Below, in pieces: positions 1 through 64,000 of a DNA stretch of 64,000 nucleotides. The first letter of the stretch is position 1; every line of letters begins with the position of its first letter. The DNA lies in NCBI GenBank assembly GCA_947469285.1, contig CANIOW010000012.1, positions 1 through 64,000 on the forward strand, written 5' to 3'. This DNA is from Gammaproteobacteria bacterium. Its GTDB lineage: Bacteria > Pseudomonadota > Gammaproteobacteria > Steroidobacterales > Steroidobacteraceae. The notes beneath the pieces were generated by a model. That model was given only the letters and a program-made list of their open reading frames with translations. It did no database searches and was not told where the DNA came from. A program made the position numbers and the translations under genes.

Positions 1-810
1 CACCACCGGGTAGTCGATAAACTCCCCATCGATGCGCAAGGCCGCAATACCCGCTGCCTGTGCCACCGCAAACTCAGCGACGATACGCTGCGCACGGGCA
101 AGCTCCGCCGCACTGGGCGTGAAGGCGGCATGACAGAGCGGCACTTGATCGGGATGGATCAGCAGTTTGCCGGTCAGCCCGAACTGGCGCGCACGAGCGG
201 CGGAGGCACTAAAGCGCGCTGCATCCTTCACCTGCACCGTGACGGTGTCGATCGGCGCCTCTAGGCCCGCTGCCCGCGACACGTGTACCAAGCGGGAACG
301 CAGGTAGTCCAGCTCCTGCTCGCCCGCCGTCCATTGCAAGCCCAGATCGAGGGTGTAGTCCGCGCCGCCAAACGCCAAGCGGCGCACGCGGGGCGTGGCC
401 CGCGCCAAGGCTGGCAATTGTTCTGCGCCTAAGGCGGTTTCAATAATGGGCAACAGGTCGAGGCTACCCACCGGCAGTCCACGAGCACGTTCCAGCTGGG
501 TGAGCACCCAGTCTAGTGTCTGCAGCTGCTCGGGGCGTTCGACCTTCGGCAGCATCACGCCATCGAGCCTGGGACCGACGATCGCCTGCAGGTCGTCCCA
601 ACACCAGGCAGTATCGAAGCCATTCACCCGCACATAGCCAAGACATGAACGTGGTACCTGCAGTGCCGCCACCACCAAGGCCCGCGCCGCCAGCTTTTCT
701 GTCGTAGCCACCGCATCTTCGAGATCCAGAATGGCGACATCGGCCCCGCTCTGGAAGACCTTGGCCGCACGGCGTTCGTGGTTACCAGGAGCGAACAAAA
801 AACTACGCAT
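1..810 (-). CDS. HpcH/HpaI-CitE family CoA ester lyase (partial, C-terminus beyond the left edge)
   Basis: The frame is open from an ATG at 808-810 to position 1, giving 270 residues without a stop, so the end of the gene lies outside the window. The protein starts MRSFLFAPGNHERR and contains DLEDAV, LLPIIETALG and FGGADYTLDLG, the landmarks of the CitE/Mcl lyase TIM barrel that binds Mg2+ and an acyl-CoA. Relatives cleave malyl-, methylmalyl- or citramalyl-CoA into acetyl- or propionyl-CoA plus an oxo acid. The start codon directly abuts the stop of the GntR gene, so the two are one transcript. With the divergent MaoC, dehydrogenase and CoA-transferase genes it would do the final C-C cleavage; the exact substrate is an inference. 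Confidence 0.88.
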   Translation of the reverse strand, partial: MRSFLFAPGNHERRAAKVFQSGADVAILDLEDAVATTEKLAARALVVAALQVPRSCLGYVRVNGFDTAWCWDDLQAIVGPRLDGVMLPKVERPEQLQTLDWVLTQLERARGLPVGSLDLLPIIETALGAEQLPALARATPRVRRLAFGGADYTLDLGLQWTAGEQELDYLRSRLVHVSRAAGLEAPIDTVTVQVKDAARFSASAARARQFGLTGKLLIHPDQVPLCHAAFTPSAAELARAQRIVAEFAVAQAAGIAALRIDGEFIDYPVV

Positions 811-1611
811 TTAGGTACTCCAATGACTGGGGCCATCAGCGCCAGACTGCCAGCCGCGCCGCAACTGGATCGAATAGGTATATCGCTCCGCCGGGTGTTC
901 CGACACGCTCACTTCAAACACTTTGCGGTCCTCGCCATAGTAGCGACGCACCACTTGCAGCGACGGCGAACCAGGTAGCACGTCGAGCACACCCGAGAGC
1001 GACTCGGGGATCAGCCCCGCGCGGATCTCCACGCGCACATCACTCACGCGATGGCCAAAGCGCTGCTCGATCATTTCGTAAACCGGCTGCAGGCGCTTCC
1101 CCATGAGCTCCGCCACCTCGGCAAACTCAGGTAACAAATACAGATCAAGGTGGCAAATAGGCAGATGACTGTGACGGATGCGGCGTAGCGCACTCACGCG
1201 CACCCACTGCGACCCCACGGTGCAGCCGATAAGGCGCGCCAGCTTGCGGTTGGCACGCACCGGCTCGACCTGCAGCACCGTGAGCTGGCTCTCCGGCGGA
1301 TAACGCAGCAATTCTTCAGGACTGCGCACCGACTGCACATAGCTTTGCAAGGGCTCGCGCGCCTTCACCACGGTACCGATACCCTGATGCCGGCCGATGA
1401 GCCCCAAACCTTCCAGGCGCCGCAAAGCTTCACGCACGGTGTGCCGACTGACACCAAAACGCGTGACCAATTCTAGTTCGCCAGGCATGGTCTCACCCAC
1501 GGCCAGTGCACCGCTGCGGATAAGGTCAATCAGGGCTTCCGCCACCTGTTCGTAACGCTTTCGACCCACGGTGGGTACCGTGATCGCCAGCTCCGCCTTG
1601 CGCTTCACCAT
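811..1611 (-). CDS. GntR-family (HutC/UTRA) transcriptional regulator
   Basis: A 266-residue protein with an N-terminal winged helix-turn-helix (about residues 15-80, including TRFGVSRHTVREALRRLEGLGLI) and a C-terminal UTRA ligand-binding domain. I chose the ATG at 1611 because an AGGAGGGGG ribosome site lies 3-4 bases upstream; an upstream in-frame GTG at 1635 lacks one. Its stop touches the start of the CoA lyase, and it diverges from the MaoC-CoA-transferase operon across a promoter with a palindromic operator (1671-1686). It is most likely a local repressor responding to an acyl-CoA or acid of the pathway; the ligand is unknown. Confidence 0.9.
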   Translation of the reverse strand: MVKRKAELAITVPTVGRKRYEQVAEALIDLIRSGALAVGETMPGELELVTRFGVSRHTVREALRRLEGLGLIGRHQGIGTVVKAREPLQSYVQSVRSPEELLRYPPESQLTVLQVEPVRANRKLARLIGCTVGSQWVRVSALRRIRHSHLPICHLDLYLLPEFAEVAELMGKRLQPVYEMIEQRFGHRVSDVRVEIRAGLIPESLSGVLDVLPGSPSLQVVRRYYGEDRKVFEVSVSEHPAERYTYSIQLRRGWQSGADGPSHWST

Positions 1612-1628
1612 GCGCCCCCTCCTGTCAG

Positions 1629-1657
1629 TTGACACCCTCTGCGCACGGACCTAGTAT
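1629..1657 (+). promoter_or_regulatory. Sigma-70 promoter of the MaoC/CoA-transferase operon
   Basis: TTGACA at 1629-1634, then exactly 17 bases, then TAGTAT at 1652-1657. This is close to consensus and points toward the MaoC gene. Transcription would start near 1664, just before the palindrome at 1671-1686. Confidence 0.7.
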
Positions 1658-1670
1658 GCCACAAGAACTC

Positions 1671-1686
1671 AAATGTCCGTACATTT
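1671..1686. promoter_or_regulatory. Probable GntR operator (AAATGTCCGTACATTT)
   Basis: Six-base arms AAATGT/ACATTT are separated by CCGT. The core GT-N4-AC matches the usual form of GntR-family sites. It sits a few bases downstream of the predicted transcription start of the MaoC operon, a position suited to repression by the adjacent GntR protein. Confidence 0.6.
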
Positions 1687-1722
1687 AGCCGCGCCACCAG
1701 GCGCCCACCTACTGGAGCTTCC

Positions 1723-2241
1723 ATGGTGCAGAACGTCAAGCAGATCGGCCCACAGCGCTATCGCGAAACTTTTGGTCGTTACTACGAAGAATTTACCGTG
1801 GGCGATGTCTATGAACACCGCCCGGGACGCACCATCAGCGAAGCCGACAACACCTGGTTCACGCTGTTGACCATGAACACCCACCCGCTGCATTTCGACC
1901 ACGAGTACGCCAAGGCCACCGAATTTGGTCGCCCGCTCGTCTGTAGCCCGCTCACGGTCGCCCTCCTGGTCGGCATGAGTGTCACGGATGTGAGCCAAAA
2001 GGCCATCGCCAACCTCGGCTGGAAAGAAATCCGCATGCCCGCGCCGGTATTTCATGGCGACACCCTCTATGGCGAAAGCGAGGTCCTGGGCAAGCGCGAA
2101 AGCGCCAAGCGCCCAGGCGCCGGCATCGTCACGGTCAGCACCACCGGTCGTAACCAGCATGGCACGGTAGTGTGTGTATTCGAACGCACCATCCTGGTCG
2201 CCAAGCGCGGCCATGGCGTAGAAGACAAAATCAACTACTGA
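1723..2241 (+). CDS. MaoC family acyl-CoA hydratase/dehydratase
   Basis: 172 residues with a single hot-dog fold of the MaoC type. The hydratase-2-like segment (SEADNTWFTLLTMNTHPLHFD, in two parts around residues 43-66) carries the Asp/His pair expected in the active site. GGAG stands 5 bases before the ATG. It is the first gene of the operon controlled by the promoter at 1629-1657 and is followed by an acyl-CoA dehydrogenase. A short MaoC next to a CitE-like lyase is also known from itaconate/leucine-related loci, where the pair hydrates and cleaves a C5-dicarboxyl-CoA. Family assignment is firm, substrate is inferred. Confidence 0.88.
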   Translation: MVQNVKQIGPQRYRETFGRYYEEFTVGDVYEHRPGRTISEADNTWFTLLTMNTHPLHFDHEYAKATEFGRPLVCSPLTVALLVGMSVTDVSQKAIANLGWKEIRMPAPVFHGDTLYGESEVLGKRESAKRPGAGIVTVSTTGRNQHGTVVCVFERTILVAKRGHGVEDKINY

Positions 2242-2282
2242 CGCACCCCTGGCACCAGCCCGACACCACCAGCGAGCTTTCT

Positions 2283-3455
2283 ATGACTTCCAACATTGCC
2301 AGCAACCGCCCCACCGCCGATGACGAGGCCCAGCTACTCGACGCCATCGAGCGCTGGGTGGAAAAAGAAGTACGCCCCATCGCCCGCCAGTTCGACCAGG
2401 CCGATGAATATCCGCACGACCTCGTTGAGCAGATGAAAGAGCTGGGTTTGTTTGGTGCCACCATCTCACCGGAGTACGGCGGCCTGGGCTTGTCGGCCAC
2501 GGGCTATGCACGCATCGTCACGGCCATCTCCAAGGTCTGGATGGCGCCGACGGGCATCTTTAACTCGCACCTCATCATGGCGCAGTGCGTCGAACGCTCG
2601 GGTACCCCCGAGCAAAAAGCCTGGTTCCTCCCGAAATTTGCCACTGGTGAATGGCGCGGCGGCATCGGCCTGACGGAGCCAAACGCGGGCACCGACTTAC
2701 AAGGCATTCGCATGCTGGCGCGCCGCGACGACGCCGGCTACGTCATCAACGGCACCAAAACCTGGATCAGTAATGGCGTCTACGGCAACTGCTTCGCCGT
2801 GCTCACCAAAACCAACCCGGAGGCCAACCCGCGGCATCAGGGCATGAGCATGTTCCTGTGCGAGAAAGGCGAAGGCTTCACGGTAGGACGCAAGCTGAAG
2901 AAACTGGGTTACCGCTGCATTGACAGCGCCGAGCTGGTGTTCGACAACTTCCGTGTCGGCACGGACCGTCTCATCAGCGGCCAGGAAGGTCATGGCTTCC
3001 ATCATGCGGTGGGGGGCTTGGAGCTGGGGCGCATCAACGTCGCTGCGCGTGGCGTTGGGCTGGCGCAAGGTGCGCTGGAGTTATCGCTGAAGTATGCGCA
3101 GGAGCGGCAGACCTTTGGCAAGCCTATCGTGCAACATCAGGCCATACAGTTGAAGCTAGGCGACATGGCCACGCGCGCCGAGGCGGCGCGGCTGCTGGTA
3201 GAGCAAGCCGCGCGCAAATACGACACCGGCGAGCGCTGCGATATGGAAGCCGGCATGGCCAAGCTGTTCGCGAGCGAAGCAGCCGTTGCCAACAGCATGG
3301 ACGGTATGCGCATTTTTGGCGGCTATAGCTACAGCACCGACTATGACATCGAGCGTTTCTTCCGCGATTCGCCACTGATGTGCATTGGCGAAGGCACCAA
3401 TGAAATGCAACGTATCATCATCGCGCGCCAGCTGGCGGCCCGGAATCCGCTGTGA
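2283..3455 (+). CDS. Acyl-CoA dehydrogenase
   Basis: 390 residues, the normal length of a short-chain acyl-CoA dehydrogenase, with N-terminal helical, middle beta and C-terminal helical domains. Visible landmarks are IGLTEPNAGTD (FAD/substrate segment), TKTWISNG, QERQTFGKPI and, near the C-terminus, GEGTNEMQR, whose first Glu is the usual catalytic base. It oxidises an acyl-CoA to the 2,3-enoyl-CoA using FAD and passes electrons to ETF. The first in-frame ATG after the MaoC stop is at 2283; the open frame extends further upstream but would overlap MaoC. Its TGA overlaps the GTG of the next gene. Confidence 0.93.
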   Translation: MTSNIASNRPTADDEAQLLDAIERWVEKEVRPIARQFDQADEYPHDLVEQMKELGLFGATISPEYGGLGLSATGYARIVTAISKVWMAPTGIFNSHLIMAQCVERSGTPEQKAWFLPKFATGEWRGGIGLTEPNAGTDLQGIRMLARRDDAGYVINGTKTWISNGVYGNCFAVLTKTNPEANPRHQGMSMFLCEKGEGFTVGRKLKKLGYRCIDSAELVFDNFRVGTDRLISGQEGHGFHHAVGGLELGRINVAARGVGLAQGALELSLKYAQERQTFGKPIVQHQAIQLKLGDMATRAEAARLLVEQAARKYDTGERCDMEAGMAKLFASEAAVANSMDGMRIFGGYSYSTDYDIERFFRDSPLMCIGEGTNEMQRIIIARQLAARNPL

Positions 3456-4636
3456 ACCGCCAGCCGCTCCGCGGGTACCGCGTACTCACCTTCGAGAACT
3501 TCGGTGCGGGTCCTTTCGGTTCGCTGTATCTGGCGAATCTTGGCGCCGAGGTCATCAAGATTGAAAACCGCGAAGCCGGCGGCGATGCCACACGCGGCAT
3601 GGGTCCCTATTTTTTGGGCCCGAACGATAGCCACTTCTTCCAGACGTTCAATATGAACAAGAAGAGCGTGGTGCTGAATCTGAAGACCACTGAAGGTCAG
3701 GCGGCGTTTCGACAGCTGGTGGACAGCGCTCACGTGGTCCTTAACAACCTACGCGGCGACCAGCCAGAGAAGCTGGGGCTGGACTATGCTTCCCTGAAAA
3801 CCGCCAACCCGCGCATTCTGTGTGCACATCTTTCCGCCTATGGGCGCGACAATGAACGCAAAGGCTGGCCGGGATACGACTACCTGATGCAAGCCGAGGC
3901 CGGCTATCTGCATCTGACGGGCGAGCCTGGCACACCTCCGTCGCGGATGGGCCTGTCGATCATCGACTACATGACCGGCATGACCACGGCGGTCGGCATT
4001 CTCGCGGCCTTGCTCGGCGTGGCGCGTGACGGCGAGGGCGGCGACATCGATGTATCACTGTTTGATGTAGCGCTGCATCAGCTGAGCTACCCCGGCAGCT
4101 GGTACCTGAACGAAGGTCTGGTCACTGGCAGGGTGGCGCGCAGCGCGCATCCCACGGCCACGCCGGTGCAGCTGTTCAAGACCTTGGACGGCTGGATTTT
4201 TATCATGTGCATGACCGACAAGTTCTGGCAGGTGCTGTGCACGCTCTTGAACCGACCCGACCTAACTTCCCACGCCGACTATGCCACCGTCACCGCAAGA
4301 CGTGAGCATCGCGCTGCCCTCACGCAGGTGCTCGATGTCGTCTTTACTCAGAAAACCACCGCGCAGTGGCTCGCCCAACTGAACGGTCAGTTACCGGCCG
4401 CCCCCGTCTATGACCTGCCGCAGGCACTGGACAATCCCTACCTGGAAACGCTAGGCATGATCCAGCCGGTACCCCACCCGCTGAAACCCGACTTCCGCGC
4501 GCTATCGAATCCGATCAAACTCGACGGCGAACGCCTCGAGAACCGTCGTGCACCAGCGCTGGGCGAGCACTCGGTGGAAATCTTCACCGCACTTGGCTAC
4601 TCCGCGGAGAAAATAGAGCGTCTGGTCCACGGATGA
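3452..4636 (+). CDS. CaiB/BaiF family (class III) CoA-transferase, copy 1
   Basis: 394 residues. The N-terminal part has RVLTFENFGAGPFGSLYLANLGAEVIKIE and the KKSVVLNLK segment typical of CaiB/BaiF enzymes, and an Asp in the DYMTGM region fits the expected CoA-binding and catalytic area. It starts with GTG in a GTGA overlap with the acyl-CoA dehydrogenase, so translation is coupled. Such enzymes move CoA between an acyl-CoA and a free acid, activating the substrate without ATP. It shares only family-level similarity with the CaiB paralogue that follows. Confidence 0.9.
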   Translation: MNRQPLRGYRVLTFENFGAGPFGSLYLANLGAEVIKIENREAGGDATRGMGPYFLGPNDSHFFQTFNMNKKSVVLNLKTTEGQAAFRQLVDSAHVVLNNLRGDQPEKLGLDYASLKTANPRILCAHLSAYGRDNERKGWPGYDYLMQAEAGYLHLTGEPGTPPSRMGLSIIDYMTGMTTAVGILAALLGVARDGEGGDIDVSLFDVALHQLSYPGSWYLNEGLVTGRVARSAHPTATPVQLFKTLDGWIFIMCMTDKFWQVLCTLLNRPDLTSHADYATVTARREHRAALTQVLDVVFTQKTTAQWLAQLNGQLPAAPVYDLPQALDNPYLETLGMIQPVPHPLKPDFRALSNPIKLDGERLENRRAPALGEHSVEIFTALGYSAEKIERLVHG

Positions 4637-4736
4637 TGCTGGCCAGTCGAACGCAAGCTCGTGAGCAAGCGCGTTGTTGCCCTCGCTGCACTACCATGAC
4701 TATAGGAGCGAGCGTACTCGCGACTGGAGCTTTTCT

Positions 4737-5900
4737 ATGAAACTCGAAGGCCTGAAAGTCCTGGATCTGTCGATGTTTTTGCCAGGTCCCTACCTGTCGC
4801 TGATGCTCAGCGACCACGGCGCGGAGGTGATAAAAATTGAAGCCCCCGGCGAAGGCGACCCGGGACGGCATCTCGGGCTAGGCCAAGGCGGTCACACCAC
4901 GTTTTTTCGTAACCTGAACCGTGGCAAGCAGAGCGTCACTCTCAATCTCAAACACGCCGCTGGTCGTGAAACCCTCCTGCGCCTTGCCGAGCAGGCCGAT
5001 GTCTTCATCGAAGGCTTTCGCCCCGGGGTGGTAAAGCGCCTCGGCGTCGACTATGCCGCCGTGGCGGCACGCAATCCGAAGATTGTCTACGTCAGCATCA
5101 GCGCCTTTGGGCAAGACGGCCCCCTCTCCTCCATCCCCGCGCATGACCTGGCCACCGAAGCCTTGGCTGGAGCGGTGAGCGTCAATCTCGGTAACGACGG
5201 GCAACCCACGATGCCGCATCTGCCAGTCGCCGATATCAACGCCTCCCTGATGGCCTTGTCCGGCGTGCTGATGGCACTGTTACGCCGCACGCAAACGGGC
5301 CTTGGCGACTACCTCGACCTGTCGATGCATGACGCGGTCATCGCCGCCATGCCCAATATCCTCGGCCCGGTGTTTGTAGAACGGCGCCCGCCGGACTGCA
5401 AAAATGAGCGCACCTGGGGTGGCGCGGCTTTTTACCGCATTTACCGGACGGCCGATGGGCGACACGTGGTGCTTGGCGCCCAGGAAATAAAGTTTGTCCG
5501 CAACCTGCTCGGCGAAATCGGTCGCTTGGATCTCGTACCGTTGGCAGAGCGGGGACCGGGCGCTCACCAGGCGCCGCTGGTGGCAGTGCTCGCCGATTGG
5601 TTTGCCACCAAAACCCAGGCCGCTTGGATCGACTGGTTCGCTGGCAAGGACATTGGCTTCGCGCCGGTACGCAACCTCCGCGAAGCCTTCGATGAGCCCC
5701 ACCTGCAACACCGGCACATGCTGCTCAAAGACACGGAGGGCTATGAGCATGTCGGCATTCCTATCAAATTTGCGCAGGAGCCCGGACGCGTTGTCTTCGA
5801 AGTACCGGCTCACGGCGCGCACACGGCTGCGGTACTGGCTGCGGCTGGCCTGTCGGTCGCGGAGATTAACGCACTCCACGCCGACGGTGCCGTCGGCTGA
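4737..5900 (+). CDS. CaiB/BaiF family (class III) CoA-transferase, copy 2
   Basis: 387 residues beginning MKLEGLKVLDLSMFLPGPY, with SDHGAEVIKIE and GKQSVTLNLK as family signatures. The ATG at 4737 has GGAG 8 bases upstream; the longer open frame from 4674 has no such site. It follows copy 1 after a 100-base gap. Two different CoA-transferases in one operon suggest either two acids or a heteromeric enzyme; the sequence alone does not decide. It converges with the glutathione transferase gene, with 6 bases between the stops. Confidence 0.88.
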   Translation: MKLEGLKVLDLSMFLPGPYLSLMLSDHGAEVIKIEAPGEGDPGRHLGLGQGGHTTFFRNLNRGKQSVTLNLKHAAGRETLLRLAEQADVFIEGFRPGVVKRLGVDYAAVAARNPKIVYVSISAFGQDGPLSSIPAHDLATEALAGAVSVNLGNDGQPTMPHLPVADINASLMALSGVLMALLRRTQTGLGDYLDLSMHDAVIAAMPNILGPVFVERRPPDCKNERTWGGAAFYRIYRTADGRHVVLGAQEIKFVRNLLGEIGRLDLVPLAERGPGAHQAPLVAVLADWFATKTQAAWIDWFAGKDIGFAPVRNLREAFDEPHLQHRHMLLKDTEGYEHVGIPIKFAQEPGRVVFEVPAHGAHTAAVLAAAGLSVAEINALHADGAVG

Positions 5901-5906
5901 TCGCTG

Positions 5907-6608
5907 TCAGTCAACGGAGGCCGCGGCACGAAAATCCGCGGTAATTTCCCCAGCCGCTGCGATCCACTGTTCATGCTGTGGCTCACGCCACGGCTCGGCG
6001 AGCGCCGCCGCTTCCCACTCCAGCAACACTGGATGCGCCAACAAGCGCCCAGCGTAGGCCGCAGCCGGAACGTTCAACACCAGCCCATAGCTGCGCACGC
6101 GGAACGCCACCGGCGCATAAAAGGCGTCCACGGCAGTGAACACCGGCCCCGCCAGATAAGGGCCACCAAAGCGCCGCAAGCCTTCGGCCCACAGGGACTG
6201 CAAGCGATCGAGATCGGCCTGCAGCGCTGGCGACACCTGCCGCAGACGCACCCGCTGCCCGACGGTCATGGAGCAGTCATGGCGCAAGACACCAAAACCA
6301 GCGTGCATCTCCGCGGCGGCACAGCGCGCCCAGGCGCGCGCCAGCGGATCCGTCGGCCAGACACCGGGGTAGCGCTCCGCCAGAAACTCCACAATCGCCA
6401 GGGAGTCCCAAATGACCGCACCTTCCGCGTGGAGACAGGGCACCTTGGCGGTGGGTGAAAACGCGCTGAACACCGCGGCATTCGAGCCATCGGCAAACCG
6501 CATGAGCCGTTCCTCAAACGGGATCTCCAGCGCACGCAATAAGGCCCACGGTCGCAGCGACCACGACGAATAGTTCTTGTTGGCGATGTATAGGACTGGC
6601 TTGGTCAT
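5907..6608 (-). CDS. Glutathione S-transferase family protein
   Basis: 233 residues with an N-terminal thioredoxin-like fold (LYIANKNYSSWSLRPW, with Ser residues near position 14 available for glutathione activation, then AKVPCL with the conserved cis-Pro) and an all-helical C-terminal domain. It is a cytosolic enzyme expected to conjugate or reduce with glutathione. Its ATG overlaps the stop of the TonB-like gene (6605-6608), so it is translationally coupled to the end of the ExbB/ExbD operon, an unexpected partner. Substrate unknown. Confidence 0.85.
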   Translation of the reverse strand: MTKPVLYIANKNYSSWSLRPWALLRALEIPFEERLMRFADGSNAAVFSAFSPTAKVPCLHAEGAVIWDSLAIVEFLAERYPGVWPTDPLARAWARCAAAEMHAGFGVLRHDCSMTVGQRVRLRQVSPALQADLDRLQSLWAEGLRRFGGPYLAGPVFTAVDAFYAPVAFRVRSYGLVLNVPAAAYAGRLLAHPVLLEWEAAALAEPWREPQHEQWIAAAGEITADFRAAASVD

Positions 6609-7543
6609 CCGGGGAAAAACTCAATTGTTTTACGTGCCACCAGCGGCTCCACGTCCTTGGCCGAAAACTGGAACCCTTTGATACGCGACAACAGCTTGCG
6701 TTCCAGCTCGCTGTCGCCCAGTTCACTGGAGAGCAACTTCACCGCCGTCACCGCCCCTGAGGGCGCGATTTCCAATTGCACCACCAACTTGCCTTGTAAA
6801 GCTGGGTTGTCACGCAGCGCGCGATTGTAAAGCGCATACAGCGCACTCTTGTTACGGTCGAACATCAGTTCAACCTCCTCACGGCTGCGTGCGGCCTTGC
6901 CGCTCTGGCCGTCACGTTTGACGGACGTCTGCCGCGCAAAACTATCACCAAACGACGCCACCGCCTGCGTTGCACCCGCCCCCTTCAAGGAGCCCGCGCC
7001 ACCGCCAAAGCCGCGGCTGGAAGGTGCATTGGACACACCGCCACTGGCTGCGCCAGCGTTGGAGGTAATGATCGAACGTTCCGCGCGCGACGGGCCGTCC
7101 ACCTTGGCAGACAGATTCCGGGTGTTGGTCGGCGAGGGTTCAAAAGCCTCACGCAAGTCTTTTAGTTCATCCTGCAGGGCGATCAAGCCTGCCGATTTCG
7201 CCTGCCGTCGTGCCTGCTGCACGCGGTCCACGGGCAGTGACACTGGCCGCTGCACTGGCTGCGCCTTGACCACCGGCGTTTTCTTTTCAGGTGGTGGCTG
7301 CTTGGGTGGTGGCGGCGGCGGCTCCAGCACCAATTGCACCACGGCATCGGGCAGTGCCGGTGGTTTGGCCGCTTCCTTGACCGTCACCAACGGCAGGACA
7401 ATGGCCAGGCCTGCGAACAGCAGCAAGGCACTGCCGAGCAAGCGGCGGAAGCGGCGTTGCTGCACCGGATCCGGCGTCCAAGGCAACTCGAATTTACGGT
7501 AGGGCGCTTCCAGCGCCAACAGCCCAGCGTCGGAAGGATTCAT
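6605..7543 (-). CDS. TonB-like energy transducer with AgmX/PglI-type C-terminal domain
   Basis: 312 residues. A cytoplasmic N-terminus of about 33 residues is followed by one membrane helix (about 34-56), a proline-rich stretch (PPPPPPKQPPPEKK), a charged, Gly/Ala-rich middle and a C-terminal domain (about 215-312, EEVELMFDRNKSALYALYNRAL through FFPG) of the AgmX/PglI family, named after myxobacterial gliding proteins. The architecture is that of TonB: anchored inside, reaching through the periplasm. It is coupled by ATGA overlaps to the second ExbD gene and to the glutathione transferase. It probably transmits the force of the ExbB/ExbD motor to an outer-membrane partner; no classical TonB box partner is apparent. 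Confidence 0.8.
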   Translation of the reverse strand: MNPSDAGLLALEAPYRKFELPWTPDPVQQRRFRRLLGSALLLFAGLAIVLPLVTVKEAAKPPALPDAVVQLVLEPPPPPPKQPPPEKKTPVVKAQPVQRPVSLPVDRVQQARRQAKSAGLIALQDELKDLREAFEPSPTNTRNLSAKVDGPSRAERSIITSNAGAASGGVSNAPSSRGFGGGAGSLKGAGATQAVASFGDSFARQTSVKRDGQSGKAARSREEVELMFDRNKSALYALYNRALRDNPALQGKLVVQLEIAPSGAVTAVKLLSSELGDSELERKLLSRIKGFQFSAKDVEPLVARKTIEFFPG

Positions 7544-8046
7544 GGTGCCGGACCCCGGGCAGCCGTTTCCTTGGCCACCACTGCCAGCGACAGCTTGGCG
7601 AATTGTGCGGCAGAACAGGTGGTCATGATGCGCTTGAGCACCGTATAGGGGAGCGTTTTGTCCGCCATCACCGTCACTTCGGCTTTGCTCAACCCGCTGT
7701 TGTCGCCGGGCAGCTTGCGCGAAGCTAGCCGCAACGCCGACTGCAACGGCTCGACCGCACCCTCAGGCGCTGCCCGCAAGGCGGCCACCGACATCACTTT
7801 GGCGCCGTTGACGAATAAATCGTCACGCGTCACCAGCACCGTCACCGTTTCGCGGGGTGCTGTTTCCGCGGTCGACATCGGAATGGCAATGTTCTTGGTG
7901 TTCGGCAAGATCTCGTAGTCGGCCGTATGCACCAACAAATACACCACCATGATCATCAGCATGTCGATCATCGGGATCAGCGCGGGCATCCCATGCCCCC
8001 CGCCGCCGCCCTTTTTTGCCAGCCGGCGCAGGCGCAGCTTCATCAT
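7540..8046 (-). CDS. ExbD/TolR biopolymer transport protein, copy 2
   Basis: 168 residues with one N-terminal membrane helix (about 21-41). PALIPMIDMLMIMVVYLLVH carries the single Asp (about residue 28) that conducts protons in ExbD/TolR proteins; the rest is a periplasmic domain. A Gly-rich stretch precedes the helix. Two adjacent ATGs (8046 and 8043) can start it, both overlapping the stop of copy 1. One motor with two different TolR-type subunits is also the arrangement of the myxobacterial AglR-AglQ-AglS motor. Confidence 0.88.
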   Translation of the reverse strand: MMKLRLRRLAKKGGGGGHGMPALIPMIDMLMIMVVYLLVHTADYEILPNTKNIAIPMSTAETAPRETVTVLVTRDDLFVNGAKVMSVAALRAAPEGAVEPLQSALRLASRKLPGDNSGLSKAEVTVMADKTLPYTVLKRIMTTCSAAQFAKLSLAVVAKETAARGPAP

Positions 8047-8552
8047 TTCGGGGCATCTCCCAGGGACACCAGCGGGAACAATTCCCCGCGGGCCGGTTGG
8101 CCGTCCTGCATGCCTTCATAAATCCGCACTGCGTCCATGACCTGGACGATCGTGTCGTAGGGCACGTCGGCTTCGAGCAGCACGGTGGCGTCTTTCTTCT
8201 CCGGAAAACGCGCCTTCACCCGTGCCAGATAGTCTGACAGAGAGTGGTAGTCATAGCCGCCCGCTGTTGCTGGAAACGCCTGCAACAGACCGGAGTTACG
8301 ATCCGCCACCTCAAGGCCCGTTGGGCGCACGATGATCTCCAGCTCTAGCGTCTTGATGGGCAGCAGCTCCTGCGGCACGTTCGCCGGCAGGTTCAGCTCC
8401 AAAATGCGCGTCTTGGAAAAAACCGCCGTAAAGATCAGGAAAAAAATCAGAATGACCATCACGTCCAGCATCGGAACGATGTTCAGGTCATTTCGGCCGC
8501 GTCGGCGCGCATGCGAGCGCGCCTGCCGGCGAGCAATGCGCGATCCACTCAT
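8043..8552 (-). CDS. ExbD/TolR biopolymer transport protein, copy 1
   Basis: 169 residues with an Arg-rich cytoplasmic N-terminus (RRQARSHARRRGR), then a membrane helix starting at NIVPMLDVMVILIFFLIFT with the proton-carrying Asp at about residue 30, then a periplasmic domain. It overlaps the ExbB gene upstream and ExbD copy 2 downstream by ATGA. The two copies differ clearly in sequence, so they are not a recent duplication and probably have separate roles in the stator. Confidence 0.9.
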   Translation of the reverse strand: MSGSRIARRQARSHARRRGRNDLNIVPMLDVMVILIFFLIFTAVFSKTRILELNLPANVPQELLPIKTLELEIIVRPTGLEVADRNSGLLQAFPATAGGYDYHSLSDYLARVKARFPEKKDATVLLEADVPYDTIVQVMDAVRIYEGMQDGQPARGELFPLVSLGDAPK

Positions 8553-9229
8553 GCACGCGTACCGGCAACAGGCGCCGGCGCCGCCGCCTGTTGCGCCAGC
8601 TGCTGTTCATACAAAGCATTCATCACCTTGACAGTCGCCACCTCAAGGCTGTCCGTTAGCTCTGTGGTTTTGGTTTCCAGATACATGTGAGACAGCAGCA
8701 AGGTAATCGCCACAATCAGGCCCAGGGCGGTGTTATTCATCGCCACTGAGATGGATGCCGCCAGCAGGCTGGCCTTCTCTGCCGGATTGGACTGGGCCAC
8801 GGCGGCAAACGCGTGAATCAGCCCGATCACCGTGCCGAGCAAGCCCATCAACATGCCGATATTGGCCATGGTAGCGAGGTAATGCGTCCGCTGCTCAAGC
8901 CGCGGAATGACTTCGATCAAACTTTCTTCCATCGCTTTTTCAACGTCGTCACGGCGACGCGAATGGGGAATGCGACTGAGCCCATAGCGCATCACCTGCG
9001 CCAGTGCGGTTTCAGATTGCGTGGCGATCTGATGCGCCTCGCGGAAGCGGCCACCCTCCAGCAGTGGCTGCAAATCAAACCAAAACGCTTTGTTGCCGCC
9101 ACCTACCTTGTGCAGATAAATGAAACGTTCAATGGCGATGCCAAGGCCGACGACCCACACCAGGGCAATCGGGTAGAGAAAGAGCCCGCCCTGCTTGAAA
9201 AAGTTGGCAATGACGTTAAGGGATTCCAT
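8549..9229 (-). CDS. MotA/TolQ/ExbB proton channel family protein
   Basis: 226 residues with three membrane helices: about 14-36, about 118-145 (including GLLGTVIGLIHAF, the family signature) and about 158-183. It forms the inner-membrane pore that, with ExbD, turns proton flow into motion. The N-terminus is short, as in TolQ rather than the longer ExbB forms. It opens the overlapping stretch ExbB-ExbD-ExbD-TonB-like-GST and is separated from the upstream TPR genes by 97 bases that hold a hairpin. Confidence 0.92.
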   Translation of the reverse strand: MESLNVIANFFKQGGLFLYPIALVWVVGLGIAIERFIYLHKVGGGNKAFWFDLQPLLEGGRFREAHQIATQSETALAQVMRYGLSRIPHSRRRDDVEKAMEESLIEVIPRLEQRTHYLATMANIGMLMGLLGTVIGLIHAFAAVAQSNPAEKASLLAASISVAMNNTALGLIVAITLLLSHMYLETKTTELTDSLEVATVKVMNALYEQQLAQQAAAPAPVAGTRA

Positions 9230-9249
9230 CGCTGATGCTCCAGTAATTG

Positions 9250-9279
9250 GGTGTCGCCGGGCTGCTCGCCCGTGACACC
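9250..9279 (-). promoter_or_regulatory. Intergenic hairpin ahead of the ExbB gene
   Basis: Read on the minus strand, GGTGTC...GACACC arms enclose a second GGGC/GCCC pairing around a short loop. It lies in the 97-base gap between the 165-residue protein gene and ExbB. There is no T run, so it is not a standard terminator; it may moderate read-through or protect mRNA ends, setting motor against TPR gene expression. Confidence 0.4.
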
Positions 9280-9326
9280 AGTTGAATCAATTTTCCAAAT
9301 ACAAACTGTGTCTTAAGTCACGCACT

Positions 9327-9824
9327 CTAAGGACGACCTGGCGCCGTGGTTGCCGCCGGCGCCGGCAGCAGCGCCTCGTGGTAGCGCACCTCACGCCGGA
9401 ACTCCTCACGGTCCAGCGGCGCCAGCGCCTCGTCCACCAAACTGCGCCCGGGACCGCCCAGCAGGTCCCCTGGGTCCGCCGGCTTCCACGGCACAATGAC
9501 CATCACATTGGGCAGCTCGCGGTTACCCGTGATGGTGGTGCGCTCGAGTTCGACGCTATCGACGGATTGACTGCGGCCACGTTTGGTACCGACCGCGGGT
9601 AACGCGGTACGCGGCGGCACCGCCGATGCAGCTGTCGTTGGCGCCGCCGCGAGGCGGGCGGGTGAGCCTGCCGCCGGGGCAATGGGTGGGCCCGCGGGGA
9701 CAGTGGTTGGGCGATTGGCTGAGCCAGTCGCCGCCAGTTCCGGGGGGGCAGCCAAGGCCGTGCCTGCAAGAGCATTCAGCAGCAGGCAAGACAGCGCCCA
9801 GCCAACTCGTTGGAGAGGGGTCAT
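9327..9824 (-). CDS. Exported Pro/Ala-rich protein of the ExbB-TPR operon, function unknown
   Basis: 165 residues. An N-terminal signal peptide (WALSCLLLNALAGTALAAPP) is followed by about 65 residues rich in Pro and Ala, probably unstructured, and a more ordered stretch (VELERTTITGNRELPNVMVI then VPWKPADPGD). I do not recognise a named domain. Its ATG overlaps the stop of the large TPR protein, placing it in the same operon as the motor. A periplasmic linker or assembly factor for the envelope machine is plausible but unproven. Confidence 0.7.
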   Translation of the reverse strand: MTPLQRVGWALSCLLLNALAGTALAAPPELAATGSANRPTTVPAGPPIAPAAGSPARLAAAPTTAASAVPPRTALPAVGTKRGRSQSVDSVELERTTITGNRELPNVMVIVPWKPADPGDLLGGPGRSLVDEALAPLDREEFRREVRYHEALLPAPAATTAPGRP

Positions 9825-12800
9825 GGATGTTTCTCCGTCATCAATGGGCTACCGATGGTGGTCGCCGCTGGCTTGGCTTGCAGGCGGTTGCGCAACTCGG
9901 CGATCCAGCCATTGAGCAGCTTGTCGTCGCCCTCACCAGCCGCACTACGGGCGGCCTGGACACGTTCGAACAAGGCCAGCGCCTCCACCGGACGCTGGCG
10001 ATAGACATCGAGAAACACCGCCACATTGCGCTGCACACGCACATCTTTTGGCCGCAACGCCAGTGCATGACGGTAGGCCGCCTCAGCGTCCACCAGCTGC
10101 CCCTGACGGCGCAGCACCGAGCCATATTCCAGCAAAGCCAGCGCATTGGCCGGGTCGGCGCGCAGCACGCTCTCCAGACGCGTCTGCGCTGCCGCAGGCT
10201 CCACCGCACCCGTAGCCACGCTGAAGAAAGTTGTGTCTTCTACCTTGCCGTAGCGGCCCGCCTTAAGCGTTGCCAATACCTCTAGGGTGCGCTGTACCGC
10301 GCGGTCGTAAAAACCGTCAGCGAGGCGGGCGATATTCAATTCGAACACGCTAATGGCCTTCTCCTCAAAGGGATAGGCCTGCTCCTCCAGCAACAGATCG
10401 TATTGCTCACGCGCTTCACGATCGAGTCCCCTCGGGCGCTCGGACTTCAGCAGCTCCTGGCCTAACTGACGGTACAGTTCGCCGATCTCAAAGGTAGCGG
10501 CGGTAGTCACTTCCGCCACTGCATAGTCGGCAGCGGCAGTATAGGCTTTCAATGCCCGCTCTAGCGCCACTCGCTTGCTGGCTAACGACTTCTTCAGTGG
10601 CACAACCAGATGCACAGCGTTATAGGCATCACGCAGCGGCACGGCCAGCTCCAAAGCGGCCGCCGCGGCCAGAGAGCGACTGCGCTCCGTACGCGCAGCA
10701 CCCGCGTCTCGATCCGCGCTGATCAGCTCACCCAGCCAGCGCGCCCGCCGCTTATCATCGTGCGCCGCCGATGCACGGTCCGCCAATTGCTGTCGCGCTT
10801 CCATGGCCAGCACTATGTCCGTGGAATAGCGTTTGATGTACAGCTCCAACGCCGCTTCCGCTGCTGCCGATGGGCCAGCCGTTGCCTGCAAGCCGGCCGC
10901 GCGCCACAAGGCCTCGCGCCGCGCATCGGCGGGCTCGGCCGCGTTATCGGCGATCCGCAAAAATTCCCGCGCGGCAGCGCCTGACTGACCACTTTCCAGA
11001 TACGCCGTCGCCAGATTGCGCGTCACTTGCAACTGCAGCCCATCAGTGGGGAATTCACGCCGAAACCGCTCCAGTACCACAATGGCGGGAAGCCACTCTT
11101 GCCTGCGCAACAACAAGGCGCCGGCATCATAATCGGCCGTGAGACGTGCCTTGGCCGAAGGCGCCACGTCACGCACCCGCAACCACTCGGCCGTGGCACC
11201 CGCCAAATCACCGGCAGCTTGCTTCGCTTCACCCTGACGATACACCGCTACCGCCAGCCGTTCGATCACCGTCGCATGGTCGGCATCAGTGGTCGGCACT
11301 AGCGGTAACCACTGGAGCAGCGACCCTTCGGCGTTGACCCAATCGCCCGCATCGAACTGCGCATTGGCGATGACGCCCCAGGCAAGACGCCGCTGGCTGT
11401 CATCCACTGCCGGTTGACGCGCCAGCAACAAACGCGCCACGGCCACTGCCTGCGCAAACTGGTGCCGGTCATACAGATCGCTCGCACTACGCGCCAGCAC
11501 CACCGGCGTTTCGGGATGCGCGGGGAACTGGTTCGCGAAACGTAAGCCCGCTGCCAGCGCCGTGTCGTGCCAGGCCACCTTGGCGTCGCCACTCAGCTGG
11601 GCTTCCTCGCGGTCATAGGCCACCACCGCCGCATAGGCCGCGGCTGCCGCCTGCGGATCATCGAGATACCCATAGGCCACTTGCTCGTATTCACTGGCGG
11701 CCTGTGCAAAGCGACCACTATCGACCAGCGTTTCGGCCAATAGCATGCGGGTTTGCGGCGCGTCCGCGGCAGAGGGAAATTGCTGCAGTGACTCGCGGTA
11801 CCAACGCGCCGCCTCGAGATATTCCTCTGGACGTTTCTCGCGCTGCGCAAGTGCATGGTGATACTGCGCCAGATCGCGCAAGTTGCTGTTCAGCTCGCGC
11901 ACTACCGCCGGTTGACTCTCGAGAGTCCGTCCATTCCAGTAAGGCTTACCAAGACTGTAGCGCTCCACAAATTCGCGCTTGCCTTCCACCACCAACTGCA
12001 GGAACCCGCCCTTGGTATAAGCCGCCAGCGCTTGCTGCTGCAGCAATGGCGCCGGGTCGCTATCGGGCGCACGCTGCACATAGGCACGATAAGTGTCGGC
12101 AGCATCCGTATAACGCTCTTTGAGCATGTACAAGTCGCCCAGCTGTGCGTACAACAAATGCCTATAAACCGGGGGTATGGGCCGGTTTGCCAGCACTGCA
12201 TCAATACTCTTGGCGCCCTCCAGATAGCTGAAATCCAAGCTCAAGGCACGGAAGGTATCTTCCACCAGTTCACGTTCCGCGCGGGGCAGCGTATCCGGCG
12301 GTCGCAGACCCCCCTTCGCATCCACCAATTGACGATCGAGAACCCGCAGGAAACTGGCGGCACTGGCTTCATGTTCGCCTTGTTTGAACAGTGCCCAACC
12401 CTCTTTGTATAAGGATTGCTCGAAAAAGACGCCCGCGGTGCCATGCGCGATGACCGCGCGATAGCCAAGCTCCGCCTCCTGCCAGCGCTGTGCGCTAAAC
12501 AAAGATTCGGCGCGACGGAAGTTTGCTTCGTCTACCCGACGGCTTTGCGGATAGTCCTGCACCAGCCGATCCAGCGTCAGCTGCGCTGCTTCCACCTGGC
12601 CATCGGCGTCGAGTGCACGAGCCAGCTGATACAACACGCCATCATTGTGTTCATAGCCTGGAAATGCCGCCAGCAGTTGTTGATACAGCGCAATAGCATC
12701 CCGCGTCTCCAGCGGCGACCCGCTGGCAAGGTCCTGCTCGATACGGCTAAACTCGCCGTCCTCGAGCTTCAGGTCGCCCAACCGGCGCAACGCTTCAGCA

Positions 12801-13066
12801 CGCAGTGCCGCATCGCCTGGTTCCAGCTGGAGGAATTGCTCATAGTAACGGCGCGTTTGCGCCGGGTCGGCTGGAACCGTCGCATGGCGACGGATCTCCA
12901 CCTGCCGCCCTTTGAGATCGCCAATAGTAGGTGACTGTGGCGTAGCGGCGCCGGCCAGGAGTGCCGTGGAAACGGCGAGCACTGCGCCGACACGCGCGGA
13001 CCAGCGGCGCAAGTACGCCGCACCGAGAACCTGTTTGCTGCCGATGGTGACCAGTGCCACGCTCAT
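9821..13066 (-). CDS. Large periplasmic tetratricopeptide repeat protein (1081 residues)
   Basis: An N-terminal hydrophobic segment (VGAVLAVSTALLAGAA, about residues 27-42) suggests export or anchoring. Nearly all of the rest is made of helical repeats with TPR/Sel1-like patterns such as LYQLARALDADGQVEAAQ and LLEYGSVLRRQGQLVDAEAAY. Such solenoids are protein-binding scaffolds. It overlaps by ATGA with the other TPR gene upstream and the 165-residue protein downstream. In the myxobacterial Agl-Glt machine, large TPR proteins similarly bridge the periplasm; by analogy this one may link the motor to the outer membrane. Confidence 0.85.
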   Translation of the reverse strand: MSVALVTIGSKQVLGAAYLRRWSARVGAVLAVSTALLAGAATPQSPTIGDLKGRQVEIRRHATVPADPAQTRRYYEQFLQLEPGDAALRAEALRRLGDLKLEDGEFSRIEQDLASGSPLETRDAIALYQQLLAAFPGYEHNDGVLYQLARALDADGQVEAAQLTLDRLVQDYPQSRRVDEANFRRAESLFSAQRWQEAELGYRAVIAHGTAGVFFEQSLYKEGWALFKQGEHEASAASFLRVLDRQLVDAKGGLRPPDTLPRAERELVEDTFRALSLDFSYLEGAKSIDAVLANRPIPPVYRHLLYAQLGDLYMLKERYTDAADTYRAYVQRAPDSDPAPLLQQQALAAYTKGGFLQLVVEGKREFVERYSLGKPYWNGRTLESQPAVVRELNSNLRDLAQYHHALAQREKRPEEYLEAARWYRESLQQFPSAADAPQTRMLLAETLVDSGRFAQAASEYEQVAYGYLDDPQAAAAAYAAVVAYDREEAQLSGDAKVAWHDTALAAGLRFANQFPAHPETPVVLARSASDLYDRHQFAQAVAVARLLLARQPAVDDSQRRLAWGVIANAQFDAGDWVNAEGSLLQWLPLVPTTDADHATVIERLAVAVYRQGEAKQAAGDLAGATAEWLRVRDVAPSAKARLTADYDAGALLLRRQEWLPAIVVLERFRREFPTDGLQLQVTRNLATAYLESGQSGAAAREFLRIADNAAEPADARREALWRAAGLQATAGPSAAAEAALELYIKRYSTDIVLAMEARQQLADRASAAHDDKRRARWLGELISADRDAGAARTERSRSLAAAAALELAVPLRDAYNAVHLVVPLKKSLASKRVALERALKAYTAAADYAVAEVTTAATFEIGELYRQLGQELLKSERPRGLDREAREQYDLLLEEQAYPFEEKAISVFELNIARLADGFYDRAVQRTLEVLATLKAGRYGKVEDTTFFSVATGAVEPAAAQTRLESVLRADPANALALLEYGSVLRRQGQLVDAEAAYRHALALRPKDVRVQRNVAVFLDVYRQRPVEALALFERVQAARSAAGEGDDKLLNGWIAELRNRLQAKPAATTIGSPLMTEKHP

Positions 13067-14994
13067 GGCTGCTTTCTCGGCGTTGCGCGATCATAAATGG
13101 CTGCTAACGCGAACCGCGCCTGCACTTCGTAGGTGGCCAGCCGCCCTTGCTCCAGCTGCAGCTCGGCCACGGCGAGCGTGGCCAGAAACTGTTCTTGCTG
13201 CGCCTTCATGGCCAGCAGCTGTTGCCGGGCAGCTGCCACGCGCGGTTGCAGGGCGTCCAGCCGACGGCGATAGTCCACCAAGCGCGCTGGCATTTGCTCG
13301 CGGGCTTCCGCCACATGTGCCCAAGCACTGTTAGTGTCCTCCAAGGCGCCCCGGGTCTTGTTCAAATCGCGGCTGATGCCGGCAGCACGTGCCTTCATCG
13401 TCGAAGACAATCGCCAGGCCATCACGCCCTGGAGCAGCCGATATTTGTCGCGGGCCTCGAGGAGATCGTGGTCATCCGGCCGGGCAGTAAACGTGGCCTC
13501 CATACGCTCGAGTTTTTCCCACACCGCATGTTCGCTGGCGGTCGCCAGTGCCGCACCATCACGTTCTGCTTCAGCACGGGTGAGTGCGGCCCGCATTACG
13601 GTTTGTCGCTGCCGCAAGCCATCGACCTGGATCCCATCAAGCTTGGCCAGCGCCGCTGGCAACCACTCGGCAAAGCGCCGCTGACGCTGCGCCACCAGAT
13701 CGTCAAAAGCACCCAGACTGGTCTGCCACGCGGCCAGATTGCGTTCCATTACCAGCAAGGCACGGTAGTTCTTCAGCGCCTCCTGAAACTCGTGACTGGC
13801 CAGCAAGTGCACCAAATAGCGGCTCTCAGGCACCTCGGGCAGCTTGCGGATTTGCCACAGCCAGCCCTCGAGGTCACGGCCTTCGTGGTCGACAATGGTA
13901 TGCATGAGCTGACCCTTACGCAGGGCCGCGATCGACTCATCGAGCCGCACCCGTTCGGCAGCGAACGCGTGCAAGGCCGCCTCGTACTGTTCCACCGCTT
14001 GCGCATCCGCACCCAGCTTCGCATACGCCATGGGGACGGCCAGGTAGCTCTCCTGAACGGCCGCATCCAGCAGGCTGCGTCCTTGTAGCTCCAGCCATGG
14101 CACTAGCGCCTGCTCATGCTGACCCAGCGCCGCCAGCGCCCAACCCTCACCGAGCAAGGCTTTGGTAGACAATGGCCCTTCGAGCCGAACCCGCTCCAGC
14201 GCCAGCTGCGCCCGTGCCGGTTGGCCTGTCTGCAACAGCGCATAGCCCAAGGCCAGATTGGCTTTGTCCCGCAGGGCCGCGGTTTCTTGACCCGCAGTCG
14301 GCAGCGTGCCCACGGCTTCCAGCTGTGTCACCCCCTCTTCCAAGCGCTGCGCACGCACCAGTGCCACTCCCAGGTTGAACTGCGCATAGCCGCGCCATTG
14401 GGAAGGCGCACTCCAACTCGAGAGCAGGGCAATCGCTGGCTCAAGCTTGCCTTGATGCAGTAAGGCCTGTGCCAGCAGTGCACGACGCTCTGCGTCCATC
14501 TCGGGCGGTAGGCTGCTGCCCATCGCGGCAAAGATACTTTCGGCACGCTCATGGTAGCCACGCTGGTACCAGACTTTGGCCAGATAAAAACGCGCGCGGT
14601 CGCGCACGCTCTGCGGCACTCGCGGTTGATCGAGCACCTGCTGGAAAATCCGTCCCGCCTCTAGGTGCTGACCCAGCGACAGATACAAACCTCCCAGCAA
14701 CAACTCGGCATCCTCGGCATGGGCTGTCAAATGGCCTTGCGCACGATAGGCATTGAGCTTGATCAGCGCGTCAAACGGGTCATCGCGGTAGAACTCAAAC
14801 AGGACGTCACCGTAATGCAGGTCAAGCACCTGCACTGCCGGCAATGCGCTCGGATCGGTGGGCAGCACCAGCGACTGCGCGTCGAAGCCAGCCGCCAACG
14901 CGTCCGGCAGCGCCGTTGACAGCGCCACGACGCCGAGCACCACCGCCGCCCAGCGAACCGGACCACGAGCGCGGGGTAGCGGCAACACCCTCAC
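13063..14994 (-). CDS. Periplasmic tetratricopeptide repeat protein (643 residues)
   Basis: Starts with GTG at 14994, with GGGAG a few bases upstream overlapping the end of the preceding gene. A signal peptide (WAAVVLGVVALSTALPDALA) precedes TPR-like repeats up to about residue 350 (for example LYLSLGQHLEAGRIFQQVL and LALGYALLQTGQPARAQ). The last third is strongly helical and charged, with long heptad-like stretches (WAHVAEAREQMPARLVDYR onward) likely to form coiled coil. It is coupled to the 1081-residue TPR gene by a four-base overlap. It probably pairs with it as a periplasmic scaffold. Confidence 0.82.
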   Translation of the reverse strand: MRVLPLPRARGPVRWAAVVLGVVALSTALPDALAAGFDAQSLVLPTDPSALPAVQVLDLHYGDVLFEFYRDDPFDALIKLNAYRAQGHLTAHAEDAELLLGGLYLSLGQHLEAGRIFQQVLDQPRVPQSVRDRARFYLAKVWYQRGYHERAESIFAAMGSSLPPEMDAERRALLAQALLHQGKLEPAIALLSSWSAPSQWRGYAQFNLGVALVRAQRLEEGVTQLEAVGTLPTAGQETAALRDKANLALGYALLQTGQPARAQLALERVRLEGPLSTKALLGEGWALAALGQHEQALVPWLELQGRSLLDAAVQESYLAVPMAYAKLGADAQAVEQYEAALHAFAAERVRLDESIAALRKGQLMHTIVDHEGRDLEGWLWQIRKLPEVPESRYLVHLLASHEFQEALKNYRALLVMERNLAAWQTSLGAFDDLVAQRQRRFAEWLPAALAKLDGIQVDGLRQRQTVMRAALTRAEAERDGAALATASEHAVWEKLERMEATFTARPDDHDLLEARDKYRLLQGVMAWRLSSTMKARAAGISRDLNKTRGALEDTNSAWAHVAEAREQMPARLVDYRRRLDALQPRVAAARQQLLAMKAQQEQFLATLAVAELQLEQGRLATYEVQARFALAAIYDRATPRKQP

Positions 14995-14998
14995 CCCG

Positions 14999-15598
14999 TT
15001 ACTCCCATTCCCGGATCACGAATTCTGGTTGCAACTGGCGCTGGCGGTCACTAACACGTAACTCGATATATTTGGCGCCCACCCCCTTGGGGAAGGTGAG
15101 CGTGGCACCACGTCGATAGTCACGGTCGTGCGGGCCTTTGCCGGTGAAGAACGCCACGATCTCGTGCTGGCCCACCTTGAGGTTGCCTAGAAACAGACGC
15201 TGCACGCCACCCCGGTTGAGGGCCTCTATTTCACGCTCCGTGTAGAGATAGTTAGCGACCTGCTTGTCATCCACCCGCAGCTGCACACTGTCGAGCGCGA
15301 AATACGCACTGACATCCAGCGACAGAAACACCGCTACCTGGGTGTTCGCCGGGAACAACAGCTCTTCTTCGAGGTTGAACAGATCACGGTTCAGATCGAT
15401 CACTTCCTGCTTCAGGTCCTGCACTTGGGTGTCGAGCGCCTGAAACGCGGGTGGGGCCGGTAAAACCGCCACCGCAGCGGGTGCCGGTGCCGGTGCCTCT
15501 GTCTGTGCCGCAGCAACAGCAGTACCGGCCAGAAAGACAACAGCGCTGACAGCGACCAACAGGGAACGCATGCGGGCAAGGACAGGAATGGGTTTCAT
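14999..15598 (-). CDS. Exported protein of unknown function with a coiled-coil segment
   Basis: 199 residues. The signal peptide (MRSLLVAVSAVVFLAGTAVAA) is followed by a short Ala/Pro-rich linker, a predicted coiled coil (DTQVQDLKQEVIDLNRDLFN) and a beta-rich domain ending in EFVIREWE. The LRVDDKQVANYLYTEREIEAL and VGQHEIVAFFTGKGPHDRDY segments read like a fibronectin/PEGA-like surface domain. I do not recognise a family name. It is 7 bases from the TlpA-like gene and 4 from the TPR gene, so belongs to the envelope-machine operon. Confidence 0.72.
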   Translation of the reverse strand: MKPIPVLARMRSLLVAVSAVVFLAGTAVAAAQTEAPAPAPAAVAVLPAPPAFQALDTQVQDLKQEVIDLNRDLFNLEEELLFPANTQVAVFLSLDVSAYFALDSVQLRVDDKQVANYLYTEREIEALNRGGVQRLFLGNLKVGQHEIVAFFTGKGPHDRDYRRGATLTFPKGVGAKYIELRVSDRQRQLQPEFVIREWE

Positions 15599-15604
15599 GA
15601 TGGG

Positions 15605-16210
15605 CTATTCGTCCAGCAAATGACGGATTTCAGTGACCAATGCCTGCTGCTGCTGCCGCGTGACACGACCGTAGACCCGGCGCACCTCGCCGGCACGATC
15701 AACCAGCACCAGCGTCGGCAAATTAACCAGCGCAAACCGTCGACTAACGCGACGGGTAGTATCGCGCAGCACGGGGAAGGCCACCCCGGCACTGCGCGCG
15801 AAGTCGCGGCCTTCCACCGCCGAGTCATCGAGGCTGATGCCGAGCACAACGAGGCCAGCAGCGGCATAGGTGGTATGTAAGGCCTGCAACTGTTCCAGTT
15901 CTGCCTGACAATCGCTGCACCAGCTGGCCCAGAACCCCAGCAGCATCACTTCGCCGACGAATTCGCTGCTACGCAAATTGGGACCGTCCAGGCCTGGCCC
16001 CTGAAAGACCGGCAGGTGCCGCCCGATCCAGTCCTCGGGTGCTGGCGGCGCAGCCGCAGGACCGGCCAGAGCAGGCGCCGTCCACAGCGCCGCGGCCAAA
16101 GCTGCAGCCAAAGCCCATGCCAAACCGCGGGCCAAACCGCGGGCCAAGCCGCGGGCCCAAGCGCGAGCCAGCAGCGCGGTCAAAGCAGCGGTTCGACGTT
16201 CCGTCAACAT
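15605..16210 (-). CDS. TlpA/ResA-like thioredoxin-fold protein (WCSDC motif)
   Basis: I chose the ATG at 16210 because GGGAGG lies 7 bases upstream; the open frame extends to 16306. The 201-residue product has an extended signal region built of repeated Ala-Arg-Gly-Leu units, then a periplasmic thioredoxin domain with FWASWCSDCQAELEQLQ, conserved cis-Pro (NLPTLVLVD) and the C-x-x-C pair for disulfide exchange. It is the first gene of the TPR/ExbB operon. A second thioredoxin lies on the opposite strand 2 kb away, so both arms of the cluster carry one. The role may be disulfide repair in the machine; this is inference. Confidence 0.83.
   Translation of the reverse strand: MLTERRTAALTALLARAWARGLARGLARGLAWALAAALAAALWTAPALAGPAAAPPAPEDWIGRHLPVFQGPGLDGPNLRSSEFVGEVMLLGFWASWCSDCQAELEQLQALHTTYAAAGLVVLGISLDDSAVEGRDFARSAGVAFPVLRDTTRRVSRRFALVNLPTLVLVDRAGEVRRVYGRVTRQQQQALVTEIRHLLDE
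16095..16178. repeat. Seven imperfect 12-base tandem repeats inside the TlpA-like signal region
   Basis: Units run GCCAAAGCTGCA, GCCAAAGCCCAT, GCCAAACCGCGG (twice), GCCAAGCCGCGG, GCCCAAGCGCGA, GCCAGCAGCGCG. Each codes four residues, giving the repeated A-R-G-L pattern just before the hydrophobic core of the signal peptide. Gain or loss of a unit keeps the frame and would lengthen or shorten the signal region. Confidence 0.8.
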
Positions 16211-16500
16211 ATCGCCGCCTCCCAAGGATGGCGAAAGTGCCCTCCGGGCACCCTGTTCGGTCAACTTGGCACGCAAGGGCATGGGGGTCAAGATAAGCCG
16301 CTGCAATTCATCACCCGATGGTAGGGGGCCGCCCCTCGCTTGTCCCCACCGGTTTCGTCGCCGGATGGCGACATTCCGCTACTGTCGGGCGCAAGGGTAT
16401 GCTGCCTGAACCCACCGGTTGAACTGCTGTTCCCCGACAGGGTCCAAGTGTTTACCATGGTCGACTGACGGTACTTAGGCGCCAAGGAGCGAGGGACTTG

Positions 16501-17376
16501 ATGGCCAGGACAGCATCTGCGGACACTCTGCCCCGCTGCGCCTCCCAGTGGGTGCGCGGGTGGCTCGTGGCCGTATTCGCCGTGACCGGTCTGTGGCCCC
16601 TGGTCAGTAGCGCGCGCGACGCCGCCACACCGGTCACCGTGACCGACCCCTTTCTGGAATTACATACGGGCCCGGGGCGCGGCTACCCTGTGACTCAGGT
16701 GGTTCCTCGCGGCGAAATCGTCGAAATCCACAAACGCCACACCGACTGGTATCTGGTACGCGATGACCATCGCCATGAAGGCTGGGTGCACCACCGGCAG
16801 TTGGTCAACACCCTGCTAGGCACACCCCCGGCGGCGGCTCCGTCCCCGACGGATCGCGCCACCGCCCCGGCGCGTAGCGACTCGCCCACGACCGAACAGC
16901 CCCCCCCTCCGGCACCCACGTTCAGCGACCCAGGCTACCTCGACGACGACAGCGAACATCGGTTAGAAGCGGGCATCACGACGGGCCGGAACGGCGCAGA
17001 GAATGTCATCCGCATCAGCGGCGCCTACCTTCTCAACGACAGTTTGTCTGCCGATCTGGCGTTCTCACACGTCATGGGGCGCAGCGTGAACAAGGCGACT
17101 GCCTTGTTCGGGCTCACGCACCACATTCACCCGGAATGGCGCGTTTCGCCTTACGTTTCGCTCGGCGTTGGCGCCGTTTACCTGCGGCCCAAAACCCGCG
17201 CGCTCGAACCAGGCGAACGCATCAGCCAGACTGGCTATGTGGGCCTTGGCCTGCAAACACTCTTCGCACGCCGTTTCATGCTGCGTGCTGACTACCGCAG
17301 CTTCATGGCCTTTTCAGGCCACAGTGACAATCAGGAAGTGAATGAATGGACCGTTGGCTTCGCGTTCTTCTTCTGA
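16501..17376 (+). CDS. SH3b-domain outer-membrane beta-barrel protein
   Basis: 291 residues (an alternative TTG start is at 16498). A signal peptide (WLVAVFAVTGLWPLVSSARD) leads to a bacterial SH3 domain (about residues 40-100, FLELHTGPGRGYPVTQVVPRG through GWVHHRQL), then a Pro-rich linker and a barrel domain of about 150 residues ending in aromatic VGFAFFF, as outer-membrane proteins do. Similar SH3/barrel proteins accompany AgmX-type systems in other bacteria. It diverges from the TlpA-TPR-ExbB operon over about 290 bases and overlaps the next gene by 31 bases. Probably an outer-membrane anchor that also touches peptidoglycan. Confidence 0.78.
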   Translation: MARTASADTLPRCASQWVRGWLVAVFAVTGLWPLVSSARDAATPVTVTDPFLELHTGPGRGYPVTQVVPRGEIVEIHKRHTDWYLVRDDHRHEGWVHHRQLVNTLLGTPPAAAPSPTDRATAPARSDSPTTEQPPPPAPTFSDPGYLDDDSEHRLEAGITTGRNGAENVIRISGAYLLNDSLSADLAFSHVMGRSVNKATALFGLTHHIHPEWRVSPYVSLGVGAVYLRPKTRALEPGERISQTGYVGLGLQTLFARRFMLRADYRSFMAFSGHSDNQEVNEWTVGFAFFF

Positions 17377-18083
17377 GCGGCCTCTGCGCACTGGCTACCG
17401 GCTGTGCCAGTTTGCATCTGCCGTCTTTCCACCTGCCCTTCATGAAGGATCAGGTCGTCGAAACACCCGAGCCGCTGGATGGCCCGGAAACAGCACTGCC
17501 GACTGAGGCCACCAATGCGGAAGGCGGGACACCCGCCGTCATTCACCCCGTAGTGCAGCGGACCGCCGTGCGTCCCATCCAAATCGACAGCCAGGATTTT
17601 GAGGTCGGCCCTTATGTGGGGGTGATCAGCATTCAGGACTTTGGTGTCACCGCCTTGTACGGCGCACGCGCCGCCTACCATATCTCAGAAGATTTCTTCG
17701 CCGAAGCGAGCATCGGCCACACCACGACCGGCCGCACTAGCTATGAACGCTTGACCGGCGTGGCCCTCTACACGCCGCAGCAGCGCGATTTCACCTATTA
17801 CGATCTCGGGCTGTCGTACAACCTGTTACCGGGTGAAATCTTCCTCGGCCGGCGTCGCGCGCTCAACAGCATGCTCTACCTCAGTGGTGGCGTCGGTGCC
17901 GTGCGTTTCGCCAACGACGACCGTTTCTCAGTGTCAGTGGGTGCCGGCTACCGCGTCATGCTGAACAACTGGTTATCGGTACGCGCCGACCTGCGTGACC
18001 GGGTCATGAAATCCCCCATCGGCGGTCTCGGGCGCCCGGCGCACAATGTGGAAAGCTATGTCGGCTTCACCGTGTTTTTCTAA
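17346..18083 (+). CDS. Outer-membrane beta-barrel lipoprotein
   Basis: 245 residues. The N-terminus MDRWLRVLLLSGLCALATGC has a lipobox (LATGC), so the mature protein is lipidated. A linker of about 50 residues precedes a barrel domain with alternating strands, ending VESYVGFTVFF with the C-terminal Phe expected for outer-membrane insertion. It resembles the barrel of the preceding SH3 protein in length and closing motif. The start lies inside the preceding gene (31-base overlap), so the two are probably made together and may form one outer-membrane complex. Confidence 0.78.
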   Translation: MDRWLRVLLLSGLCALATGCASLHLPSFHLPFMKDQVVETPEPLDGPETALPTEATNAEGGTPAVIHPVVQRTAVRPIQIDSQDFEVGPYVGVISIQDFGVTALYGARAAYHISEDFFAEASIGHTTTGRTSYERLTGVALYTPQQRDFTYYDLGLSYNLLPGEIFLGRRRALNSMLYLSGGVGAVRFANDDRFSVSVGAGYRVMLNNWLSVRADLRDRVMKSPIGGLGRPAHNVESYVGFTVFF

Positions 18084-18628
18084 TGCTGCGACGCAACGCT
18101 AGGCTGGAATCACGCCGCGAAGTCCTGCGCCAACTGTCGGCGGCCACCGCCTTGTTGGCACTCCCAGCACTCGCCGGTGCCGGCCAAAAAATTACACCGC
18201 GGCCCGCCACCGACTTCACCCTCACTGTAGAGGGCAAGCCCGGACAGACACAAAGCCTGTCAGCTTTGCGTGGTCAAGTGGTGATGCTGAACTTCTGGGC
18301 CACCTGGTGTGGGCCCTGCCGTCAGGAAATGCCCCTGCTCGACGCCATGGCCCATGAATTCGCTCCCCGTGGCTTCACGCTGCTCGGTGTAAACGTTGAG
18401 GCGGCAGACGCCAAGCTCAAACCCTTTCTGAAAAAAGTAAAACTTGGCTTCCCGATTCTGCGTGACTTCGACAACAAGGTTGCCCACGCCTACAACGTTC
18501 AGGCCATGCCCACCACCTTGCTCATCGACCGCCGCGGCCAATGGCGCTGGCAGCACCGCGCCTATTTGCCAGGTGATGAAGCACAGTACCTCGAGATGGT
18601 GCGCGCCCTGCTCGCTGAAGCTCCCTGA
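18083..18628 (+). CDS. TlpA/ResA-family thioredoxin with a Tat-type signal
   Basis: 181 residues. Residues 10-33 (SRREVLRQLSAATALLALPA) contain a twin-arginine motif ahead of a hydrophobic core, which suggests export by Tat. The thioredoxin domain has FWATWCGPCRQEMPLL with the redox pair and a cis-Pro at AMPTTLLID. It overlaps the barrel lipoprotein stop by one base and is followed 11 bases later by the DUF3570 gene. Thioredoxins are regular neighbours of DUF4266/DUF3570 genes, so it probably serves that protein. No FAD:protein FMN transferase, another usual partner, is present here. Confidence 0.87.
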   Translation: MLRRNARLESRREVLRQLSAATALLALPALAGAGQKITPRPATDFTLTVEGKPGQTQSLSALRGQVVMLNFWATWCGPCRQEMPLLDAMAHEFAPRGFTLLGVNVEAADAKLKPFLKKVKLGFPILRDFDNKVAHAYNVQAMPTTLLIDRRGQWRWQHRAYLPGDEAQYLEMVRALLAEAP

Positions 18629-18639
18629 GGACTTTCACC

Positions 18640-19941
18640 ATGTCTTTTCTGCCCCTGCTGACACGACGCGCCCTCGTGGTGATGCTGCCGGTGTTGTTGC
18701 TCGAGGGTTGTAGCCATCTGCGTTTACCCACGGTGCGGCCCTATGAGCGCACGTCGTTGGCTGCCTCGCACGCCCGTCTCGCTCCATCGCCACTGGCCCT
18801 CGCCGCGGTCGTCCGCTCTCAGGCATGGAGTGAGGCGGCTCATGGCGCCACCCAGCTGCCCTCCCCTCCGCGGCTGGAGGCACAGGCGGAGCTGGGCTAT
18901 GCCTATGACAACAACGATACCCGCACCGTGCAGGGACCAGCGCTGCTGGTACGGCGGGACTTCGGTCGTCACTATTCGGCCAGCGCTGAGGTGAGCCATG
19001 AGCAAGTGAATGACGACTCAGTGGATCTCCTGACATTGGCGGGCGGGCCTTATCATGAGACCCGCACGCGCTATGCGTTCGATCTGGGATTGCGTGACGG
19101 CAAGAGCCGTTATGGGGTCGGCTACGCGCGCCACAGCGCCGACGACGCCGAGGGCAATACGCTCCGCCTTGTCTTCTCTGAAAGCTTGTTTGGCGATCTA
19201 ACGCGATTCACCCTTGCCCATGAGCGCAGCAAAGAGCGCTACACGCGCCGTGGCGACGCCAGCTTCACCGGCGACGCTACCCGACGCAGCTACCAGTTGG
19301 CGGTCTCCCACCTGCTAACCCCGCACTTGCTGCTGGGGGCTACGTTCGAGGCGGACAGTGCCGCCGGCTATCTGGCCGACCCGTACCGTACCGTGCGCTA
19401 TCGCGATGTAGCCACCGCCGACGGCTATGCACGCCAGCCAGAACAGCTACCTACCCTACGCAGCAGCGACGCACTAGCGCTGCGCGCGCACTACACCCTG
19501 CCATGGCAGGCGATAGCGGGGCTGGACTATCGCTATTTCAAGGACAACTGGGGGATCCACGCGCACACCACCCGCGCCACCTATGTCCATTATTTTGGCG
19601 ACGCGCTGTCGGTCGATGCCAACCTGCGCCACTACCGGCAGGACAGGGCCTACTTCCAGCAAGATCTGTACCGCCAGCGGAACGCACAGGAATTCCTGAG
19701 CCGCGACCCAGCTCTGGCGCAGTTCAGCAGTCTCGGTGGTGGCCTGGGTGTCACCTGGCATTTCCTGCGCTCACGACTCGGCTTCGTGACTGGCAGTACA
19801 CTGCATGCGAGTATCGAACACCACCGTCGTCGCTACGACGACTACCATGACGCCAGCCGCTTGGGCCTAGCCCTCGGCAGCGAACCGCTTTACCAGTCCA
19901 ACACCACCCTGCTACAAGTATCGGTGTCGGCGTCTTTCTGA
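18640..19941 (+). CDS. Lipoprotein with DUF4266-like N-terminus joined to a DUF3570 beta-barrel
   Basis: 433 residues. A lipobox (LLLEGC) lies near residue 27. Directly after it, RPYERTSLAASHARLAPSPL and the following SEAAHGA match the pattern I know from DUF4266, normally a separate lipoprotein of about 70 residues. From about residue 85 to the end lies a barrel-like region with alternating aromatic strands of the DUF3570 type, closing QVSVSASF. The two are usually encoded by adjacent genes, so this looks like a natural fusion. Probably outer-membrane located. The biochemical function of either domain is unknown. Confidence 0.72.
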   Translation: MSFLPLLTRRALVVMLPVLLLEGCSHLRLPTVRPYERTSLAASHARLAPSPLALAAVVRSQAWSEAAHGATQLPSPPRLEAQAELGYAYDNNDTRTVQGPALLVRRDFGRHYSASAEVSHEQVNDDSVDLLTLAGGPYHETRTRYAFDLGLRDGKSRYGVGYARHSADDAEGNTLRLVFSESLFGDLTRFTLAHERSKERYTRRGDASFTGDATRRSYQLAVSHLLTPHLLLGATFEADSAAGYLADPYRTVRYRDVATADGYARQPEQLPTLRSSDALALRAHYTLPWQAIAGLDYRYFKDNWGIHAHTTRATYVHYFGDALSVDANLRHYRQDRAYFQQDLYRQRNAQEFLSRDPALAQFSSLGGGLGVTWHFLRSRLGFVTGSTLHASIEHHRRRYDDYHDASRLGLALGSEPLYQSNTTLLQVSVSASF

Positions 19942-19957
19942 CATGCAAGGAGTCCTC

Positions 19958-20860
19958 ATGTCTCGTTCTACCGTATTTACCCACGCGCATCCTTGGCGCG
20001 CACTCGTTCTGGCAACCGCGGCCACGCTGGCACTGGTCACTGCTATGCCAGCCAGGGCAGAAACGGCAGCTCCACCCGGTGCGCCCGCAGAAGAAGCACG
20101 CGCACTGCTAGCCGTCGACGTGTTAAACGAAATGCAGTCGCTGCCGGAACTGCGTATTCCGGAAGTACTGCTGCGGCGCGCGCAGGGAATCGCCATCATT
20201 CCAGGCATGGCGCGCGGCGCACTGCTGCTCGGCGGGCGTGGCGGCAAGGGCGTGGTGCTGGTCCGCGATGCGCAAGGCCAATGGAGCAACCCGGCGTTCA
20301 TCACGGTGGGCGGCGTGAGTTTTGGCTGGCAATTCGGCGTGCAAACGGTCGATGTGGTGCTGGTATTCACCACGCGTCAAAGCATTGAAGGCGTGACCGG
20401 CGGCAAATTAACACTCGGCGCCGACGCTTCCATCGCCGTCGGCCCACTCGGCCGACAGGCTTCGGGCTCGACGGACAGCACCTTTCAGGCCGAGGTCTAT
20501 GCCTACTCGCGCGCGAAAGGCCTGTTCGCCGGCATAGCGCTGGACGGTGGCATCATCAGCATCGACCGCAAAGCGAACGCTCGCTTCTACCAAAAGCCCG
20601 GCGTGCTCGCCTCCGAGATCTTTGCCGCTGGTGCGCCACTGCCGCCATACAGCGGTCAGCGGGTAACCATCGCTGTCAGTCATCTCACTGAAAACGCTCG
20701 CAACCCCCCGCCGCCGTTGCCGCCACTCGCGCCGCCCATGCCACCCGCAGCAGACACTGCCGCTGCGCCCGCACCGGCGGGTGAAGCCCCGCCCCCAGCG
20801 AACACCGCAGCACTGGAGTCGGCGCCAGCGCAGACCACGCCGTTACCGCCGCAGCGGTAA
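19958..20860 (+). CDS. SYLF-domain lipid-binding protein with Pro/Ala-rich tail
   Basis: 300 residues starting at ATG 19958, which has AAGGAG 5 bases upstream (an ATG at 19943 lies before that site). A signal peptide (ATLALVTAMPARAETA) leads into a SYLF/Ysc84 domain (about residues 45-225: GIAIIPGMARGALLLGGRGG, GVSFGWQFGVQ, YAYSRAKGLFAG). SYLF domains bind phosphoinositides in eukaryotes; in bacteria they are periplasmic proteins of unclear role. The last 70 residues are almost only Pro and Ala. It is 16 bases after the DUF3570 gene and likely co-transcribed. Its stop codon lies within a hairpin. Confidence 0.88.
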   Translation: MSRSTVFTHAHPWRALVLATAATLALVTAMPARAETAAPPGAPAEEARALLAVDVLNEMQSLPELRIPEVLLRRAQGIAIIPGMARGALLLGGRGGKGVVLVRDAQGQWSNPAFITVGGVSFGWQFGVQTVDVVLVFTTRQSIEGVTGGKLTLGADASIAVGPLGRQASGSTDSTFQAEVYAYSRAKGLFAGIALDGGIISIDRKANARFYQKPGVLASEIFAAGAPLPPYSGQRVTIAVSHLTENARNPPPPLPPLAPPMPPAADTAAAPAPAGEAPPPANTAALESAPAQTTPLPPQR

Positions 20861-20887
20861 CCTTGGCGATTACCGCCACAGCGGTAA
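20842..20887. terminator. Two consecutive hairpins with GTTACCGC/GCGGTAAC arms
   Basis: Hairpin one is 20842-20861 (8-base arms, CGCA loop) and includes the SYLF stop codon. Hairpin two is 20870-20887 (7-base arms, CACA loop). They are near copies and lie between convergent genes (SYLF and msrA). There is no T run, so this may be a factor-dependent or mRNA-stabilising structure serving both strands. Confidence 0.5.
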
Positions 20888-20899
20888 CTAGGGTCGCGG

Positions 20900-21568
20900 C
20901 TAGCGGTCGGCAGTGAGCACAGCAGGAACGATGGGGCAGGTAATACCCGTGCCCCCCATGCCGCAGTAGCCGTTCGGATTCTTCGCGAGGTACTGCTGGT
21001 GGTAGTCCTCGGCGTAATAGAACACCGGCGCGGGCAGCACTTCGGTGGTGATTTCACCAGCCAATCCAGCCGCCCGGAGCGCCGCTTGATAGGCGGCGCA
21101 CACCGCCGCTGCGACATCGGCTTGCGCGGCGTCAAAGGGGTAAATACCCGAGCGGTACTGTGTGCCTACATCATTACCCTGACGCATCCCTTGCGTTGGG
21201 TGGTGGCTTTCAAAGAACACCCGCAGTAGCTCCGCGTAAGTGACGCGCAACGGGTCAAAGACCACCAGCACCACCTCGTTGTGTCCGGTCAGGCCCGAAC
21301 ACACCTCCTCGTAGCTGGGGTTTGGCGTTAGCCCCGCCGCATAGCCCACGGCCGTGGTGTACACCCCGGGAATCTGCCAGAACTTTCGTTCAGCGCCCCA
21401 AAAGCAGCCCAGACCAAACAGAGCCGTCGCATAGCCTGCTGGGAAAGGCCCAACGAGCGGCCGGCCGTGAACAAAGTGCCCGGCTGGCACCGGCAGTGCC
21501 GTAGCACGACCAGGCAGTGCCACCTCCGCGCTGGGCAAACCCGTTAATTTTTCCCGACGCATGAACAT
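20900..21568 (-). CDS. msrA: Peptide-methionine (S)-S-oxide reductase MsrA
   Basis: 222 residues starting at the ATG at 21568, 8 bases after a GGGAG site. It aligns along its length with the long, E. coli-type MsrA: N-terminal extension, then [14 protein letters not shown] with the catalytic Cys55, [26 protein letters not shown] and the C-terminal resolving-Cys region ([15 protein letters not shown]). It repairs methionine S-sulfoxide in proteins using thioredoxin. It stands alone, facing the SYLF gene and following PLD/MarC after about 50 bases. Confidence 0.95.
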
Positions 21569-21617
21569 ACTTTTTTCTCCCATCATCCACCGCGTATCTT
21601 AAAGCCTAAGACCCACA

Positions 21618-23084
21618 CTACAACACGGTATCCACACCGGGAATATGGGCCGCTAGGCGGACCCACCAGCGGCGCCAGCGGGAGGTGTCCGGCTCCACCG
21701 CCTGCATCACCGGCACACCCTGCTCGCTGCCCAGCCAAATGACCTGCCAGCGGTGCTGCCCCAAGGGCGCTGCCGCCGATGCCAGCGGCCGCAGCTCCAC
21801 TTGCCAGGCGTGTTCAGGCGCGGTATCCCGGGCAAATACGGCCGCTAAACGCTCGGCCAATGGCGCACTACGCACCATCAGGCCGACCTCGGTGTTGAGC
21901 AAGAAGCTACGCGGATCGAAGTTGAAGCTACCGACCCAACACACTTTGCGGTCGAAGACTGCCAGCTTGGTGTGCAAGGAGACCTCGCGCGGTCGGTATC
22001 CGGGCACTGCACTGACGGGATCCTGCCAACGTCTGAATTCGAACAGACGCGCGCCCAACGCCAGCAAACGCCGCCGGTAGCGTGCATAGCCGGCATGCAC
22101 CAAGGCCACATCATTGGAGGCCAGCGAGTTGGTGAGCACGCTCACCTGCACACCCCGCCGCACGGCTTCACGCGTCAGGCGTAGACCCAGCCGGCGTGGC
22201 ACAAAATAGGCCGACACGAGCAGCACCTCGGTGTGCGCCGCATGCCATTCACGCAGCAGCGCCGCGCCCACCACCGAAGTGCGGCGAGCAAACACATGGA
22301 CCTTTTGCACCGGGTCATGCAGGAACCGCGCCTCACCCCAGACCAGTGCCTCCGCGTCTTCTGCCAATGTGCGCAGAAACCGCGTCTGTGCCGCAGGCGT
22401 CGGCCGCGGTCGAGTGGCTGGTGAGTGGTCCGCAGCCAGTTGCGTCACCAGTCGCTGCACAGCGATGCGCGCTGGTCGATTCTGCAGGAAATCTTCTGGC
22501 CGCACGGCGTAAGGACTGTTCCAGAACTCGTCGAAACTACTGATAGCCTCACGGACCACCGGCCCCACCGCCAGCAAGTCGACATCCGTAAAATTACGGA
22601 CCGGGTCAGCATCGAAATAGTCATCGCCGACGTTGCGACCACCAACCACCGCCACGCAGCCATCCACGGCAAAGAGTTTGTTGTGCATGCGGCGGTTAAG
22701 GCGCTTCAGGCGCAACAGACCTTCAAAGATCCGCAACCAGCGTACCCGGCCAGCAAACGGATTAAAGACTCGCACGTCGATATTCGGGTGGGTGGCCAAC
22801 TGGGCGGCCACCACGTCCGACACCGCCAAATTGCTGTCATCCACCAGCAACCGCACCTTGACCCCGCGGTCAGCCGCAGCGGCCAGACGAGACAACAAGT
22901 CCAAACCGCTCCGATCAGCGGCATAAAGGTAGTACTGCAGGTCGATCGTGTGGTCGGCGTAATCCGCCAGCGCCGTGCGCGACAGCCAGGCTTCAGTGCC
23001 TTCACCCAGCACCGCAAAGCCACTGCGCCCTGCATGCGCCCCCACGGCCGCGGCAAACCACCGGCCGAGGCGCGAATCACTCAT
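21618..23084 (-). CDS. Phospholipase D family protein (cardiolipin synthase-like)
   Basis: 488 residues with two HKD motifs: MHNKLFAVDGCVAVVGGRN (first half) and LHTKLAVFDRKVCWVGSFN (second half). The order and spacing suit a cardiolipin synthase/ClsC-like enzyme that transfers phosphatidyl groups. No N-terminal membrane helices are apparent, unlike ClsA, so it more resembles ClsC/YmdC. It follows the MarC gene after 4 bases, so the two membrane-related genes form an operon. The exact lipid substrates cannot be told from sequence. Confidence 0.85.
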   Translation of the reverse strand: MSDSRLGRWFAAAVGAHAGRSGFAVLGEGTEAWLSRTALADYADHTIDLQYYLYAADRSGLDLLSRLAAAADRGVKVRLLVDDSNLAVSDVVAAQLATHPNIDVRVFNPFAGRVRWLRIFEGLLRLKRLNRRMHNKLFAVDGCVAVVGGRNVGDDYFDADPVRNFTDVDLLAVGPVVREAISSFDEFWNSPYAVRPEDFLQNRPARIAVQRLVTQLAADHSPATRPRPTPAAQTRFLRTLAEDAEALVWGEARFLHDPVQKVHVFARRTSVVGAALLREWHAAHTEVLLVSAYFVPRRLGLRLTREAVRRGVQVSVLTNSLASNDVALVHAGYARYRRRLLALGARLFEFRRWQDPVSAVPGYRPREVSLHTKLAVFDRKVCWVGSFNFDPRSFLLNTEVGLMVRSAPLAERLAAVFARDTAPEHAWQVELRPLASAAAPLGQHRWQVIWLGSEQGVPVMQAVEPDTSRWRRWWVRLAAHIPGVDTVL

Positions 23085-23088
23085 GGGC

Positions 23089-23772
23089 TCACGGCCTCAC
23101 CGGGCCGACACTCACCACCAGCTCGGTAATGCCGTTAATGCCAAACTGCACGCCGATACAAATGAGCAAGAAACCCATGATGCGCGACACCGCATCGACC
23201 CCATTAACGCCCAGTACCCGCGACAGCGCCGTGGCGCCGTGCAGCACCAGATAACAGATGAGCGCGCTGATAAAAATACCGACCACGACCGCCGCGTGCT
23301 CGAACGTTTCCAGATAGCCGCTGGTACCTGCACCGCGAATGGTGGAACTCATGGTAATGACCGTGGCGATCGCGCCGGGGCCAGACAAGCTGGGCATCGC
23401 CAACGGGGTAAAGGAGATATCCGCCTTGCTCTCCGCTTCACGGCGCGCCGCGTCGTCCGCCACCACCGCCTGCGGGAACAGCATTTTGAAGCCGCTGAAA
23501 GCGATGATGAGACCACCGGCAATGCGCAACCCCGGCAACGACAGGCCAAAGAACTTCATGATGAAGGTGCCCAGCACCAAAAACACCACCAAAATCCCGG
23601 TCATGTACCAACACGCCCGACGTACCTGCTGCTCAAGCTCCTGCTCGCCAAGGTGAGCACCGATACCCAGCAGCAGCGCGGCGGTGCCCACCGGGTTGAT
23701 GATCGGCAGCAGGGTCACCAAGGTGAGGCCGATGTAGCGGAAAAAATCAGCGGAGAGAGTGGCGGGGTCCAT
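23089..23772 (-). CDS. MarC family integral membrane protein
   Basis: 227 residues with six hydrophobic helices and the MarC/UPF0056 features LLPIINPVGTAALLLGIG at the N-terminus and PLAMPSLSGPGAIATVITM in the middle. The family's function remains unknown; an early link to multiple antibiotic resistance was not upheld. It is paired with the PLD gene. Its start codon is only 23 bases from that of the divergent 82-residue protein, so promoter elements of the two must overlap. Confidence 0.9.
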   Translation of the reverse strand: MDPATLSADFFRYIGLTLVTLLPIINPVGTAALLLGIGAHLGEQELEQQVRRACWYMTGILVVFLVLGTFIMKFFGLSLPGLRIAGGLIIAFSGFKMLFPQAVVADDAARREAESKADISFTPLAMPSLSGPGAIATVITMSSTIRGAGTSGYLETFEHAAVVVGIFISALICYLVLHGATALSRVLGVNGVDAVSRIMGFLLICIGVQFGINGITELVVSVGPVRP

Positions 23773-23795
23773 GGGTCACATCGTACAATGTTGCC

Positions 23796-24044
23796 ATGGC
23801 CATCGCGAACGAACACAACCTGCACCAGCCGCTCCCACCGGCCCACCAGCCCTATGGCATTCGTGTCCGGCTGCCCGCTGGCGATTCCTTCAGCGCCCTG
23901 CTGGGCAATGAATGGCAGAGAGAGCACTGGTACGCTTCGGCCACGGAAAGGGACGCCGCCATCCTCGAGATGGGACGCAAGCACGAGTTTTCGCGGCCCG
24001 GCGACCGTCCAACCCTGCGTTGCGAGCGCATCCAGAAACTCTGA
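23796..24044 (+). CDS. Small conserved protein upstream of the TonB-dependent receptor
   Basis: 82 residues, soluble, with no signal peptide. The sequence YGIRVRLPAGDSFSALLG, NEWQREHWYASATERDAAIL and HEFSRPGDRPTL forms a compact domain that I recall as a recurring uncharacterised family, but I cannot give a name. It ends 9 bases before the receptor gene and is probably co-transcribed with it. A TACAAT box 6 bases ahead of the ATG might give an mRNA with almost no leader. Confidence 0.72.
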   Translation: MAIANEHNLHQPLPPAHQPYGIRVRLPAGDSFSALLGNEWQREHWYASATERDAAILEMGRKHEFSRPGDRPTLRCERIQKL

Positions 24045-24053
24045 AGTGCCGTG

Positions 24054-26165
24054 ATGGTTTCCCAGAACGGCGCCCGACGCCGCCATGCCCCGCGGGCCGC
24101 ACTGCTCACCGCCTTGCTGCCCGCACTGTGGCAGGGGTTTGCGCCAATCGCTTTGAGCCAACCCGCCGTAGAGCCCGTCTCGTTGGACGAAGTGCTTATC
24201 CAAGCCACCCGCACCCGCATCGCGGCCTTTGACTACCCCGGCAGCGTCAGCAGCGTCAGCATGGATGCACTGCAGACCATTGGCGCGACCCACTCCAGCG
24301 AAGCCTTAAACCGGGTCCCGGGGGCATTTTTGCAACGCGGCAGTGGCCAGGAGGTGCTGGTCGCCCTGCGTTCACCGGTGCTCACCGGCCCAGGCGCCTG
24401 CGGCGCCTTTCTGCTCATGGAAGACGGCCTGCCGCTGCGTCCCGTGGGTAGCTGCAACGTCAACGAGTTGTTTGAGGTCAACCTTGAACAGGCGGCCAGC
24501 GTAGAGGTGCTACGCGGCCCAGGGCTCGGCCCGCAGGGAGCCAATGCGCTACACGGCTTGGTCAACGTGCGCAGTGTGGCCCTGGACACGCCGTGGCGCG
24601 CCGGCCTTGAACTGGGTCAGAACGACTACACCCGCTTGAAATTGCAAGGCAGTACCGTGCTCGGCGGTGGGCGCTTGGCGTTTGCCGGCCACACCACCCA
24701 TGACGGTGGCTGGCGCACTGACACGGGGATCGACGAGCAAAAATTGAACCTGAAATGGGGCGCACGCCTCGGCGATGGGCAGCTGACGCTGTCACTCGCC
24801 GGCACCACGCTGGACCAAGACACGGGCGGTTTCATCAACGGCCTAGATAGCTACCGCGACCCCGCCCTCGCCCGGGCCAATGCCAACCCTGAAGCTTTCC
24901 GGCAGGCAAGCGCCCTGCGCTTGCTCGCACGCTGGGAAGCAGAGGCCCCCACGGGCTGGCAGGCCACCGTCTTTGCACGCGCCTCGCGTATGCGTTTTCT
25001 GCAGCACTTCTTGCTTGGCAAGCCCCTCGAGCGCAACGGCCAGCAGGGCGCAGGCTTCACCCTCAGCCGGGGTCTGGATTTCGGGGGTAGCCGTTGGCGG
25101 CTTGGCCTCGATGCCGAACAGGCAGACAGTTATCTCATCGAGGCGCAAAGCGGCCCCACTTTGGAAGGGTCGGCAGCAGCGCGTGGCATCCGTCCCGCCG
25201 GTCGGCACTATGACTACCAGGTCCGCATGCACGCGCTTGCGCCATGGCTGACTGTCGAGCGCGAACTGGGCCCCCACTGGACCTTGCTTGGCAGCGTGCG
25301 CATGGACCGCACCACCTACCGCTATGACAACCAGATGAGCGACGGCAACACCGCCGAAAATGGCACGGTGTGCGGCTTTGGTGGCTGCCTTTACGCGCGC
25401 CCAGCGGACCGTCGTGATCGTTTCAGCGAAGTAGCACCACGGCTGGGACTGACTTGGCACCCCAGCGCCGCTCTGGCGCTGTGGACTAGCCTAGCGCGTG
25501 GTTTTCGCCCGCCCGAAGCCACCGAACTTTACCGCCTGCAAAAACAGCAGCGGGTGGCTGACCTGCAACCCGAAACTGCGCGCTCACTAGAAGTGGGTGC
25601 GCGTGGGCGCAATGCCCAGTTCCACTGGTCGGTGGCTGCGTTCAGCATGGAAAAGCAGCAGGTCATCCTGCGCGATGCCAATGCCTTCAATGTCAGTGAT
25701 GGACGTACTCGCCATCGTGGCGTGGAAATGGAAGCGCATTGGCAACCCATTACGTGGCTGGCACTGTCTGGTGAAGCCACGCTTGCACGGCACACCTACC
25801 GCTTCGACCGCGCGGTGGAACAAGGCGAGCGCATCATCGCTGGCAATGACGTGGACACCGCTCCGCGCCGCTTACACACGCTACGCGCGACTCTCGAGCC
25901 TCTGCCTCACACCCGCATGGAACTGGAATGGGTGGCGGTAGGCCCTTACTACGCCGACGCCGCGAACACGGCGCGCTATCCCGGGCACGACCTGCTGAAC
26001 CTGCGCGCCATGTGGACACCCACACCGACTTGGTCGTTCGCGCTGCGGGTAACCAATTTGACAGACCGCGCCTATGCCGACCGCGCCGACCTCAGTTTCG
26101 GCAACTGGCGCTATTTCCCCGGCCGCGGCCGCGCCGCCTTCCTCGAACTGGCCTGGCAGCCCTAG
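24054..26165 (+). CDS. TonB-dependent outer-membrane receptor
   Basis: 703 residues from the ATG at 24054 (a GTG immediately precedes it). A signal peptide ends near ALSQPAVEP; SLDEVLIQATRTR resembles a TonB box and start of the plug, which runs to about residue 170 with RVPGAFLQRGSGQEV and VEVLRGPGLGPQGANALHG. The 22-strand barrel follows, with TSLARGFRPPEATELYRL and the ending FLELAWQP. The substrate is unclear: no siderophore or vitamin gene is nearby. The plug has an unusual GPGACGAFLLMEDGLPLRPV segment with two Cys in the region (GAC and SCN). Its stop overlaps that of agmatine deiminase. Confidence 0.9.
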   Translation: MVSQNGARRRHAPRAALLTALLPALWQGFAPIALSQPAVEPVSLDEVLIQATRTRIAAFDYPGSVSSVSMDALQTIGATHSSEALNRVPGAFLQRGSGQEVLVALRSPVLTGPGACGAFLLMEDGLPLRPVGSCNVNELFEVNLEQAASVEVLRGPGLGPQGANALHGLVNVRSVALDTPWRAGLELGQNDYTRLKLQGSTVLGGGRLAFAGHTTHDGGWRTDTGIDEQKLNLKWGARLGDGQLTLSLAGTTLDQDTGGFINGLDSYRDPALARANANPEAFRQASALRLLARWEAEAPTGWQATVFARASRMRFLQHFLLGKPLERNGQQGAGFTLSRGLDFGGSRWRLGLDAEQADSYLIEAQSGPTLEGSAAARGIRPAGRHYDYQVRMHALAPWLTVERELGPHWTLLGSVRMDRTTYRYDNQMSDGNTAENGTVCGFGGCLYARPADRRDRFSEVAPRLGLTWHPSAALALWTSLARGFRPPEATELYRLQKQQRVADLQPETARSLEVGARGRNAQFHWSVAAFSMEKQQVILRDANAFNVSDGRTRHRGVEMEAHWQPITWLALSGEATLARHTYRFDRAVEQGERIIAGNDVDTAPRRLHTLRATLEPLPHTRMELEWVAVGPYYADAANTARYPGHDLLNLRAMWTPTPTWSFALRVTNLTDRAYADRADLSFGNWRYFPGRGRAAFLELAWQP

Positions 26166-27268
26166 GCCACGCTGCGGGCCTGCGGTACTTGCTGCGTAAT
26201 GCAGTGAATATTGCCACCCCCCAGCAAAATTTCACGCGCCGGAACGCCCACCACCTGGCGGCTTGGGAAGCAGCGTTTCAGCACCGCTGCCGCCGCCGCA
26301 TCGCGCTTCGCGTCCAACAGCGGCATGACCACCTGCCGGTTAGCAATGTAAAAATTCACATAGCTGCCCGCCAGTCGTTCACCGGCACAACGTGGCTTGG
26401 TACCGTCGGCACGGTCAATGCCACTCGCTTCCTCTGCCGTCATATACAGCGGCCCGGGCTGCACCAACTTGTGTACTTTCAACCGACGGCCGCGCGAATC
26501 ACGCGCCTCACGTAACCGCGCCTCCGCGTCGCGCACCACGGCGTACATCAGATCGCGCCGGTCTTCCGTCCAGCTCAAAGCCACTTCGCCGGGGGCGGTG
26601 AAGCAGGCCAGATTGTCTACATGCCCGCCGGTTTCATCCATGCACACGCCCTGACCAAGCCAAACGACAGTGTCAATCCCAAGCCAGTCGCGCAAGCGCG
26701 CTTCAAGGTCGCTGCGGCTCAGACCAGGATTACGGTTTGGATTCAACAGGCACTCTTCCGTGGTCAGTAGCGTGCCCTGCCCATCCACATGGAAAGCGCC
26801 GCCCTCCAGCACGAAGGGAGCGCGGTGACGATCCACACCCTCCAACTCGCAGACTTTCTGCGCCACGGCATCGTCCAAGTCCCAGGGGAAGTACAAGCCA
26901 TCTTGGAGCCCGCCCCAAGCGTTGAAGCGCCAGTCAATACCACGGCGGCGACCTTTGGCATCGACCACGAAAGTCGGGCCGACATCGCGCATCCAAGCAT
27001 CATTCGCGGACATTTCCACCACGCGCACGGCTGCCGGTAGCAGCGCTCTGGCATGGGCGTACTGGCGGACGGAAACGCCTACGCGTACCGTCTCGCTGGC
27101 CGCAATGGCCGCGGCCACCGCCGCGAAGGCCACCTGTGCCGGTTTTGCTCCCAAGCGCCAGTTGTCAGGGCGTTCCGGCCACAACATCCAGCACCCGTCG
27201 TGGCGCGAAAATTCCGCCGGCATACGAAACCCAGTGCGGGCAGGCGGGGTTTGACGGGTCGCAGACAT
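26162..27268 (-). CDS. aguA: Agmatine deiminase
   Basis: 368 residues of the peptidylarginine deiminase-like family. Landmarks are MPAEFSRHDGCWMLWPERPD, NDAWMRDVGPTFVV, LEGGAFHVDGQGTLLTTEEC, MDETGGHVDN and the C-terminal GGGNIHCITQQ, which contains the catalytic Cys. AGGAG lies 7 bases before the ATG. The enzyme hydrolyses agmatine to N-carbamoylputrescine and ammonia. The next enzyme, N-carbamoylputrescine amidase, is encoded at 48.7-49.6 kb, so the path to putrescine is complete within the window. Confidence 0.93.
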   Translation of the reverse strand: MSATRQTPPARTGFRMPAEFSRHDGCWMLWPERPDNWRLGAKPAQVAFAAVAAAIAASETVRVGVSVRQYAHARALLPAAVRVVEMSANDAWMRDVGPTFVVDAKGRRRGIDWRFNAWGGLQDGLYFPWDLDDAVAQKVCELEGVDRHRAPFVLEGGAFHVDGQGTLLTTEECLLNPNRNPGLSRSDLEARLRDWLGIDTVVWLGQGVCMDETGGHVDNLACFTAPGEVALSWTEDRRDLMYAVVRDAEARLREARDSRGRRLKVHKLVQPGPLYMTAEEASGIDRADGTKPRCAGERLAGSYVNFYIANRQVVMPLLDAKRDAAAAAVLKRCFPSRQVVGVPAREILLGGGNIHCITQQVPQARSVA

Positions 27269-27355
27269 CCCAACACTCCTAGGCGAAGGCCATAGTTTAA
27301 CGCGCCCAACGCCGTCAATTGTACGACCCTAACCTAAACGGGCTAGAATGGAAGC

Positions 27356-28045
27356 ATGCGCATGCTGCTTGTTGAAGACCAACCAGACCTCGCCGCCAAC
27401 ATTGCCGACCATCTTTCCAGTCTCGGCCATTGGGTGCAGGTCTGTGAGGATGGAGAATCCGCTCTCGCTGCTGTCCGTGGCGGCCAGTTTGATATTGTCG
27501 TCCTCGATGTAATGCTGCCGAAACTGGACGGCTTGGACGTCTGTCGCGGGCTACGTCAGGCAGGCCTTGAGCAATTGCCGGTCCTCATGTTAACCGCCAA
27601 GGACTCGGTTGCCGACCGGGTGGCGGGCCTGGATGCTGGTGCCGACGACTACCTGGTGAAACCCTTCGCCCTGGCTGAACTGGAAGCCCGCGTCCGTGCC
27701 CTGCTGCGCCGCGCTCAACCGGCTAGCGCGCCTGAAGTACTGCAGGTGGCCGACCTCCGTTTCGATCCAGCCACCCTCGTCGTAGAGCGTGCCGGTCAGA
27801 CCTTGCGCTTAAACCCCAGCACCCGACGCATCCTGCATATCTTGTTACAGAACAGCCACCGGGTGGTCACGCGTCAGGAATTGGAAGTGGCGCTGTGGGG
27901 CGACACTCCCCCGACGGGCGATGTCCTGCGCGCCCACATGTACGCGCTGCGCGTTGCCGTCGACAAGCCTTTCGAGCGCAAGTTGCTGCACACCGTCCAT
28001 GGCGAAGGCTACCGACTGGCCCCGCTGGACAATTTTGCCGGCTAA
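27356..28045 (+). CDS. OmpR/PhoP-type response regulator (orphan)
   Basis: 229 residues. The receiver domain (1-115) has acidic residues near the start (VEDQPD), the phosphoacceptor Asp in VVLDVMLPKLDG (about residue 51), Thr in MLTAKDS and Lys in YLVKPF. The winged-helix DNA-binding domain (about 130-225) ends TVHGEGYRL. No sensor kinase is adjacent. A TAGAAT box lies 6 bases ahead of the ATG, which would leave almost no leader; an internal ATG at 27362 is another possible start. Targets are unknown. Confidence 0.92.
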   Translation: MRMLLVEDQPDLAANIADHLSSLGHWVQVCEDGESALAAVRGGQFDIVVLDVMLPKLDGLDVCRGLRQAGLEQLPVLMLTAKDSVADRVAGLDAGADDYLVKPFALAELEARVRALLRRAQPASAPEVLQVADLRFDPATLVVERAGQTLRLNPSTRRILHILLQNSHRVVTRQELEVALWGDTPPTGDVLRAHMYALRVAVDKPFERKLLHTVHGEGYRLAPLDNFAG

Positions 28046-28080
28046 ATCCTTGCCAGCCAGCCGTCACCAGCGCGCGCTTT

Positions 28081-28108
28081 GGCCTGCCCACCCCGGCTGC
28101 GGCAGGCC
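28081..28108 (+). terminator. Hairpin between the response regulator and icd
   Basis: GGCCTGCC at 28081-28088 pairs with GGCAGGCC at 28101-28108 around a 12-base loop. It has no T tract. It could end or attenuate transcription before the icd promoter region. Confidence 0.4.
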
Positions 28109-28177
28109 CTGACGCCGGGCGCAGGCAGTTCTGCTAGCATTCCCCCTTCTTTCCCCTACCTTGAAGAGAGCCTCTGG

Positions 28178-29473
<1,296 letters not shown>

Positions 29474-29493
29474 CTCAGCCGGGGCGGCGCGCC

Positions 29494-31233
29494 GTGAACA
29501 CGACTCCTGCCCCGACCGATCACCTGCTCGCCGAGACCTGTGCGGCAGATGTAATCGATGCCTTCGACGGCTATAACAGCGCCTTTCGGGCTGTGACCCG
29601 CCGCGCGTTACAGCGTTTTGACACCCGCGACTGGAATGGCAGCCAGCGGGACGCCGTAGAGCGCATTGAGCTTTATGAACGGTACGTCGACCGCTGTGTC
29701 GCCGAGTTACGTTTAAAACTCGGTACCACCGCCACCGACCGTGGACTGTGGCAGGCGCTGAAGGCGCACTTCGCCCACCTCATCGCCACCCGGGCCGACG
29801 GCGAGTTTCGCAAGACCTTCTTCAACTCGGCCACGCGACGCTTCTTCGGTACCGTGGGCGTTGATGCCCAGATCGAATTTGTGGCGCTGGACCTCGACCC
29901 GCTTGCTGGCGCCTCGGGCGAAGTCATGACCACCGCGTACGCCAACCGCGGAAACCTCGCCTTGCTGTTTGAAGACGTCCTCGGCGATTTTCGTACCCGT
30001 TCACCGTGGCGAGACTTCAACGCCAGCGTGAAACACGTGGCAGGTGAAGTGCAGGCGTTACTGGACGCAGAAGGCGTCGAGCTGAGCCAGCTGGAAGTGA
30101 TTCGTCCAGTGTTCTGGCAAACCACCCGTGCCTATCTCGTCGGAAGGCTCGATTGCGGCACTTTCGTGGCGCCCCTGGCCATCGCACTACGCAACTCGGA
30201 AAAAGGCGTCCATGTCGACGCCGTGCTGCTGCGCGAGGCAGACGTCTCCATCCTGTTTAGCTTCACGCGCTCGTATTTCCATGTCGACTTGGAACGGGTT
30301 GGCGAGGCAGTACTATTTTTAAAACGCCTGTTGCCGCGCAAGCCCGTGTCCGAACTATTCACCGTGCTGGGCCGCGCACGCCAGGGCAAGACAGAACGTT
30401 TCCGTGAACTGTTCCATCACCTCGAGCAAACTGATGACTTGTTCGACCTTGCTCCCGGGGAGCGCGGACTGGTGATGGTCTGCTTCACTCTCCCGTCGTT
30501 TGATGTGGTATTCAAACTAATCCGCGACAAATTCCCGGTACAGAAGAATATTCTGCGTGAAGACGTCTTACGCAAATACGACTTCGTGTTTAAGCACGAC
30601 CGCGCCGGACGGCTGGTCGATGCGCAGGAATTCAAACGCCTGCGTTTCCCGCGCGCGCGATTCTCCGCCGCACTGCTGCAAGAACTGCTGAGTGAAACCG
30701 CCGCCACCGTCCATGAAGACGGCACCGACCTGATCATCGATCACTGCTACATCGAGCGGCGCATGGTGCCACTTAACCTCTACCTGCAAACGGCAGCGCC
30801 GGAGGACGCCGCCGCAGCGGTGGTTGATTACGGACAGTGCATCCGCGACTTGGCATACACCAATATCTTCGCCGGGGATTTGCTACTGAAGAATTTTGGC
30901 GTAACGCGCCACCACCGGGTCATCTTCTATGACTATGACGAGCTCTGCCTACTGACGGAGTGCCGCTTCCGCGACCTGCCGACGGCCTCGACGCACGAAG
31001 ATGAAATGAGCGCCGACGCCTGGTTTTACGTGGCCGACAATGACGTCTTCCCCGAAACCTTCCTGAAGTTCTTAAGTTTTAGCGCGAGCACGCGGGAAGT
31101 TTTCCTGCAACACCACGGCGAAATCCTCACTGCGCAGTGGTGGCGACAGCTACAGGTGCGGCATGGCGGCGGGGAGGTACTGGAGGTACTGCCTTACGGA
31201 CCGCACCGGGTACGCGTGGCGTCTTCACTATAG
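29494..31233 (+). CDS. aceK: Isocitrate dehydrogenase kinase/phosphatase
   Basis: 579 residues, the usual AceK length, from a GTG at 29494. The N-terminal regulatory half is followed by a kinase-like fold with FVFKHDRAGRLVDAQEFKRL and an RDLAYTNIFAGDLLLKNFGV catalytic segment, and ends with PYGPHRVRVA. AceK phosphorylates and dephosphorylates Icd at a loop Ser, diverting carbon to the glyoxylate shunt on acetate or fatty acids. It usually sits beside aceBA; here it is next to its target icd instead, and no aceA or aceB lies in the window. Confidence 0.95.
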   Translation: MNTTPAPTDHLLAETCAADVIDAFDGYNSAFRAVTRRALQRFDTRDWNGSQRDAVERIELYERYVDRCVAELRLKLGTTATDRGLWQALKAHFAHLIATRADGEFRKTFFNSATRRFFGTVGVDAQIEFVALDLDPLAGASGEVMTTAYANRGNLALLFEDVLGDFRTRSPWRDFNASVKHVAGEVQALLDAEGVELSQLEVIRPVFWQTTRAYLVGRLDCGTFVAPLAIALRNSEKGVHVDAVLLREADVSILFSFTRSYFHVDLERVGEAVLFLKRLLPRKPVSELFTVLGRARQGKTERFRELFHHLEQTDDLFDLAPGERGLVMVCFTLPSFDVVFKLIRDKFPVQKNILREDVLRKYDFVFKHDRAGRLVDAQEFKRLRFPRARFSAALLQELLSETAATVHEDGTDLIIDHCYIERRMVPLNLYLQTAAPEDAAAAVVDYGQCIRDLAYTNIFAGDLLLKNFGVTRHHRVIFYDYDELCLLTECRFRDLPTASTHEDEMSADAWFYVADNDVFPETFLKFLSFSASTREVFLQHHGEILTAQWWRQLQVRHGGGEVLEVLPYGPHRVRVASSL

Positions 31234-31253
31234 GCCCCCAAGCGGCTAGTGCA

Positions 31254-32456
31254 TTACTCTGCGGCGACAGCCGCCAGCGCCTGGGCCAAATCTTGTTTGA
31301 GGTCCGTGACATCTTCCAGACCGAAAGACAGGCGAACCGTGCCACTAGTGATGCCCGACTGGATGGCCAGGGCCGGGCTCAGGTCGCCCGGCTGCAGCAA
31401 CTGCGGCGGCATCACCAAGCTGTCCACGCTCCCTAAGCTCGCGGCCATGCCGAACAGCTGCAGCGCCTCGACAAAACGCGCGGCAGCGGTCATTCCACCG
31501 GCCAGCTGTAAACACACCACCGTGCCCATATCACGTTGCTGCCGCTGGGCCAACGCGTGATCGGGGTGGGAAACCAGGCCCGGATAACGCACCGCTTCCA
31601 CACCAGGCTGCGCCTCGAGCCAGGCGGCTAGCTCATGGGCCGTCGCGCACTGGGCGGTGTAACGCACAAAGTAAGTCTTCAGCCCGCGTTGCACCAAAAA
31701 CGCCGCATGCGGATCGAGGGTCGTACCGATCAGCACGTGTTCCGAACGCAGACGTTTGATATGCGCGGCACTACCGATGACCGCACCGGCCAGTACATCG
31801 CCGTGGCCACCGGCATATTTAGTGAGCGAATGCACGAACAGATCTACTGCATATTCGCCATGCTGGTGAAAACCCGCAAAGGTATTATCCATCATCGACA
31901 GTGCGCCATAGCGCTTGCACAGCGTTGTCACCGCCGCCACATCGGCAATGCGCAGCATGGGATTGGTGGGACTTTCAAAGACCACCAGCTTGACCGCCCG
32001 CGAGGCGAGCGCGGTTTCCAGTGCGAGCAGATCTCCAACCGGCAGCAGCGTGTGGGTCACGCCGTAGCGAGCCAAGGGGCCCTTGAGGAGCTGCCGCGTC
32101 GGCGCATAACTTTCGATAAAGGTAATCACATGGTCGCCGGCGGCGAGCAGGCCATACAACGGCAGGGAAACCGCCGCCATCCCCGACCCCACCACCACGG
32201 CCTCCTCACGGCCTTGCAGGGCAGCGAGGGTGAGCTCCAGCTGGCGAGTGGTGGGGTTCTGGCCACGGCTGTAGAAAAACCCGGGTTGCTCCCCCCGCAG
32301 TATGGCCAGCGTGTCCTCCACCCGTTCGCTCTCGAACTTCACCGACTGGTAGATGGGCGCCACCAAAGGGCGGTTACCCGCCGGCAGCTCAACCTGGGGC
32401 GGGTGCGTCACCAGGGTGCGCGGCTGGCGGGGAGTCGTCATCGAAGCAGCATACAA
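31254..32456 (-). CDS. Cys/Met metabolism PLP-dependent enzyme (cystathionine gamma-synthase/lyase family)
   Basis: 400 residues. FYSRGQNPTTRQLE and VVVGSGMAAVSLPLYGLLAAG are the family's phosphate-binding segments, and the PLP lysine lies in VHSLTKYAGGHGDVLAGAV. An alternative ATG at 32441 would remove five residues; neither start has a strong ribosome site. It lies 26 bases after the ROK gene on the same strand, so may be the last gene of the pot operon. Family members make or break C-S bonds (cystathionine synthase or lyase, methionine gamma-lyase); I cannot choose between them. Confidence 0.85.
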   Translation of the reverse strand: MYAASMTTPRQPRTLVTHPPQVELPAGNRPLVAPIYQSVKFESERVEDTLAILRGEQPGFFYSRGQNPTTRQLELTLAALQGREEAVVVGSGMAAVSLPLYGLLAAGDHVITFIESYAPTRQLLKGPLARYGVTHTLLPVGDLLALETALASRAVKLVVFESPTNPMLRIADVAAVTTLCKRYGALSMMDNTFAGFHQHGEYAVDLFVHSLTKYAGGHGDVLAGAVIGSAAHIKRLRSEHVLIGTTLDPHAAFLVQRGLKTYFVRYTAQCATAHELAAWLEAQPGVEAVRYPGLVSHPDHALAQRQQRDMGTVVCLQLAGGMTAAARFVEALQLFGMAASLGSVDSLVMPPQLLQPGDLSPALAIQSGITSGTVRLSFGLEDVTDLKQDLAQALAAVAAE

Positions 32457-32482
32457 CGGGAGCGCCGCCGTCAGGGGCAGAC

Positions 32483-33250
32483 TTAGGGAGCCAGTCCTTC
32501 AGCGGCCGCGAGCGCCGCGCCGATGACCCCCGCGTGCTGACGGCACTCCGCCGGCACCACCGAACACGGCACACGTAATAAGTGCCCAAATTGTTCCCAC
32601 TGGTCCGACAGCCCGCCACCCAGGACGATAAGCTCCGGCCAGAACAGTGCATGGTAAGTGGTCAACACCCGCGAGGCTTCTGTCGCCCAAGCGGCCCAGT
32701 CGAGCCCGCGTTCACGACGCGCACGACCGGAAGCCAGATGCTCCGCCTCCGCACCACCGACCTCCAAATGGCCGAGTTCCGTATTCGGTAGCAGGTGACC
32801 GTTAATAAACAGGGCACTGCCGATGCCGGTCCCGAAAGTCAGACACAACACCGTTCCGTGCTCACCACGGCAGGCACCTAACCGCATCTCCGCCATCCCC
32901 GCCGCATCGCCATCATTGAGCAGCACCACCGGTCGACCCACCGCGTAGGCGAGCGCACTGCGGGCATCGGCGCCCACCCAGTCGAGATCGATATTCGACG
33001 CCGTATAGGTGATGCCGTGGCGGACCACCGAGGGCACCGCAATGCCTACCGGCAAACTGCCGGGCGTATAGCCCGTGCCAGCTTCCAGTGTCAGCACCAG
33101 CCCTGCGATGACAGCACCGACTGCCGCCAGTGTCGCGGGTGCTGGCGTGGGGCACGCAGTCGACTCGCCGACCAATACACCCGTCTCCAAATCCACCACC
33201 GCCGCCTTGATCGCTGACCCGCCCACGTCAATGCCGATCGCCGCGCTCAT
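32483..33250 (-). CDS. ROK-family polyphosphate glucokinase-like protein
   Basis: 255 residues, the PpgK length, from ATG 33250, which overlaps the stop of the potI-type gene (ATGA). It has the ROK phosphate loop IGIDVGGSAIK, LNDGDAAGMAEMRLG, and CLTFGTGIGSALFINGHLLP followed by NTELGHLEV, the arrangement seen in polyphosphate-dependent glucokinases. Such enzymes phosphorylate glucose with polyphosphate or ATP. Its coupling to a polyamine transporter is unusual. A related ROK sugar kinase cannot be excluded. Confidence 0.83.
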   Translation of the reverse strand: MSAAIGIDVGGSAIKAAVVDLETGVLVGESTACPTPAPATLAAVGAVIAGLVLTLEAGTGYTPGSLPVGIAVPSVVRHGITYTASNIDLDWVGADARSALAYAVGRPVVLLNDGDAAGMAEMRLGACRGEHGTVLCLTFGTGIGSALFINGHLLPNTELGHLEVGGAEAEHLASGRARRERGLDWAAWATEASRVLTTYHALFWPELIVLGGGLSDQWEQFGHLLRVPCSVVPAECRQHAGVIGAALAAAEGLAP

Positions 33251-34107
33251 GCGCCTCCCTGATTGGTCGCCAGCGCCATCTGCACGTCCCGTTGACGTCG
33301 TCGCTCCTGCCGTTGCATCCAGACTCCGGCGACGACCACCAACGAGGCCACCACCGCGACCATGACGGTAGCCAGGGCATTGATGGACGGATTCACGCCC
33401 AGGCGAACCTTCGAGAAGATGAGCTGCGGCAGCGTGGTGGAACCCGGGCCCGACACGAAGCTGGTAATCACCAGGTCGTCCCACGAGAGCGTGAACGCCA
33501 GCAGCCAGCCAGAGAGAATGGCCGGGAAGATGATCGGCAGCGTAATCACGAAGAAGACCTTGGCTGGACGCGCCCCCAGATCCATGGCTGCTTCCTCGAG
33601 CGACTCGTCTAGCGTCAGCAAGCGTGACTGGATGACCACCGTGACATAGGCCATCGAAAAGGTAATGTGCGCGATGGTGATCGTGGTGACACCCCGGCCC
33701 GCCGGCCAGCCGACGAGGGTTTGCATGGCCACAAACAGCAGCAGCATCGCCAGACCCGTAATGACCTCTGGCATTACCATGGGGGCGGTGGTCAGCCCAG
33801 TGAGCAAAGTGCGGCCTTTGAAGCGGCCAAAACGCGCCAACGCAAGGCCCGCCAGCGTACCGAGGATCACCGCACCGGTGGCATTGATAGCGGCAATTCG
33901 CAGGCTGAGTTTGGCGGCGTTCAGCACCTGCTCATCCGCCAGCAAGGCTGTGTACCATTTCAGCGTCGGTGAATTGGCAGTATCCCAGACGGTGACCAGC
34001 TTCGAATAGTTAAACGAATACACCACCATGGATAGAATGGGGATATAGAGAAAAGCAAAGCCGAAAGCCATGGCTGTCAGCACAAAGAATGAACGCCGCT
34101 GATTCAT
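33247..34107 (-). CDS. potI: Putrescine/spermidine ABC transporter, permease (PotI/PotC type)
   Basis: 286 residues beginning MNQRRSFFVLTAMAFGFAF at ATG 34107, overlapping the upstream permease by ATGA. Six membrane helices are seen, with the binding-protein-dependent permease loop EEAAMDLGARPAKVFFVITLP (in two parts) that contacts the ATPase. With the other three pot genes it makes a putrescine-type importer. The start at 34236 in the same frame is rejected because it would overlap potH deeply. Confidence 0.92.
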   Translation of the reverse strand: MNQRRSFFVLTAMAFGFAFLYIPILSMVVYSFNYSKLVTVWDTANSPTLKWYTALLADEQVLNAAKLSLRIAAINATGAVILGTLAGLALARFGRFKGRTLLTGLTTAPMVMPEVITGLAMLLLFVAMQTLVGWPAGRGVTTITIAHITFSMAYVTVVIQSRLLTLDESLEEAAMDLGARPAKVFFVITLPIIFPAILSGWLLAFTLSWDDLVITSFVSGPGSTTLPQLIFSKVRLGVNPSINALATVMVAVVASLVVVAGVWMQRQERRRQRDVQMALATNQGGA

Positions 34108-35096
34108 CGATGCACCCCGCCAGCCGCTTGCTGCGCACGCTGAAACAGCATGATGGGGCCCACTAACAGCAACAGCAGCACAATCGCGACAGCGCTGGCC
34201 ACCGGCCAGTCGCGGTTGTTGAAGAACTCTTCCCACAACACCCGACCGATCATCAGCGAATCGGGGCCACCGAGTAGTGACGGAATGACGAATTCACCCG
34301 TGGCCGGGATAAATACCAGCATGCAGCCGGCCACGATCCCTTCACGGGTGAGCGGCAAGGTGATGCTCAGGAATGCCCTCGTTGGCCGACAACCCAAGTC
34401 CGACGCCGCTTCCAGCAGCGTCATGTCCAGCTTCTCAATCGCCGTGTACAAGGGCAGCACCATGAACGGCAGGTAGCTATAGACAATGCCGATATAGACC
34501 GCCCAGTCGGTCTGCAGCAGCGAGCCCGGCTCGTCGATCAGCCCCAACCACACCAGCAGCTGGTTAACTGGACTGTTGCGCCCAAGCAGGCCGATCCAGG
34601 CGTAGACGCGGAGCAGGAAACTGGTCCAGAACGGCAGCATGACCAGCATCAGCAAGATATTGCGCCAATGCCGTTCGCTGCGCGCAATGCCGTAGGCCAT
34701 CGGGTACCCAATGAGCAAAGCCAGCATCGTGGAGACCGCCGCCATCTTCAGCGAATTCAGCAACGCCGACAGATACAGCGAGTCTTCCCAGAGGAACATG
34801 AAATTCCCGAGGTTCAGCCGCACGAGCATCACTTTGTCGCTGGCCCACTGCACCAAAGGCGCAAACGGCGGCATGGCGATTTCGACCGAGGAAAAAGAAA
34901 TCTTGAGGACGATCAGGAACGGCGCCAGAAAGAACACCAGCAACCAAAGATAAGGCACCGCCGTGACGGCCACGCGCCCCGTGAGGCCCCACTCCTTGAG
35001 GCGGCTCTGCGCTGCGCGCACTGGCCCCCAGCCCAGTAACGCTGACAAGGCTGCCGTGAACTGCTCGCCCAAGGTCAGATAGGCCGGCCGGGACAC
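34104..35096 (-). CDS. potH: Putrescine/spermidine ABC transporter, permease (PotH/PotB type)
   Basis: 330 residues if started at the GTG at 35096, which shares a base with the potG TAG stop. An N-terminal extension of about 40 residues precedes six membrane helices (AVPYLWLLVFFLAPFLIVLK first) and the EAA loop LEAASDLGCRPTRAFLSITLP. The length and the order potF-potG-potH-potI match the E. coli putrescine system. The start has no strong ribosome site and relies on coupling. Confidence 0.92.
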   Translation of the reverse strand: MSRPAYLTLGEQFTAALSALLGWGPVRAAQSRLKEWGLTGRVAVTAVPYLWLLVFFLAPFLIVLKISFSSVEIAMPPFAPLVQWASDKVMLVRLNLGNFMFLWEDSLYLSALLNSLKMAAVSTMLALLIGYPMAYGIARSERHWRNILLMLVMLPFWTSFLLRVYAWIGLLGRNSPVNQLLVWLGLIDEPGSLLQTDWAVYIGIVYSYLPFMVLPLYTAIEKLDMTLLEAASDLGCRPTRAFLSITLPLTREGIVAGCMLVFIPATGEFVIPSLLGGPDSLMIGRVLWEEFFNNRDWPVASAVAIVLLLLLVGPIMLFQRAQQAAGGVHR

Positions 35097-36232
35097 TACT
35101 GGGTCACGACCACGTTGGCAGACGGGCTCCACGATAACCACACCCGTTCTTCCCAAGTCACCCGGTCATCGCGGCGGTCGGTATTCGGCTGAGTGACCCG
35201 CACCAGCTTGCCGCTGTCTAGCGCCACCAAGTAACGGGAGACATCACCCAAGTAAGCAATTTCCTTTACCGTTCCGGCGAACACGTTGTCCAACTGGTCC
35301 GGGCGCTCGCGGTCGATACGCACTTTTTCCGGCCGAACCGCTACCCAGACAGTGGCGTCGGGGGCACTGGAAACACCATGGTCCACATAGACGGTGCCGC
35401 CGAGCTCAGCCGATTCGATGCGGACATGGGCCGGCTCGTCCTCCACCAGACGACCCTCGAACATATTCACCGAGCCGATGAAGTCGGCGACGTACTTGGA
35501 CGTCGGGTATTCGTAAATATCCGTAGGCGTACCGGTCTGCAGAATCTCCCCTTGATTCATCACACCGATGCGTGAGGCCAGGGTCATAGCCTCTTCCTGG
35601 TCATGGGTGACAATGACAAAGGTGACACCGAGCGTTTCTTGGATATTGATCAACTCGAACTGCGTGTGTTCACGCAACTTCTTGTCGAGTGCGCCGAGCG
35701 GCTCGTCCAGCAGTAACAGCTTCGGTCGTTTCACCAGCGAACGCGCCAGCGCCACGCGTTGGCGCTGCCCTCCCGACAACTGGTGCGGCTTGCGCTGATC
35801 AAAGCCCGTCAGCCGTACCAACTGCAGGATCTCTGCCACCCGTGCTTCACGCTCGGCCTTCGGTATGCCATCCTGACGCAGACCAAAGCCCACATTTTCC
35901 ACCACCGTCATGTGTGGAAAGAGCGCATACGACTGGAACATCATGTTCACTGGGCGTTCATACGGCGGAATAGCGGTCATGTCCTGGCCGTCAATGAACA
36001 AGCGACCCTCGGTGGGCTGCTCAAAGCCCGCCAACATGCGCAACAAGGTGGTCTTGCCACAGCCCGAGGGCCCCAGCAGACAGAAAGCCTCGCCCTTGTA
36101 GATATCGAGGCTCACCTGATTCACGGCCACGAAGTCGCCAAAACGCTTGGTCACGCGTTCAATACGGACATACGGCACCGCCGCAGGGTCCGTCCAGGGC
36201 TTCAGTTTTTCCTGCGGTCGGAGAGCCGACAT
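35096..36232 (-). CDS. potG: Putrescine/spermidine ABC transporter, ATP-binding protein (PotG/PotA type)
   Basis: 378 residues from ATG 36232, one base after the potF stop. Walker A (GPSGCGKTTLLRML), Q-loop (MMFQSYALFPHMTV), signature (LSGGQRQRVALARSL), Walker B (LLLLDEPLGALD) and switch His (VIVTHDQEEAMT) are intact, with a C-terminal TOBE regulatory domain from about residue 260. It drives polyamine import. E. coli PotG has nearly the same length. Confidence 0.94.
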   Translation of the reverse strand: MSALRPQEKLKPWTDPAAVPYVRIERVTKRFGDFVAVNQVSLDIYKGEAFCLLGPSGCGKTTLLRMLAGFEQPTEGRLFIDGQDMTAIPPYERPVNMMFQSYALFPHMTVVENVGFGLRQDGIPKAEREARVAEILQLVRLTGFDQRKPHQLSGGQRQRVALARSLVKRPKLLLLDEPLGALDKKLREHTQFELINIQETLGVTFVIVTHDQEEAMTLASRIGVMNQGEILQTGTPTDIYEYPTSKYVADFIGSVNMFEGRLVEDEPAHVRIESAELGGTVYVDHGVSSAPDATVWVAVRPEKVRIDRERPDQLDNVFAGTVKEIAYLGDVSRYLVALDSGKLVRVTQPNTDRRDDRVTWEERVWLSWSPSANVVVTQ

Positions 36233-36233
36233 G

Positions 36234-37376
36234 TCACTTGCCGGTACGGACGCGCGTCCAGACGCGATTGGCATCACGGCTGTAGTCTTGGCTTTCTGCT
36301 AAGTGGGCGTGAAGCTTGGCGCGCATTGCCTCGTCGGGGTAGATGCCCGGGTCATTTTTCACGGTGTCACTGACCAGCGGCAGCGAGGCACTGTTGCCAT
36401 TGGCGTAGTTCACGGTGTTAGACACGGCGGCAATAACGGCCGGCTCCATCGCATTGTTAATCCACAGGTGAGCGTTGCGTGTGTGCTTGGCGTCCGCCGG
36501 GATAGCCATCATGTCAAACCACATAATGGCGCCTTCCTTGGGCACCATGTACGCCACGTCCACGCCCTTTTTGGCCTCAGCGGCACGGTCACGGGCCTGC
36601 AGGATGTCACCTGACCAACCGAGCGACACGCAGACTTCACCATTGGCCAGATCGTTAATGTACTGCGAGGAGTGGAAGTATTTGATGTACGGACGCACCG
36701 CCATCAACACTTCAGCGGCCGCCTTCAGGTCTTCCGGTTTTTCGCTGTTCGGGTCGCGCCCGAGGTAGATAAGCACCGAGTCAATGACCTCGGAAGGGGC
36801 ATCCAGCAGGGTAATGCCGCAGCCCTTGAGCTTGGCCGCCAGCTTGGGGTCGAACACCATGGCCCAAGAATTGGCAGGCACGTCGCCCAGAGCCGCCTTC
36901 ACCTTGGCCACGTTGTAGCCCAGTCCCGTGGTACCCCACAGCCAGGGCACGGCGTACTGGTTACCCGGATCGTGCAGGGCGAGCACGCTCATGACCTGTG
37001 GGTCGAGATTCTTGAAATTGGGCAACTGGGCTTTGTCGAGCTTGGCAAACACGCCAGCCTTGATTTGACGCTCTAGAAACGAGGCAGACGGCACCACCAC
37101 GTCATAGCCGGTGCTACCGGCGAGCAGCTTGCTCTCGAGCACTTCGTTATTGTCGAAGACGTCGTAGTTCACCTTAATGCCCGTCGCTTTCTCGAAGTTC
37201 GCCTGCGTGTCGGGGGCGATGTAATCCGACCAGTTATAGACGTTCAGCACCTTCTCTTCAGGAGCAGGGGCTGCCGGTGTCGTGCTGGCGGACTTGGGCT
37301 CACCACCGCCACAAGCGGCTAGCACGAACGTGACGGCGGCAGCCAGTAACGGGCGAAAAACGGCAGGGGTCGGCAT
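36234..37376 (-). CDS. potF: Putrescine/spermidine ABC transporter, periplasmic binding lipoprotein (PotF/PotD type)
   Basis: 380 residues. A signal peptide with a lipobox (VLAACGGG) shows that it is a lipoprotein, unlike the free E. coli PotF. The mature start VLNVYNWSDYIAPDT and GYDVVVPSASFLERQ are typical of the family, with aromatic residues expected to line the polyamine pocket. GGAG precedes the ATG by 8 bases. It is the first pot gene; an 81-base gap separates it from the aminotransferase upstream and contains a sigma-54-like element. Confidence 0.93.
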   Translation of the reverse strand: MPTPAVFRPLLAAAVTFVLAACGGGEPKSASTTPAAPAPEEKVLNVYNWSDYIAPDTQANFEKATGIKVNYDVFDNNEVLESKLLAGSTGYDVVVPSASFLERQIKAGVFAKLDKAQLPNFKNLDPQVMSVLALHDPGNQYAVPWLWGTTGLGYNVAKVKAALGDVPANSWAMVFDPKLAAKLKGCGITLLDAPSEVIDSVLIYLGRDPNSEKPEDLKAAAEVLMAVRPYIKYFHSSQYINDLANGEVCVSLGWSGDILQARDRAAEAKKGVDVAYMVPKEGAIMWFDMMAIPADAKHTRNAHLWINNAMEPAVIAAVSNTVNYANGNSASLPLVSDTVKNDPGIYPDEAMRAKLHAHLAESQDYSRDANRVWTRVRTGK

Positions 37377-37429
37377 GGGGGCAACTCCGAAAGAGGAATG
37401 GGCGACCCCTCCTTTATAGCGCAGTGTCC

Positions 37430-37445
37430 GGCAACTGTGTAGCCG
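37430..37445 (-). promoter_or_regulatory. Possible sigma-54 promoter of potF
   Basis: On the minus strand CGGCTACACAGTTGCC has GG and GC separated by 10 bases, as -24/-12 elements require, and keeps the TTGC half. Two of the conserved flanking bases differ. Transcription would begin about 40 bases before the potF ATG. Confidence 0.35.
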
Positions 37446-37457
37446 AAACCGTCCGAC

Positions 37458-38876
37458 CTAGCCCGGACCCCGCCCTGCTTTGAGGTCGGCGAGGGTCAGG
37501 TCGAGGCAACGGTGAGCCTTGGCCACCAACTCGTCCACCTGCCCATGGCTGAGCATCAGGGGGGGCGAGATAATCATGGTGTCCCGCACGGCCCGCATCA
37601 CCAAACCCTCGCGGAAGCAGTGGTCCCGGCAGAGGGTACCGACGGTACCGCGCTCTGGGAAAAAGCGGCGTGAAGCCTTGTCGGCCACCAATTCGAGAGC
37701 CCCGATCATGCCAATGCCACGGGCCTCACCTACCAGTGGATGCTCTGCCAAGGTCCGCCAACGCTGCTGCAGATAGGGCCCGATGTCCTCGCGGCAACGG
37801 TCCACCAGGTGCTCATCCCGCAAGATCGCAATATTTGCCAGCGCCACCGCACAGCTCACCGGGTGACCGGAATAGGTATAGCCGTGGGCAAATTCGCCGC
37901 CGTGTTCGATCAGCACTTCCGCCACCGAATCGGCCACCATGACCGCGCCGAGCGGGAGGTAACCAGAGGTGATGGCCTTGGCGAGCGTCATGAGATCTGG
38001 CTGGAAACCGAAGTGCTCTTGCCCAAACCAACGGCCGGTCCGGCCGAATCCGCAGACCACCTCGTCGGCGATCAGCAGCACGCCGTATTCGCGGCAGATG
38101 CGCTGCACTTCGGGCCAGTAAGTGTCCGGCGGAATGATGACGCCACCAGCACCCTGGAGGGGCTCGCCGATGAAGGCGGCCACCTTTTCCGCCCCTAGCT
38201 CAAGAATCTTGCGTTCCACGGCGCGGGCCGCATGAATGCCGTAATCATCGGGCGAAAGCTCACCGCCATTCTGGTACCAGTAGGGCTGCTCGACGTGCAC
38301 AATGCCCGGAATGGGCAGGCCGCCTTGCTCGTGCATGGCGCTCATGCCACCGAGCGAAGCACCGGCCATGGTGCTGCCGTGATAAGCATTGTCACGACTG
38401 ATAATGACCTGCCGCTCCGGCTGGCCGCGCAGGTCCCAGTAACGCCGGACCATGCGGACGATCGTGTCGTTGGCCTCCGAGCCAGAACCGGTAAAGAACA
38501 CGCGATTGAACTGCGGGGGACTGAGTTCCGCCAGTACCCGCGCCAGCTCAATGGCGGGTGGGTTGGCGCTCTTGAAAAAGCTGTTGTAGTACGGCAGCTC
38601 CAGCATCTGACGATACGCAGCCTCTGCCGGTTCACGCCGACCGTAGCCAATATTGACGCACCACAAGCCGGCCATTGCATCTAGCAGCTGCCGCCCCTCC
38701 GAGTCGTACAGGTAGGCGCCCTCGGCACGCACGATAATGCGTGAACCTTCCTTGGCCAAGGCTTTGAAATCGGTGAACGGATGGAGGTAGTGTTCTGCAT
38801 CCAACTGCTGCCATTCGGCGGTGGTATGCAAACCAGCCAAGGAAGTGCCCGGCGTGGGGTAGACAGGAGCGTTCAT
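37458..38876 (-). CDS. Class III aminotransferase, putrescine/polyamine--pyruvate type
   Basis: 472 residues. The class III signature LIADEVVCGFGRTGRWFG and the PLP lysine in LMTLAKAITSGYLPLGAVMV are present, with GSGSEANDTIVRMVRRYWDL for the cofactor phosphate. It resembles SpuC-like putrescine/spermidine-pyruvate aminotransferases, which form 4-aminobutanal. It lies 12 bases after a puuA-type gene and upstream of pot, supporting this role. A second class III aminotransferase is encoded at 50.4-51.7 kb. Confidence 0.88.
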   Translation of the reverse strand: MNAPVYPTPGTSLAGLHTTAEWQQLDAEHYLHPFTDFKALAKEGSRIIVRAEGAYLYDSEGRQLLDAMAGLWCVNIGYGRREPAEAAYRQMLELPYYNSFFKSANPPAIELARVLAELSPPQFNRVFFTGSGSEANDTIVRMVRRYWDLRGQPERQVIISRDNAYHGSTMAGASLGGMSAMHEQGGLPIPGIVHVEQPYWYQNGGELSPDDYGIHAARAVERKILELGAEKVAAFIGEPLQGAGGVIIPPDTYWPEVQRICREYGVLLIADEVVCGFGRTGRWFGQEHFGFQPDLMTLAKAITSGYLPLGAVMVADSVAEVLIEHGGEFAHGYTYSGHPVSCAVALANIAILRDEHLVDRCREDIGPYLQQRWRTLAEHPLVGEARGIGMIGALELVADKASRRFFPERGTVGTLCRDHCFREGLVMRAVRDTMIISPPLMLSHGQVDELVAKAHRCLDLTLADLKAGRGPG

Positions 38877-38888
38877 GGCGGGCCTTTG

Positions 38889-40265
38889 TCAGACGTTCAA
38901 CAGGAGGTGTTCGCGTTCCCAGGCAGAAATGACCTGCAGGTAAGCGTCATATTCAGCCTCCTTAACCGCGGCATATGCCTTCACGAAGTGATCGCCGATC
39001 GCTTCGTTCAGGGGTTTGCTGTCGCGCAACAGGCTGAGCCCTTCCGCCAGCGTACGCGGCAGGCCAAAAGGCAGATCGTAGGCACTGCCAATGATGGGCT
39101 CAGTGGGTTTCAGTGCCTCCACCATGCCCAGATAGCCGCAAGCCAGCGACGCGGCAATGGCCAGGTAAGGGTTGGCATCAGCGCCGCCCAGCCGGTTTTC
39201 CACGCGACGGTTGGCCACGCTCGCCACCGGCACACGCAGACCGGCCGTGCGGTTGTCATAGCCCCATTGCACGTTAATGGGCGCGCTGTTGTAGCGAGTG
39301 ACGCGACGGTAACTATTCACGTTTGGCGCGAACAGCGGCATGGCGGCTGGCAGGTACTTTTGCAGACCGGCGATATGCGCGAAGAACAGCGGCGAAGGCG
39401 TGCCATCGGGCTGGCTAAACACGTTCTGACCGGTTTTCACGTCCAACACGCTCTGGTGGATATGCATGGCGCTGCCGGGTTCTTTCGCCATAGGCTTGGC
39501 CATGAACGTCGCGTACATCTTGTGACGTAGGGCAGCTTCACGCGCCGTGCGTTTAAACAGGAACGCCTGATCCGCCAGGCTCATCGCATTGCCGTGGAGC
39601 AGGTTGATCTCCATCTGCGCCGCACCGGCTTCATGGATGAGCGTGTCGATAGCGATGTCCTGCGCCTCACAATAAGCGTAGACATCGTCAAACAGCGGGT
39701 CGAACTCGTTGACCGCCGAGATGCTATAGCTTTGCCGACCATTTTCTGGCCGACCTGAACGGCCCACCGGCGGTTTAAGCGGGTAGTCCGGGTCTAGATT
39801 CGGTTCCACCAGAAAAAACTCCAGCTCTGGCGCCACCACCGGTTCCCACCCATGCGCGGCATACAGGTCCAACACCCGCCGCAGCACATAGCGGGGCGAC
39901 ATGGTCACCGGACGCCCGTCGCTGTAGTAACAGTCGTGGATCACCTGCGCCGTGGGCTCCGCAGCCCACGGGACCACCCGGATGGTGCTCGGATCCGCCT
40001 TGAGGACGATATCAATCTCGGAGGGGTCGATGGCACTGTCATCGGCCGGGTATTCACCCGTCACGGTTTGCAGAAAGATGGATTCCGGTAGGCGCATGCC
40101 CTCCTCTTCCACATATTTTTCTGCTGGCACCAACTTGCCTCGGGCCACACCCGCCATGTCCGGCACCACCGCCTCGACCTCACCGATCCGGTGATCGCGT
40201 AGGAAACGGCGAATAACGCTGACGGGTTCGCCGGCCACCGGCTCATGTTTTTTTCTAGTATTCAT
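38889..40265 (-). CDS. puuA: Glutamine synthetase family protein, gamma-glutamylpolyamine synthetase type (copy 1)
   Basis: 458 residues from ATG 40265, which has AAGGAG 8 bases upstream. Glutamine-synthetase beta-grasp and catalytic domains are seen: VVAPELEFFLVEP (metal Glu), EAGAAQMEINLLHGNAM, TFMAKPMAKEPGSAMHIHQS and NRRVENRLGGADANPYLA. PuuA ligates glutamate to putrescine with ATP. It sits between puuD and the aminotransferase. It differs from the true GlnA by length and context. A second homologue is at 41.2-42.6 kb, so substrate ranges may be split. Confidence 0.87.
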   Translation of the reverse strand: MNTRKKHEPVAGEPVSVIRRFLRDHRIGEVEAVVPDMAGVARGKLVPAEKYVEEEGMRLPESIFLQTVTGEYPADDSAIDPSEIDIVLKADPSTIRVVPWAAEPTAQVIHDCYYSDGRPVTMSPRYVLRRVLDLYAAHGWEPVVAPELEFFLVEPNLDPDYPLKPPVGRSGRPENGRQSYSISAVNEFDPLFDDVYAYCEAQDIAIDTLIHEAGAAQMEINLLHGNAMSLADQAFLFKRTAREAALRHKMYATFMAKPMAKEPGSAMHIHQSVLDVKTGQNVFSQPDGTPSPLFFAHIAGLQKYLPAAMPLFAPNVNSYRRVTRYNSAPINVQWGYDNRTAGLRVPVASVANRRVENRLGGADANPYLAIAASLACGYLGMVEALKPTEPIIGSAYDLPFGLPRTLAEGLSLLRDSKPLNEAIGDHFVKAYAAVKEAEYDAYLQVISAWEREHLLLNV

Positions 40266-40270
40266 CACCA

Positions 40271-41023
40271 CTACTCCTTGTGGCCCGCCGCGGCGCGGCA
40301 AGCCTCGCCAAACGCACCAAACAGTGCGCGCGAAAACGGGTTTTCCATCGCCTGCCATTCGGGGTGCCATTGCGTGCCCACCACGAACCGCTTGCCTGCC
40401 AGGGACACCCCTTCCACCAGACCATCCGGCGCGCGTGCTTCTACCCATAGCCCATCACCGAGGCGGTCTATGCCCTGCTGATGGAGGGAATTCACCATGA
40501 GCGGACTGACACCCGCTGCCCAGGTCAGAAAGCGGCCACCAGGCATCAACTGCAGCGCATGCGCAGGGCCGTACTGCACCTCCAGTGGGGCGTTGGGGTC
40601 CTCACGATGGTCCAGCAAACCTGGGACCGCTTGCACCTTCTGGTGCAGGCTGCCACCCAGCGCCACATTCAGCTCTTGAAAGCCACGGCAGACACACAGA
40701 ACCGGGACATCGCGGGCAATGGCCAGCCGCAACAGTGGCAGCGTGGTGGCATCCCGGTGTGCGTCGTGCAGCGTACCTGGCGCGCTCGGCGCACCGGCAT
40801 AATGGTGTGGCTCTACGTTGGATGGGCTGCCAGTAAACAGCAGGCCGTCGACCGAGGCGAGTATCGCCTCGAGGTCGAGTTCCTCCCCGAGCACCGGGAT
40901 AAGGAAGGGCGTAACGCCGCCAGCCTGGTGCACCGCCCTGAGGTACTTCTCACCAACACAGTGGAAGGGGTGATGACCGAGCCACCGACGGTCCGCAGGG
41001 ATGCCGACTACAGGCGCGCGCAT
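40271..41023 (-). CDS. puuD: Gamma-glutamyl-gamma-aminobutyrate hydrolase (class I glutamine amidotransferase-like)
   Basis: 250 residues from ATG 41023. The catalytic Cys is in VLCVCRGFQELNVALGG and the His in VVGTQWHPEW. PuuD frees GABA from gamma-glutamyl-GABA at the end of the Puu route. The stop lies 5 bases before the puuA copy 1 start, and the gene diverges from puuA copy 2 across 220 bases that hold a sigma-54-like promoter. Confidence 0.9.
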   Translation of the reverse strand: MRAPVVGIPADRRWLGHHPFHCVGEKYLRAVHQAGGVTPFLIPVLGEELDLEAILASVDGLLFTGSPSNVEPHHYAGAPSAPGTLHDAHRDATTLPLLRLAIARDVPVLCVCRGFQELNVALGGSLHQKVQAVPGLLDHREDPNAPLEVQYGPAHALQLMPGGRFLTWAAGVSPLMVNSLHQQGIDRLGDGLWVEARAPDGLVEGVSLAGKRFVVGTQWHPEWQAMENPFSRALFGAFGEACRAAAGHKE

Positions 41024-41057
41024 GTTTAGGATTTTGAACAGTTGCTCCGGGCCCCAA

Positions 41058-41073
41058 TGGCACCGGAACTGCT
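41058..41073 (+). promoter_or_regulatory. Sigma-54-type promoter upstream of puuA copy 2
   Basis: TGGCACCGGAACTGCT matches TGGCAC-N5-TTGCW at all conserved bases except one (C for T in TTGC), with exact GG-N10-GC spacing. It would start a transcript with a leader of about 160 bases. TGAACA sequences, similar to the end of the E. coli PuuR box, occur near 41034 and, inverted, near 41210. Confidence 0.5.
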
Positions 41074-41243
41074 TTATTAAACCACAGAAGCCGCCTTCCC
41101 GGCGTACAAACTGGCCGCAGTTTGCATTTTTGCAGCGCGAAAAAAGTAGGCTCCTGAGCGATCCGGAGGTCGAATGAGGTAACCTGTGACTCATCCCGCG
41201 TTGCAATGTTCACCAAATCTTAAACGCGCCGTTCGAGACCCCC

Positions 41244-42629
41244 ATGCCCCCCGACACCGCAGCCCCTGTGACCGAAGCCACGGACTTTCTCGCGCGGCAC
41301 CCGGCAGTGCGCGCCATTGATGTGCTGCTGACCGACACCAGCGGCGTCTTGCGCGGCAAGCGTGTCGAACGCGAGGGTCTCGCGGCCGTTTATGAGCGCG
41401 GACTGTTCCTCCCCGGCTCGATGTTTGCGTTAGACATACAAGGCGGCACCATCCAGGCCACAGGCCTCGGCTTTGATGAGGGCGACGCCGACCGCCCTTG
41501 CCTGCCCATCGTGGGCAGCCTCGTGCCCACCCCGTGGCTCGGCGAGGGGGTGGCCCAGGTTCAGGTCAGCATGTACGAGGCGGATGCCATCACGCCGTTC
41601 TATGGCGATTGCCGGCATTTACTCGCGCAGGTGCTACAGCGCTTCGAGGCGCTCGGACTCACACCCGTGGTAGCGGTAGAGCTGGAATTTTATCTGGTGG
41701 ATACCGCGCGAACAGCCGCCGGTCTAGCCCAGCCACCACGTTCACCGAAGACCGGGCGACGTGAGTACCGTACCCAGATCAATGCCATGGCGGACCTCGA
41801 TGAATGGTCGGCGTTCCTCGAGGAGGTCGATCGTGTTGCGGCCCTGCAAAACGTTCCAGCCACTGGCTCGCTGGCCGAATACGGCCCCGGCCAGATGGAA
41901 GTCAACCTACGCCACGGCAACGATGCGGTGCGCGCCTGTGATGAGGCGCTGCGTCTGAAGCGACTGATCAAAGGGCTGGCGCTAAACCACGGCGCCGAGG
42001 CCACCTTCTTGGCCAAGCCCTACGCCGACATGGCCGGCAGCGGCACGCACCTGCACGTGAGCCTACTCGACCGCCACGGGCACAACGTATTTTCCAGCGC
42101 GGCGGCTGACGGCTCACCACTGCTACATCAGGCCGTGGGCGGCTTACTAGAGACGATGGCCGATGGCATGGCGCTGTTCGCACCCAACGCCAACAGTTAC
42201 CGCCGTTTTCAGCGCGAAAGCTATGTGCCGCTGCAGCCCTCGTGGGGCGTCAACAACCGCGGCGTGGCCGTGCGTGTGCCGTACTCGGGCCCAACCGACC
42301 GGCGGGTAGAACACCGCGTGGCGGGGGCCGATGCCAACCCCTATCTGCTCATGGCCTATGTGCTGGCGGGCATCCATCACGGACTGGTGCGGCAGATCAC
42401 TCCCGGTACCCGTACCGACGGCAATGCCTACCGCGATGAACGACCCGAACTCACGCTGCCCCACCACTGGCCGGTAGCCATCGACCGCTTTGCCCGCAGC
42501 ACGTTCGTGCGTGAGGCACTGGGCGAGCGCTTCCAACGCCTCTACGCGATCACGCGTGAAGGCGAGATGGACAATTACAACGCGCAGGTACAGGCACTCG
42601 ACCACGCTTGGTATCTCCAGCCGCTTTGA
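41244..42629 (+). CDS. Glutamine synthetase family protein, gamma-glutamylpolyamine synthetase type (copy 2)
   Basis: 461 residues. It has IDVLLTDTSGVLRGKRVER at the N-terminus, VVAVELEFYLVD, GPGQMEVNLRHGND, ATFLAKPYADMAGSGTHLHV and DRRVEHRVAGADANPYLL, the landmarks of glutamine synthetase-like ligases. It is followed after 10 bases by a puuB-type oxidase, the next step of the gamma-glutamylputrescine route. It is not a close duplicate of copy 1, which suggests different amines, as in Pseudomonas strains with several PuuA-like ligases. Confidence 0.86.
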   Translation: MPPDTAAPVTEATDFLARHPAVRAIDVLLTDTSGVLRGKRVEREGLAAVYERGLFLPGSMFALDIQGGTIQATGLGFDEGDADRPCLPIVGSLVPTPWLGEGVAQVQVSMYEADAITPFYGDCRHLLAQVLQRFEALGLTPVVAVELEFYLVDTARTAAGLAQPPRSPKTGRREYRTQINAMADLDEWSAFLEEVDRVAALQNVPATGSLAEYGPGQMEVNLRHGNDAVRACDEALRLKRLIKGLALNHGAEATFLAKPYADMAGSGTHLHVSLLDRHGHNVFSSAAADGSPLLHQAVGGLLETMADGMALFAPNANSYRRFQRESYVPLQPSWGVNNRGVAVRVPYSGPTDRRVEHRVAGADANPYLLMAYVLAGIHHGLVRQITPGTRTDGNAYRDERPELTLPHHWPVAIDRFARSTFVREALGERFQRLYAITREGEMDNYNAQVQALDHAWYLQPL

Positions 42630-42639
42630 GCCCACCCGC

Positions 42640-43920
42640 ATGCTCAGCTTCAACCAGCCCACCGACTCTTGGTATCACGTCTCCGCCGGGCCGGGCGTAG
42701 CACGACCTGCCCTTGATGGCGATCTAAGTTGCGACGTGGCCGTGGTCGGCGGCGGACTCACCGGGTGTTCCACCGCACTGCATCTGGCGCAGCGTGGTTA
42801 TCGCGTGGTGCTCCTGGAAGGCGCCACCGTCGGCTACGGCGCCTCGGGCCGCAGTGGTGCACAGCTGTTGCCGGGTTTCGCGAGCGGTCAGGGAGTGCTG
42901 CGCGCCGCTCTCGGCGCAGCAGGCGCGCGCGCGGCCTTCAACCTGAGCATCGAAGGCATGGCACTGTCACAGCGGCTGATCCGCGACCATGCCATCGAGT
43001 GCGACTACCGTGTCGGTCAGGCACACGTGGCGGTCAAACCCCGCCAGGCCCTAGAACTGCTGGCGATGCAACGTGAATTGGAAGCCCTAGACTACCCGCA
43101 TACGCGGCTGCTGGAACAGGAAGAGCTCGGGCAGCTGCTGGCCACCACGCGTTACCGTCGCGGCCTGTTCGACAGCCACAGTGCGCACTTGCATCCGCTG
43201 AAATATGTGCGGGGCCTGGCCGCCGCGGCCGAGCGCGCAGGTGCGCGCATTTTCGAGCACACCCCGGCGCTCCAGTTACAGCATGGCGAGCCTGCACGAC
43301 TGGTCACCGCTACCGGCACGGTCACCGCAAGACACGTCGCGCTGTGCGGCAATGCGTATCTGCAGGGGCTGGCGCCCACACTGCGCGCCCGCATCATGCC
43401 GGTGAGCACCTACATCATCGCCACCGAGCCACTCGGCGAAGCCCGCGCCGCCACGCTTATCCGTAACGACATGGCGGTGACCGACCTCAACTTCGTGCTC
43501 GACTACTACCGACGCTCTGCAGACCACCGACTGCTGTTCGGGGGTCGGGTGTCATACTCGGGCTATGACCCACTCGGGACCACACGCGCCACCCGTGCGC
43601 GCATGCTCGCGGTCTACCCACAACTGGCCGACGTGCGCATCGACCACGCCTGGGGCGGGTATGTCGACATTTCCATGAACCGCGCCCCCGATTTCAACCG
43701 TCTGGCGCCGAACATCTATTACGCCCAAGGGTTTTCAGGCCACGGCATGATCTTGACCGTGATGGCCGGCCAGTTGATGGCCGAGGCGATCGCCGGTCAG
43801 GCGGAGCGCTTCGACGTGTTCACCCGGTTGCGGCACCGGCCGTTCCCCGGCGGCGCCTTACTGCGCCGTCCGGCCCTGGTGCTGGGCATGCTCTGGTACC
43901 GCCTGCGCGACCTGCTCTGA
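42640..43920 (+). CDS. puuB: FAD-dependent gamma-glutamylputrescine oxidase
   Basis: 426 residues, the same length as E. coli PuuB, from ATG 42640. The start FNQPTDSWYHVSAGPG is typical of PuuB, then the dinucleotide fold CDVAVVGGGLTGCSTALHLA, and the C-terminal FAD-contact GFSGHGMILTVMAGQLMAEA. The enzyme oxidises gamma-glutamylputrescine to the aldehyde with H2O2. The aldehyde dehydrogenase PuuC expected next is not in the window. Confidence 0.9.
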   Translation: MLSFNQPTDSWYHVSAGPGVARPALDGDLSCDVAVVGGGLTGCSTALHLAQRGYRVVLLEGATVGYGASGRSGAQLLPGFASGQGVLRAALGAAGARAAFNLSIEGMALSQRLIRDHAIECDYRVGQAHVAVKPRQALELLAMQRELEALDYPHTRLLEQEELGQLLATTRYRRGLFDSHSAHLHPLKYVRGLAAAAERAGARIFEHTPALQLQHGEPARLVTATGTVTARHVALCGNAYLQGLAPTLRARIMPVSTYIIATEPLGEARAATLIRNDMAVTDLNFVLDYYRRSADHRLLFGGRVSYSGYDPLGTTRATRARMLAVYPQLADVRIDHAWGGYVDISMNRAPDFNRLAPNIYYAQGFSGHGMILTVMAGQLMAEAIAGQAERFDVFTRLRHRPFPGGALLRRPALVLGMLWYRLRDLL

Positions 43921-43927
43921 GGCACGC

Positions 43928-46210
43928 TTACAAGGTAGGGAACGCGTCCGCCTGCCGGATGAGAAAGCAGGCGTGGATGCGCGCGTTGCGCGCAAAGTCT
44001 TTTGGCACACTGCGCGCGCTGACATCCTCGAGCTTCAAGTCCGCCAGCGCCGCCGTATCAAGGCGGAACTTCGTGGCATTGGTAGAGAACACCAGCAACC
44101 CGCCCGGCGCCAGCAAGGCCGCCACATCGCGTACCAGCGCCACATGGTCACGCTGCACGTCCCAGGTGCCCTGCATGCGCTTGCTGTTCGAGAACGTCGG
44201 CGGATCGAGAAAAATAAGATCCCAGCCACCCGTCCGTCCCGCGGACTGCGCCGCGCGCGCCTCGTTCGCCTGCTCCGCCACCCACTGCAAGCAATCGGCG
44301 TGAATGAAGGCGTGGGCCGGACCGTCGAGACCATTCACCCGGAAATTCTCACGCGCCCAGTCCAAATAGGTGTGCGACAGATCGATGGTGGTAGTCTGTG
44401 CCCCCGCTGCCGCGGCATAAACGCTTGCCGCCCCTGTATAGGCAAACAGGTTCAGAAAGCGCACCACTGGGCGCCGACCGGGATTGGCCAGCAACTGTTC
44501 GCGCTGTTCACGCACCCAGTCGCGCAGCCAACCACGCACGGGGCGATGGTCTAAAAACAGCCCCGTATCTAGGTAGTCCGTGAAGTTCACCTGGAACTTC
44601 AGACCGCCCTCTTCTACGGTGTGATACTCATGCTGCTCTGCCACCTTGGTGTACTGCTGCGAACCACTTTGCGGACGACGGGTGCGAAAATACAGTTGCG
44701 ATACCGGCAGACCGAGCACTTCTGGCAACACTGCCAGCACTTCTTCGCGCCGGGTCTTGGCGCGCGCCGCATCCACCGTGCGGGGCGCTGCATATTCCTG
44801 CACACAGGCGGCCGCTGGCGTGGTGCCATACCAGTCAATGGCAAAGGCATATTCAGGCATGTCAGCGTCATAGACGCGGTAGCACTGCACCCGTTCGCGC
44901 GCAGCCCAGCTACGTCGCTCCACCAGGTTCTTACGCAGCCGGTTGGCAAACATCTGCGCACCCGGGCGCTCTGCCGCACCGGCATCTACCGTAGGTGGGC
45001 GACCTGGTTCACGGTCGCGATGAAAATGTTCTGGCTGTACATCGAAGCGCAACAACTTGCACTCCAACGGCCCGTTATGCAGCGAATGGGTGCGCCGCGC
45101 TTCGATGCGTAACAGCTTACCCAGTGGGGGATTACCGGTGAATACGCCGGCCTTCCAGCCAACATAGCGTTCACGCAGCACCTGTCCAAGCTCCGAGTAC
45201 AGGCCGCGCAACGACTCCACTTCACCGAGGCGTTCGCCATAAGGTGGGTTCGTCAGTAGCAGGCCCGTCGGCTGGCGTGGCTTCATCAACTGCGACAGCT
45301 CACCTGGCTGTAGGTCGATGAGCTCCGCAACTCCTGCCCGCTCAGCATTTTCGCGTGCCGCACGCACCGCCTGACCATCGCGGTCACGCCCAAAAATACG
45401 TCCTGCCGCCAGCGGGCTACGCGCCCGGGCAGCATCGGCTTCTGCCCGCAACTGGCTCCACAGCGGTGCATCATGCAGCACCCAGCGTTCGAAGCCAAAA
45501 CGCTGCCGTAGCAGCCCCGGCGCAATATCCGCGGCGATGAGCGCCGCTTCGATGACCAGCGTGCCGGACCCGCACAACGGGTCGACAAAGCCACCGCCCT
45601 CAGCAGCGATGGCCGGCCAGCCGCTACGCAGCAACAAGCCAGCGGCCAGATTTTCCTTCATCGGCGCCGCCACACCACGCGCGCGATAGCCGCGACGGTG
45701 TAAGGGCTCACCCGCCAGATCCAGAGCGATAGTGGCCACGTCCTTAGACAGACGCACATGCAGGCGTAGATCGGGCGCCAGCGGATCGATATTGGGGCGT
45801 TCGCCACGCGCGGCACGCAACTGGTCCACCACCGCGTCTTTGGCCTTGAGGGTGATGAACTGGGTATGGGTGAGCTGGGAAGCAGTCGCCTTGGCGTCGA
45901 TAGCGAAGGTGGCGCCGGGCGTTAACACGCCGCTCCAGTCCACCGACAACATGCCGGCATACAACTCTTCGGCAGTAGCGGCTGGCACACGCGCCAGCAC
46001 CAGCAATACACGGCTGGCGATCCGCGACTGCAGACACATGCGGTAAGCCGTTTCCAGCGAAGCCATGCAACGAGCGCCGTAGGTGCGCTCCTCCACTGCT
46101 TCGCCGCCGGCAGCGCGCAGCTCGCCCACCAGCAAATCACCAAACCCTCCCGGGGCAGTGACCATCCACTCGTGATGCACGGGCAGGCTCTCTAAGTCAG
46201 CGTCAGTCAT
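43928..46210 (-). CDS. rlmL: 23S rRNA (guanine-N2/N7) bifunctional methyltransferase RlmKL
   Basis: 760 residues. The N-terminal half has a THUMP domain and the RlmL methyltransferase (FVDPLCGSGTLVIEAAL, LLLTNPPYGERLG with the NPPY site). The C-terminal half is RlmK (FLNLFAYTGAASVYAAAAGA, DLIFLDPPTFSNSKRM). The fusion modifies G2445 (m2G) and G2069 (m7G) and is typical of Gammaproteobacteria. The ATG overlaps the stop of the exonuclease gene (ATGA). Confidence 0.95.
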   Translation of the reverse strand: MTDADLESLPVHHEWMVTAPGGFGDLLVGELRAAGGEAVEERTYGARCMASLETAYRMCLQSRIASRVLLVLARVPAATAEELYAGMLSVDWSGVLTPGATFAIDAKATASQLTHTQFITLKAKDAVVDQLRAARGERPNIDPLAPDLRLHVRLSKDVATIALDLAGEPLHRRGYRARGVAAPMKENLAAGLLLRSGWPAIAAEGGGFVDPLCGSGTLVIEAALIAADIAPGLLRQRFGFERWVLHDAPLWSQLRAEADAARARSPLAAGRIFGRDRDGQAVRAARENAERAGVAELIDLQPGELSQLMKPRQPTGLLLTNPPYGERLGEVESLRGLYSELGQVLRERYVGWKAGVFTGNPPLGKLLRIEARRTHSLHNGPLECKLLRFDVQPEHFHRDREPGRPPTVDAGAAERPGAQMFANRLRKNLVERRSWAARERVQCYRVYDADMPEYAFAIDWYGTTPAAACVQEYAAPRTVDAARAKTRREEVLAVLPEVLGLPVSQLYFRTRRPQSGSQQYTKVAEQHEYHTVEEGGLKFQVNFTDYLDTGLFLDHRPVRGWLRDWVREQREQLLANPGRRPVVRFLNLFAYTGAASVYAAAAGAQTTTIDLSHTYLDWARENFRVNGLDGPAHAFIHADCLQWVAEQANEARAAQSAGRTGGWDLIFLDPPTFSNSKRMQGTWDVQRDHVALVRDVAALLAPGGLLVFSTNATKFRLDTAALADLKLEDVSARSVPKDFARNARIHACFLIRQADAFPTL

Positions 46211-47583
46211 AACGGGATCACAAGGTGTTTAGGAAGGGCACGCACCAGCAGGCGGTAGAGGTCAGGGTCGAACGGCGGCAGCGGTGCATGGCGCAGCACG
46301 TCGAGCTCCTCGTCAGTGTACGCGGTTCCCAGATGCCTCCAATGCTCACAGACATGGGCGGCGGTTTGGCCACGCCAATCGCGCTCCTGAAGGATCACCC
46401 GGCCTGCATAGGGCCATGGCTGTAGCTGCTGCGATGCCAGCGCCAACCGCGTCCGCACCTGATGTAAAGCCACCGGCTCGCGTCCCACGCAGGTTCCTTT
46501 GCACCGCCCCACCTGGTAACCGAAGCAGCTGCCCTCACGGCCACCCGCAGGCTCATGCCCCAGCACCTGCAGACATAAACCTTTGCCTCGCGCCAGCGCT
46601 TCCATGGCCTTGCGCGCATCAGCGGCGCTGCGATACAGGCCGTAAACCGGTTCTCCGCTCGGTGCCGCCTCAAACTCCACCACCTCCACACGGCCGGTGC
46701 CTGTTTCAGGCAGGATCAGCGTCCACACAGTCTCCCTGCGTCGCAGCCGGCGGTTATGCAGCGGTTGCAGTGTTTTCACTTGGTGTGCTTCCAGCAGCAG
46801 CGCCCCCAGTTCGCCTGCCGTTTCCGTCCATTCGACGCGTTGTACCTGCTGCGTCAGCTGCCGTTCCTGGGTATCGGTATGCTCGCGGGAAAAATGTTCC
46901 AGCACCCGGTCGCGCAGGCGCTTGCTCTTGCCAACATACAACAAGGCATCCTGCTCGCCGTAGAACCGGTAGACCCCGGGCCCATCGGGCAGATCGTCGA
47001 GCAGGTCGGCCGGCAACTGCGGTGGGAGCACCGTCTGTTTGAGCAGGCTGCCCACGACTGAGTCCAGTTCCTCGGGCGCAAAGCGCTGGCGCATTTGCGC
47101 TAAAAAGTCGGCCAGCACCTCGGCATCACCCAGCGCCCGGTGGCGCGCCGTGCAGACCAGACCGTGACGAGCAATGACCGCGTCGAGGTTGTGGCGGTGC
47201 TCGGTGGGAAACAACCGCCGCGACAACTTCACCGTACAAAGTACCGAGAGCTGCAAGCGCAGACCCAAACGACGAAACTCGGCGCGCAGGAAACCGTAGT
47301 CGAACCGCGCGTTGTGCGCCACGAACAGCCGCCCCTGCAGTCGCGCCATCACCTCCGCGGCGATGCGCTCGAACGGCGGCGCCTGAGCCACTGCCTCGTT
47401 GGTAATGCCGGTAAACGCCTCGATAAGCGCGGGGATGCGACTGCCCGGCTGGACCAAGGAACTCCAGCGCTCCGTGGTGCCATCCGGCGCCACCGCCACC
47501 AGCCCCACCTCGATAATGCGGTGCTGCAAGGCATTGCCGCCGGTGGTCTCGAGGTCGACGCAGACATAGCCTTGTTCCAGCAT
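46207..47583 (-). CDS. DnaQ-type 3'-5' exonuclease fused to a GIY-YIG (UvrC/Cho-like) nuclease
   Basis: 458 residues. The N-terminal DEDDh exonuclease (residues 1-180) has VCVDLETTGG, HNARFDYGFL and HRALGDAEVLADF. From about residue 205 a GIY-YIG domain follows (GPGVYRFYGEQDALLYVGKS), then a C-terminal region with GRCKGTCVGREP like the Cho/UvrC Cys region. Proteins with this order are known and annotated as Pol III epsilon-like or Cho-like; they may process DNA damage. It is not the replicative epsilon subunit. It is coupled to rlmKL for no obvious reason. Confidence 0.88.
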   Translation of the reverse strand: MLEQGYVCVDLETTGGNALQHRIIEVGLVAVAPDGTTERWSSLVQPGSRIPALIEAFTGITNEAVAQAPPFERIAAEVMARLQGRLFVAHNARFDYGFLRAEFRRLGLRLQLSVLCTVKLSRRLFPTEHRHNLDAVIARHGLVCTARHRALGDAEVLADFLAQMRQRFAPEELDSVVGSLLKQTVLPPQLPADLLDDLPDGPGVYRFYGEQDALLYVGKSKRLRDRVLEHFSREHTDTQERQLTQQVQRVEWTETAGELGALLLEAHQVKTLQPLHNRRLRRRETVWTLILPETGTGRVEVVEFEAAPSGEPVYGLYRSAADARKAMEALARGKGLCLQVLGHEPAGGREGSCFGYQVGRCKGTCVGREPVALHQVRTRLALASQQLQPWPYAGRVILQERDWRGQTAAHVCEHWRHLGTAYTDEELDVLRHAPLPPFDPDLYRLLVRALPKHLVIPL

Positions 47584-47663
47584 GGCGCTATTGTACCGGT
47601 GCAGGCTTGCAGGAACCCAACAGCGGCGTACAGTACAGCTGTCTTATAACAAAGGAAGAGACC

Positions 47664-48236
47664 ATGGCGGACGTCAACGAACTGCTGACACGGCTGGCAG
47701 CACTGGAACTAGAACAAGCACGGCACCGTGACCTGTGGGCCATCCACGACCTGCTCACCCGTTATTCCCGCGCTCTGGACTGGCTGGACGCCCCGATGCT
47801 TGAGGCCGTGTTCTACGACGATGCCGATATCGACTACGGATTCTTTAAGGGCAGTGGACGGGACTTCAAGCCTTTGCTCATGTCTATCGAACGCGCTGCC
47901 GGTCGTCGCTGGCACTTCACCGCGCAACTGGCCATCGACCTGCAAGGCGAAGTGGCCCACGTGGATTCCTACAACCTCAGTGTGGCCACTGAGGCCGCCA
48001 GCTCGCTGCCACCGGCAGAGCTGGGGCATTTCTACGGTTACTACCAAGATCGCTTGCTGAAGCGTGACGGTCGCTGGGGCATCATTGCGCGGCGGCACCT
48101 GCTGGTGGGCGCTGAATCTCTGCGCGAGGTGCCGCCAGAAGGCGCCTTGAGCACGCTCAACACCATCGGCTATGCGGCGCCTGACCACGCCTGTTTCCGA
48201 CGCCTGGGTGACGCTACCCCACTGAAATCTGCCTAA
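47664..48236 (+). CDS. SnoaL-like/NTF2-like protein, copy 1
   Basis: 190 residues from ATG 47664 (GGAAGAG upstream). The fold follows the SnoaL-like polyketide cyclase/dehydratase pattern: WAIHDLLTRYSRALDWLDAP, FYDDADIDYGFFKG, then RRWHFTAQLAIDLQGEVAHV and YGYYQDRLLKRDGRWGIIAR. There is no signal peptide. Members act on diverse small hydrophobic molecules. It forms a two-gene unit with another NTF2-like protein 10 bases on. The function is not known. Confidence 0.82.
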   Translation: MADVNELLTRLAALELEQARHRDLWAIHDLLTRYSRALDWLDAPMLEAVFYDDADIDYGFFKGSGRDFKPLLMSIERAAGRRWHFTAQLAIDLQGEVAHVDSYNLSVATEAASSLPPAELGHFYGYYQDRLLKRDGRWGIIARRHLLVGAESLREVPPEGALSTLNTIGYAAPDHACFRRLGDATPLKSA

Positions 48237-48246
48237 GGACTTCCCC

Positions 48247-48744
48247 ATGACGCTCGAAGAACTGCTTGCCAAGTATGAAGTTGCCGAACTGCGCCTGGCC
48301 TACTCTGCGTACATTGACTGCGGCGACTTTGAGCGCCTGGCGAACCTGTTCACCGAAGACGCCGTCTGCGACTTCGGGCCGGAATACGGCCGCTGGGAAG
48401 GTCGCGCCACCATCCGCACCAACTATGAGGCGGCCATGAAACCGGTGGGCGGGCCATTCGATGCCCTGCACATCGTTACCAACCCCTTTGTGACCTTAAC
48501 CGGGCCGGACACGGCGCATGCCCGCTGGTATCTCATCGACTGCCTCACGCGGCAGGCACCGGTGACAGGCTTGTCCACCCGTGGTGGACACGGCAGCCCG
48601 TTTCTGTGGCTTGGCATGTATGAAGACCAGTGCGTGCGCCGTGATGGCGTCTGGCGCATTCAACACACCCAACTGCACTTTCTGTGGCCAGAGCGGCCGG
48701 GTGACCGCATCGAAGCCACGGCAGAGCGCCTGCGCGGGATGTAA
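48247..48744 (+). CDS. SnoaL-like/NTF2-like protein, copy 2
   Basis: 165 residues with EVAELRLAYSAYIDCGDFER, LFTEDAVCDFGPEYGRWEGR and YEDQCVRRDGVWRIQHTQLH, again the NTF2-like cone fold with an acidic active-site-like Asp. Sequence identity with copy 1 is low, so they are likely subunits of a heteromer or enzymes of one pathway. Its stop codon directly abuts that of the convergent aguB gene. Confidence 0.82.
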   Translation: MTLEELLAKYEVAELRLAYSAYIDCGDFERLANLFTEDAVCDFGPEYGRWEGRATIRTNYEAAMKPVGGPFDALHIVTNPFVTLTGPDTAHARWYLIDCLTRQAPVTGLSTRGGHGSPFLWLGMYEDQCVRRDGVWRIQHTQLHFLWPERPGDRIEATAERLRGM

Positions 48745-49623
48745 TCAGCGGCGAGTGTGGCCGTCGAGCGTGGTCAGCGGCGCGTACAGTTCCGGCCGCC
48801 GGTCGCGGAACACGCCCCAGTGGCGGCGATAATCGCCGACCGCATCGAGGTCAAAGGTGTGCAACAGCACCGCTTCGCCGTCTCGTGCGGCCACCTGAAC
48901 CAGCGCGCCGGTGTGGTCGGCAATGAAGCTTGAGCCGTAAAAGTTAAGGCTGTTTTGCTGCCCCTGTTCACGGCCCGTGCGGTTGCTAGCCACCAGTGGC
49001 AACAAGTTGGCCGCGGCATGGCCCTGCATGGCGCGGGTCCAATGGTCTTTGCTGTCGAGGCTGGCATCCTGCGGCTCGCTGCCAATCGCCGTGGGGTAGA
49101 GCAGCAGCTCTGCACCTTGTAGCGCCATCACCCGCGCCGCCTCGGGAAACCACTGATCCCAGCAGATGGCTGCCCCAACGACCCCGTACCGCGTATTCCA
49201 GACCTTGAACCCCGTATCGCCCGGAGCAAAGTAGAATTTCTCGTGGTAGCCCGGGCTTTCCGGAATATGGGATTTCCGGTAATGGCCGAGCACTGCGCCA
49301 TCGGCGTCTACCATCACCAGCGTGTTGTAGAGCAAGTTGCCGTCACGCTCGTAGACCGACACCGGCAGCACGACGGCAAGTTCCGCGGCTAAACGGCGAA
49401 ACAGTGCCACGGCCGGATTCTGCTCCAACGGCACGGCCAGCGACTGATACTCGTAGCGATGATCAACACAAAAATACGGCGTCTCAAATAGCTCTTGTAC
49501 CAGCACCAGCTGGGCGCCTTGCGCAGCCGCCTGCCGAATCAGTCGTTCGGCCGTAGCGAGATTGGCTGCGCGGTCCCAGGAACAGGCCATTTGGGTAGCC
49601 GCCACAGTGAGCAAACGAGACAT
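48745..49623 (-). CDS. aguB: N-carbamoylputrescine amidase
   Basis: 292 residues from ATG 49623 (GGAG 5 bases upstream), the usual AguB length. The nitrilase-type triad is seen as Glu in LVLVQELFETPYF, Lys in HYRKSHIPESPG and Cys in GAAICWDQWFPEAAR. It cleaves N-carbamoylputrescine to putrescine, ammonia and CO2, following AguA (26.2-27.3 kb). It lies 52 bases after the puuR-like gene on the same strand. Confidence 0.94.
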   Translation of the reverse strand: MSRLLTVAATQMACSWDRAANLATAERLIRQAAAQGAQLVLVQELFETPYFCVDHRYEYQSLAVPLEQNPAVALFRRLAAELAVVLPVSVYERDGNLLYNTLVMVDADGAVLGHYRKSHIPESPGYHEKFYFAPGDTGFKVWNTRYGVVGAAICWDQWFPEAARVMALQGAELLLYPTAIGSEPQDASLDSKDHWTRAMQGHAAANLLPLVASNRTGREQGQQNSLNFYGSSFIADHTGALVQVAARDGEAVLLHTFDLDAVGDYRRHWGVFRDRRPELYAPLTTLDGHTRR

Positions 49624-49675
49624 CACAACTCCAAGGAGGCCGCCGATGGCAGCGAAAGTGGGGGACTGGGCCCGA

Positions 49676-50224
49676 CTAGAAAGTGGGCGGGGTGCTGGCG
49701 GAAATAATCTCACACTCTTCCCGCCCGGGATTACGAAAGCGGTGCGGCACGGAACTCGAGAAATAATAGGCATCGCCGGCATTTAGCACCCGACTGGCAG
49801 CCCCTACCGTCAGCTCGACACAGCCGCGCACCACCACACCACCCTCCTCGCCCTTGTGGGTGATCATCTCTTCGCCGGTGTCGGACGCAGGCGCGTAGCG
49901 TTCATGCAAAATAGCCATCGCGCGCCCCGGTCGGCGTGCGGCCACTAGGCGCAGCGACACGCTGTCGCTACCCAGGTCGGTCAGCTCATCCCGACCGAAA
50001 AAGACCTGCGGGGCCTGCGCCAGGTCGAGGGTAAAGAACTCCGCCAACGACATAGGAATGCCATCGAGCACTTTTTTCAGCGAACTGACGGACGGGCTCA
50101 CCCGGTTTTGTTCAATCAGGGAAATCATCCCGTTGGTCACGCCGGCGCGTTTTGCCAGCTCGCGCTGTGACAAGCCGTACATTTGGCGCACAGCGCGCAA
50201 GTGCGCCCCGACATCCAGCGTCAT
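49676..50224 (-). CDS. puuR: XRE-cupin transcriptional regulator, PuuR-like
   Basis: 182 residues from ATG 50224, nearly the same as E. coli PuuR (185). A helix-turn-helix (about 8-65: LRAVRQMYGLSQRELAKRAG and NGMISLIEQNRVSPSVSSLK) is joined to a cupin sensor domain (AGDAYYFSSSVPHRFRNPG). PuuR represses polyamine catabolism until putrescine binds. Here it precedes aguB and diverges from an aminotransferase, so those genes and the puu clusters are its likely targets. The open frame extends to 50506 but that part overlaps the divergent gene. Confidence 0.87.
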   Translation of the reverse strand: MTLDVGAHLRAVRQMYGLSQRELAKRAGVTNGMISLIEQNRVSPSVSSLKKVLDGIPMSLAEFFTLDLAQAPQVFFGRDELTDLGSDSVSLRLVAARRPGRAMAILHERYAPASDTGEEMITHKGEEGGVVVRGCVELTVGAASRVLNAGDAYYFSSSVPHRFRNPGREECEIISASTPPTF

Positions 50225-50277
50225 ATCCGCACCCCCGCAGGCTAATCCAGCAGGCCGGACCCCGGCCGCTGTTGAGG

Positions 50278-50307
50278 ATTTTAAACATCCAGGCCTTTTT
50301 TTGTCTA
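50278..50307 (-). promoter_or_regulatory. Sigma-70 promoter of the puuR-like gene
   Basis: On the minus strand TAGACA (50302-50307) and TAAAAT (50278-50283) are 18 bases apart. A start near 50271 would leave a leader of about 47 bases before the ATG at 50224. Confidence 0.5.
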
Positions 50308-50314
50308 CTTCTCG

Positions 50315-50323
50315 CACATTGTG
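50315..50323. promoter_or_regulatory. Short palindrome CACATTGTG upstream of both divergent genes
   Basis: CACA-T-TGTG is a perfect palindrome about the central base, 8 bases upstream of the puuR -35 element and 53 bases before the aminotransferase ATG. It may be a regulator site; it does not match the E. coli PuuR box. Confidence 0.3.
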
Positions 50324-50375
50324 TCGAATTTTCTTATCATTCACCCTCCACCGTCCCTTAACTTCAGGACCCGCC

Positions 50376-51719
50376 ATGAGCGTCAACCCCATTGCTGCTG
50401 CCCACCTCCCCCTGTCCCGCGAGGACATGGAGGCACTGTGGATGCCCTTTACCGCCAACCGGCAGTTCAAGAACAACCCCCGCCTGCTCACCAAGAGCCG
50501 CGGCATGCATTATTGGACGCAGGAGGGTCGCGAGATCCTCGACGGCGTCGCTGGTCTGTGGTGCGTCAACGCCGGCCATGGCCGGACCGAGATTAGCCAG
50601 GCCGTGGCCGAACAGATTGCCGAGATGGACTATGCGCCGCCCTTCCAGATGGGCCATCCACTCGCATTTCGCCTCGCCAACGAACTGATCAAGCTGGCCC
50701 CGGCTGGCATGACTCACGCGTTTTTCGTCAACTCCGGTAGCGAAGCGGTCGACACCGCCTTAAAGATCGCCTTGGCTTACCAGCGCATTCGTGGCGAAGG
50801 CACCCGCACCCGCCTGATCGGCCGTGAACGCGGCTACCACGGCGTTGGCTTTGGCGGCATCTCCGTCGGCGGCATGGTGAATAACCGCAAGGCCTTTGGC
50901 GTACAGCTGCCCGGCGTCGACCACCTGCCGCACACCTTCAACCTGTCGGAAAATGCCTTTAGCCGCGGCCTGCCGAAGTGGGGCGCACATCTGGCGGACG
51001 AACTCGACCGTTTGGTGGCCCTGCACGACGCCTCCAACATCGCCGCCGTGATTGTGGAGCCCATCGCTGGGTCCACCGGCGTGGTGCTACCGCCAGTCGG
51101 TTACCTACAGCGGCTGCGCGAAGCCTGTGACCGCCACGGCATTCTGCTGATTTTCGACGAGGTCATCACCGGCTTCGGGCGCACCGGTTCGCCATTTGCT
51201 GCGCAGGAATTTGGGGTCGTGCCGGACATGATCGTTTGCGCGAAGGGGCTGACCAATGGCGCACTGCCCATGGGCGCCGTGATCGTCAAGCAGGGTATTT
51301 ATGACGCCTTCATGCACGGACCCGAGGCTGCCATTGAACTGTTCCATGGCTATACCTATTCGGCGCATCCGGTGGCTTGCGCTGCGGGCCTGGCGACGCT
51401 CGACATCTACGCGCGCGAAGGCTTGCTGACCCGCGCCAAGGAACTGGCCAGCTACTGGGAGGACGCGGCACAACAACTCGCCGACCTGCCGGCGGTCATC
51501 GATGTGCGCACCTACGGCCTGATCGCCGGCATCGAACTGGCACCGCTGGCCGGCAAACCGGGGGCCAGAGCATTTGCCGCGTTCACTGAGTGCTTCGCTC
51601 GTGGTCAGTTGGTGCGCACCACCGGCGACATCATCGCCCTGTCGCCCCCGCTGATCATCGAAAAATCACATATCGACCAGCTGTTCGGCACGCTGCGTGA
51701 AGTACTGAAAACGGTCTGA
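50376..51719 (+). CDS. Class III aminotransferase, omega-amino acid/polyamine--pyruvate type
   Basis: 447 residues. The start EDMEALWMPFTANRQFKNNP and GVAGLWCVNAGHGR are typical of beta-alanine/omega-amino acid-pyruvate aminotransferases. The signature DEVITGFGRTGSPFAAQEFG and PLP lysine MIVCAKGLTNGALPMGAVIV are intact. It faces away from puuR. Substrates may include putrescine, GABA or beta-alanine; context favours a polyamine breakdown product. A strong hairpin terminator follows. Confidence 0.88.
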   Translation: MSVNPIAAAHLPLSREDMEALWMPFTANRQFKNNPRLLTKSRGMHYWTQEGREILDGVAGLWCVNAGHGRTEISQAVAEQIAEMDYAPPFQMGHPLAFRLANELIKLAPAGMTHAFFVNSGSEAVDTALKIALAYQRIRGEGTRTRLIGRERGYHGVGFGGISVGGMVNNRKAFGVQLPGVDHLPHTFNLSENAFSRGLPKWGAHLADELDRLVALHDASNIAAVIVEPIAGSTGVVLPPVGYLQRLREACDRHGILLIFDEVITGFGRTGSPFAAQEFGVVPDMIVCAKGLTNGALPMGAVIVKQGIYDAFMHGPEAAIELFHGYTYSAHPVACAAGLATLDIYAREGLLTRAKELASYWEDAAQQLADLPAVIDVRTYGLIAGIELAPLAGKPGARAFAAFTECFARGQLVRTTGDIIALSPPLIIEKSHIDQLFGTLREVLKTV

Positions 51720-51726
51720 CGCAAGC

Positions 51727-51750
51727 GGCGGAGAGGCCATCCTCTCCGCC
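51727..51750. terminator. Bidirectional hairpin terminator
   Basis: A perfect 10-base stem (GGCGGAGAGG/CCTCTCCGCC) with CCAT loop, followed by ATTTCCC. It sits between the convergent aminotransferase and TIGR02001-type genes. Confidence 0.75.
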
Positions 51751-51775
51751 ATTTCCCGGCCCGTTGCCAGCCGGA

Positions 51776-52450
51776 TCAATCCTTCCAGGGGAAGGTAGTG
51801 ACCAGCGACACGATCACGCGGTCTGCATAAGTATCCGAGAAGGCGTATTTCACGCTGGCCGTGAAGTGACCGACAGGCTTGGACACCGCGATGCCATAGT
51901 CCTCGTAAGCGCCACCGGCCGCCGTCCAATAATCGCCCCCGCTCTTGCCAGCATGCACGCTCAGCGCGAAGTCCTTGGGCAGCGGCTGCGTGTAGTTAGC
52001 CTCCAAGTAATACGCACTCAGGCCACTGCTACTAAAGTCGTCGGAGTAATAATACTTCGTGCCGAAATTCTTATAACCACCACCCACCGCCAGTTCGAAG
52101 TTATTCACGTGATCGCCGCCGGGATGATAGGTGTAATAGATGAACCCAGCGTTCCAAGTGAAGCCGTTGTCATAGGATTTGGTATAACCGCCATACACAT
52201 CGGCCTCCACGTTGGAATCCGTTCCCGGCCCGAAATCGACGTTGGATGCCCAGGCACCTAAGGTGAAGCCTTCCCCAAAGGCGTAGTCTAGGCTGGCCTG
52301 CAGTGCCGGGTCTTCCGACGTCTGGGTGACGCCACGGAAATCGTAGTCACTGGTGAGCGTCACGGTGCTGCTCAGGTCACCGGCATGGCCGGTCGTGGTG
52401 CCCGCCACCAGTAGAACAGCCGTCAGCAGCGTTTTCAGCGTTGTCGTCAT
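51776..52450 (-). CDS. TorF/TIGR02001-family putative outer-membrane porin
   Basis: 224 residues. A signal peptide (LLTAVLLVAGTTTGHAGDL) precedes a barrel of alternating strands with TSDYDFRGVTQTSEDPALQ and VYGGYTKSYDNGFTWNAGFI, the hallmarks of this family. It ends VSLVTTFPWKD. The family is common in proteobacteria, often near nitrogen-control genes, and is thought to be a porin; the solute is unknown. A sigma-54-like promoter 77-93 bases upstream is consistent with nitrogen regulation. Confidence 0.87.
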   Translation of the reverse strand: MTTTLKTLLTAVLLVAGTTTGHAGDLSSTVTLTSDYDFRGVTQTSEDPALQASLDYAFGEGFTLGAWASNVDFGPGTDSNVEADVYGGYTKSYDNGFTWNAGFIYYTYHPGGDHVNNFELAVGGGYKNFGTKYYYSDDFSSSGLSAYYLEANYTQPLPKDFALSVHAGKSGGDYWTAAGGAYEDYGIAVSKPVGHFTASVKYAFSDTYADRVIVSLVTTFPWKD

Positions 52451-52526
52451 CGAAGATCCCCTTTATCCGGCCTGTTGCCGGCGTTTGCCTGGCCATGCAG
52501 CCCTCCTGCATGCCTGCTTACTGCAA

Positions 52527-52543
52527 TGCACTAGGCGTGCCAA
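52527..52543 (-). promoter_or_regulatory. Sigma-54-type promoter of the TIGR02001-family gene
   Basis: On the minus strand TTGGCACGCCTAGTGCA has an intact TTGGCACG -24 block and GTGCA at -12 with exact GG-N10-GC spacing (one base off TTGCA). It predicts a leader of about 65 bases. Confidence 0.55.
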
Positions 52544-52733
52544 CCCAGGCCCCCCACGCTGAATACCGCGCCAATGGCGGATTCATTCCGGAAATAACGG
52601 GCACAGCCACACTTTTCACGGACCCGGAGCCCGAGAGGAACAACGCTGGCCGGGTAGCGCGCCCACCGACAGCACCATCGTGGGGCGAGGTGGAGCGAGG
52701 CGCGCACTCGCGCAGCGCAGCGCTAAGCCGTTG

Positions 52734-52767
52734 GCACTGGGGGTAAAACCCCGTTTTCACCCAGTGC
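52734..52767. repeat. Long imperfect inverted repeat
   Basis: The arms GCACTGGG...GTAAAAC and GTTTTCACCCAGTGC pair almost throughout around a CCC loop with one bulge. It is 90 bases before the barrel gene start and just upstream of the C-tract promoter. It could be a terminator-like element isolating that promoter, or a regulator site. Confidence 0.5.
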
Positions 52768-52803
52768 TGTCTGAGTTTGCGCACTGCTCCACGGTTTGCG
52801 TCA

Positions 52804-52820
52804 CCCCCCCCCCCTACACT
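52804..52820 (+). promoter_or_regulatory. C11 tract next to a -10 box: candidate phase-variable promoter
   Basis: Eleven C at 52804-52814 are followed directly by TACACT (52815-52820), a good -10 box. A weak -35 (GGTTTG/TTTGCG) lies on the other side, so the tract fills the spacer. Adding or losing C would change the spacing, as in Neisseria opc and porA. A start near 52827 fits the ATG at 52857. Confidence 0.5.
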
Positions 52821-52856
52821 GGCGGTGATGCAATCGATGAGACTCGGAGCCGACCC

Positions 52857-54089
52857 ATGCCCTTATTTCCCAGCGTCCTCAAACGCCCATTCCGACCACT
52901 GATCTGGCAGGCGACCTTGCTGGGGATACTGGCGCCCGCCGCGTACGCAAGCACGACGCCCACCGACGCCGCCCCTGCTGCGCATGCGGCCCACACGGCC
53001 CACACGGCGCAGGCGACCGTACCGACCAGCACTGCCAGCGAACCCTTGCCGGCGGCCACCGCCCTGCCGCATAGCCACAGCCATGTTTCCTCAGGACTGA
53101 ACCTGGTGGGCTTCCTGACGGCGGCCTACTCTCGTGACGGCTCAGGCACGGCTCAGTATTTAGGTGGCAAGGAAGGTCATCTCGAAGGTGCTTTGCTCGT
53201 GACCTATGGACAAGGCCCGTTTCGTTTCCTGAGTGAAGCGGTACTCACCACGAAAGAACAAGAGATCGAGCGACTGCAAGTGGGCATCGAAGCGCGCCCC
53301 GGCACCATGGTGTGGCTAGGCCGGGTCCACCAGCCCAGCAGTTACTGGAACACCGAATTTCACCACGGCCAGTATCTGCAAAACAGCATCACCCGCCCCG
53401 CCATCGAGGCCTGGGAGGACGACGGCGGCATTCTCACCCAACATGTCGCCGGCCTGCTGTTTGAAACCGAACACAGCCTACACAACGGCAGCACCGTGCG
53501 CCTAGCGACCAGCGCCGGACTAGCGCCCGCGATCGAGCATGGGACGTTGCAACCCTTTAGCGTGACCGGCAGCCCTAATGGCCTGCGCCGCGCCGCGTTC
53601 GCCCTGCGTCTGGATTTCCTACCGGATGGTATCGGCGAACAAGCCTTCGGCTTGATGAGCGGCTTCAGCGGCCTCAAAGCACGCAATGCCGGCCTGACTG
53701 ACCTCGATCATATCGACCAGACTACCTTTGGTGTCTACGGCGACGTGCATGTGGGTGAAACCCGTTGGTTGGCGTCGGTCTATCGCATTCGCAATCGCTT
53801 TGACTATGGCCAACGTCTGGTCTCCGAACATGCTACCTCGTGGTTTCTGCATGGCGAATGGCGCCTCAATGAACAATGGATGACCTACGCCCGACATGAG
53901 TCCACATTGGGCACCCGCGGGAGCGCCTATTTCCAGCTATATCCCGGCTTTATCAGCGAGCGCAGCATCGTCGGCGCACGCCGCGAACTCGGCACCCATC
54001 AAGCCCTGAGTGTAGAAGCCGGTGGTGCACGCGCCAACGAACACCGTTTCACCGAGCTAAGACTCCAATGGAGCGCGCTGTTTCATTGA
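52857..54089 (+). CDS. Exported His-rich barrel-like protein (putative porin)
   Basis: 410 residues from ATG 52857 (GGAG 7 bases upstream). A signal peptide (WQATLLGILAPAAYAS) is followed by an Ala/Thr/His-rich segment (AAHAAHTAHTAQ and HSHSHVSSG), then a barrel-like domain (LNLVGFLTAAYSRDG onward) with many aromatic-alternating strands, ending ELRLQWSALFH. His clusters suggest metal contact. I recognise no named family. It is followed with a one-base overlap by a binding-protein-like gene and a histidine kinase. Confidence 0.75.
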   Translation: MPLFPSVLKRPFRPLIWQATLLGILAPAAYASTTPTDAAPAAHAAHTAHTAQATVPTSTASEPLPAATALPHSHSHVSSGLNLVGFLTAAYSRDGSGTAQYLGGKEGHLEGALLVTYGQGPFRFLSEAVLTTKEQEIERLQVGIEARPGTMVWLGRVHQPSSYWNTEFHHGQYLQNSITRPAIEAWEDDGGILTQHVAGLLFETEHSLHNGSTVRLATSAGLAPAIEHGTLQPFSVTGSPNGLRRAAFALRLDFLPDGIGEQAFGLMSGFSGLKARNAGLTDLDHIDQTTFGVYGDVHVGETRWLASVYRIRNRFDYGQRLVSEHATSWFLHGEWRLNEQWMTYARHESTLGTRGSAYFQLYPGFISERSIVGARRELGTHQALSVEAGGARANEHRFTELRLQWSALFH

Positions 54090-54520
54090 TGCGGCGCCTC
54101 CTCGCACCTCTGCTGCTGTTCCTGCTAGCGGTCGGGCCCACCCAGGCGCGAGATCTCGTGCTCGTCGTGCGTACCGATAGTCCCGTCATCGAGATGGACT
54201 CGCTGACCGTACGCAAGCTCTTCATGGGGTTCGCCGTGGCGGCGAACACCCACTCTTTACATGCCTTGCGTCAGGAAGGCGATGTCAACCTCGACCGAGC
54301 GTTCCTGCAAGCTGTAGTCGGCATGTCCGAAGACCAATACGGCCGCCGACTACTACGTATGGCGATCAAACAAGGCCGGGAACCGCCCCGCACAGTGACG
54401 TCTACTGCCGAAATGCTGCTCGCACTACATGAAGATCCACTGGCCATCGGCTGCATGTGGGCAGACCAAATCCTTGGAAACGCCGACGTGCGTGTCGTGA
54501 GACTCCTATGGCGCGACTAA
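54089..54520 (+). CDS. Small periplasmic phosphate-binding-protein-like protein
   Basis: 143 residues from ATG 54089, sharing a base with the barrel gene stop (an earlier ATG at 54068 is possible). A signal peptide (LLAPLLLFLLAVGPTQARD) is followed by one half of a PstS/PBP-like fold: LTVRKLFMGFAVAAN and the ending IGCMWADQILGNADVRVV. It is too short for a complete two-lobe binding protein. Its end overlaps the histidine kinase gene by 13 bases. It probably presents a ligand to the kinase sensor domain; this is inference. Confidence 0.72.
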   Translation: MRRLLAPLLLFLLAVGPTQARDLVLVVRTDSPVIEMDSLTVRKLFMGFAVAANTHSLHALRQEGDVNLDRAFLQAVVGMSEDQYGRRLLRMAIKQGREPPRTVTSTAEMLLALHEDPLAIGCMWADQILGNADVRVVRLLWRD

Positions 54521-55998
54521 CTGAAACCTTGGGTGGGCGCGTACTGCTAGGCGTACTAGTAGCGCACTTCCTGCTGCTGCCGCCGCTGTTTTTCAGCCTT
54601 CAGCGCATCGTCAATGGCAGCCACTCCGAAATCTTCATCAACGAAGTGCGCGCCTATTCACGCTTCATCGGCGACGAACTAGAGCGTGATGGCACCACCA
54701 TGTCCACCGACCGGAAACTTTCGCTGCTGGATAGCGTCGTGCTGTCTGGTCATGCCATGTACGCAGAACTGGAAATCGACGGAAACCACTTACGTAGCCG
54801 GGCGAATGACGACGGCAATGCGGTGTTCCCGGGGCAAGATTTCACGCTAAATTCCGGTGGCGATGAGGTTTACTACCTTGCCCTGCCGGTAGAACTCGGA
54901 GCGACGAGCGGCATGCTGCGACTTGGCTTTGATGAACGTTCCGTGCTGGATGAATCCAATCGAGCCAAGACCCGCATCTGGTACGTTCTTGCCGCTTATT
55001 TATTATTCTCCACCATCGGCGCTATCTTTACTATTCGCTGGCTGACGCGCCCTCTTGGCGAACTGCGTGAAGCATCACGCGCCGTCGCGGGCGGCGCCTA
55101 TGAAACCCCCTTATCCACCACCAGCACCTTGCACGAGGTGCAGGGACTGGCAGAGGACCTCGAGTTCATGCGTGACCGTCTTGCGGCTGCGAATGTCCAG
55201 CTTAAGCGTGAGATTCGTGAACGCGAAGCCAGTGATCAGGGACGCGTAAAGCTCGAGCAACAACTACGCCAACAGCAGAAACTGCGCGAACTGGGCACCC
55301 TCGCTGGCGGCATCGCTCACGAGTTCAATAACGTCTTAGTACCCATCCTGCTCTACACCGAATCGGCGATCGACGAACTGCCTGAAAGCAGCCCGATCCG
55401 CGAAGACCTGCAGGCCGCCTTGCTGGCGGCCCAGCGCGCACGCGCAGTGGTACGACAGATCTTACTGTTTGCACGCCACATGGATGATGGTGAGCGGACC
55501 ACCTTGGATTTGAGCGGCGCCGTGAAAGAAACAGTCGGCCTATTGCGCGCACTCATGCCCGCCCAATTGATGCTCATCGAGGATTACGCCACTGAACGCC
55601 TCGAGATCAACGCCAACGCTGCGTTGCTGGGGCAGGTGGTCATGAATCTTTGTACCAATGCACGCCAGGCAATGCGCGAGAAAGGCGGCACCCTCACGCT
55701 GCGTACTTGGAGCGAAATTGGGCCGAACGACCTACCAAAGGGCTGTTTATCGGTCAGCGACGAAGGCCACGGCATGAGCCCTGAGGTGATAGCACGCATT
55801 TTTGAGCCGTTTTTCACCACGCGCGAGGTAGGTGAAGGTACCGGCCTTGGCCTCCCCGTGGTGCACGGCATCGTCGAGTCATTACGCGGTACCATAGTCG
55901 TGGAAAGCACGCTTGGAGTCGGCAGTACCTTCACGATGCGCTGGCCATTGGTGGCCACTAACAGCGTAGATACACAGGCCCTAGGAGCCAGTTCATGA
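54508..55998 (+). CDS. Membrane sensor histidine kinase
   Basis: 496 residues from ATG 54508. Two membrane helices (about 12-31 and 155-178) enclose a periplasmic sensor domain of about 125 residues. Then a HAMP domain, a coiled coil, a dimerisation domain with the phospho-His in GGIAHEFNNVL, and an ATPase domain with NLCTNARQAM (N box), VSDEGHGM and GEGTGLGLPVVHG (G boxes). The HEFNN form is typical of NtrB-like kinases that work with receiver-only or NtrC-like partners. Its stop overlaps the receiver gene by ATGA. Confidence 0.92.
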   Translation: MARLTETLGGRVLLGVLVAHFLLLPPLFFSLQRIVNGSHSEIFINEVRAYSRFIGDELERDGTTMSTDRKLSLLDSVVLSGHAMYAELEIDGNHLRSRANDDGNAVFPGQDFTLNSGGDEVYYLALPVELGATSGMLRLGFDERSVLDESNRAKTRIWYVLAAYLLFSTIGAIFTIRWLTRPLGELREASRAVAGGAYETPLSTTSTLHEVQGLAEDLEFMRDRLAAANVQLKREIREREASDQGRVKLEQQLRQQQKLRELGTLAGGIAHEFNNVLVPILLYTESAIDELPESSPIREDLQAALLAAQRARAVVRQILLFARHMDDGERTTLDLSGAVKETVGLLRALMPAQLMLIEDYATERLEINANAALLGQVVMNLCTNARQAMREKGGTLTLRTWSEIGPNDLPKGCLSVSDEGHGMSPEVIARIFEPFFTTREVGEGTGLGLPVVHGIVESLRGTIVVESTLGVGSTFTMRWPLVATNSVDTQALGASS

Positions 55999-56399
55999 GT
56001 CGCATTCTGATTATTGACGATGAACCAAGCGTCCGCCGCGCGTTGCGTCGAGTGCTGGAGAAATTCGGCCATGAAGTGGACGAGGCGGGCGATGGCGCAG
56101 CAGGCGCCATTCTCTGCGCGAGTGTGCACCCAGATTTGGTTATCACTGACGTGATCATGCCAAAGATGAATGGTATTGATGCCACCAAACTCATTCGCGA
56201 ATCAAACCCGAACGTCCGCATTTTAGCCATCTCGGGCGGTGGCAATTTCGAAGAACAATCCTACAAACCAGAAGCGATCACCACCAGCGCCTACTTGGCA
56301 GCCGCGGAACGCGCTGGCGCAGACAGCGTCATGACCAAACCGTTTGATCGAGCGGAATTGATGGAACGCGTCGACGCATTACTGGCACTCAAGCGTTAA
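55995..56399 (+). CDS. Single-domain response regulator (receiver)
   Basis: 134 residues, receiver only. IDDEPSVRRAL gives the acidic pocket, LVITDVIMPKMNG the phospho-Asp (about residue 52), LAISGGG and MTKPF the switch and Lys. A longer loop lies between them (residues about 85-108, EEQSYKPEAITTSAYLAAAE). There is no DNA-binding domain, so output must go through another protein. It is coupled to the histidine kinase. Confidence 0.9.
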   Translation: MSRILIIDDEPSVRRALRRVLEKFGHEVDEAGDGAAGAILCASVHPDLVITDVIMPKMNGIDATKLIRESNPNVRILAISGGGNFEEQSYKPEAITTSAYLAAAERAGADSVMTKPFDRAELMERVDALLALKR

Positions 56400-56405
56400 A
56401 CCGCG

Positions 56406-56960
56406 TCAGGGATGCGACGCACCCGGCAGTTTGAAGGTCACGCTTGACCCCACACCACCTGGCAACGGGCTACCGGCAGCAGGCTTTCGCTGACCGGCTG
56501 CCACCGGCACCGGCACGTACACAAACCGCCAATCACAGTAACAACCGGCATTCGCAAATGCACGGTCCTGCTCCGTAAAGCCTTGCTGCTTCATCGGAAC
56601 GCCCGTGGAGCGACTGGCCACGCCTAGCAACTCACCATCCACGCCACGAATCATCTGCCACTCACCGCCGGTCATGGGATCAAGGTAGGCCCGCCGCAGG
56701 TGCCGCACCAGCAACGGTCCACGGCGATCCTCGACTAGATCCTCTAGAGTGCGTGGAAATATTTTAATTCCTGCGGGGCCAGCCTGTTGATAGTGCGCGA
56801 TGGCCCGGCGGATCTCGCCACCCGTCCACAGCAATTGCTGCTCACGGTCGCGTTTTTTACTCACTGACCAGAGGGTACCAGCCGCGCCCAGCGCCAGCCC
56901 AATGACGACGAGGGCAAACAACAGCCCTAAATAGGTAAAGCCGCGCGTTAATCCCCGCAA
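56406..56960 (-). CDS. Pseudopilin-like protein lacking Glu at position 5
   Basis: 184 residues. A short leader ends in RGFTYLGLLFALVVIGLA: the prepilin cleavage motif G/F is there, but mature residue 5 is Gly, not Glu. The remainder (LDPMTGGEWQMI, CYCDWRFVYVPV) resembles secretion pseudopilins of the same operon. Loss of Glu5 is known in tip pseudopilins of the GspK kind. It is last in the secretion operon, 2 bases after the GspG-like gene. Confidence 0.82.
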   Translation of the reverse strand: MRGLTRGFTYLGLLFALVVIGLALGAAGTLWSVSKKRDREQQLLWTGGEIRRAIAHYQQAGPAGIKIFPRTLEDLVEDRRGPLLVRHLRRAYLDPMTGGEWQMIRGVDGELLGVASRSTGVPMKQQGFTEQDRAFANAGCYCDWRFVYVPVPVAAGQRKPAAGSPLPGGVGSSVTFKLPGASHP

Positions 56961-56962
56961 CT

Positions 56963-57370
56963 TCAGAATTCCGCGTACAAGCGACCATCCGCCGCCGCGC
57001 CAGTTGCACCGCTATGAATATCGCGAATGCCGGGCGCGTCTGCGTCCAGACTCGGCGTGGTCACCCAAGTGTCCACGGATTTGGTGAGCGGGTCCTCGGG
57101 GACCGACCGCAGGTATTGCTTTTCAACCAGTTCCGCAATGTTCTGCGGGTAGTGCCCGGTATCACCAGAAAATTTATCAATAGCCTCGCGCATCACCGAC
57201 AAATCCTGACGGAGCGTCGCCTCCTTTGCGCGCTGTAGGCTGCCGAAATAACGCGGCATCGCAATGGCAAGCAGCATGGCGACAATCGCCATGACCACTA
57301 ACAGCTCGATCAGCGTAAAGCCTTGGAGTCGGCGATGGCATCTAGGTTCGATCATGGGCAGTTTTACCAT
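56963..57370 (-). CDS. Major pseudopilin (GspG-like)
   Basis: 135 residues (or 130 from the ATG at 57355). The leader ends QGFTLIELLVVMAIVAMLLAI with Glu5 present. The C-terminal part DTGHYPQNIAELVEKQYLRS and VPEDPLTK is typical of GspG and its calcium-binding loop region. The start overlaps the stop of the previous pseudopilin gene (ATGGTAA). It would form the secretion pseudopilus. Confidence 0.87.
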   Translation of the reverse strand: MVKLPMIEPRCHRRLQGFTLIELLVVMAIVAMLLAIAMPRYFGSLQRAKEATLRQDLSVMREAIDKFSGDTGHYPQNIAELVEKQYLRSVPEDPLTKSVDTWVTTPSLDADAPGIRDIHSGATGAAADGRLYAEF

Positions 57371-57846
57371 TCAGCGTAGGCCACGCCGTTCAGGCCCACG
57401 CCGGGGTGCAGCGAGCGGACATCGTAGACGTCGTTGCCCGGTAGCGGCGCCTCCGGCGGACTGGCGTAGCTACGCAGCCCCCAGGTCTCTTCCGCCGGCA
57501 CTGCCGTGTCAGGAAACATTGGGTCACGCGGCAGACGGCGCAGGAAGTAGATTTTTCTACCGGCGGGGTCTTTGGCATCTACCACGCCCTCGACCAGCAC
57601 GGTCAGGTCAGGCGGGTAGCCCGAATCGCCGGCCTCTAGCAGCACGTGTCCGTTGACTGTGGCCTCATGATAGGCATCGATAGCGCCCCGCAAAGTTCGC
57701 AAGGCCGCAGACAATTCCTGTTCACGCGCACGCTTGAAGGCCAACTGCGCCACCGGCATTGCCGCGGTCGCCAGCAAGGCAACAATAGCTACCGTCACGA
57801 TCAACTCAATGAGCGTGAAGCCGCGCAAGGTACGCGATCGAATCAC
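57364..57846 (-). CDS. Pseudopilin (GspG/GspH-like)
   Basis: 160 residues. RGFTLIELIVTVAIVALLATA is a canonical class III signal with Glu5. The globular part (YHEATVNGHVLLEAGDSGYP, RKIYFLRRLPRDPMFP) resembles GspG-like proteins with a longer loop. It overlaps the secretin gene by ATGA and the next pseudopilin by 7 bases. Confidence 0.86.
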   Translation of the reverse strand: MIRSRTLRGFTLIELIVTVAIVALLATAAMPVAQLAFKRAREQELSAALRTLRGAIDAYHEATVNGHVLLEAGDSGYPPDLTVLVEGVVDAKDPAGRKIYFLRRLPRDPMFPDTAVPAEETWGLRSYASPPEAPLPGNDVYDVRSLHPGVGLNGVAYAEW

Positions 57847-60215
57847 TGGGCGACCATCACCTTGAGTGGCCGTGGCGCCAGCACTGGCACCGGCGAGCCA
57901 TCAGGTGCGTTGGCGGCAAATTGCTGCACCGTGATCGACGACGCAGGGCGCGCCGACAAGGCACGAAAATGCAACACCACCAAGGTCCCTTCGCCCTGAA
58001 CAGCCGGCGCAGGCACGTCAAATTGGACCCTACCACCGCGTGGATCTAATACCGGATGCAGACCATCGCGGGCGTCAGCAGGAATCAGCGAACCAGGCTC
58101 GGTGCCCACCAGCTCAAATACCGCGGGCTCGAACCGCACTGCCGAACGCACATTGGTGATCAACTCCTTGGCGGAGATACGCAGCGCCACGTCAAAACTC
58201 TCTCCCATTTTCACCTGGGACGGACTGTCCCAAGTGAGCGTCGGGCGGGATCTGGCGGCCGCCCCAGGATCTGGGGCTTGAGCAGCGGGGGTGACATTAT
58301 CGGCAGCCGGAGCGGCTACCACCGCTTCGCCAGCGCCGTCTTCGACTACTACGGGCGCAGTAGCTACAGGTTCGGACGTGGGGGCAGCAACAGCTGCACG
58401 CGCGGGTACAGCGACGGCCGGCGCTGGGCTTTGAGCCAAGGGAGCGCTTCTGATGGAGCTTTCCGTGCCATACCAAAACTCTGTGTTCTCGGAGGAGCCA
58501 CGCGGCTGAGCCCGAATAATACGCGGCGTGATCGATAAGACAATTTCAGTCTTCTCGCCATCATTTTTCTTGCTGCCAAACAGTCGCCCGATGATCGGCA
58601 TATCGCCAAGCCCGGGAACGCGGTCCGAGGTGGTGCGCTCCGTGTCATTGATCAGGCCAGCCAAAATTTGCGTCTCACCGTCCTTCAGCCGCAATAACGT
58701 CGACGCATTGCGGGTGCCGATTTGGTAGGCCAGCGTGCCAGAGGCACCAGCGGTCACTTCCTTGATGATCGAACTGACTTCGAGGTTCACTTTGATGGCA
58801 ACGTCGTTGTCCATGTAGACGGTGGGTTCAACATCTAGGCTAAGACCCACATCGACGTACTGCACGCTACCGGTGGTAATCGGCTGCCCCGCCGTCTGTT
58901 GCACGGTGTTGGTGATCACCGGGACACGCTGGCCGATGAGGATCTTGGCGCGTTCGTGATTGCGCGCGCGGATACGCGGACTGGCCAACACATTGCCGCT
59001 CGTCAAGGTGCGCTTAATGTCAAGCGTTAGCGGCGTATTACTGACCTTGAGGGTACTGGAATTCTGGTTACGCAGGTCCGATAGCACCAGCGAGTCGCCG
59101 GACAGGGCCGTGGGCGACACTGTCACCGATTCTGGATAACGGATACCGAGCTGCTGCAAGCGGCTGCGCGTAATCTCCAGCACCTCCACTTCCATCATGA
59201 CTTCCGCTTCCGGAACGTCGACCGACGCGATGAGGCGTTCGGCCATGCGAATCACTTCCGGCGTGTCACGCATCATGATGGCCGAGGCATGCTCATCAAC
59301 GTACAAGGTGCGCGCGTTCAGCACCGTCTTGAGCATCTCCATGGTCTTTTTGGGGTCGGTATTCGTCAGGTAGAAGGTGTGCACCACCTGGTCCTGATAT
59401 TCCCGCTGCTTGGCGGTGTTGTTCGGGTAGATCAGCACCATGTTGTCGGCGAGCACTTGGCGTGCCAGCTGGTTCTGTCCAAGGACAAGATCGATGGCGG
59501 CTTCCACCGGCACTTGCTGGACAAAGATCGTGGTGCGGCCATCATTGCGCACATCGCGATCGAAGATAAAGTTGATCCCGGTCTGGCGTGCCAGCACTTC
59601 AAACACCATCTTGGTGTTGGCCTCACGAAACTGCAGAGTCACTGGGCTGTTATCTTTGGTCTTTAGGCGCGGCGCCACATTACGTGGGCCTCGGTCAAGT
59701 TCGATGCGCGTGCGTAGCGTGTTCGCCGCGGTGTTGCCTGGGTTCTCAGCGAGGATACGTGCAAGCCGCGCATCGGCTTCTGCGCTACGTCCCTGTGCAA
59801 TTTCGCGTTTGGCCAGATCCAGCTCTTCCGTGTGCCGCTGGTCGCGAGCGACCAATTCCAGCCCGCGCTGCGCACGGTCGTTGCCCGGCGAGATAGCGAG
59901 AACGCGTTGGTACAGGCTCTCCGCTTCCGCGTATTTTCCAGCTGAGCGCTGACGGTCCGCACCAGAGACCAGCAACTGGGTGGCTTCCTCTTTCTTGCCT
60001 TTCAGATCAAGGCGGAACATGGTGTTGGACGGTTCCTGATGTACCGCCTGCTCGAGCTTGCGGATCCCGGATTCATACTGCCCCGACTCTATTTCGCGCA
60101 TCCCTTCCCCGTGGATGCGGCTGCCAGCGCAGGCGGTTAACAGCAAGGCGGCGCATAGGAACGTGGAGACGCGACGAAAGACGACGACGGTGGGCTGGTG
60201 CATGCGAATTGTCAC
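57843..60215 (-). CDS. Lipoprotein secretin (GspD/PilQ-like) with TPR N-terminus and cohesin-like C-terminus
   Basis: 790 residues from GTG 60215, chosen because GGGAG lies 6 bases upstream and it overlaps the previous stop (GTGA). A lipobox (LLTAC, Cys29) is followed by TPR-like repeats (to about 170), N0/N1-type domains (VTLQFREANTKMVFEVLARQ), the secretin barrel (about 400-590, RVPGLGDMPIIGRLFGSKK), an Ala/Val/Pro linker and a cohesin-like domain (about 675-790, QVKMGESFDVALRISA, LVVLHFRAL). It forms the outer-membrane pore. The self-lipidated N-terminus may replace a pilotin. Confidence 0.9.
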   Translation of the reverse strand: MTIRMHQPTVVVFRRVSTFLCAALLLTACAGSRIHGEGMREIESGQYESGIRKLEQAVHQEPSNTMFRLDLKGKKEEATQLLVSGADRQRSAGKYAEAESLYQRVLAISPGNDRAQRGLELVARDQRHTEELDLAKREIAQGRSAEADARLARILAENPGNTAANTLRTRIELDRGPRNVAPRLKTKDNSPVTLQFREANTKMVFEVLARQTGINFIFDRDVRNDGRTTIFVQQVPVEAAIDLVLGQNQLARQVLADNMVLIYPNNTAKQREYQDQVVHTFYLTNTDPKKTMEMLKTVLNARTLYVDEHASAIMMRDTPEVIRMAERLIASVDVPEAEVMMEVEVLEITRSRLQQLGIRYPESVTVSPTALSGDSLVLSDLRNQNSSTLKVSNTPLTLDIKRTLTSGNVLASPRIRARNHERAKILIGQRVPVITNTVQQTAGQPITTGSVQYVDVGLSLDVEPTVYMDNDVAIKVNLEVSSIIKEVTAGASGTLAYQIGTRNASTLLRLKDGETQILAGLINDTERTTSDRVPGLGDMPIIGRLFGSKKNDGEKTEIVLSITPRIIRAQPRGSSENTEFWYGTESSIRSAPLAQSPAPAVAVPARAAVAAPTSEPVATAPVVVEDGAGEAVVAAPAADNVTPAAQAPDPGAAARSRPTLTWDSPSQVKMGESFDVALRISAKELITNVRSAVRFEPAVFELVGTEPGSLIPADARDGLHPVLDPRGGRVQFDVPAPAVQGEGTLVVLHFRALSARPASSITVQQFAANAPDGSPVPVLAPRPLKVMVAQ

Positions 60216-60763
60216 TGGGGGCTCCCGACGGATAACCATTGGTCCTGCTTCAATGGCAGGTAAGTGAGTTGCAACTGGCCACGCGACACAGTACCAACAG
60301 CGTAAGTATTTTCCACCACATCTCCCGGACGTACGTCATAAACCCGATCACCACGCACCAAGAAATAGACCGGCTTGTCGCCGGATTTCACATAGCTGCC
60401 AAGGAAAGTGTACGGCAGTGGCGGGGCGCTGGGGGCCACCGCGACAGGCGGCGGCGGGGGTGGGGGTGGCGGTGGGGCAATGTACCAGGAACGGGATTCA
60501 AACAAATTCACGCCAGCCTTAGCGGTGGCACGGGGTGCAAAGGCCACGTTAGCCGGCGAATTTTCACCAGCCGCCGTGCTAGCCGCACCTGCGGCCGTTG
60601 CGCGCGAGCTCGATGGTTCCACGACACCGCTGTCTTCAGGAGCGGCGTACCAGAGCACGCCCACCAGCAGCAAGCCGCCGGCCATGAGCCATCCCAGACG
60701 GTTGCCGCCCGATTTGAAAACGCTGTGGCCAGGGGCAGGCAAAGCTTTCATGACAGTGCTCAT
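60212..60763 (-). CDS. GspC/PilP-like inner-membrane secretion protein
   Basis: 183 residues with one membrane helix (LGWLMAGGLLLVGVLWYAA, about residues 24-42), a periplasmic linker with a ten-proline tract (about 100-110) and a C-terminal beta domain (YTFLGSYVKSGDKPVYFLVR, VVENTYAVGTV) of the HR/PilP kind. Database entries for such proteins in related operons carry the odd name 'secretion system X translation initiation factor'; nothing supports a translation role. It links the inner platform to the secretin. Confidence 0.78.
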   Translation of the reverse strand: MSTVMKALPAPGHSVFKSGGNRLGWLMAGGLLLVGVLWYAAPEDSGVVEPSSSRATAAGAASTAAGENSPANVAFAPRATAKAGVNLFESRSWYIAPPPPPPPPPPVAVAPSAPPLPYTFLGSYVKSGDKPVYFLVRGDRVYDVRPGDVVENTYAVGTVSRGQLQLTYLPLKQDQWLSVGSPQ

Positions 60764-61446
60764 GGGTTCCCTCGCACATAGACTTTAAAGCGCAAAGTAG
60801 CTGCCACGCTGCCGTCGGCCACTTGTGCGCGCTCAAGCCGCAGACTATCCAGTGCCGCCGCCGGCACGGCGATCAAAGCGCCATCAATGAACTGACGTAC
60901 CGCCGGATAGGAGCCCGTCACTGGAAAATTGACGTTGTAATGCGCCAACGCGGCGCCTTTCGGTGCCTCATAGGTGTAGCTGCCTTCCGCCAACTCGACA
61001 CCAGAGGCGGTGGCGCTGGCGCCAAACGCAGCGAGCACCGTCGGCAGCTCGGCTCGCGTCGGAAAGCGACCAATGAAGTCCCCCGCACGGGAATTTGATT
61101 GGCCATGGCGCTGATCGCGCATGGCCGATCGGGCAGTGTCCAGCGCCGATAATTGTGCACGCAGGCTGTCCGCCTGGCGTTGTGCCGGCGCGATGACCCC
61201 CACCGTCAGCGCTACCGCGATGACGAGCAACCCCAGCCCCCCCATACCAGTGGCCCCGAGGCGACGCGCGGTCATGACCGAACGCGGCACCAGATCTCGC
61301 AAGCCGGAGACAACCAGCTGAGTAGCACGCTCCCATGACACAGGATGACCGAATGTTGAGGTTAGCGCACCAGACTCCGCCTTAGAGGCTCCCGAGTCCT
61401 CCGGCGCTGCATGCCGATGGCCTGTCAAAATCACTTCGCCAGTCAT
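60760..61446 (-). CDS. PilO/GspM-like inner-membrane secretion protein
   Basis: 228 residues from ATG 61446 (ATGA overlap with the PilN-like stop). A cytoplasmic part of about 65 residues precedes a helix (GMGGLGLLVIAVALTVGVIA), a short coiled coil (AQRQADSLRAQLSALDTA) and a ferredoxin-like periplasmic domain (YNVNFPVTGSYPAVRQFIDG). The position between PilN-like and GspC-like genes supports the call. Confidence 0.78.
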   Translation of the reverse strand: MTGEVILTGHRHAAPEDSGASKAESGALTSTFGHPVSWERATQLVVSGLRDLVPRSVMTARRLGATGMGGLGLLVIAVALTVGVIAPAQRQADSLRAQLSALDTARSAMRDQRHGQSNSRAGDFIGRFPTRAELPTVLAAFGASATASGVELAEGSYTYEAPKGAALAHYNVNFPVTGSYPAVRQFIDGALIAVPAAALDSLRLERAQVADGSVAATLRFKVYVRGNP

Positions 61447-61967
61447 GTGGTGATTCTCCAATTAGCAACGATCTGCACACGAACCGGCCGCTCAGCGACA
61501 TCGGTGCGTATCTCGTGGCTTTCCAGCAAAGCATCATGTAGCGACGGATGCTGTTGCAGGCTCTGCACATACTGCAGCGCCGCCGGCAACGAACGGGCCT
61601 CAGCGGTTAATTTAAGCCGCTGCCGCACACGGTCCGGCTCTACCGTTAGCAAGGCCACTTCGCCATGCGTACCGGCCGTAGCGGTCTCCAGATCATTCAG
61701 CATCGCCGCCCAGGGTGTTTGCAGTTCCAGCGCTACATGCTGCGCTTCTGCCACCAAACGGCTGTTGTTAGCCGCTGCCGCTGGCCCAGTGTGGCCGGAC
61801 GCCACCCCTAGGCGCAGCTCAAGACCCGCCACCACGTCGGTAGATTGTTGGTAGGTCCAGCCTGCCCACACGGCCGCCGTTACCCCGGCCACCATCAGCG
61901 TCATCGCCAGTAATCCAGGCCGCCGCGAGGGGGCCGCGAAATTCAGATCGATTAACGCCGGCTTCAT
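61443..61967 (-). CDS. PilN/GspL-like inner-membrane secretion protein
   Basis: 174 residues. A short cytoplasmic N-terminus IDLNFAAPSRRPG, like the PilN motif that docks to PilM, is followed by one helix (LLAMTLMVAGVTAAVWAGW), a helical stretch and a small beta domain ending VQIVANWRITT. It is overlapped by ATGA at both ends with the PilM-like and PilO-like genes. Confidence 0.78.
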   Translation of the reverse strand: MKPALIDLNFAAPSRRPGLLAMTLMVAGVTAAVWAGWTYQQSTDVVAGLELRLGVASGHTGPAAAANNSRLVAEAQHVALELQTPWAAMLNDLETATAGTHGEVALLTVEPDRVRQRLKLTAEARSLPAALQYVQSLQQHPSLHDALLESHEIRTDVAERPVRVQIVANWRITT

Positions 61968-62776
61968 GCGTACATTCCTCGTGCGCGCACCACATTGTGC
62001 AAGGCACTGCGATGCGGGCGTTCATCTTCCAACCATTCCAGACCGTCCTCCTGGACCGGTAGCGCCACCGCCCGCAGCCACCGCGGGGCATCCACGAAGA
62101 CACGTTGTGTGCTGGCTCCAGCAGTCAACCGACCAAAGGCACGCAAACGGCGCAGCTCAGCCGACCAGTCAGCACCGATCCGCACCGTGTGGACGCGCTC
62201 CCATCCATGCGGTGCCAACTGCGCCGCTGCCAGGCAGCCTTCATCCAGGGTGACGAGCCAGCCACTGTCCGGCAAGCGGCTACGCCAGCGGTTATAAGCC
62301 ACGACCAGCTGCGGCTGCACCGACAGCAACGGCACGCCGGTAGCCGCCGCCAGCTCAGCCAAGCCAGCCACCAATGCCGTCGGCAAGGCAGACGCCACAA
62401 ATGGCCGACTCGGGAGACTTTCGCCCAACGCCACCTGCCAGTCATCGCCCAATTCGCCATAGGTCTGTGCCAACCAATGGCGGGCATAAACCTGCCGTTC
62501 ATGCGTACGGTCCAGACCCGCCACGGCGGGAACCACCGACTGTCGCACCCAGTGGTCAGCGACTGCAATCCGCAGGCCAGCGCCAGTCCACTCGCTGTCC
62601 GCCAGCCGCTGGTGTAGGGCCTCCAGTGCAGGCCGCCACTGTGTCAGCGAGGCACTCTCGACCGGGAAGCAGGCTTCGAGCACGCATCGCGGACGCAGCC
62701 CGCGCTGCATACGCACCAAAACAATACGTCGCGGCGACAAGTAGACGCCGACTTCATCACGCCATGGCAGTGACAC
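61964..62776 (-). CDS. PilM/GspL-cytoplasmic-like secretion protein
   Basis: 270 residues, soluble. It shows an actin-like/PilM pattern in reduced form: VGVYLSPRRIVLVRMQRGLR at the start, RIAVADHWVRQSVVPAVAGL, and SGWLVTLDEGCLAAAQL. It starts 20 bases inside the end of the gspE gene. Together PilM- and PilN-like proteins do the work of GspL. Sequence is divergent, so the call leans on gene order. Confidence 0.68.
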   Translation of the reverse strand: MSLPWRDEVGVYLSPRRIVLVRMQRGLRPRCVLEACFPVESASLTQWRPALEALHQRLADSEWTGAGLRIAVADHWVRQSVVPAVAGLDRTHERQVYARHWLAQTYGELGDDWQVALGESLPSRPFVASALPTALVAGLAELAAATGVPLLSVQPQLVVAYNRWRSRLPDSGWLVTLDEGCLAAAQLAPHGWERVHTVRIGADWSAELRRLRAFGRLTAGASTQRVFVDAPRWLRAVALPVQEDGLEWLEDERPHRSALHNVVRARGMYA

Positions 62777-64000
62777 GGTTCACCTCCTCAAGAGTGGTTA
62801 AACCCTGCTTCACCAACGCCATGGCACCAACGCGCATGAAGCGTGAACCGGACTTGAGTGCCAGCTCCTTCAGTTGCCGCACCGGCGCACGGGCGACGAT
62901 AGCCTCGCGCAGTTCATCATTCATGACCAACAATTCCCCGATGGCCCTGCGGCCCCGATATCCGCTGCCGCGACAGTGCTTGCATCCACGACCCGCATGA
63001 AAGTGGTAGTCACCCGCAGCGGCGAGTGGAATGCCAGATTCTTCGAGCAAGGCGCGATCTGGCGTCACTGGCTCCGCACACTGTGTGCAAACCACGCGAA
63101 TGAGTCGCTGCGCGAGGATGCCATTGAGTGCAGAACACAAGGCGTAGGGATCCACGCCCATGTGCAAAAAACGGCTTAAAACATCGAACACGCTGTTGGC
63201 GTGTACGGTAGTAAATACCAAGTGGCCCGTGAGCGCCGACTGAATGGCGATCTGGGCGGTTTCAGGGTCACGGATTTCACCCACCATGATCTTGTCCGGA
63301 TCGTGACGCAGAATGCTGCGCAGACCACGGGCGAAGGTCAGCCCCTTCTTTTCATTGACAGGAATTTGTAGCACTCCCGACAACTGGTATTCCACCGGGT
63401 CTTCGATGGTTACTACCTTCTCGGCTCCCGTACTGCCCTCAGACAAGGCGGCGTACAGGGTCGTGGTCTTGCCGCTGCCGGTGGGACCGGTGACCAGCAA
63501 CATGCCATGCGGCAAAGTGCTCAGGCGCCGCAGTCGCTCCACGATGCGCGCATCGAATCCAAGCGCGTCCAGACGCAAACCCTGCATCTGATCGGTGATG
63601 GCCTGCTTGTCGAGGATACGCAGTACCGCATCCTCGCCATGCACGCTCGGCATGATGGAAACGCGGAAGTCGATCGCCCGACCGTCAATGGATACCTTGA
63701 AACGACCATCCTGCGGCACGCGACGTTCAGCGATGTCCAGCTCCGACATCACCTTGATGCGCGAAACCACTTGTTCGGAAACTTCAATGCCATTAACCGC
63801 ACCCACCTGCATGAGTACGCCATCGATTCGGTAGCGAATCACCAGACCCGCCGGCGTCGTTTCCAGATGGATGTCGCTGGCACCACCCCGCAGGGCGTCG
63901 AACAGGGTCGAATGCACCAGCTTAACGACGGGGCTGGCGTCCTGACTGATGGAGACCAGACTGAGCGCTTCCATGTCATGGCGGTTTTCGGCGGGCCCTT
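62757..64000 (-). CDS. Type II secretion/type IV pilus assembly ATPase GspE-like (partial, N-terminus beyond the right edge)
   Basis: The frame is open to the window edge, giving 413 residues ahead of the stop, with the N-terminal domain missing. Visible: SPVVKLVHSTLFDALRGGAS, Walker A GPTGSGKTTTLYA, Asp box TIEDPVEYQL, Walker B ILRHDPDKIMVGEIRDPETA, His box TGHLVFTTVHAN, and the zinc-binding Cys pairs CTQC and CKHC of the GspE subfamily. It powers the pseudopilus from the cytoplasm. The GspF platform protein is expected beyond the edge. Confidence 0.94.
   Translation of the reverse strand, partial: GPAENRHDMEALSLVSISQDASPVVKLVHSTLFDALRGGASDIHLETTPAGLVIRYRIDGVLMQVGAVNGIEVSEQVVSRIKVMSELDIAERRVPQDGRFKVSIDGRAIDFRVSIMPSVHGEDAVLRILDKQAITDQMQGLRLDALGFDARIVERLRRLSTLPHGMLLVTGPTGSGKTTTLYAALSEGSTGAEKVVTIEDPVEYQLSGVLQIPVNEKKGLTFARGLRSILRHDPDKIMVGEIRDPETAQIAIQSALTGHLVFTTVHANSVFDVLSRFLHMGVDPYALCSALNGILAQRLIRVVCTQCAEPVTPDRALLEESGIPLAAAGDYHFHAGRGCKHCRGSGYRGRRAIGELLVMNDELREAIVARAPVRQLKELALKSGSRFMRVGAMALVKQGLTTLEEVNRVTAMA

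Follow-up and report, generated by a model that had tools for sequence, protein, structure and literature searches.

The window, meaning the whole 64,000-nucleotide stretch of DNA analysed here, carries a motor operon on the minus strand (6605-16306: TolQ, two TolR, a TonB-like protein, TPR modules, s165, s199 and a TlpA-like thioredoxin) and, divergent from it, a barrel operon on the plus strand (16498-20860: paired barrels, TlpA, DUF3570 and SYLF). All the genes listed are open frames, and the domain searches agree with them. These searches bear out most of an inventory drawn up in a sequence-only reading, namely one TolQ, two TolR, an AgmX/PglI-type TonB-like protein and two thioredoxins in two divergent operons; its two further exported proteins correspond to s199 and s165.

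5907..6608, minus strand: GST-like neighbour
6605..7543, minus strand: TonB-like transducer, GltG/AgmX type (NF033768, 59.6 bits; cut-off 40)
7540..8046, minus strand: TolR-like protein, downstream copy (PF02472, 57.8 bits; membrane Asp28)
8043..8552, minus strand: TolR-like protein, upstream copy (PF02472, 60.5 bits; membrane Asp30)
8549..9229, minus strand: TolQ-like (AglR-like) proton channel (PF01618, 98 bits)
9327..9824, minus strand: small exported protein s165 (165 aa) with a conserved C-terminal GNRELP..VPWK block
9821..13066, minus strand: exported TPR protein, 1081 aa, GltD-GltE-type fusion (D about 40-940, E about 955-1070)
13063..14994, minus strand: exported TPR protein, 643 aa, candidate GltC counterpart (TPR families)
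14999..15598, minus strand: exported protein s199 (199 aa), a coiled-coil helix followed by a beta-sandwich
15605..16306, minus strand: exported TlpA/ResA-like thioredoxin, CSDC (AhpC-TSA, 77 bits)
16498..17376, plus strand: SH3 domain plus small outer-membrane barrel (SH3_3, 42 bits)
17346..18083, plus strand: lipobox-bearing outer-membrane barrel, TIGR04565 family (140.3 bits; cut-off 60)
18083..18628, plus strand: second exported TlpA-like thioredoxin, CGPC (AhpC-TSA, 97 bits)
18640..19941, plus strand: lipobox-bearing DUF3570 barrel of about 16 predicted strands (PF12094, 102 bits)
19943..20860, plus strand: exported SYLF-domain (SYLF/Ysc84) protein, closing the barrel operon (PF04366, 120 bits)

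Overlaps of 4 bp at 6605/6608, 7540/7543, 8043/8046, 8549/8552, 9821/9824 and 13063/13066 point to a single operon on the minus strand. The strict gene order recurs in 81 of the 95 loci with sufficient flank, and at least some of the exceptions are ORF-calling artefacts. The sister species has intact copies of the locus genes, whose dN lies far under dS; no orthologue of the second TlpA was found in that species' locus. Given the recurring order and the intact sister-species copies, comparative evidence indicates that the gene set is not a matter of chance. Across the 141 surveyed loci, s165 was found in 129, s199 in 132 and the SYLF gene, whose probable role is lipid binding, in 45. Because the GST-like gene is present in only 5 of the 141, it is probably a lineage-specific neighbour and probably lies outside the machine, whose edge had previously been set at 5907, probably too far out.

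Motor, TonB-like arm and TPR scaffold

The TolQ-like protein reaches 63.6 of the 221 bits required by the TolQ equivalog model and 40.5 of the 206 required for ExbB. Its membrane residues Thr133 and Thr167 are invariant across 142 sequences. In the column aligned with Asp28 of the downstream TolR, 134 of 135 loci have Asp; in the column aligned with Asp30 of the upstream copy, the 135 loci divide into 56 with Asp, 78 with Asn and 1 with Ser. Judged from its sequence, the TolQ/TolR/TolR unit retains an intact proton wire. The natural Asp/Asn difference between the TolR pair bears on the question of whether the axle of the Agl motor is a heterodimer.

The TonB-like protein (312 aa) consists of a single transmembrane helix, a Pro-rich linker and an AgmX/PglI tail, and a Pfam domain search found no FHA match in it. 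The earlier assignment of this tail to the AgmX/PglI type rather than to ordinary TonB holds up: its 59.6 bits compare with 27.5 for tonB_Cterm (cut-off 27.1) and 16.3 for PF03544, which is below the cut-off of 24.6. The GltG model matches with 37.4 bits over its C-terminal part. Sampled orthologues carry the AgmX/PglI tail in 20 of 20 cases and match the GltG model in 19 of 20; together with the GltE matches described below, these counts sustain the proposed relatedness to Agl-Glt. TolQ and the two TolR genes cluster with a GltG-type TonB-like gene, an arrangement expected of an Agl-Glt core.

The motor operon contains three TPR modules, two of them in one gene. Two large TPR proteins had been described; they measure 643 and 1081 aa, and the larger is a GltD-type plus GltE-type fusion, most relatives carrying D and E as two separate genes. 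All 15 E orthologues match the GltE model NF033758 (best E 1e-17), as they do other TPR models, and the one shown in full scores 49.8 bits against an equivalog cut-off of 225. The 643-aa protein is a candidate GltC counterpart by position and size alone; no GltD or GltC model was matched when the locus proteins were searched against NCBIfam by hmmscan (E<=0.1). Three loci seemed to encode a fused C-D protein of about 1800 aa, but this was rejected as an ORF read-through artefact. Of the two small exported proteins, s165 has no Pfam or NCBIfam match, and the AlphaFold2 model of s199 (mean pLDDT 78.6) gave no PDB match at E<=1e-3, only weak sandwich-like ones.

Barrels, thioredoxins and the cytochromes of relatives

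The profiles of the SH3-barrel and the TIGR04565 barrel are homologous (hhalign 97.5%, E 8.8e-12), which identifies the two, at profile level, as paralogues. Because the structural model of DUF3570 (pLDDT 77.8, pTM 0.74) is also a barrel, with about 16 strands, we predict three barrels where two had been counted. The best PDB matches to the DUF3570 fold, among those listed, are outer-membrane barrels, and the fold is close to the exopolysaccharide exporters PelB, PgaA and AlgE. A TlpA gene on the motor operon's strand is present in 80 of 95 loci; the window's copy, with CSDC, probably starts at an ATG within the 15605..16306 frame.

Flavinylation of DUF3570 was considered as the redox step of the window and ruled out, because [ST]GA[ST] motifs are absent from the window's DUF3570, both positions having been lost, and the sole ApbE gene of this genome is unlinked (contig 2, against contig 12 for the window). 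Of the 34 DUF3570 proteins encoded at the loci, a minority retain a motif. The locus contains no ApbE, DsbD or CxC-bearing DUF4266 gene; in some relatives ApbE is adjacent to it. A DUF4266-like N-terminus of DUF3570 (VRPYERTSL) was likewise discarded, with no Pfam match at E<=0.1 and no CxC.

Barrel genes had been expected to accompany the core, and they occur almost only where core genes do. Among 399 sampled Pseudomonadota genomes, a strong barrel was found in 11 and GltD in 15, with all 11 inside those 15 (p=1.5e-18, uncorrected for phylogeny); among 118 relatives, 67 genomes carry the barrel and 66 of these also carry GltD (p=3e-20, likewise uncorrected). HzsA-like genomes carry GltD in 61 of 62 cases, plus 10 of 12 over the cut-off, again with phylogeny uncorrected. 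In distant families (L184, L185, L190, L192, L194 and L198-L200) the core and the barrel module lie together in a single co-directional operon with an HzsA-like multihaem gene at its head, and other loci of relatives add further CxxCH proteins. Barrel-GltD co-occurrence is near-perfect even where the two are unlinked, the barrel operon lying on a separate contig in some genomes and about 108 kb away in G303. These sequence comparisons tie the motor operon evolutionarily to the barrel pair, TlpA and DUF3570, and in most relatives to HzsA-like and CxxCH proteins. The window's own genome has no match to HzsA-like, LamG-cytochrome or c0 proteins, and type-b paralogues of the core occur without any redox genes. 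DUF11 adhesin-like genes adjoin the type-b copies. No GltD homologue was found on plasmids.

What the machine may do

We are inclined, with modest confidence, to explain the locus as a gammaproteobacterial trans-envelope force machine of the Agl-Glt/Nfs type. On this explanation, which we favour by a small measure, a proton-driven transducer would exert force on a complex of outer-membrane barrels, and this complex would handle redox proteins at the surface, the window being a cytochrome-poor variant. Proton flow through TolQ-TolR would move the TonB-like arm, which would pull or turn the TPR scaffold against the barrels, by analogy with AglRQS, which works by way of GltG and the subcomplex of GltA, GltB and GltC. 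The barrels would handle redox proteins of the surface by positioning, moving or delivering them, and the TlpA proteins would keep cysteines reduced. The window's genus would have a reduced form, and since it lacks HzsA-like and LamG cytochromes, the barrels and DUF3570 are probably all that the machine acts on here. In favour of this explanation are the recurring gene order, the conserved TolQ Thr and TolR Asp residues, the AgmX/PglI, GltG and GltE matches, the co-occurrence of barrel and HzsA-like genes with GltD, the co-directional operons of distant families, and a barrel pair that is paralogous as GltA and GltB are. The absence of these cytochromes and of c0 from the window's genome, and the redox-free running of type-b cores, count against this explanation.

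The CxxCH proteins inside relatives' operons could instead be cargo, with surface c-type cytochromes and adhesins being exported or inserted across the outer membrane and the window's version residual or devoted to another cargo. TlpA/ResA-like reductases are typical haem-attachment partners, which counts in favour of such secretion or assembly, as do the DUF11 genes beside type-b copies and the likeness of DUF3570 to PelB, PgaA and AlgE. We nevertheless regard it as rather unlikely, because the genus keeps nearly all parts under purifying selection without HzsA-like, LamG-cytochrome or c0 proteins, and because Agl-Nfs moves its polymer after export (PMC3858216).

A porin-like DUF3570 fold, a TonB-like arm and thiol enzymes would also fit TonB-type uptake, in which motor and arm open an outer-membrane barrel, either DUF3570 or the pair, for the import of a ligand while the thioredoxins protect or reduce ligand or barrel. 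This we think unlikely: the tail is of the AgmX/PglI rather than the ordinary TonB type, and domain searches found the TonB-dependent receptor plug family in neither operon. TonB-ExbBD uptake is not known to need a large TPR scaffold, which also speaks against it.

Myxococcus-like gliding or surface adhesion is improbable even though the core, by its AgmX/PglI, GltG and GltE matches, is that of the gliding machine (PMC3169522): those who first described the core argued that by itself it would not drive motility and that most hosts have no documented gliding (PMC3169522), the TonB-like protein lacks FHA, and neither a giant GltI-like TPR protein nor a second GltJ-type arm was seen in the locus. 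That the barrel/thioredoxin operon merely adjoins an unrelated motor operon, as their divergence here and their separation in some genomes might suggest, is very improbable given their near-perfect co-occurrence even when unlinked and their union in one co-directional operon in distant families.

Extending the force-machine explanation, we suggest only tentatively that the ancestral Glt job was to handle outer-surface redox proteins through a proton-driven barrel complex, that gliding and spore-coat functions are later re-uses, and that the window's lineage dropped the haem proteins and kept the machine. The redox proteins named for this ancestral job are HzsA-like, LamG and DUF1585-like c-type cytochromes.

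Comparison with known systems

The motor subunits of the locus are homologous to those of Tol-Pal and TonB-ExbBD, and it too has a TonB-like arm, but it encodes two TolR proteins, is without TolA, TolB and Pal, and scores far below the TolQ and ExbB equivalog cut-offs. The DUF3570-TlpA-DUF4266-ApbE-DsbD flavin/thiol systems (PMC8238504) likewise place DUF3570 beside a thioredoxin-like protein; unlike them, the window's protein has lost both flavinylation motifs, and the locus lacks their ApbE, DsbD and CxC-bearing DUF4266 partners.

Closer are the Myxococcus Agl-Glt and Agl-Nfs machines, which share the motor type, the GltG/AgmX tail and a TPR scaffold and, like the window, have a pair of outer-membrane barrels that are paralogous to each other. 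In Myxococcus, GltA and GltB are paralogous and each binds GltC (PMC4488436), GltG is a binding partner of AglR, and surface transport is powered by the Agl motor (PMC3169522, PMC3858216); in Agl-Nfs the polymer is not exported by the machine itself (PMC3858216). The locus here differs in that it has no FHA domain, no giant GltI and no further arm of the GltJ type, with thioredoxins, DUF3570 and SYLF in their place.

Closest is the ancestral Agl-Glt core complex described from Gammaproteobacteria, Geobacter and Fibrobacter (PMC3169522). Its seven genes, aglRQS-gltCDEG, were reported by Luciano et al. in 2011 (PMC3169522) as a single gammaproteobacterial locus whose function was unknown, and were taken up again in 2013 (PMC3858216), so the core is not the undescribed system it had been taken for. 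Window and core have in common, at one locus, TolQ, two TolR, a GltG-type arm and TPR proteins corresponding to E and, putatively, to C and D. The paper's text gives one extra gene only (PMC3169522), whereas the locus here is tied to the barrel pair, TlpA and DUF3570 and has D and E fused, and the locus in relatives is tied to HzsA-like and other CxxCH proteins as well. Among open-licence PubMed Central papers we found none on the cytochrome/barrel link and no experiment on the gammaproteobacterial system; the core's near-obligate partnership with the barrel/TlpA/DUF3570 module and, in relatives, with cytochromes appears to be undescribed. It calls into question the idea that only Myxococcales and Bdellovibrionales recruited outer-membrane barrels. 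For a core that has lacked an assigned function since 2011, the barrel, thioredoxin and cytochrome link names deletable genes and phenotypes, surface redox and barrel localisation, and gives a first testable hint at the job of the ancestral machine.

Conservation of the core operon and its motor

Domain searches on the window, which lies in a 3.1 Mb genome of 53 contigs, together with export signals judged by eye on translations, place the genes of interest in two operons:

16306 to 6605, minus strand: operon A, encoding a TlpA-like thioredoxin, s199, TPR protein C (candidate GltC), TPR protein D-E, s165, TolQ, TolR, TolR and a TonB-like protein
16498 to 20860, plus strand: operon B, encoding an SH3-barrel, a TIGR04565 barrel, TlpA, DUF3570 and SYLF

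In operon A, s199, C, D-E and s165 are apparently exported, and 4-bp overlaps occur at six junctions, including that with a GST gene 3' of the operon. This GST (at 5907, where the span given in the sequence-only reading begins) is present in only 5/141 surveyed loci and is probably not a component of the machine. A gene for the methionine sulfoxide reductase MsrA (20900-21586, minus strand) converges on the end of operon B; 5/141 loci have a homologous gene (c13). Named relatives of the window's GltD-type protein come from Steroidobacteraceae, Woeseiaceae and unclassified Gammaproteobacteria. One surveyed contig, CALQLF020000008.1 (L098), is titled 'Candidatus Planktophila lacus', an actinobacterium; in length and locus it equals a contig of a same-genus gammaproteobacterial relative (G001:C8), and the label is probably wrong.

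The survey covered 60 loci from relatives, 80 named loci (some on contigs already among those 60) and 17 loci of distant families; order and content were counted in the 95 loci with enough flank among the first two sets plus the window. All 95 loci have TolQ, D and the TonB-like gene, and 94 have two TolR genes; s199 is seen in 93, C in 89 and s165 in 87, and 80 loci carry a TlpA gene on the same strand. Genes follow the order tonB-R-R-Q-s165-D-C-s199 strictly in 81 of the 95, and ORF calling accounts for at least some deviations. The machine is real and conserved, and the proposal that one TolQ, two TolR, the TonB-like gene and the TPR genes form one set is supported. Both large proteins of the initial reading are indeed TPR proteins, but the one of 1081 aa joins D (residues about 40-940) to E (about 955-1070): in most relatives these are two genes, whose products measure about 940 aa (D) and 200-320 aa (E).

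The small protein s165 (9327-9824) carries a strongly conserved GNRELP..VPWK block and sits where GltF does in Myxococcus, after D and E and before G; it may be the GltF counterpart. In a second, paralogous core (type b; L078-L080, L082-L085, L088, L089), the cytosolic N-terminus of the TonB-like protein is longer, redox genes are absent, and the downstream neighbour is a DUF11 adhesin-like gene.

Because TolQ Thr133 and Thr167 are invariant across 142 sequences and the downstream TolR keeps its Asp in 134/135, the motor looks functional, judging from its residues. At the equivalent proton-binding position, the upstream TolR (window 8043-8552 and orthologues) has Asp in 56/135 loci, Asn in another 78 and Ser in the remaining one; both TolR proteins of the window carry Asp. 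Asn upstream with Asp kept downstream suggests an asymmetric (heterodimeric) axle or a division of labour.

Linkage of the barrel module to the core

The barrel module is divergent from the core at L201-L203, as in the window, and makes up the leading part of a single co-directional operon that also includes the core at L184, L185, L190, L192, L194 and L198-L200, and likewise at L070-L072, L074-L076, L086 and L092. The recurrent order in relatives is HzsA-like, SH3-barrel, TIGR04565 barrel, TlpA, DUF3570. Had the barrels stood mostly apart from the motor set, the single-machine proposal would have suffered; among 118 relatives, the TIGR04565 barrel exceeds the cut-off in 67 genomes, 66 of them with a strong GltD; GltD as a whole occurs in 77/118 (Fisher's exact test, phylogeny ignored, p=3e-20). 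The HzsA-like family PF18582, whose gene is usually some 2 kb away from those for the barrels, occurs in 62 of these genomes, 61 with GltD. Of 399 Pseudomonadota genomes sampled separately, 15 have GltD, all Gammaproteobacteria; these include 11/11 genomes with a barrel above 100 bits (p=1.5e-18), and HzsA-like proteins exceed the cut-off in 10/15 GltD genomes versus 2/384 others (p=8e-15; phylogeny ignored for both). One genome, G187, has a barrel barely at the cut-off (62.6 bits) and lacks GltD. Gene order and co-occurrence argue that operon B belongs to the core machine.

The SH3-barrel and TIGR04565 barrel, the two outer-membrane barrels already recognized, stand as a mutually homologous pair (hhalign 97.5%, E=8.8e-12), and DUF3570 is predicted to be a further one: its AlphaFold2 model has about 16 long strands (pLDDT 77.8, pTM 0.74) and 409 PDB matches at E<=1e-3, with outer-membrane proteins such as PelB, PgaA, OmpG, FadL and AlgE listed at the top.

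In these lineages, HzsA-like multihaem proteins are almost confined to the immediate neighbourhood of the barrel module (L072 395-3469, L184, L190 and others).

Redox partners and a possible mechanism

In many relatives, genes with conserved CxxCH motifs precede the core: c1 (HzsA-like, two or three motifs), c2 (LamG, two) and c3 (DUF1585-like, one), accompanied by c0, whose N-terminus is twin-arginine-like. ApbE is present in 44/141 loci, and a flavinylation motif survives in a minority of the 34 DUF3570 proteins linked to Glt. Because the window's DUF3570 has no such motif and its genome's sole ApbE is on a different contig, flavin chemistry is unsupported here and we rejected it. By contrast, two CxxC thioredoxins, and one DsbD elsewhere in the genome, support thiol chemistry in the window system. 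HzsA-like proteins are not listed for genera g5 and g23; a divergent barrel operon with terminal SYLF is common to g23 and the window genus.

At Woeseiaceae-type loci (L123, L130-L134, L136 and others), ApbE lies upstream of the core, DUF3570 is absent from the locus, and divergent LemA-M48-SYLF genes adjoin.

Gene content, order, conservation, motor residues and co-occurrence were observed directly; the Myxococcus system suggests how the parts might work. Proton flow through TolQ-TolR would drive the TonB-like arm, which would act on the D/E/C scaffold with s199 and s165, and these in turn on the outer-membrane barrel pair. We lean slightly towards this transmission of force to the barrels. 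Neighbouring genes suggest that the barrels and DUF3570 could handle surface redox proteins and that the TlpA proteins may keep cysteines reduced. The window's genome has no HzsA-like protein and gave no match to c2 or c0 in a search run without a positive control, so that this genus lacks the cytochromes that were sought. That the cytochrome link is the ancestral function seems to us doubtful.

Comparison with known Glt systems

Among orthologues, the TonB-like protein matches the AgmX/PglI tail in 20/20 and the GltG model in 19/20, and E matches the GltE model in 15/15, upholding the suspected kinship with Agl-Glt. According to the main text of Luciano et al. (2011; PMC3169522), Gammaproteobacteria, Geobacter and Fibrobacter have a core, aglRQS-gltCDEG, which occupies one locus together with a single extra gene and whose function is unknown; the same text assigns GltA, GltB, GltF and GltH-K to Myxococcales and Bdellovibrionales alone. 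The window core fits this core by the three models, which cover the TonB-like protein and E. The system can no longer be called undescribed: on the features tested, it belongs with the Glt cores already known. The main text of Wartel et al. (2013; PMC3858216) terms the core standalone, perhaps a basal transport machinery, and shows Nfs complexes and polymer travelling on the spore surface, driven by the Agl motor. The homologous barrel pair recalls Myxococcus GltA/GltB, a paralogous pair binding GltC (PMC4488436), a likeness in paralogy. Judged against the main texts of PMC3169522 and PMC3858216, whose supplementary figures may draw some of these neighbours, what is new is the linked module of barrels, thioredoxin and DUF3570, with its cytochrome connection in relatives.

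Follow-up and report, generated by a model that had tools for sequence, protein, structure and literature searches.

A run of eleven cytosines (C11) lies shortly upstream of a gene for a porin-like protein in the DNA analysed here (a stretch of 64,000 nucleotides, hereafter the window), which raises the question of whether slippage in the run could vary the expression of the genes that follow. At porA, an outer-membrane protein gene, a promoter homopolymer lies immediately upstream of the -10 hexamer, and a preliminary description of the window had likewise placed the C11 tract in a promoter spacer, between a weak -35 and a TACACT -10. The tract was confirmed directly 5' of TACACT, with 36 nt from that hexamer to the ATG of the barrel gene (Table 1). 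We tentatively favour, at a probability of about 0.4, the reading in which the promoter is real and a slippage-prone, species-specific C11 spacer governs its strength.

Table 1. Features of the C11 locus in the window, and other long C or G runs of the same genome
Feature	Position	Strand	Basis or setting
C11 homopolymer tract	52804..52814	+	sequence read directly
TACACT, probable -10 hexamer	52815..52820	+	TACACT in G003, TAGACT in G001
Upstream block GTTTGCGCACTGCTCCACG, possible activator site	52775..52793	+	partly kept by two congeners
GGAG, probable ribosome-binding site, 7 nt 5' of ATG 52857	52846..52849	+	read directly
24-codon ORF, ATG 7 nt 3' of TACACT, frame differs from barrel	52828..52902	+	ORF and congener comparison
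Porin-like beta-barrel protein, 410 aa, without Pfam or NCBIfam family	52857..54089	+	fold and congener alignment
PstS-like secreted protein, 150 aa, phosphate-binding fold, about half size	54068..54520	+	predicted structure
Sensor histidine kinase (HAMP, HisKA, HATPase_c)	54508..55998	+	domain matches
Receiver-only response regulator	55995..56399	+	domain matches
G10 run, contig C17	L072:1574-1583		4 nt before ATG of TonB-dependent receptor, ribosome-binding position
G9 run, contig C1	L071:2165-2173		5 nt before GTG of another TonB-dependent receptor, ribosome-binding position
C10 run (coding sense)	L052:1536-1545		directly abuts GTG start codon of lon
C9 run (coding sense)	L032:1501-1509		62 nt before groES, probable promoter region
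C10 run			37 nt before purD
C10 run			131 nt before MFS gene

The operon and its products

The four genes downstream of the tract form an operon, as evidenced by overlapping reading frames and a gene order that is identical in two congeners (G001 and G003) and in G027 and G005, which are more distant. Their products combine a surface-type protein with a sensory system, as described earlier, namely the porin-like barrel, the kinase and the receiver. The ORF list contains longer forms of the barrel and kinase genes from upstream GTG codons; the starts used here were read from the sequence together with that list. Neither the barrel nor the PstS-like protein belongs to a Pfam family, their relatives gave no credible match either, and sequence searches returned no credible solved relative of the two. 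The barrel model (mean pLDDT 73, with the first 75 residues poor) matches porins in Foldseek (best E 2.2e-10, TM about 0.5–0.6), and by this predicted fold the tract would lie, as at porA and opc, upstream of an outer-membrane protein gene. The PstS-like model (pLDDT 86) matches phosphate-binding proteins over 109–110 residues (Z 13.0, rmsd 2.1–2.2), with a VIA-align list that leaves other folds possible. A match to the barrel was found in 8 of 59 whole genomes, its own genome counted, and there were 0 matches to this locus in viral contigs.

Probable promoter elements and comparison with congeners

If TACACT is the -10, a long homopolymer abuts it in the manner of porA and opc, but a -35 hexamer on the far side of the tract is missing: the region 52440–52920 holds no sigma-70 pair with 16–18 nt spacing, and the best TTG-like hexamer (TTGCGT at 52796–52801) stands just 13 nt from TACACT. 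The weak -35 of the preliminary description is thus unsupported, while the other half of its claim is upheld: the tract adjoins a -10-like hexamer, and two congeners keep this hexamer. No terminator or attenuator was found near the tract. The divergent intergenic region also contains an inverted repeat (GCACTGGG...CCCAGTGC, 52733–52768), with a predicted fold no more stable than those of shuffled sequences (z -0.78).

Two of the three congeners compared (G001, G002 and G003) carry the barrel gene, and both have the hexamer, as TAGACT in G001 and TACACT in G003. We counted 22 nt from the end of a conserved CACG to the hexamer in each of them and 21 nt in the window, and an ATG follows 7 nt after the hexamer in every case, a comparison of three sequences with loosely aligned flanks. 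It is chiefly the conserved hexamer, the spacing from block to hexamer and the 7-nt ATG distance that support TAsACT as a genuine -10. In the congeners the ATG next to the hexamer shares the barrel's reading frame; in the window it does not, and the barrel starts at a separate ATG with a GGAG. In-frame stop codons precede the congener ATG (TAA 27 nt upstream in G003, TGA 51 nt in G001), and barrel translation there therefore begins at or after it. As the gap from hexamer to ATG leaves no room for a leader, the congener barrel message may be leaderless. The 24-codon ORF that opens at the corresponding ATG in the window overlaps the barrel start.

The same stop codons bear on an alternative in which barrel translation starts 5' of the tract; C11 would then be coding, and its slippage would shift the frame. 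The barrel frame of the window is open from 52563 through C11 (stop at 52560) and offers a GTG at 52680, which would allow such a start, but the congeners have in-frame stops just upstream, and ATG 52857, with its GGAG, begins the region that aligns with the signal-peptide-like N-terminus of the congener proteins. We therefore regard a coding tract as very improbable.

At the matching place the tract is absent from G001 and G003, which have ordinary sequence instead. Within 400 nt 5' of the barrel, C runs reach at most 5 in G001, 3 in G003 and 4 in both G027 and G005, and neither C nor G forms a run of 10 in the three searched congeners. A tract of fixed length in relatives, put forward earlier as the observation that would speak against phase variation, was thus not found; the two congeners have no tract of any length, and slippage-based phase variation could therefore exist in the window's species only.

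Expected frequency of long C and G runs

C11 is the longest C or G run in the 3.1-Mb genome by whole-genome count. The 57 C8/G8 matches in this genome correspond to 43 runs after our grouping, 35 of them of length 8, three of length 9, four of length 10 and one of length 11. Expected numbers of such runs, per 64 kb and per genome, were obtained from Markov models of orders 1–5 fitted to the window. With orders 2–5, runs of at least 11 C or G are expected 0.003–0.031 times per 64 kb and 0.16–1.5 times per genome (2.6 with order 1), compared with one observed. The corresponding genome-wide figures for orders 2–5 are 5 observed and 0.8–5.1 expected for runs of at least 10, 8 and 4.3–17.5 for at least 9, and 43 and 22–61 for at least 8, giving an excess of long runs of about six-fold at most (order 2) and none with order 5. 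Shuffling provided the nearest available statistic to a chance estimate for C11 within the window: three overlapping C9 matches compared with 0.96 +/- 1.25 per shuffled window, at least three being reached in 12 of 100 shuffles. C11 is unusual within a single window, yet about one such run is expected per genome of the same size, and because composition alone predicts 0.16–1.5 of them its presence is unremarkable.

This expectation favours a neutral expansion, in which C runs are tolerated in the non-coding DNA of a 62% GC genome and C11 is simply the longest of them rather than an evolved switch, and we consider this almost as likely as the promoter-spacer reading. Also consistent with it are the absence of the tract from the two congeners and the location of seven of the eight runs of at least 9 C or G, which lie 5' of genes (assigned by Pfam), lon, groES, purD and an MFS gene among them; the eighth run is coding. 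Nor does the architecture recur among 100 family genomes: C8 or longer followed by TANANT within 0–2 nt showed no excess (8 matches at 5 sites, compared with 9 control matches), a count that shows no C-tract promoter architecture across the family. Two observations fit neutral expansion less well, namely the placement of C11 right against a conserved -10-like hexamer that precedes an outer-membrane operon, and the three of seven upstream runs that precede outer-membrane protein genes, which exceeds the share of such genes, as compared with 48 plug-domain matches in the genome. Even a neutral tract may change promoter strength by accident, and the locus would then serve as a reminder that a genome's longest homopolymer can adjoin a promoter by accident.

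The tract as a possible promoter spacer

If instead promoter strength depends on the C11 spacer, the reading that we favour, TACACT would drive the operon of barrel, PstS-like protein, histidine kinase and receiver. A promoter with no recognisable -35 would probably need a further site 5' of it, possibly the conserved block that ends at 52793, which we posit to be bound by a protein. C11 would set the distance from this block to the -10, at 21 nt here compared with 22 nt in the two congeners, and tract length would vary, slippage shifting that distance by single bases. We propose that expression of the barrel and the sensor would therefore be tuned together, with length variation altering expression in the manner of the Bordetella fim C-stretch. 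Against this mechanism, mutS is present and intact, which lowers slippage. If the proposal is correct, slippage varies a surface protein plus a co-made sensor, so that a clonal population would comprise sensing and non-sensing cells, and a contingency locus would have evolved in one species from what is an ordinary promoter in its congeners.

In form, the window resembles both the opc and the fim systems. As at Neisseria opc and porA, a poly-C or poly-G tract would stand immediately 5' of the -10 of an outer-membrane gene, and eleven C is a known opc length; unlike these loci, the window has no recognisable -35, its operon includes a sensor, its congeners have no tract, and the tract length was read from one assembly. 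For opc, one report describes an eleven-C strain that gave high-expressing variants with twelve C, the change from C11 to C12 raising expression (PMC3447861). In Bordetella, the promoter C-tracts of fim2 and fim3 vary in length, and one report describes a threshold model of 22 bases from activator region to -10 that was proposed and then disputed, on the basis that a single base in the short fimX tract accompanied a 3.8-fold change in fimX transcript (PMC1891110). A further report records that a non-agglutinating mutant had lost a single C from its fim3 promoter (PMC10172299). The window shares with fim2, fim3 and fimX a poly-C tract just 5' of the putative -10 of a surface-protein gene, with no -35 found, and its candidate upstream element would lie at a fixed spacing of about 22 nt from the -10 (21 nt in the window, 22 nt in both congeners). 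It differs in that the fim promoters have a BvgA-type activator, whereas the block here is a candidate site and the operon's own regulator has no DNA-binding domain, and in that length variation is known for fim, whereas the window's tract comes from a single assembly and is absent from close relatives. The analogy with porA and opc drawn previously is thus fair in form, but Bordetella fim, with no -35 and a fixed distance to an upstream site, is the closer parallel. Among the papers listed by literature searches, which fell short of most subscription papers, there was no tract-controlled porin/sensor operon.

Other long runs in the genome

The G10 and G9 runs in front of the start codons of two TonB-dependent receptor genes suggest a further possibility, that slippage-prone C/G runs at the promoters or ribosome-binding sites of the barrel and both receptors form a selected contingency set. 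Three of seven upstream runs precede outer-membrane protein genes, with P about 0.0002–0.002 if 1.7–4% of genes are of this kind, or two of six without the given C11 run (P 0.004–0.022), both values being post hoc and dependent on an assumed gene share. Runs also precede lon, groES, purD and the MFS gene, however, the first three of which leave the surface specificity of long runs weak. Codon 92 of the G10 receptor gene is an in-frame TAG, close orthologues of either receptor are absent from the three congeners, and G-rich ribosome-binding sites are to be expected generally: GGGGGGGGN{3,7}ATGA gave 80 matches compared with 25 control matches in 100 genomes (our column sums, with overlapping matches counted). 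A selected set of this kind is accordingly unlikely. The broader proposal, in which a C-tract spacer acting as a ruler switches the whole sensory operon and joins the two G9/G10 receptor genes in a small phasome, seems equally doubtful.

A poly-G ribosome-binding site linked to receptors across the family was rejected, since the downstream ORF was readable at 15 of 30 loci and two of these looked like TonB-dependent receptors (one belongs to the genome analysed here, the second was assigned by visual inspection), while the remaining ORFs were varied. Some family genomes gave C10 matches by the hundred; these were set aside and not counted as support, since a number of the displayed runs sit at the ends of contigs, suggesting a sequencing artefact. 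In the G10-run receptor gene (L072:1588-1863) the frame stays open for about 713 further codons after the TAG. A9/T9 runs gave five matches in the same genome.
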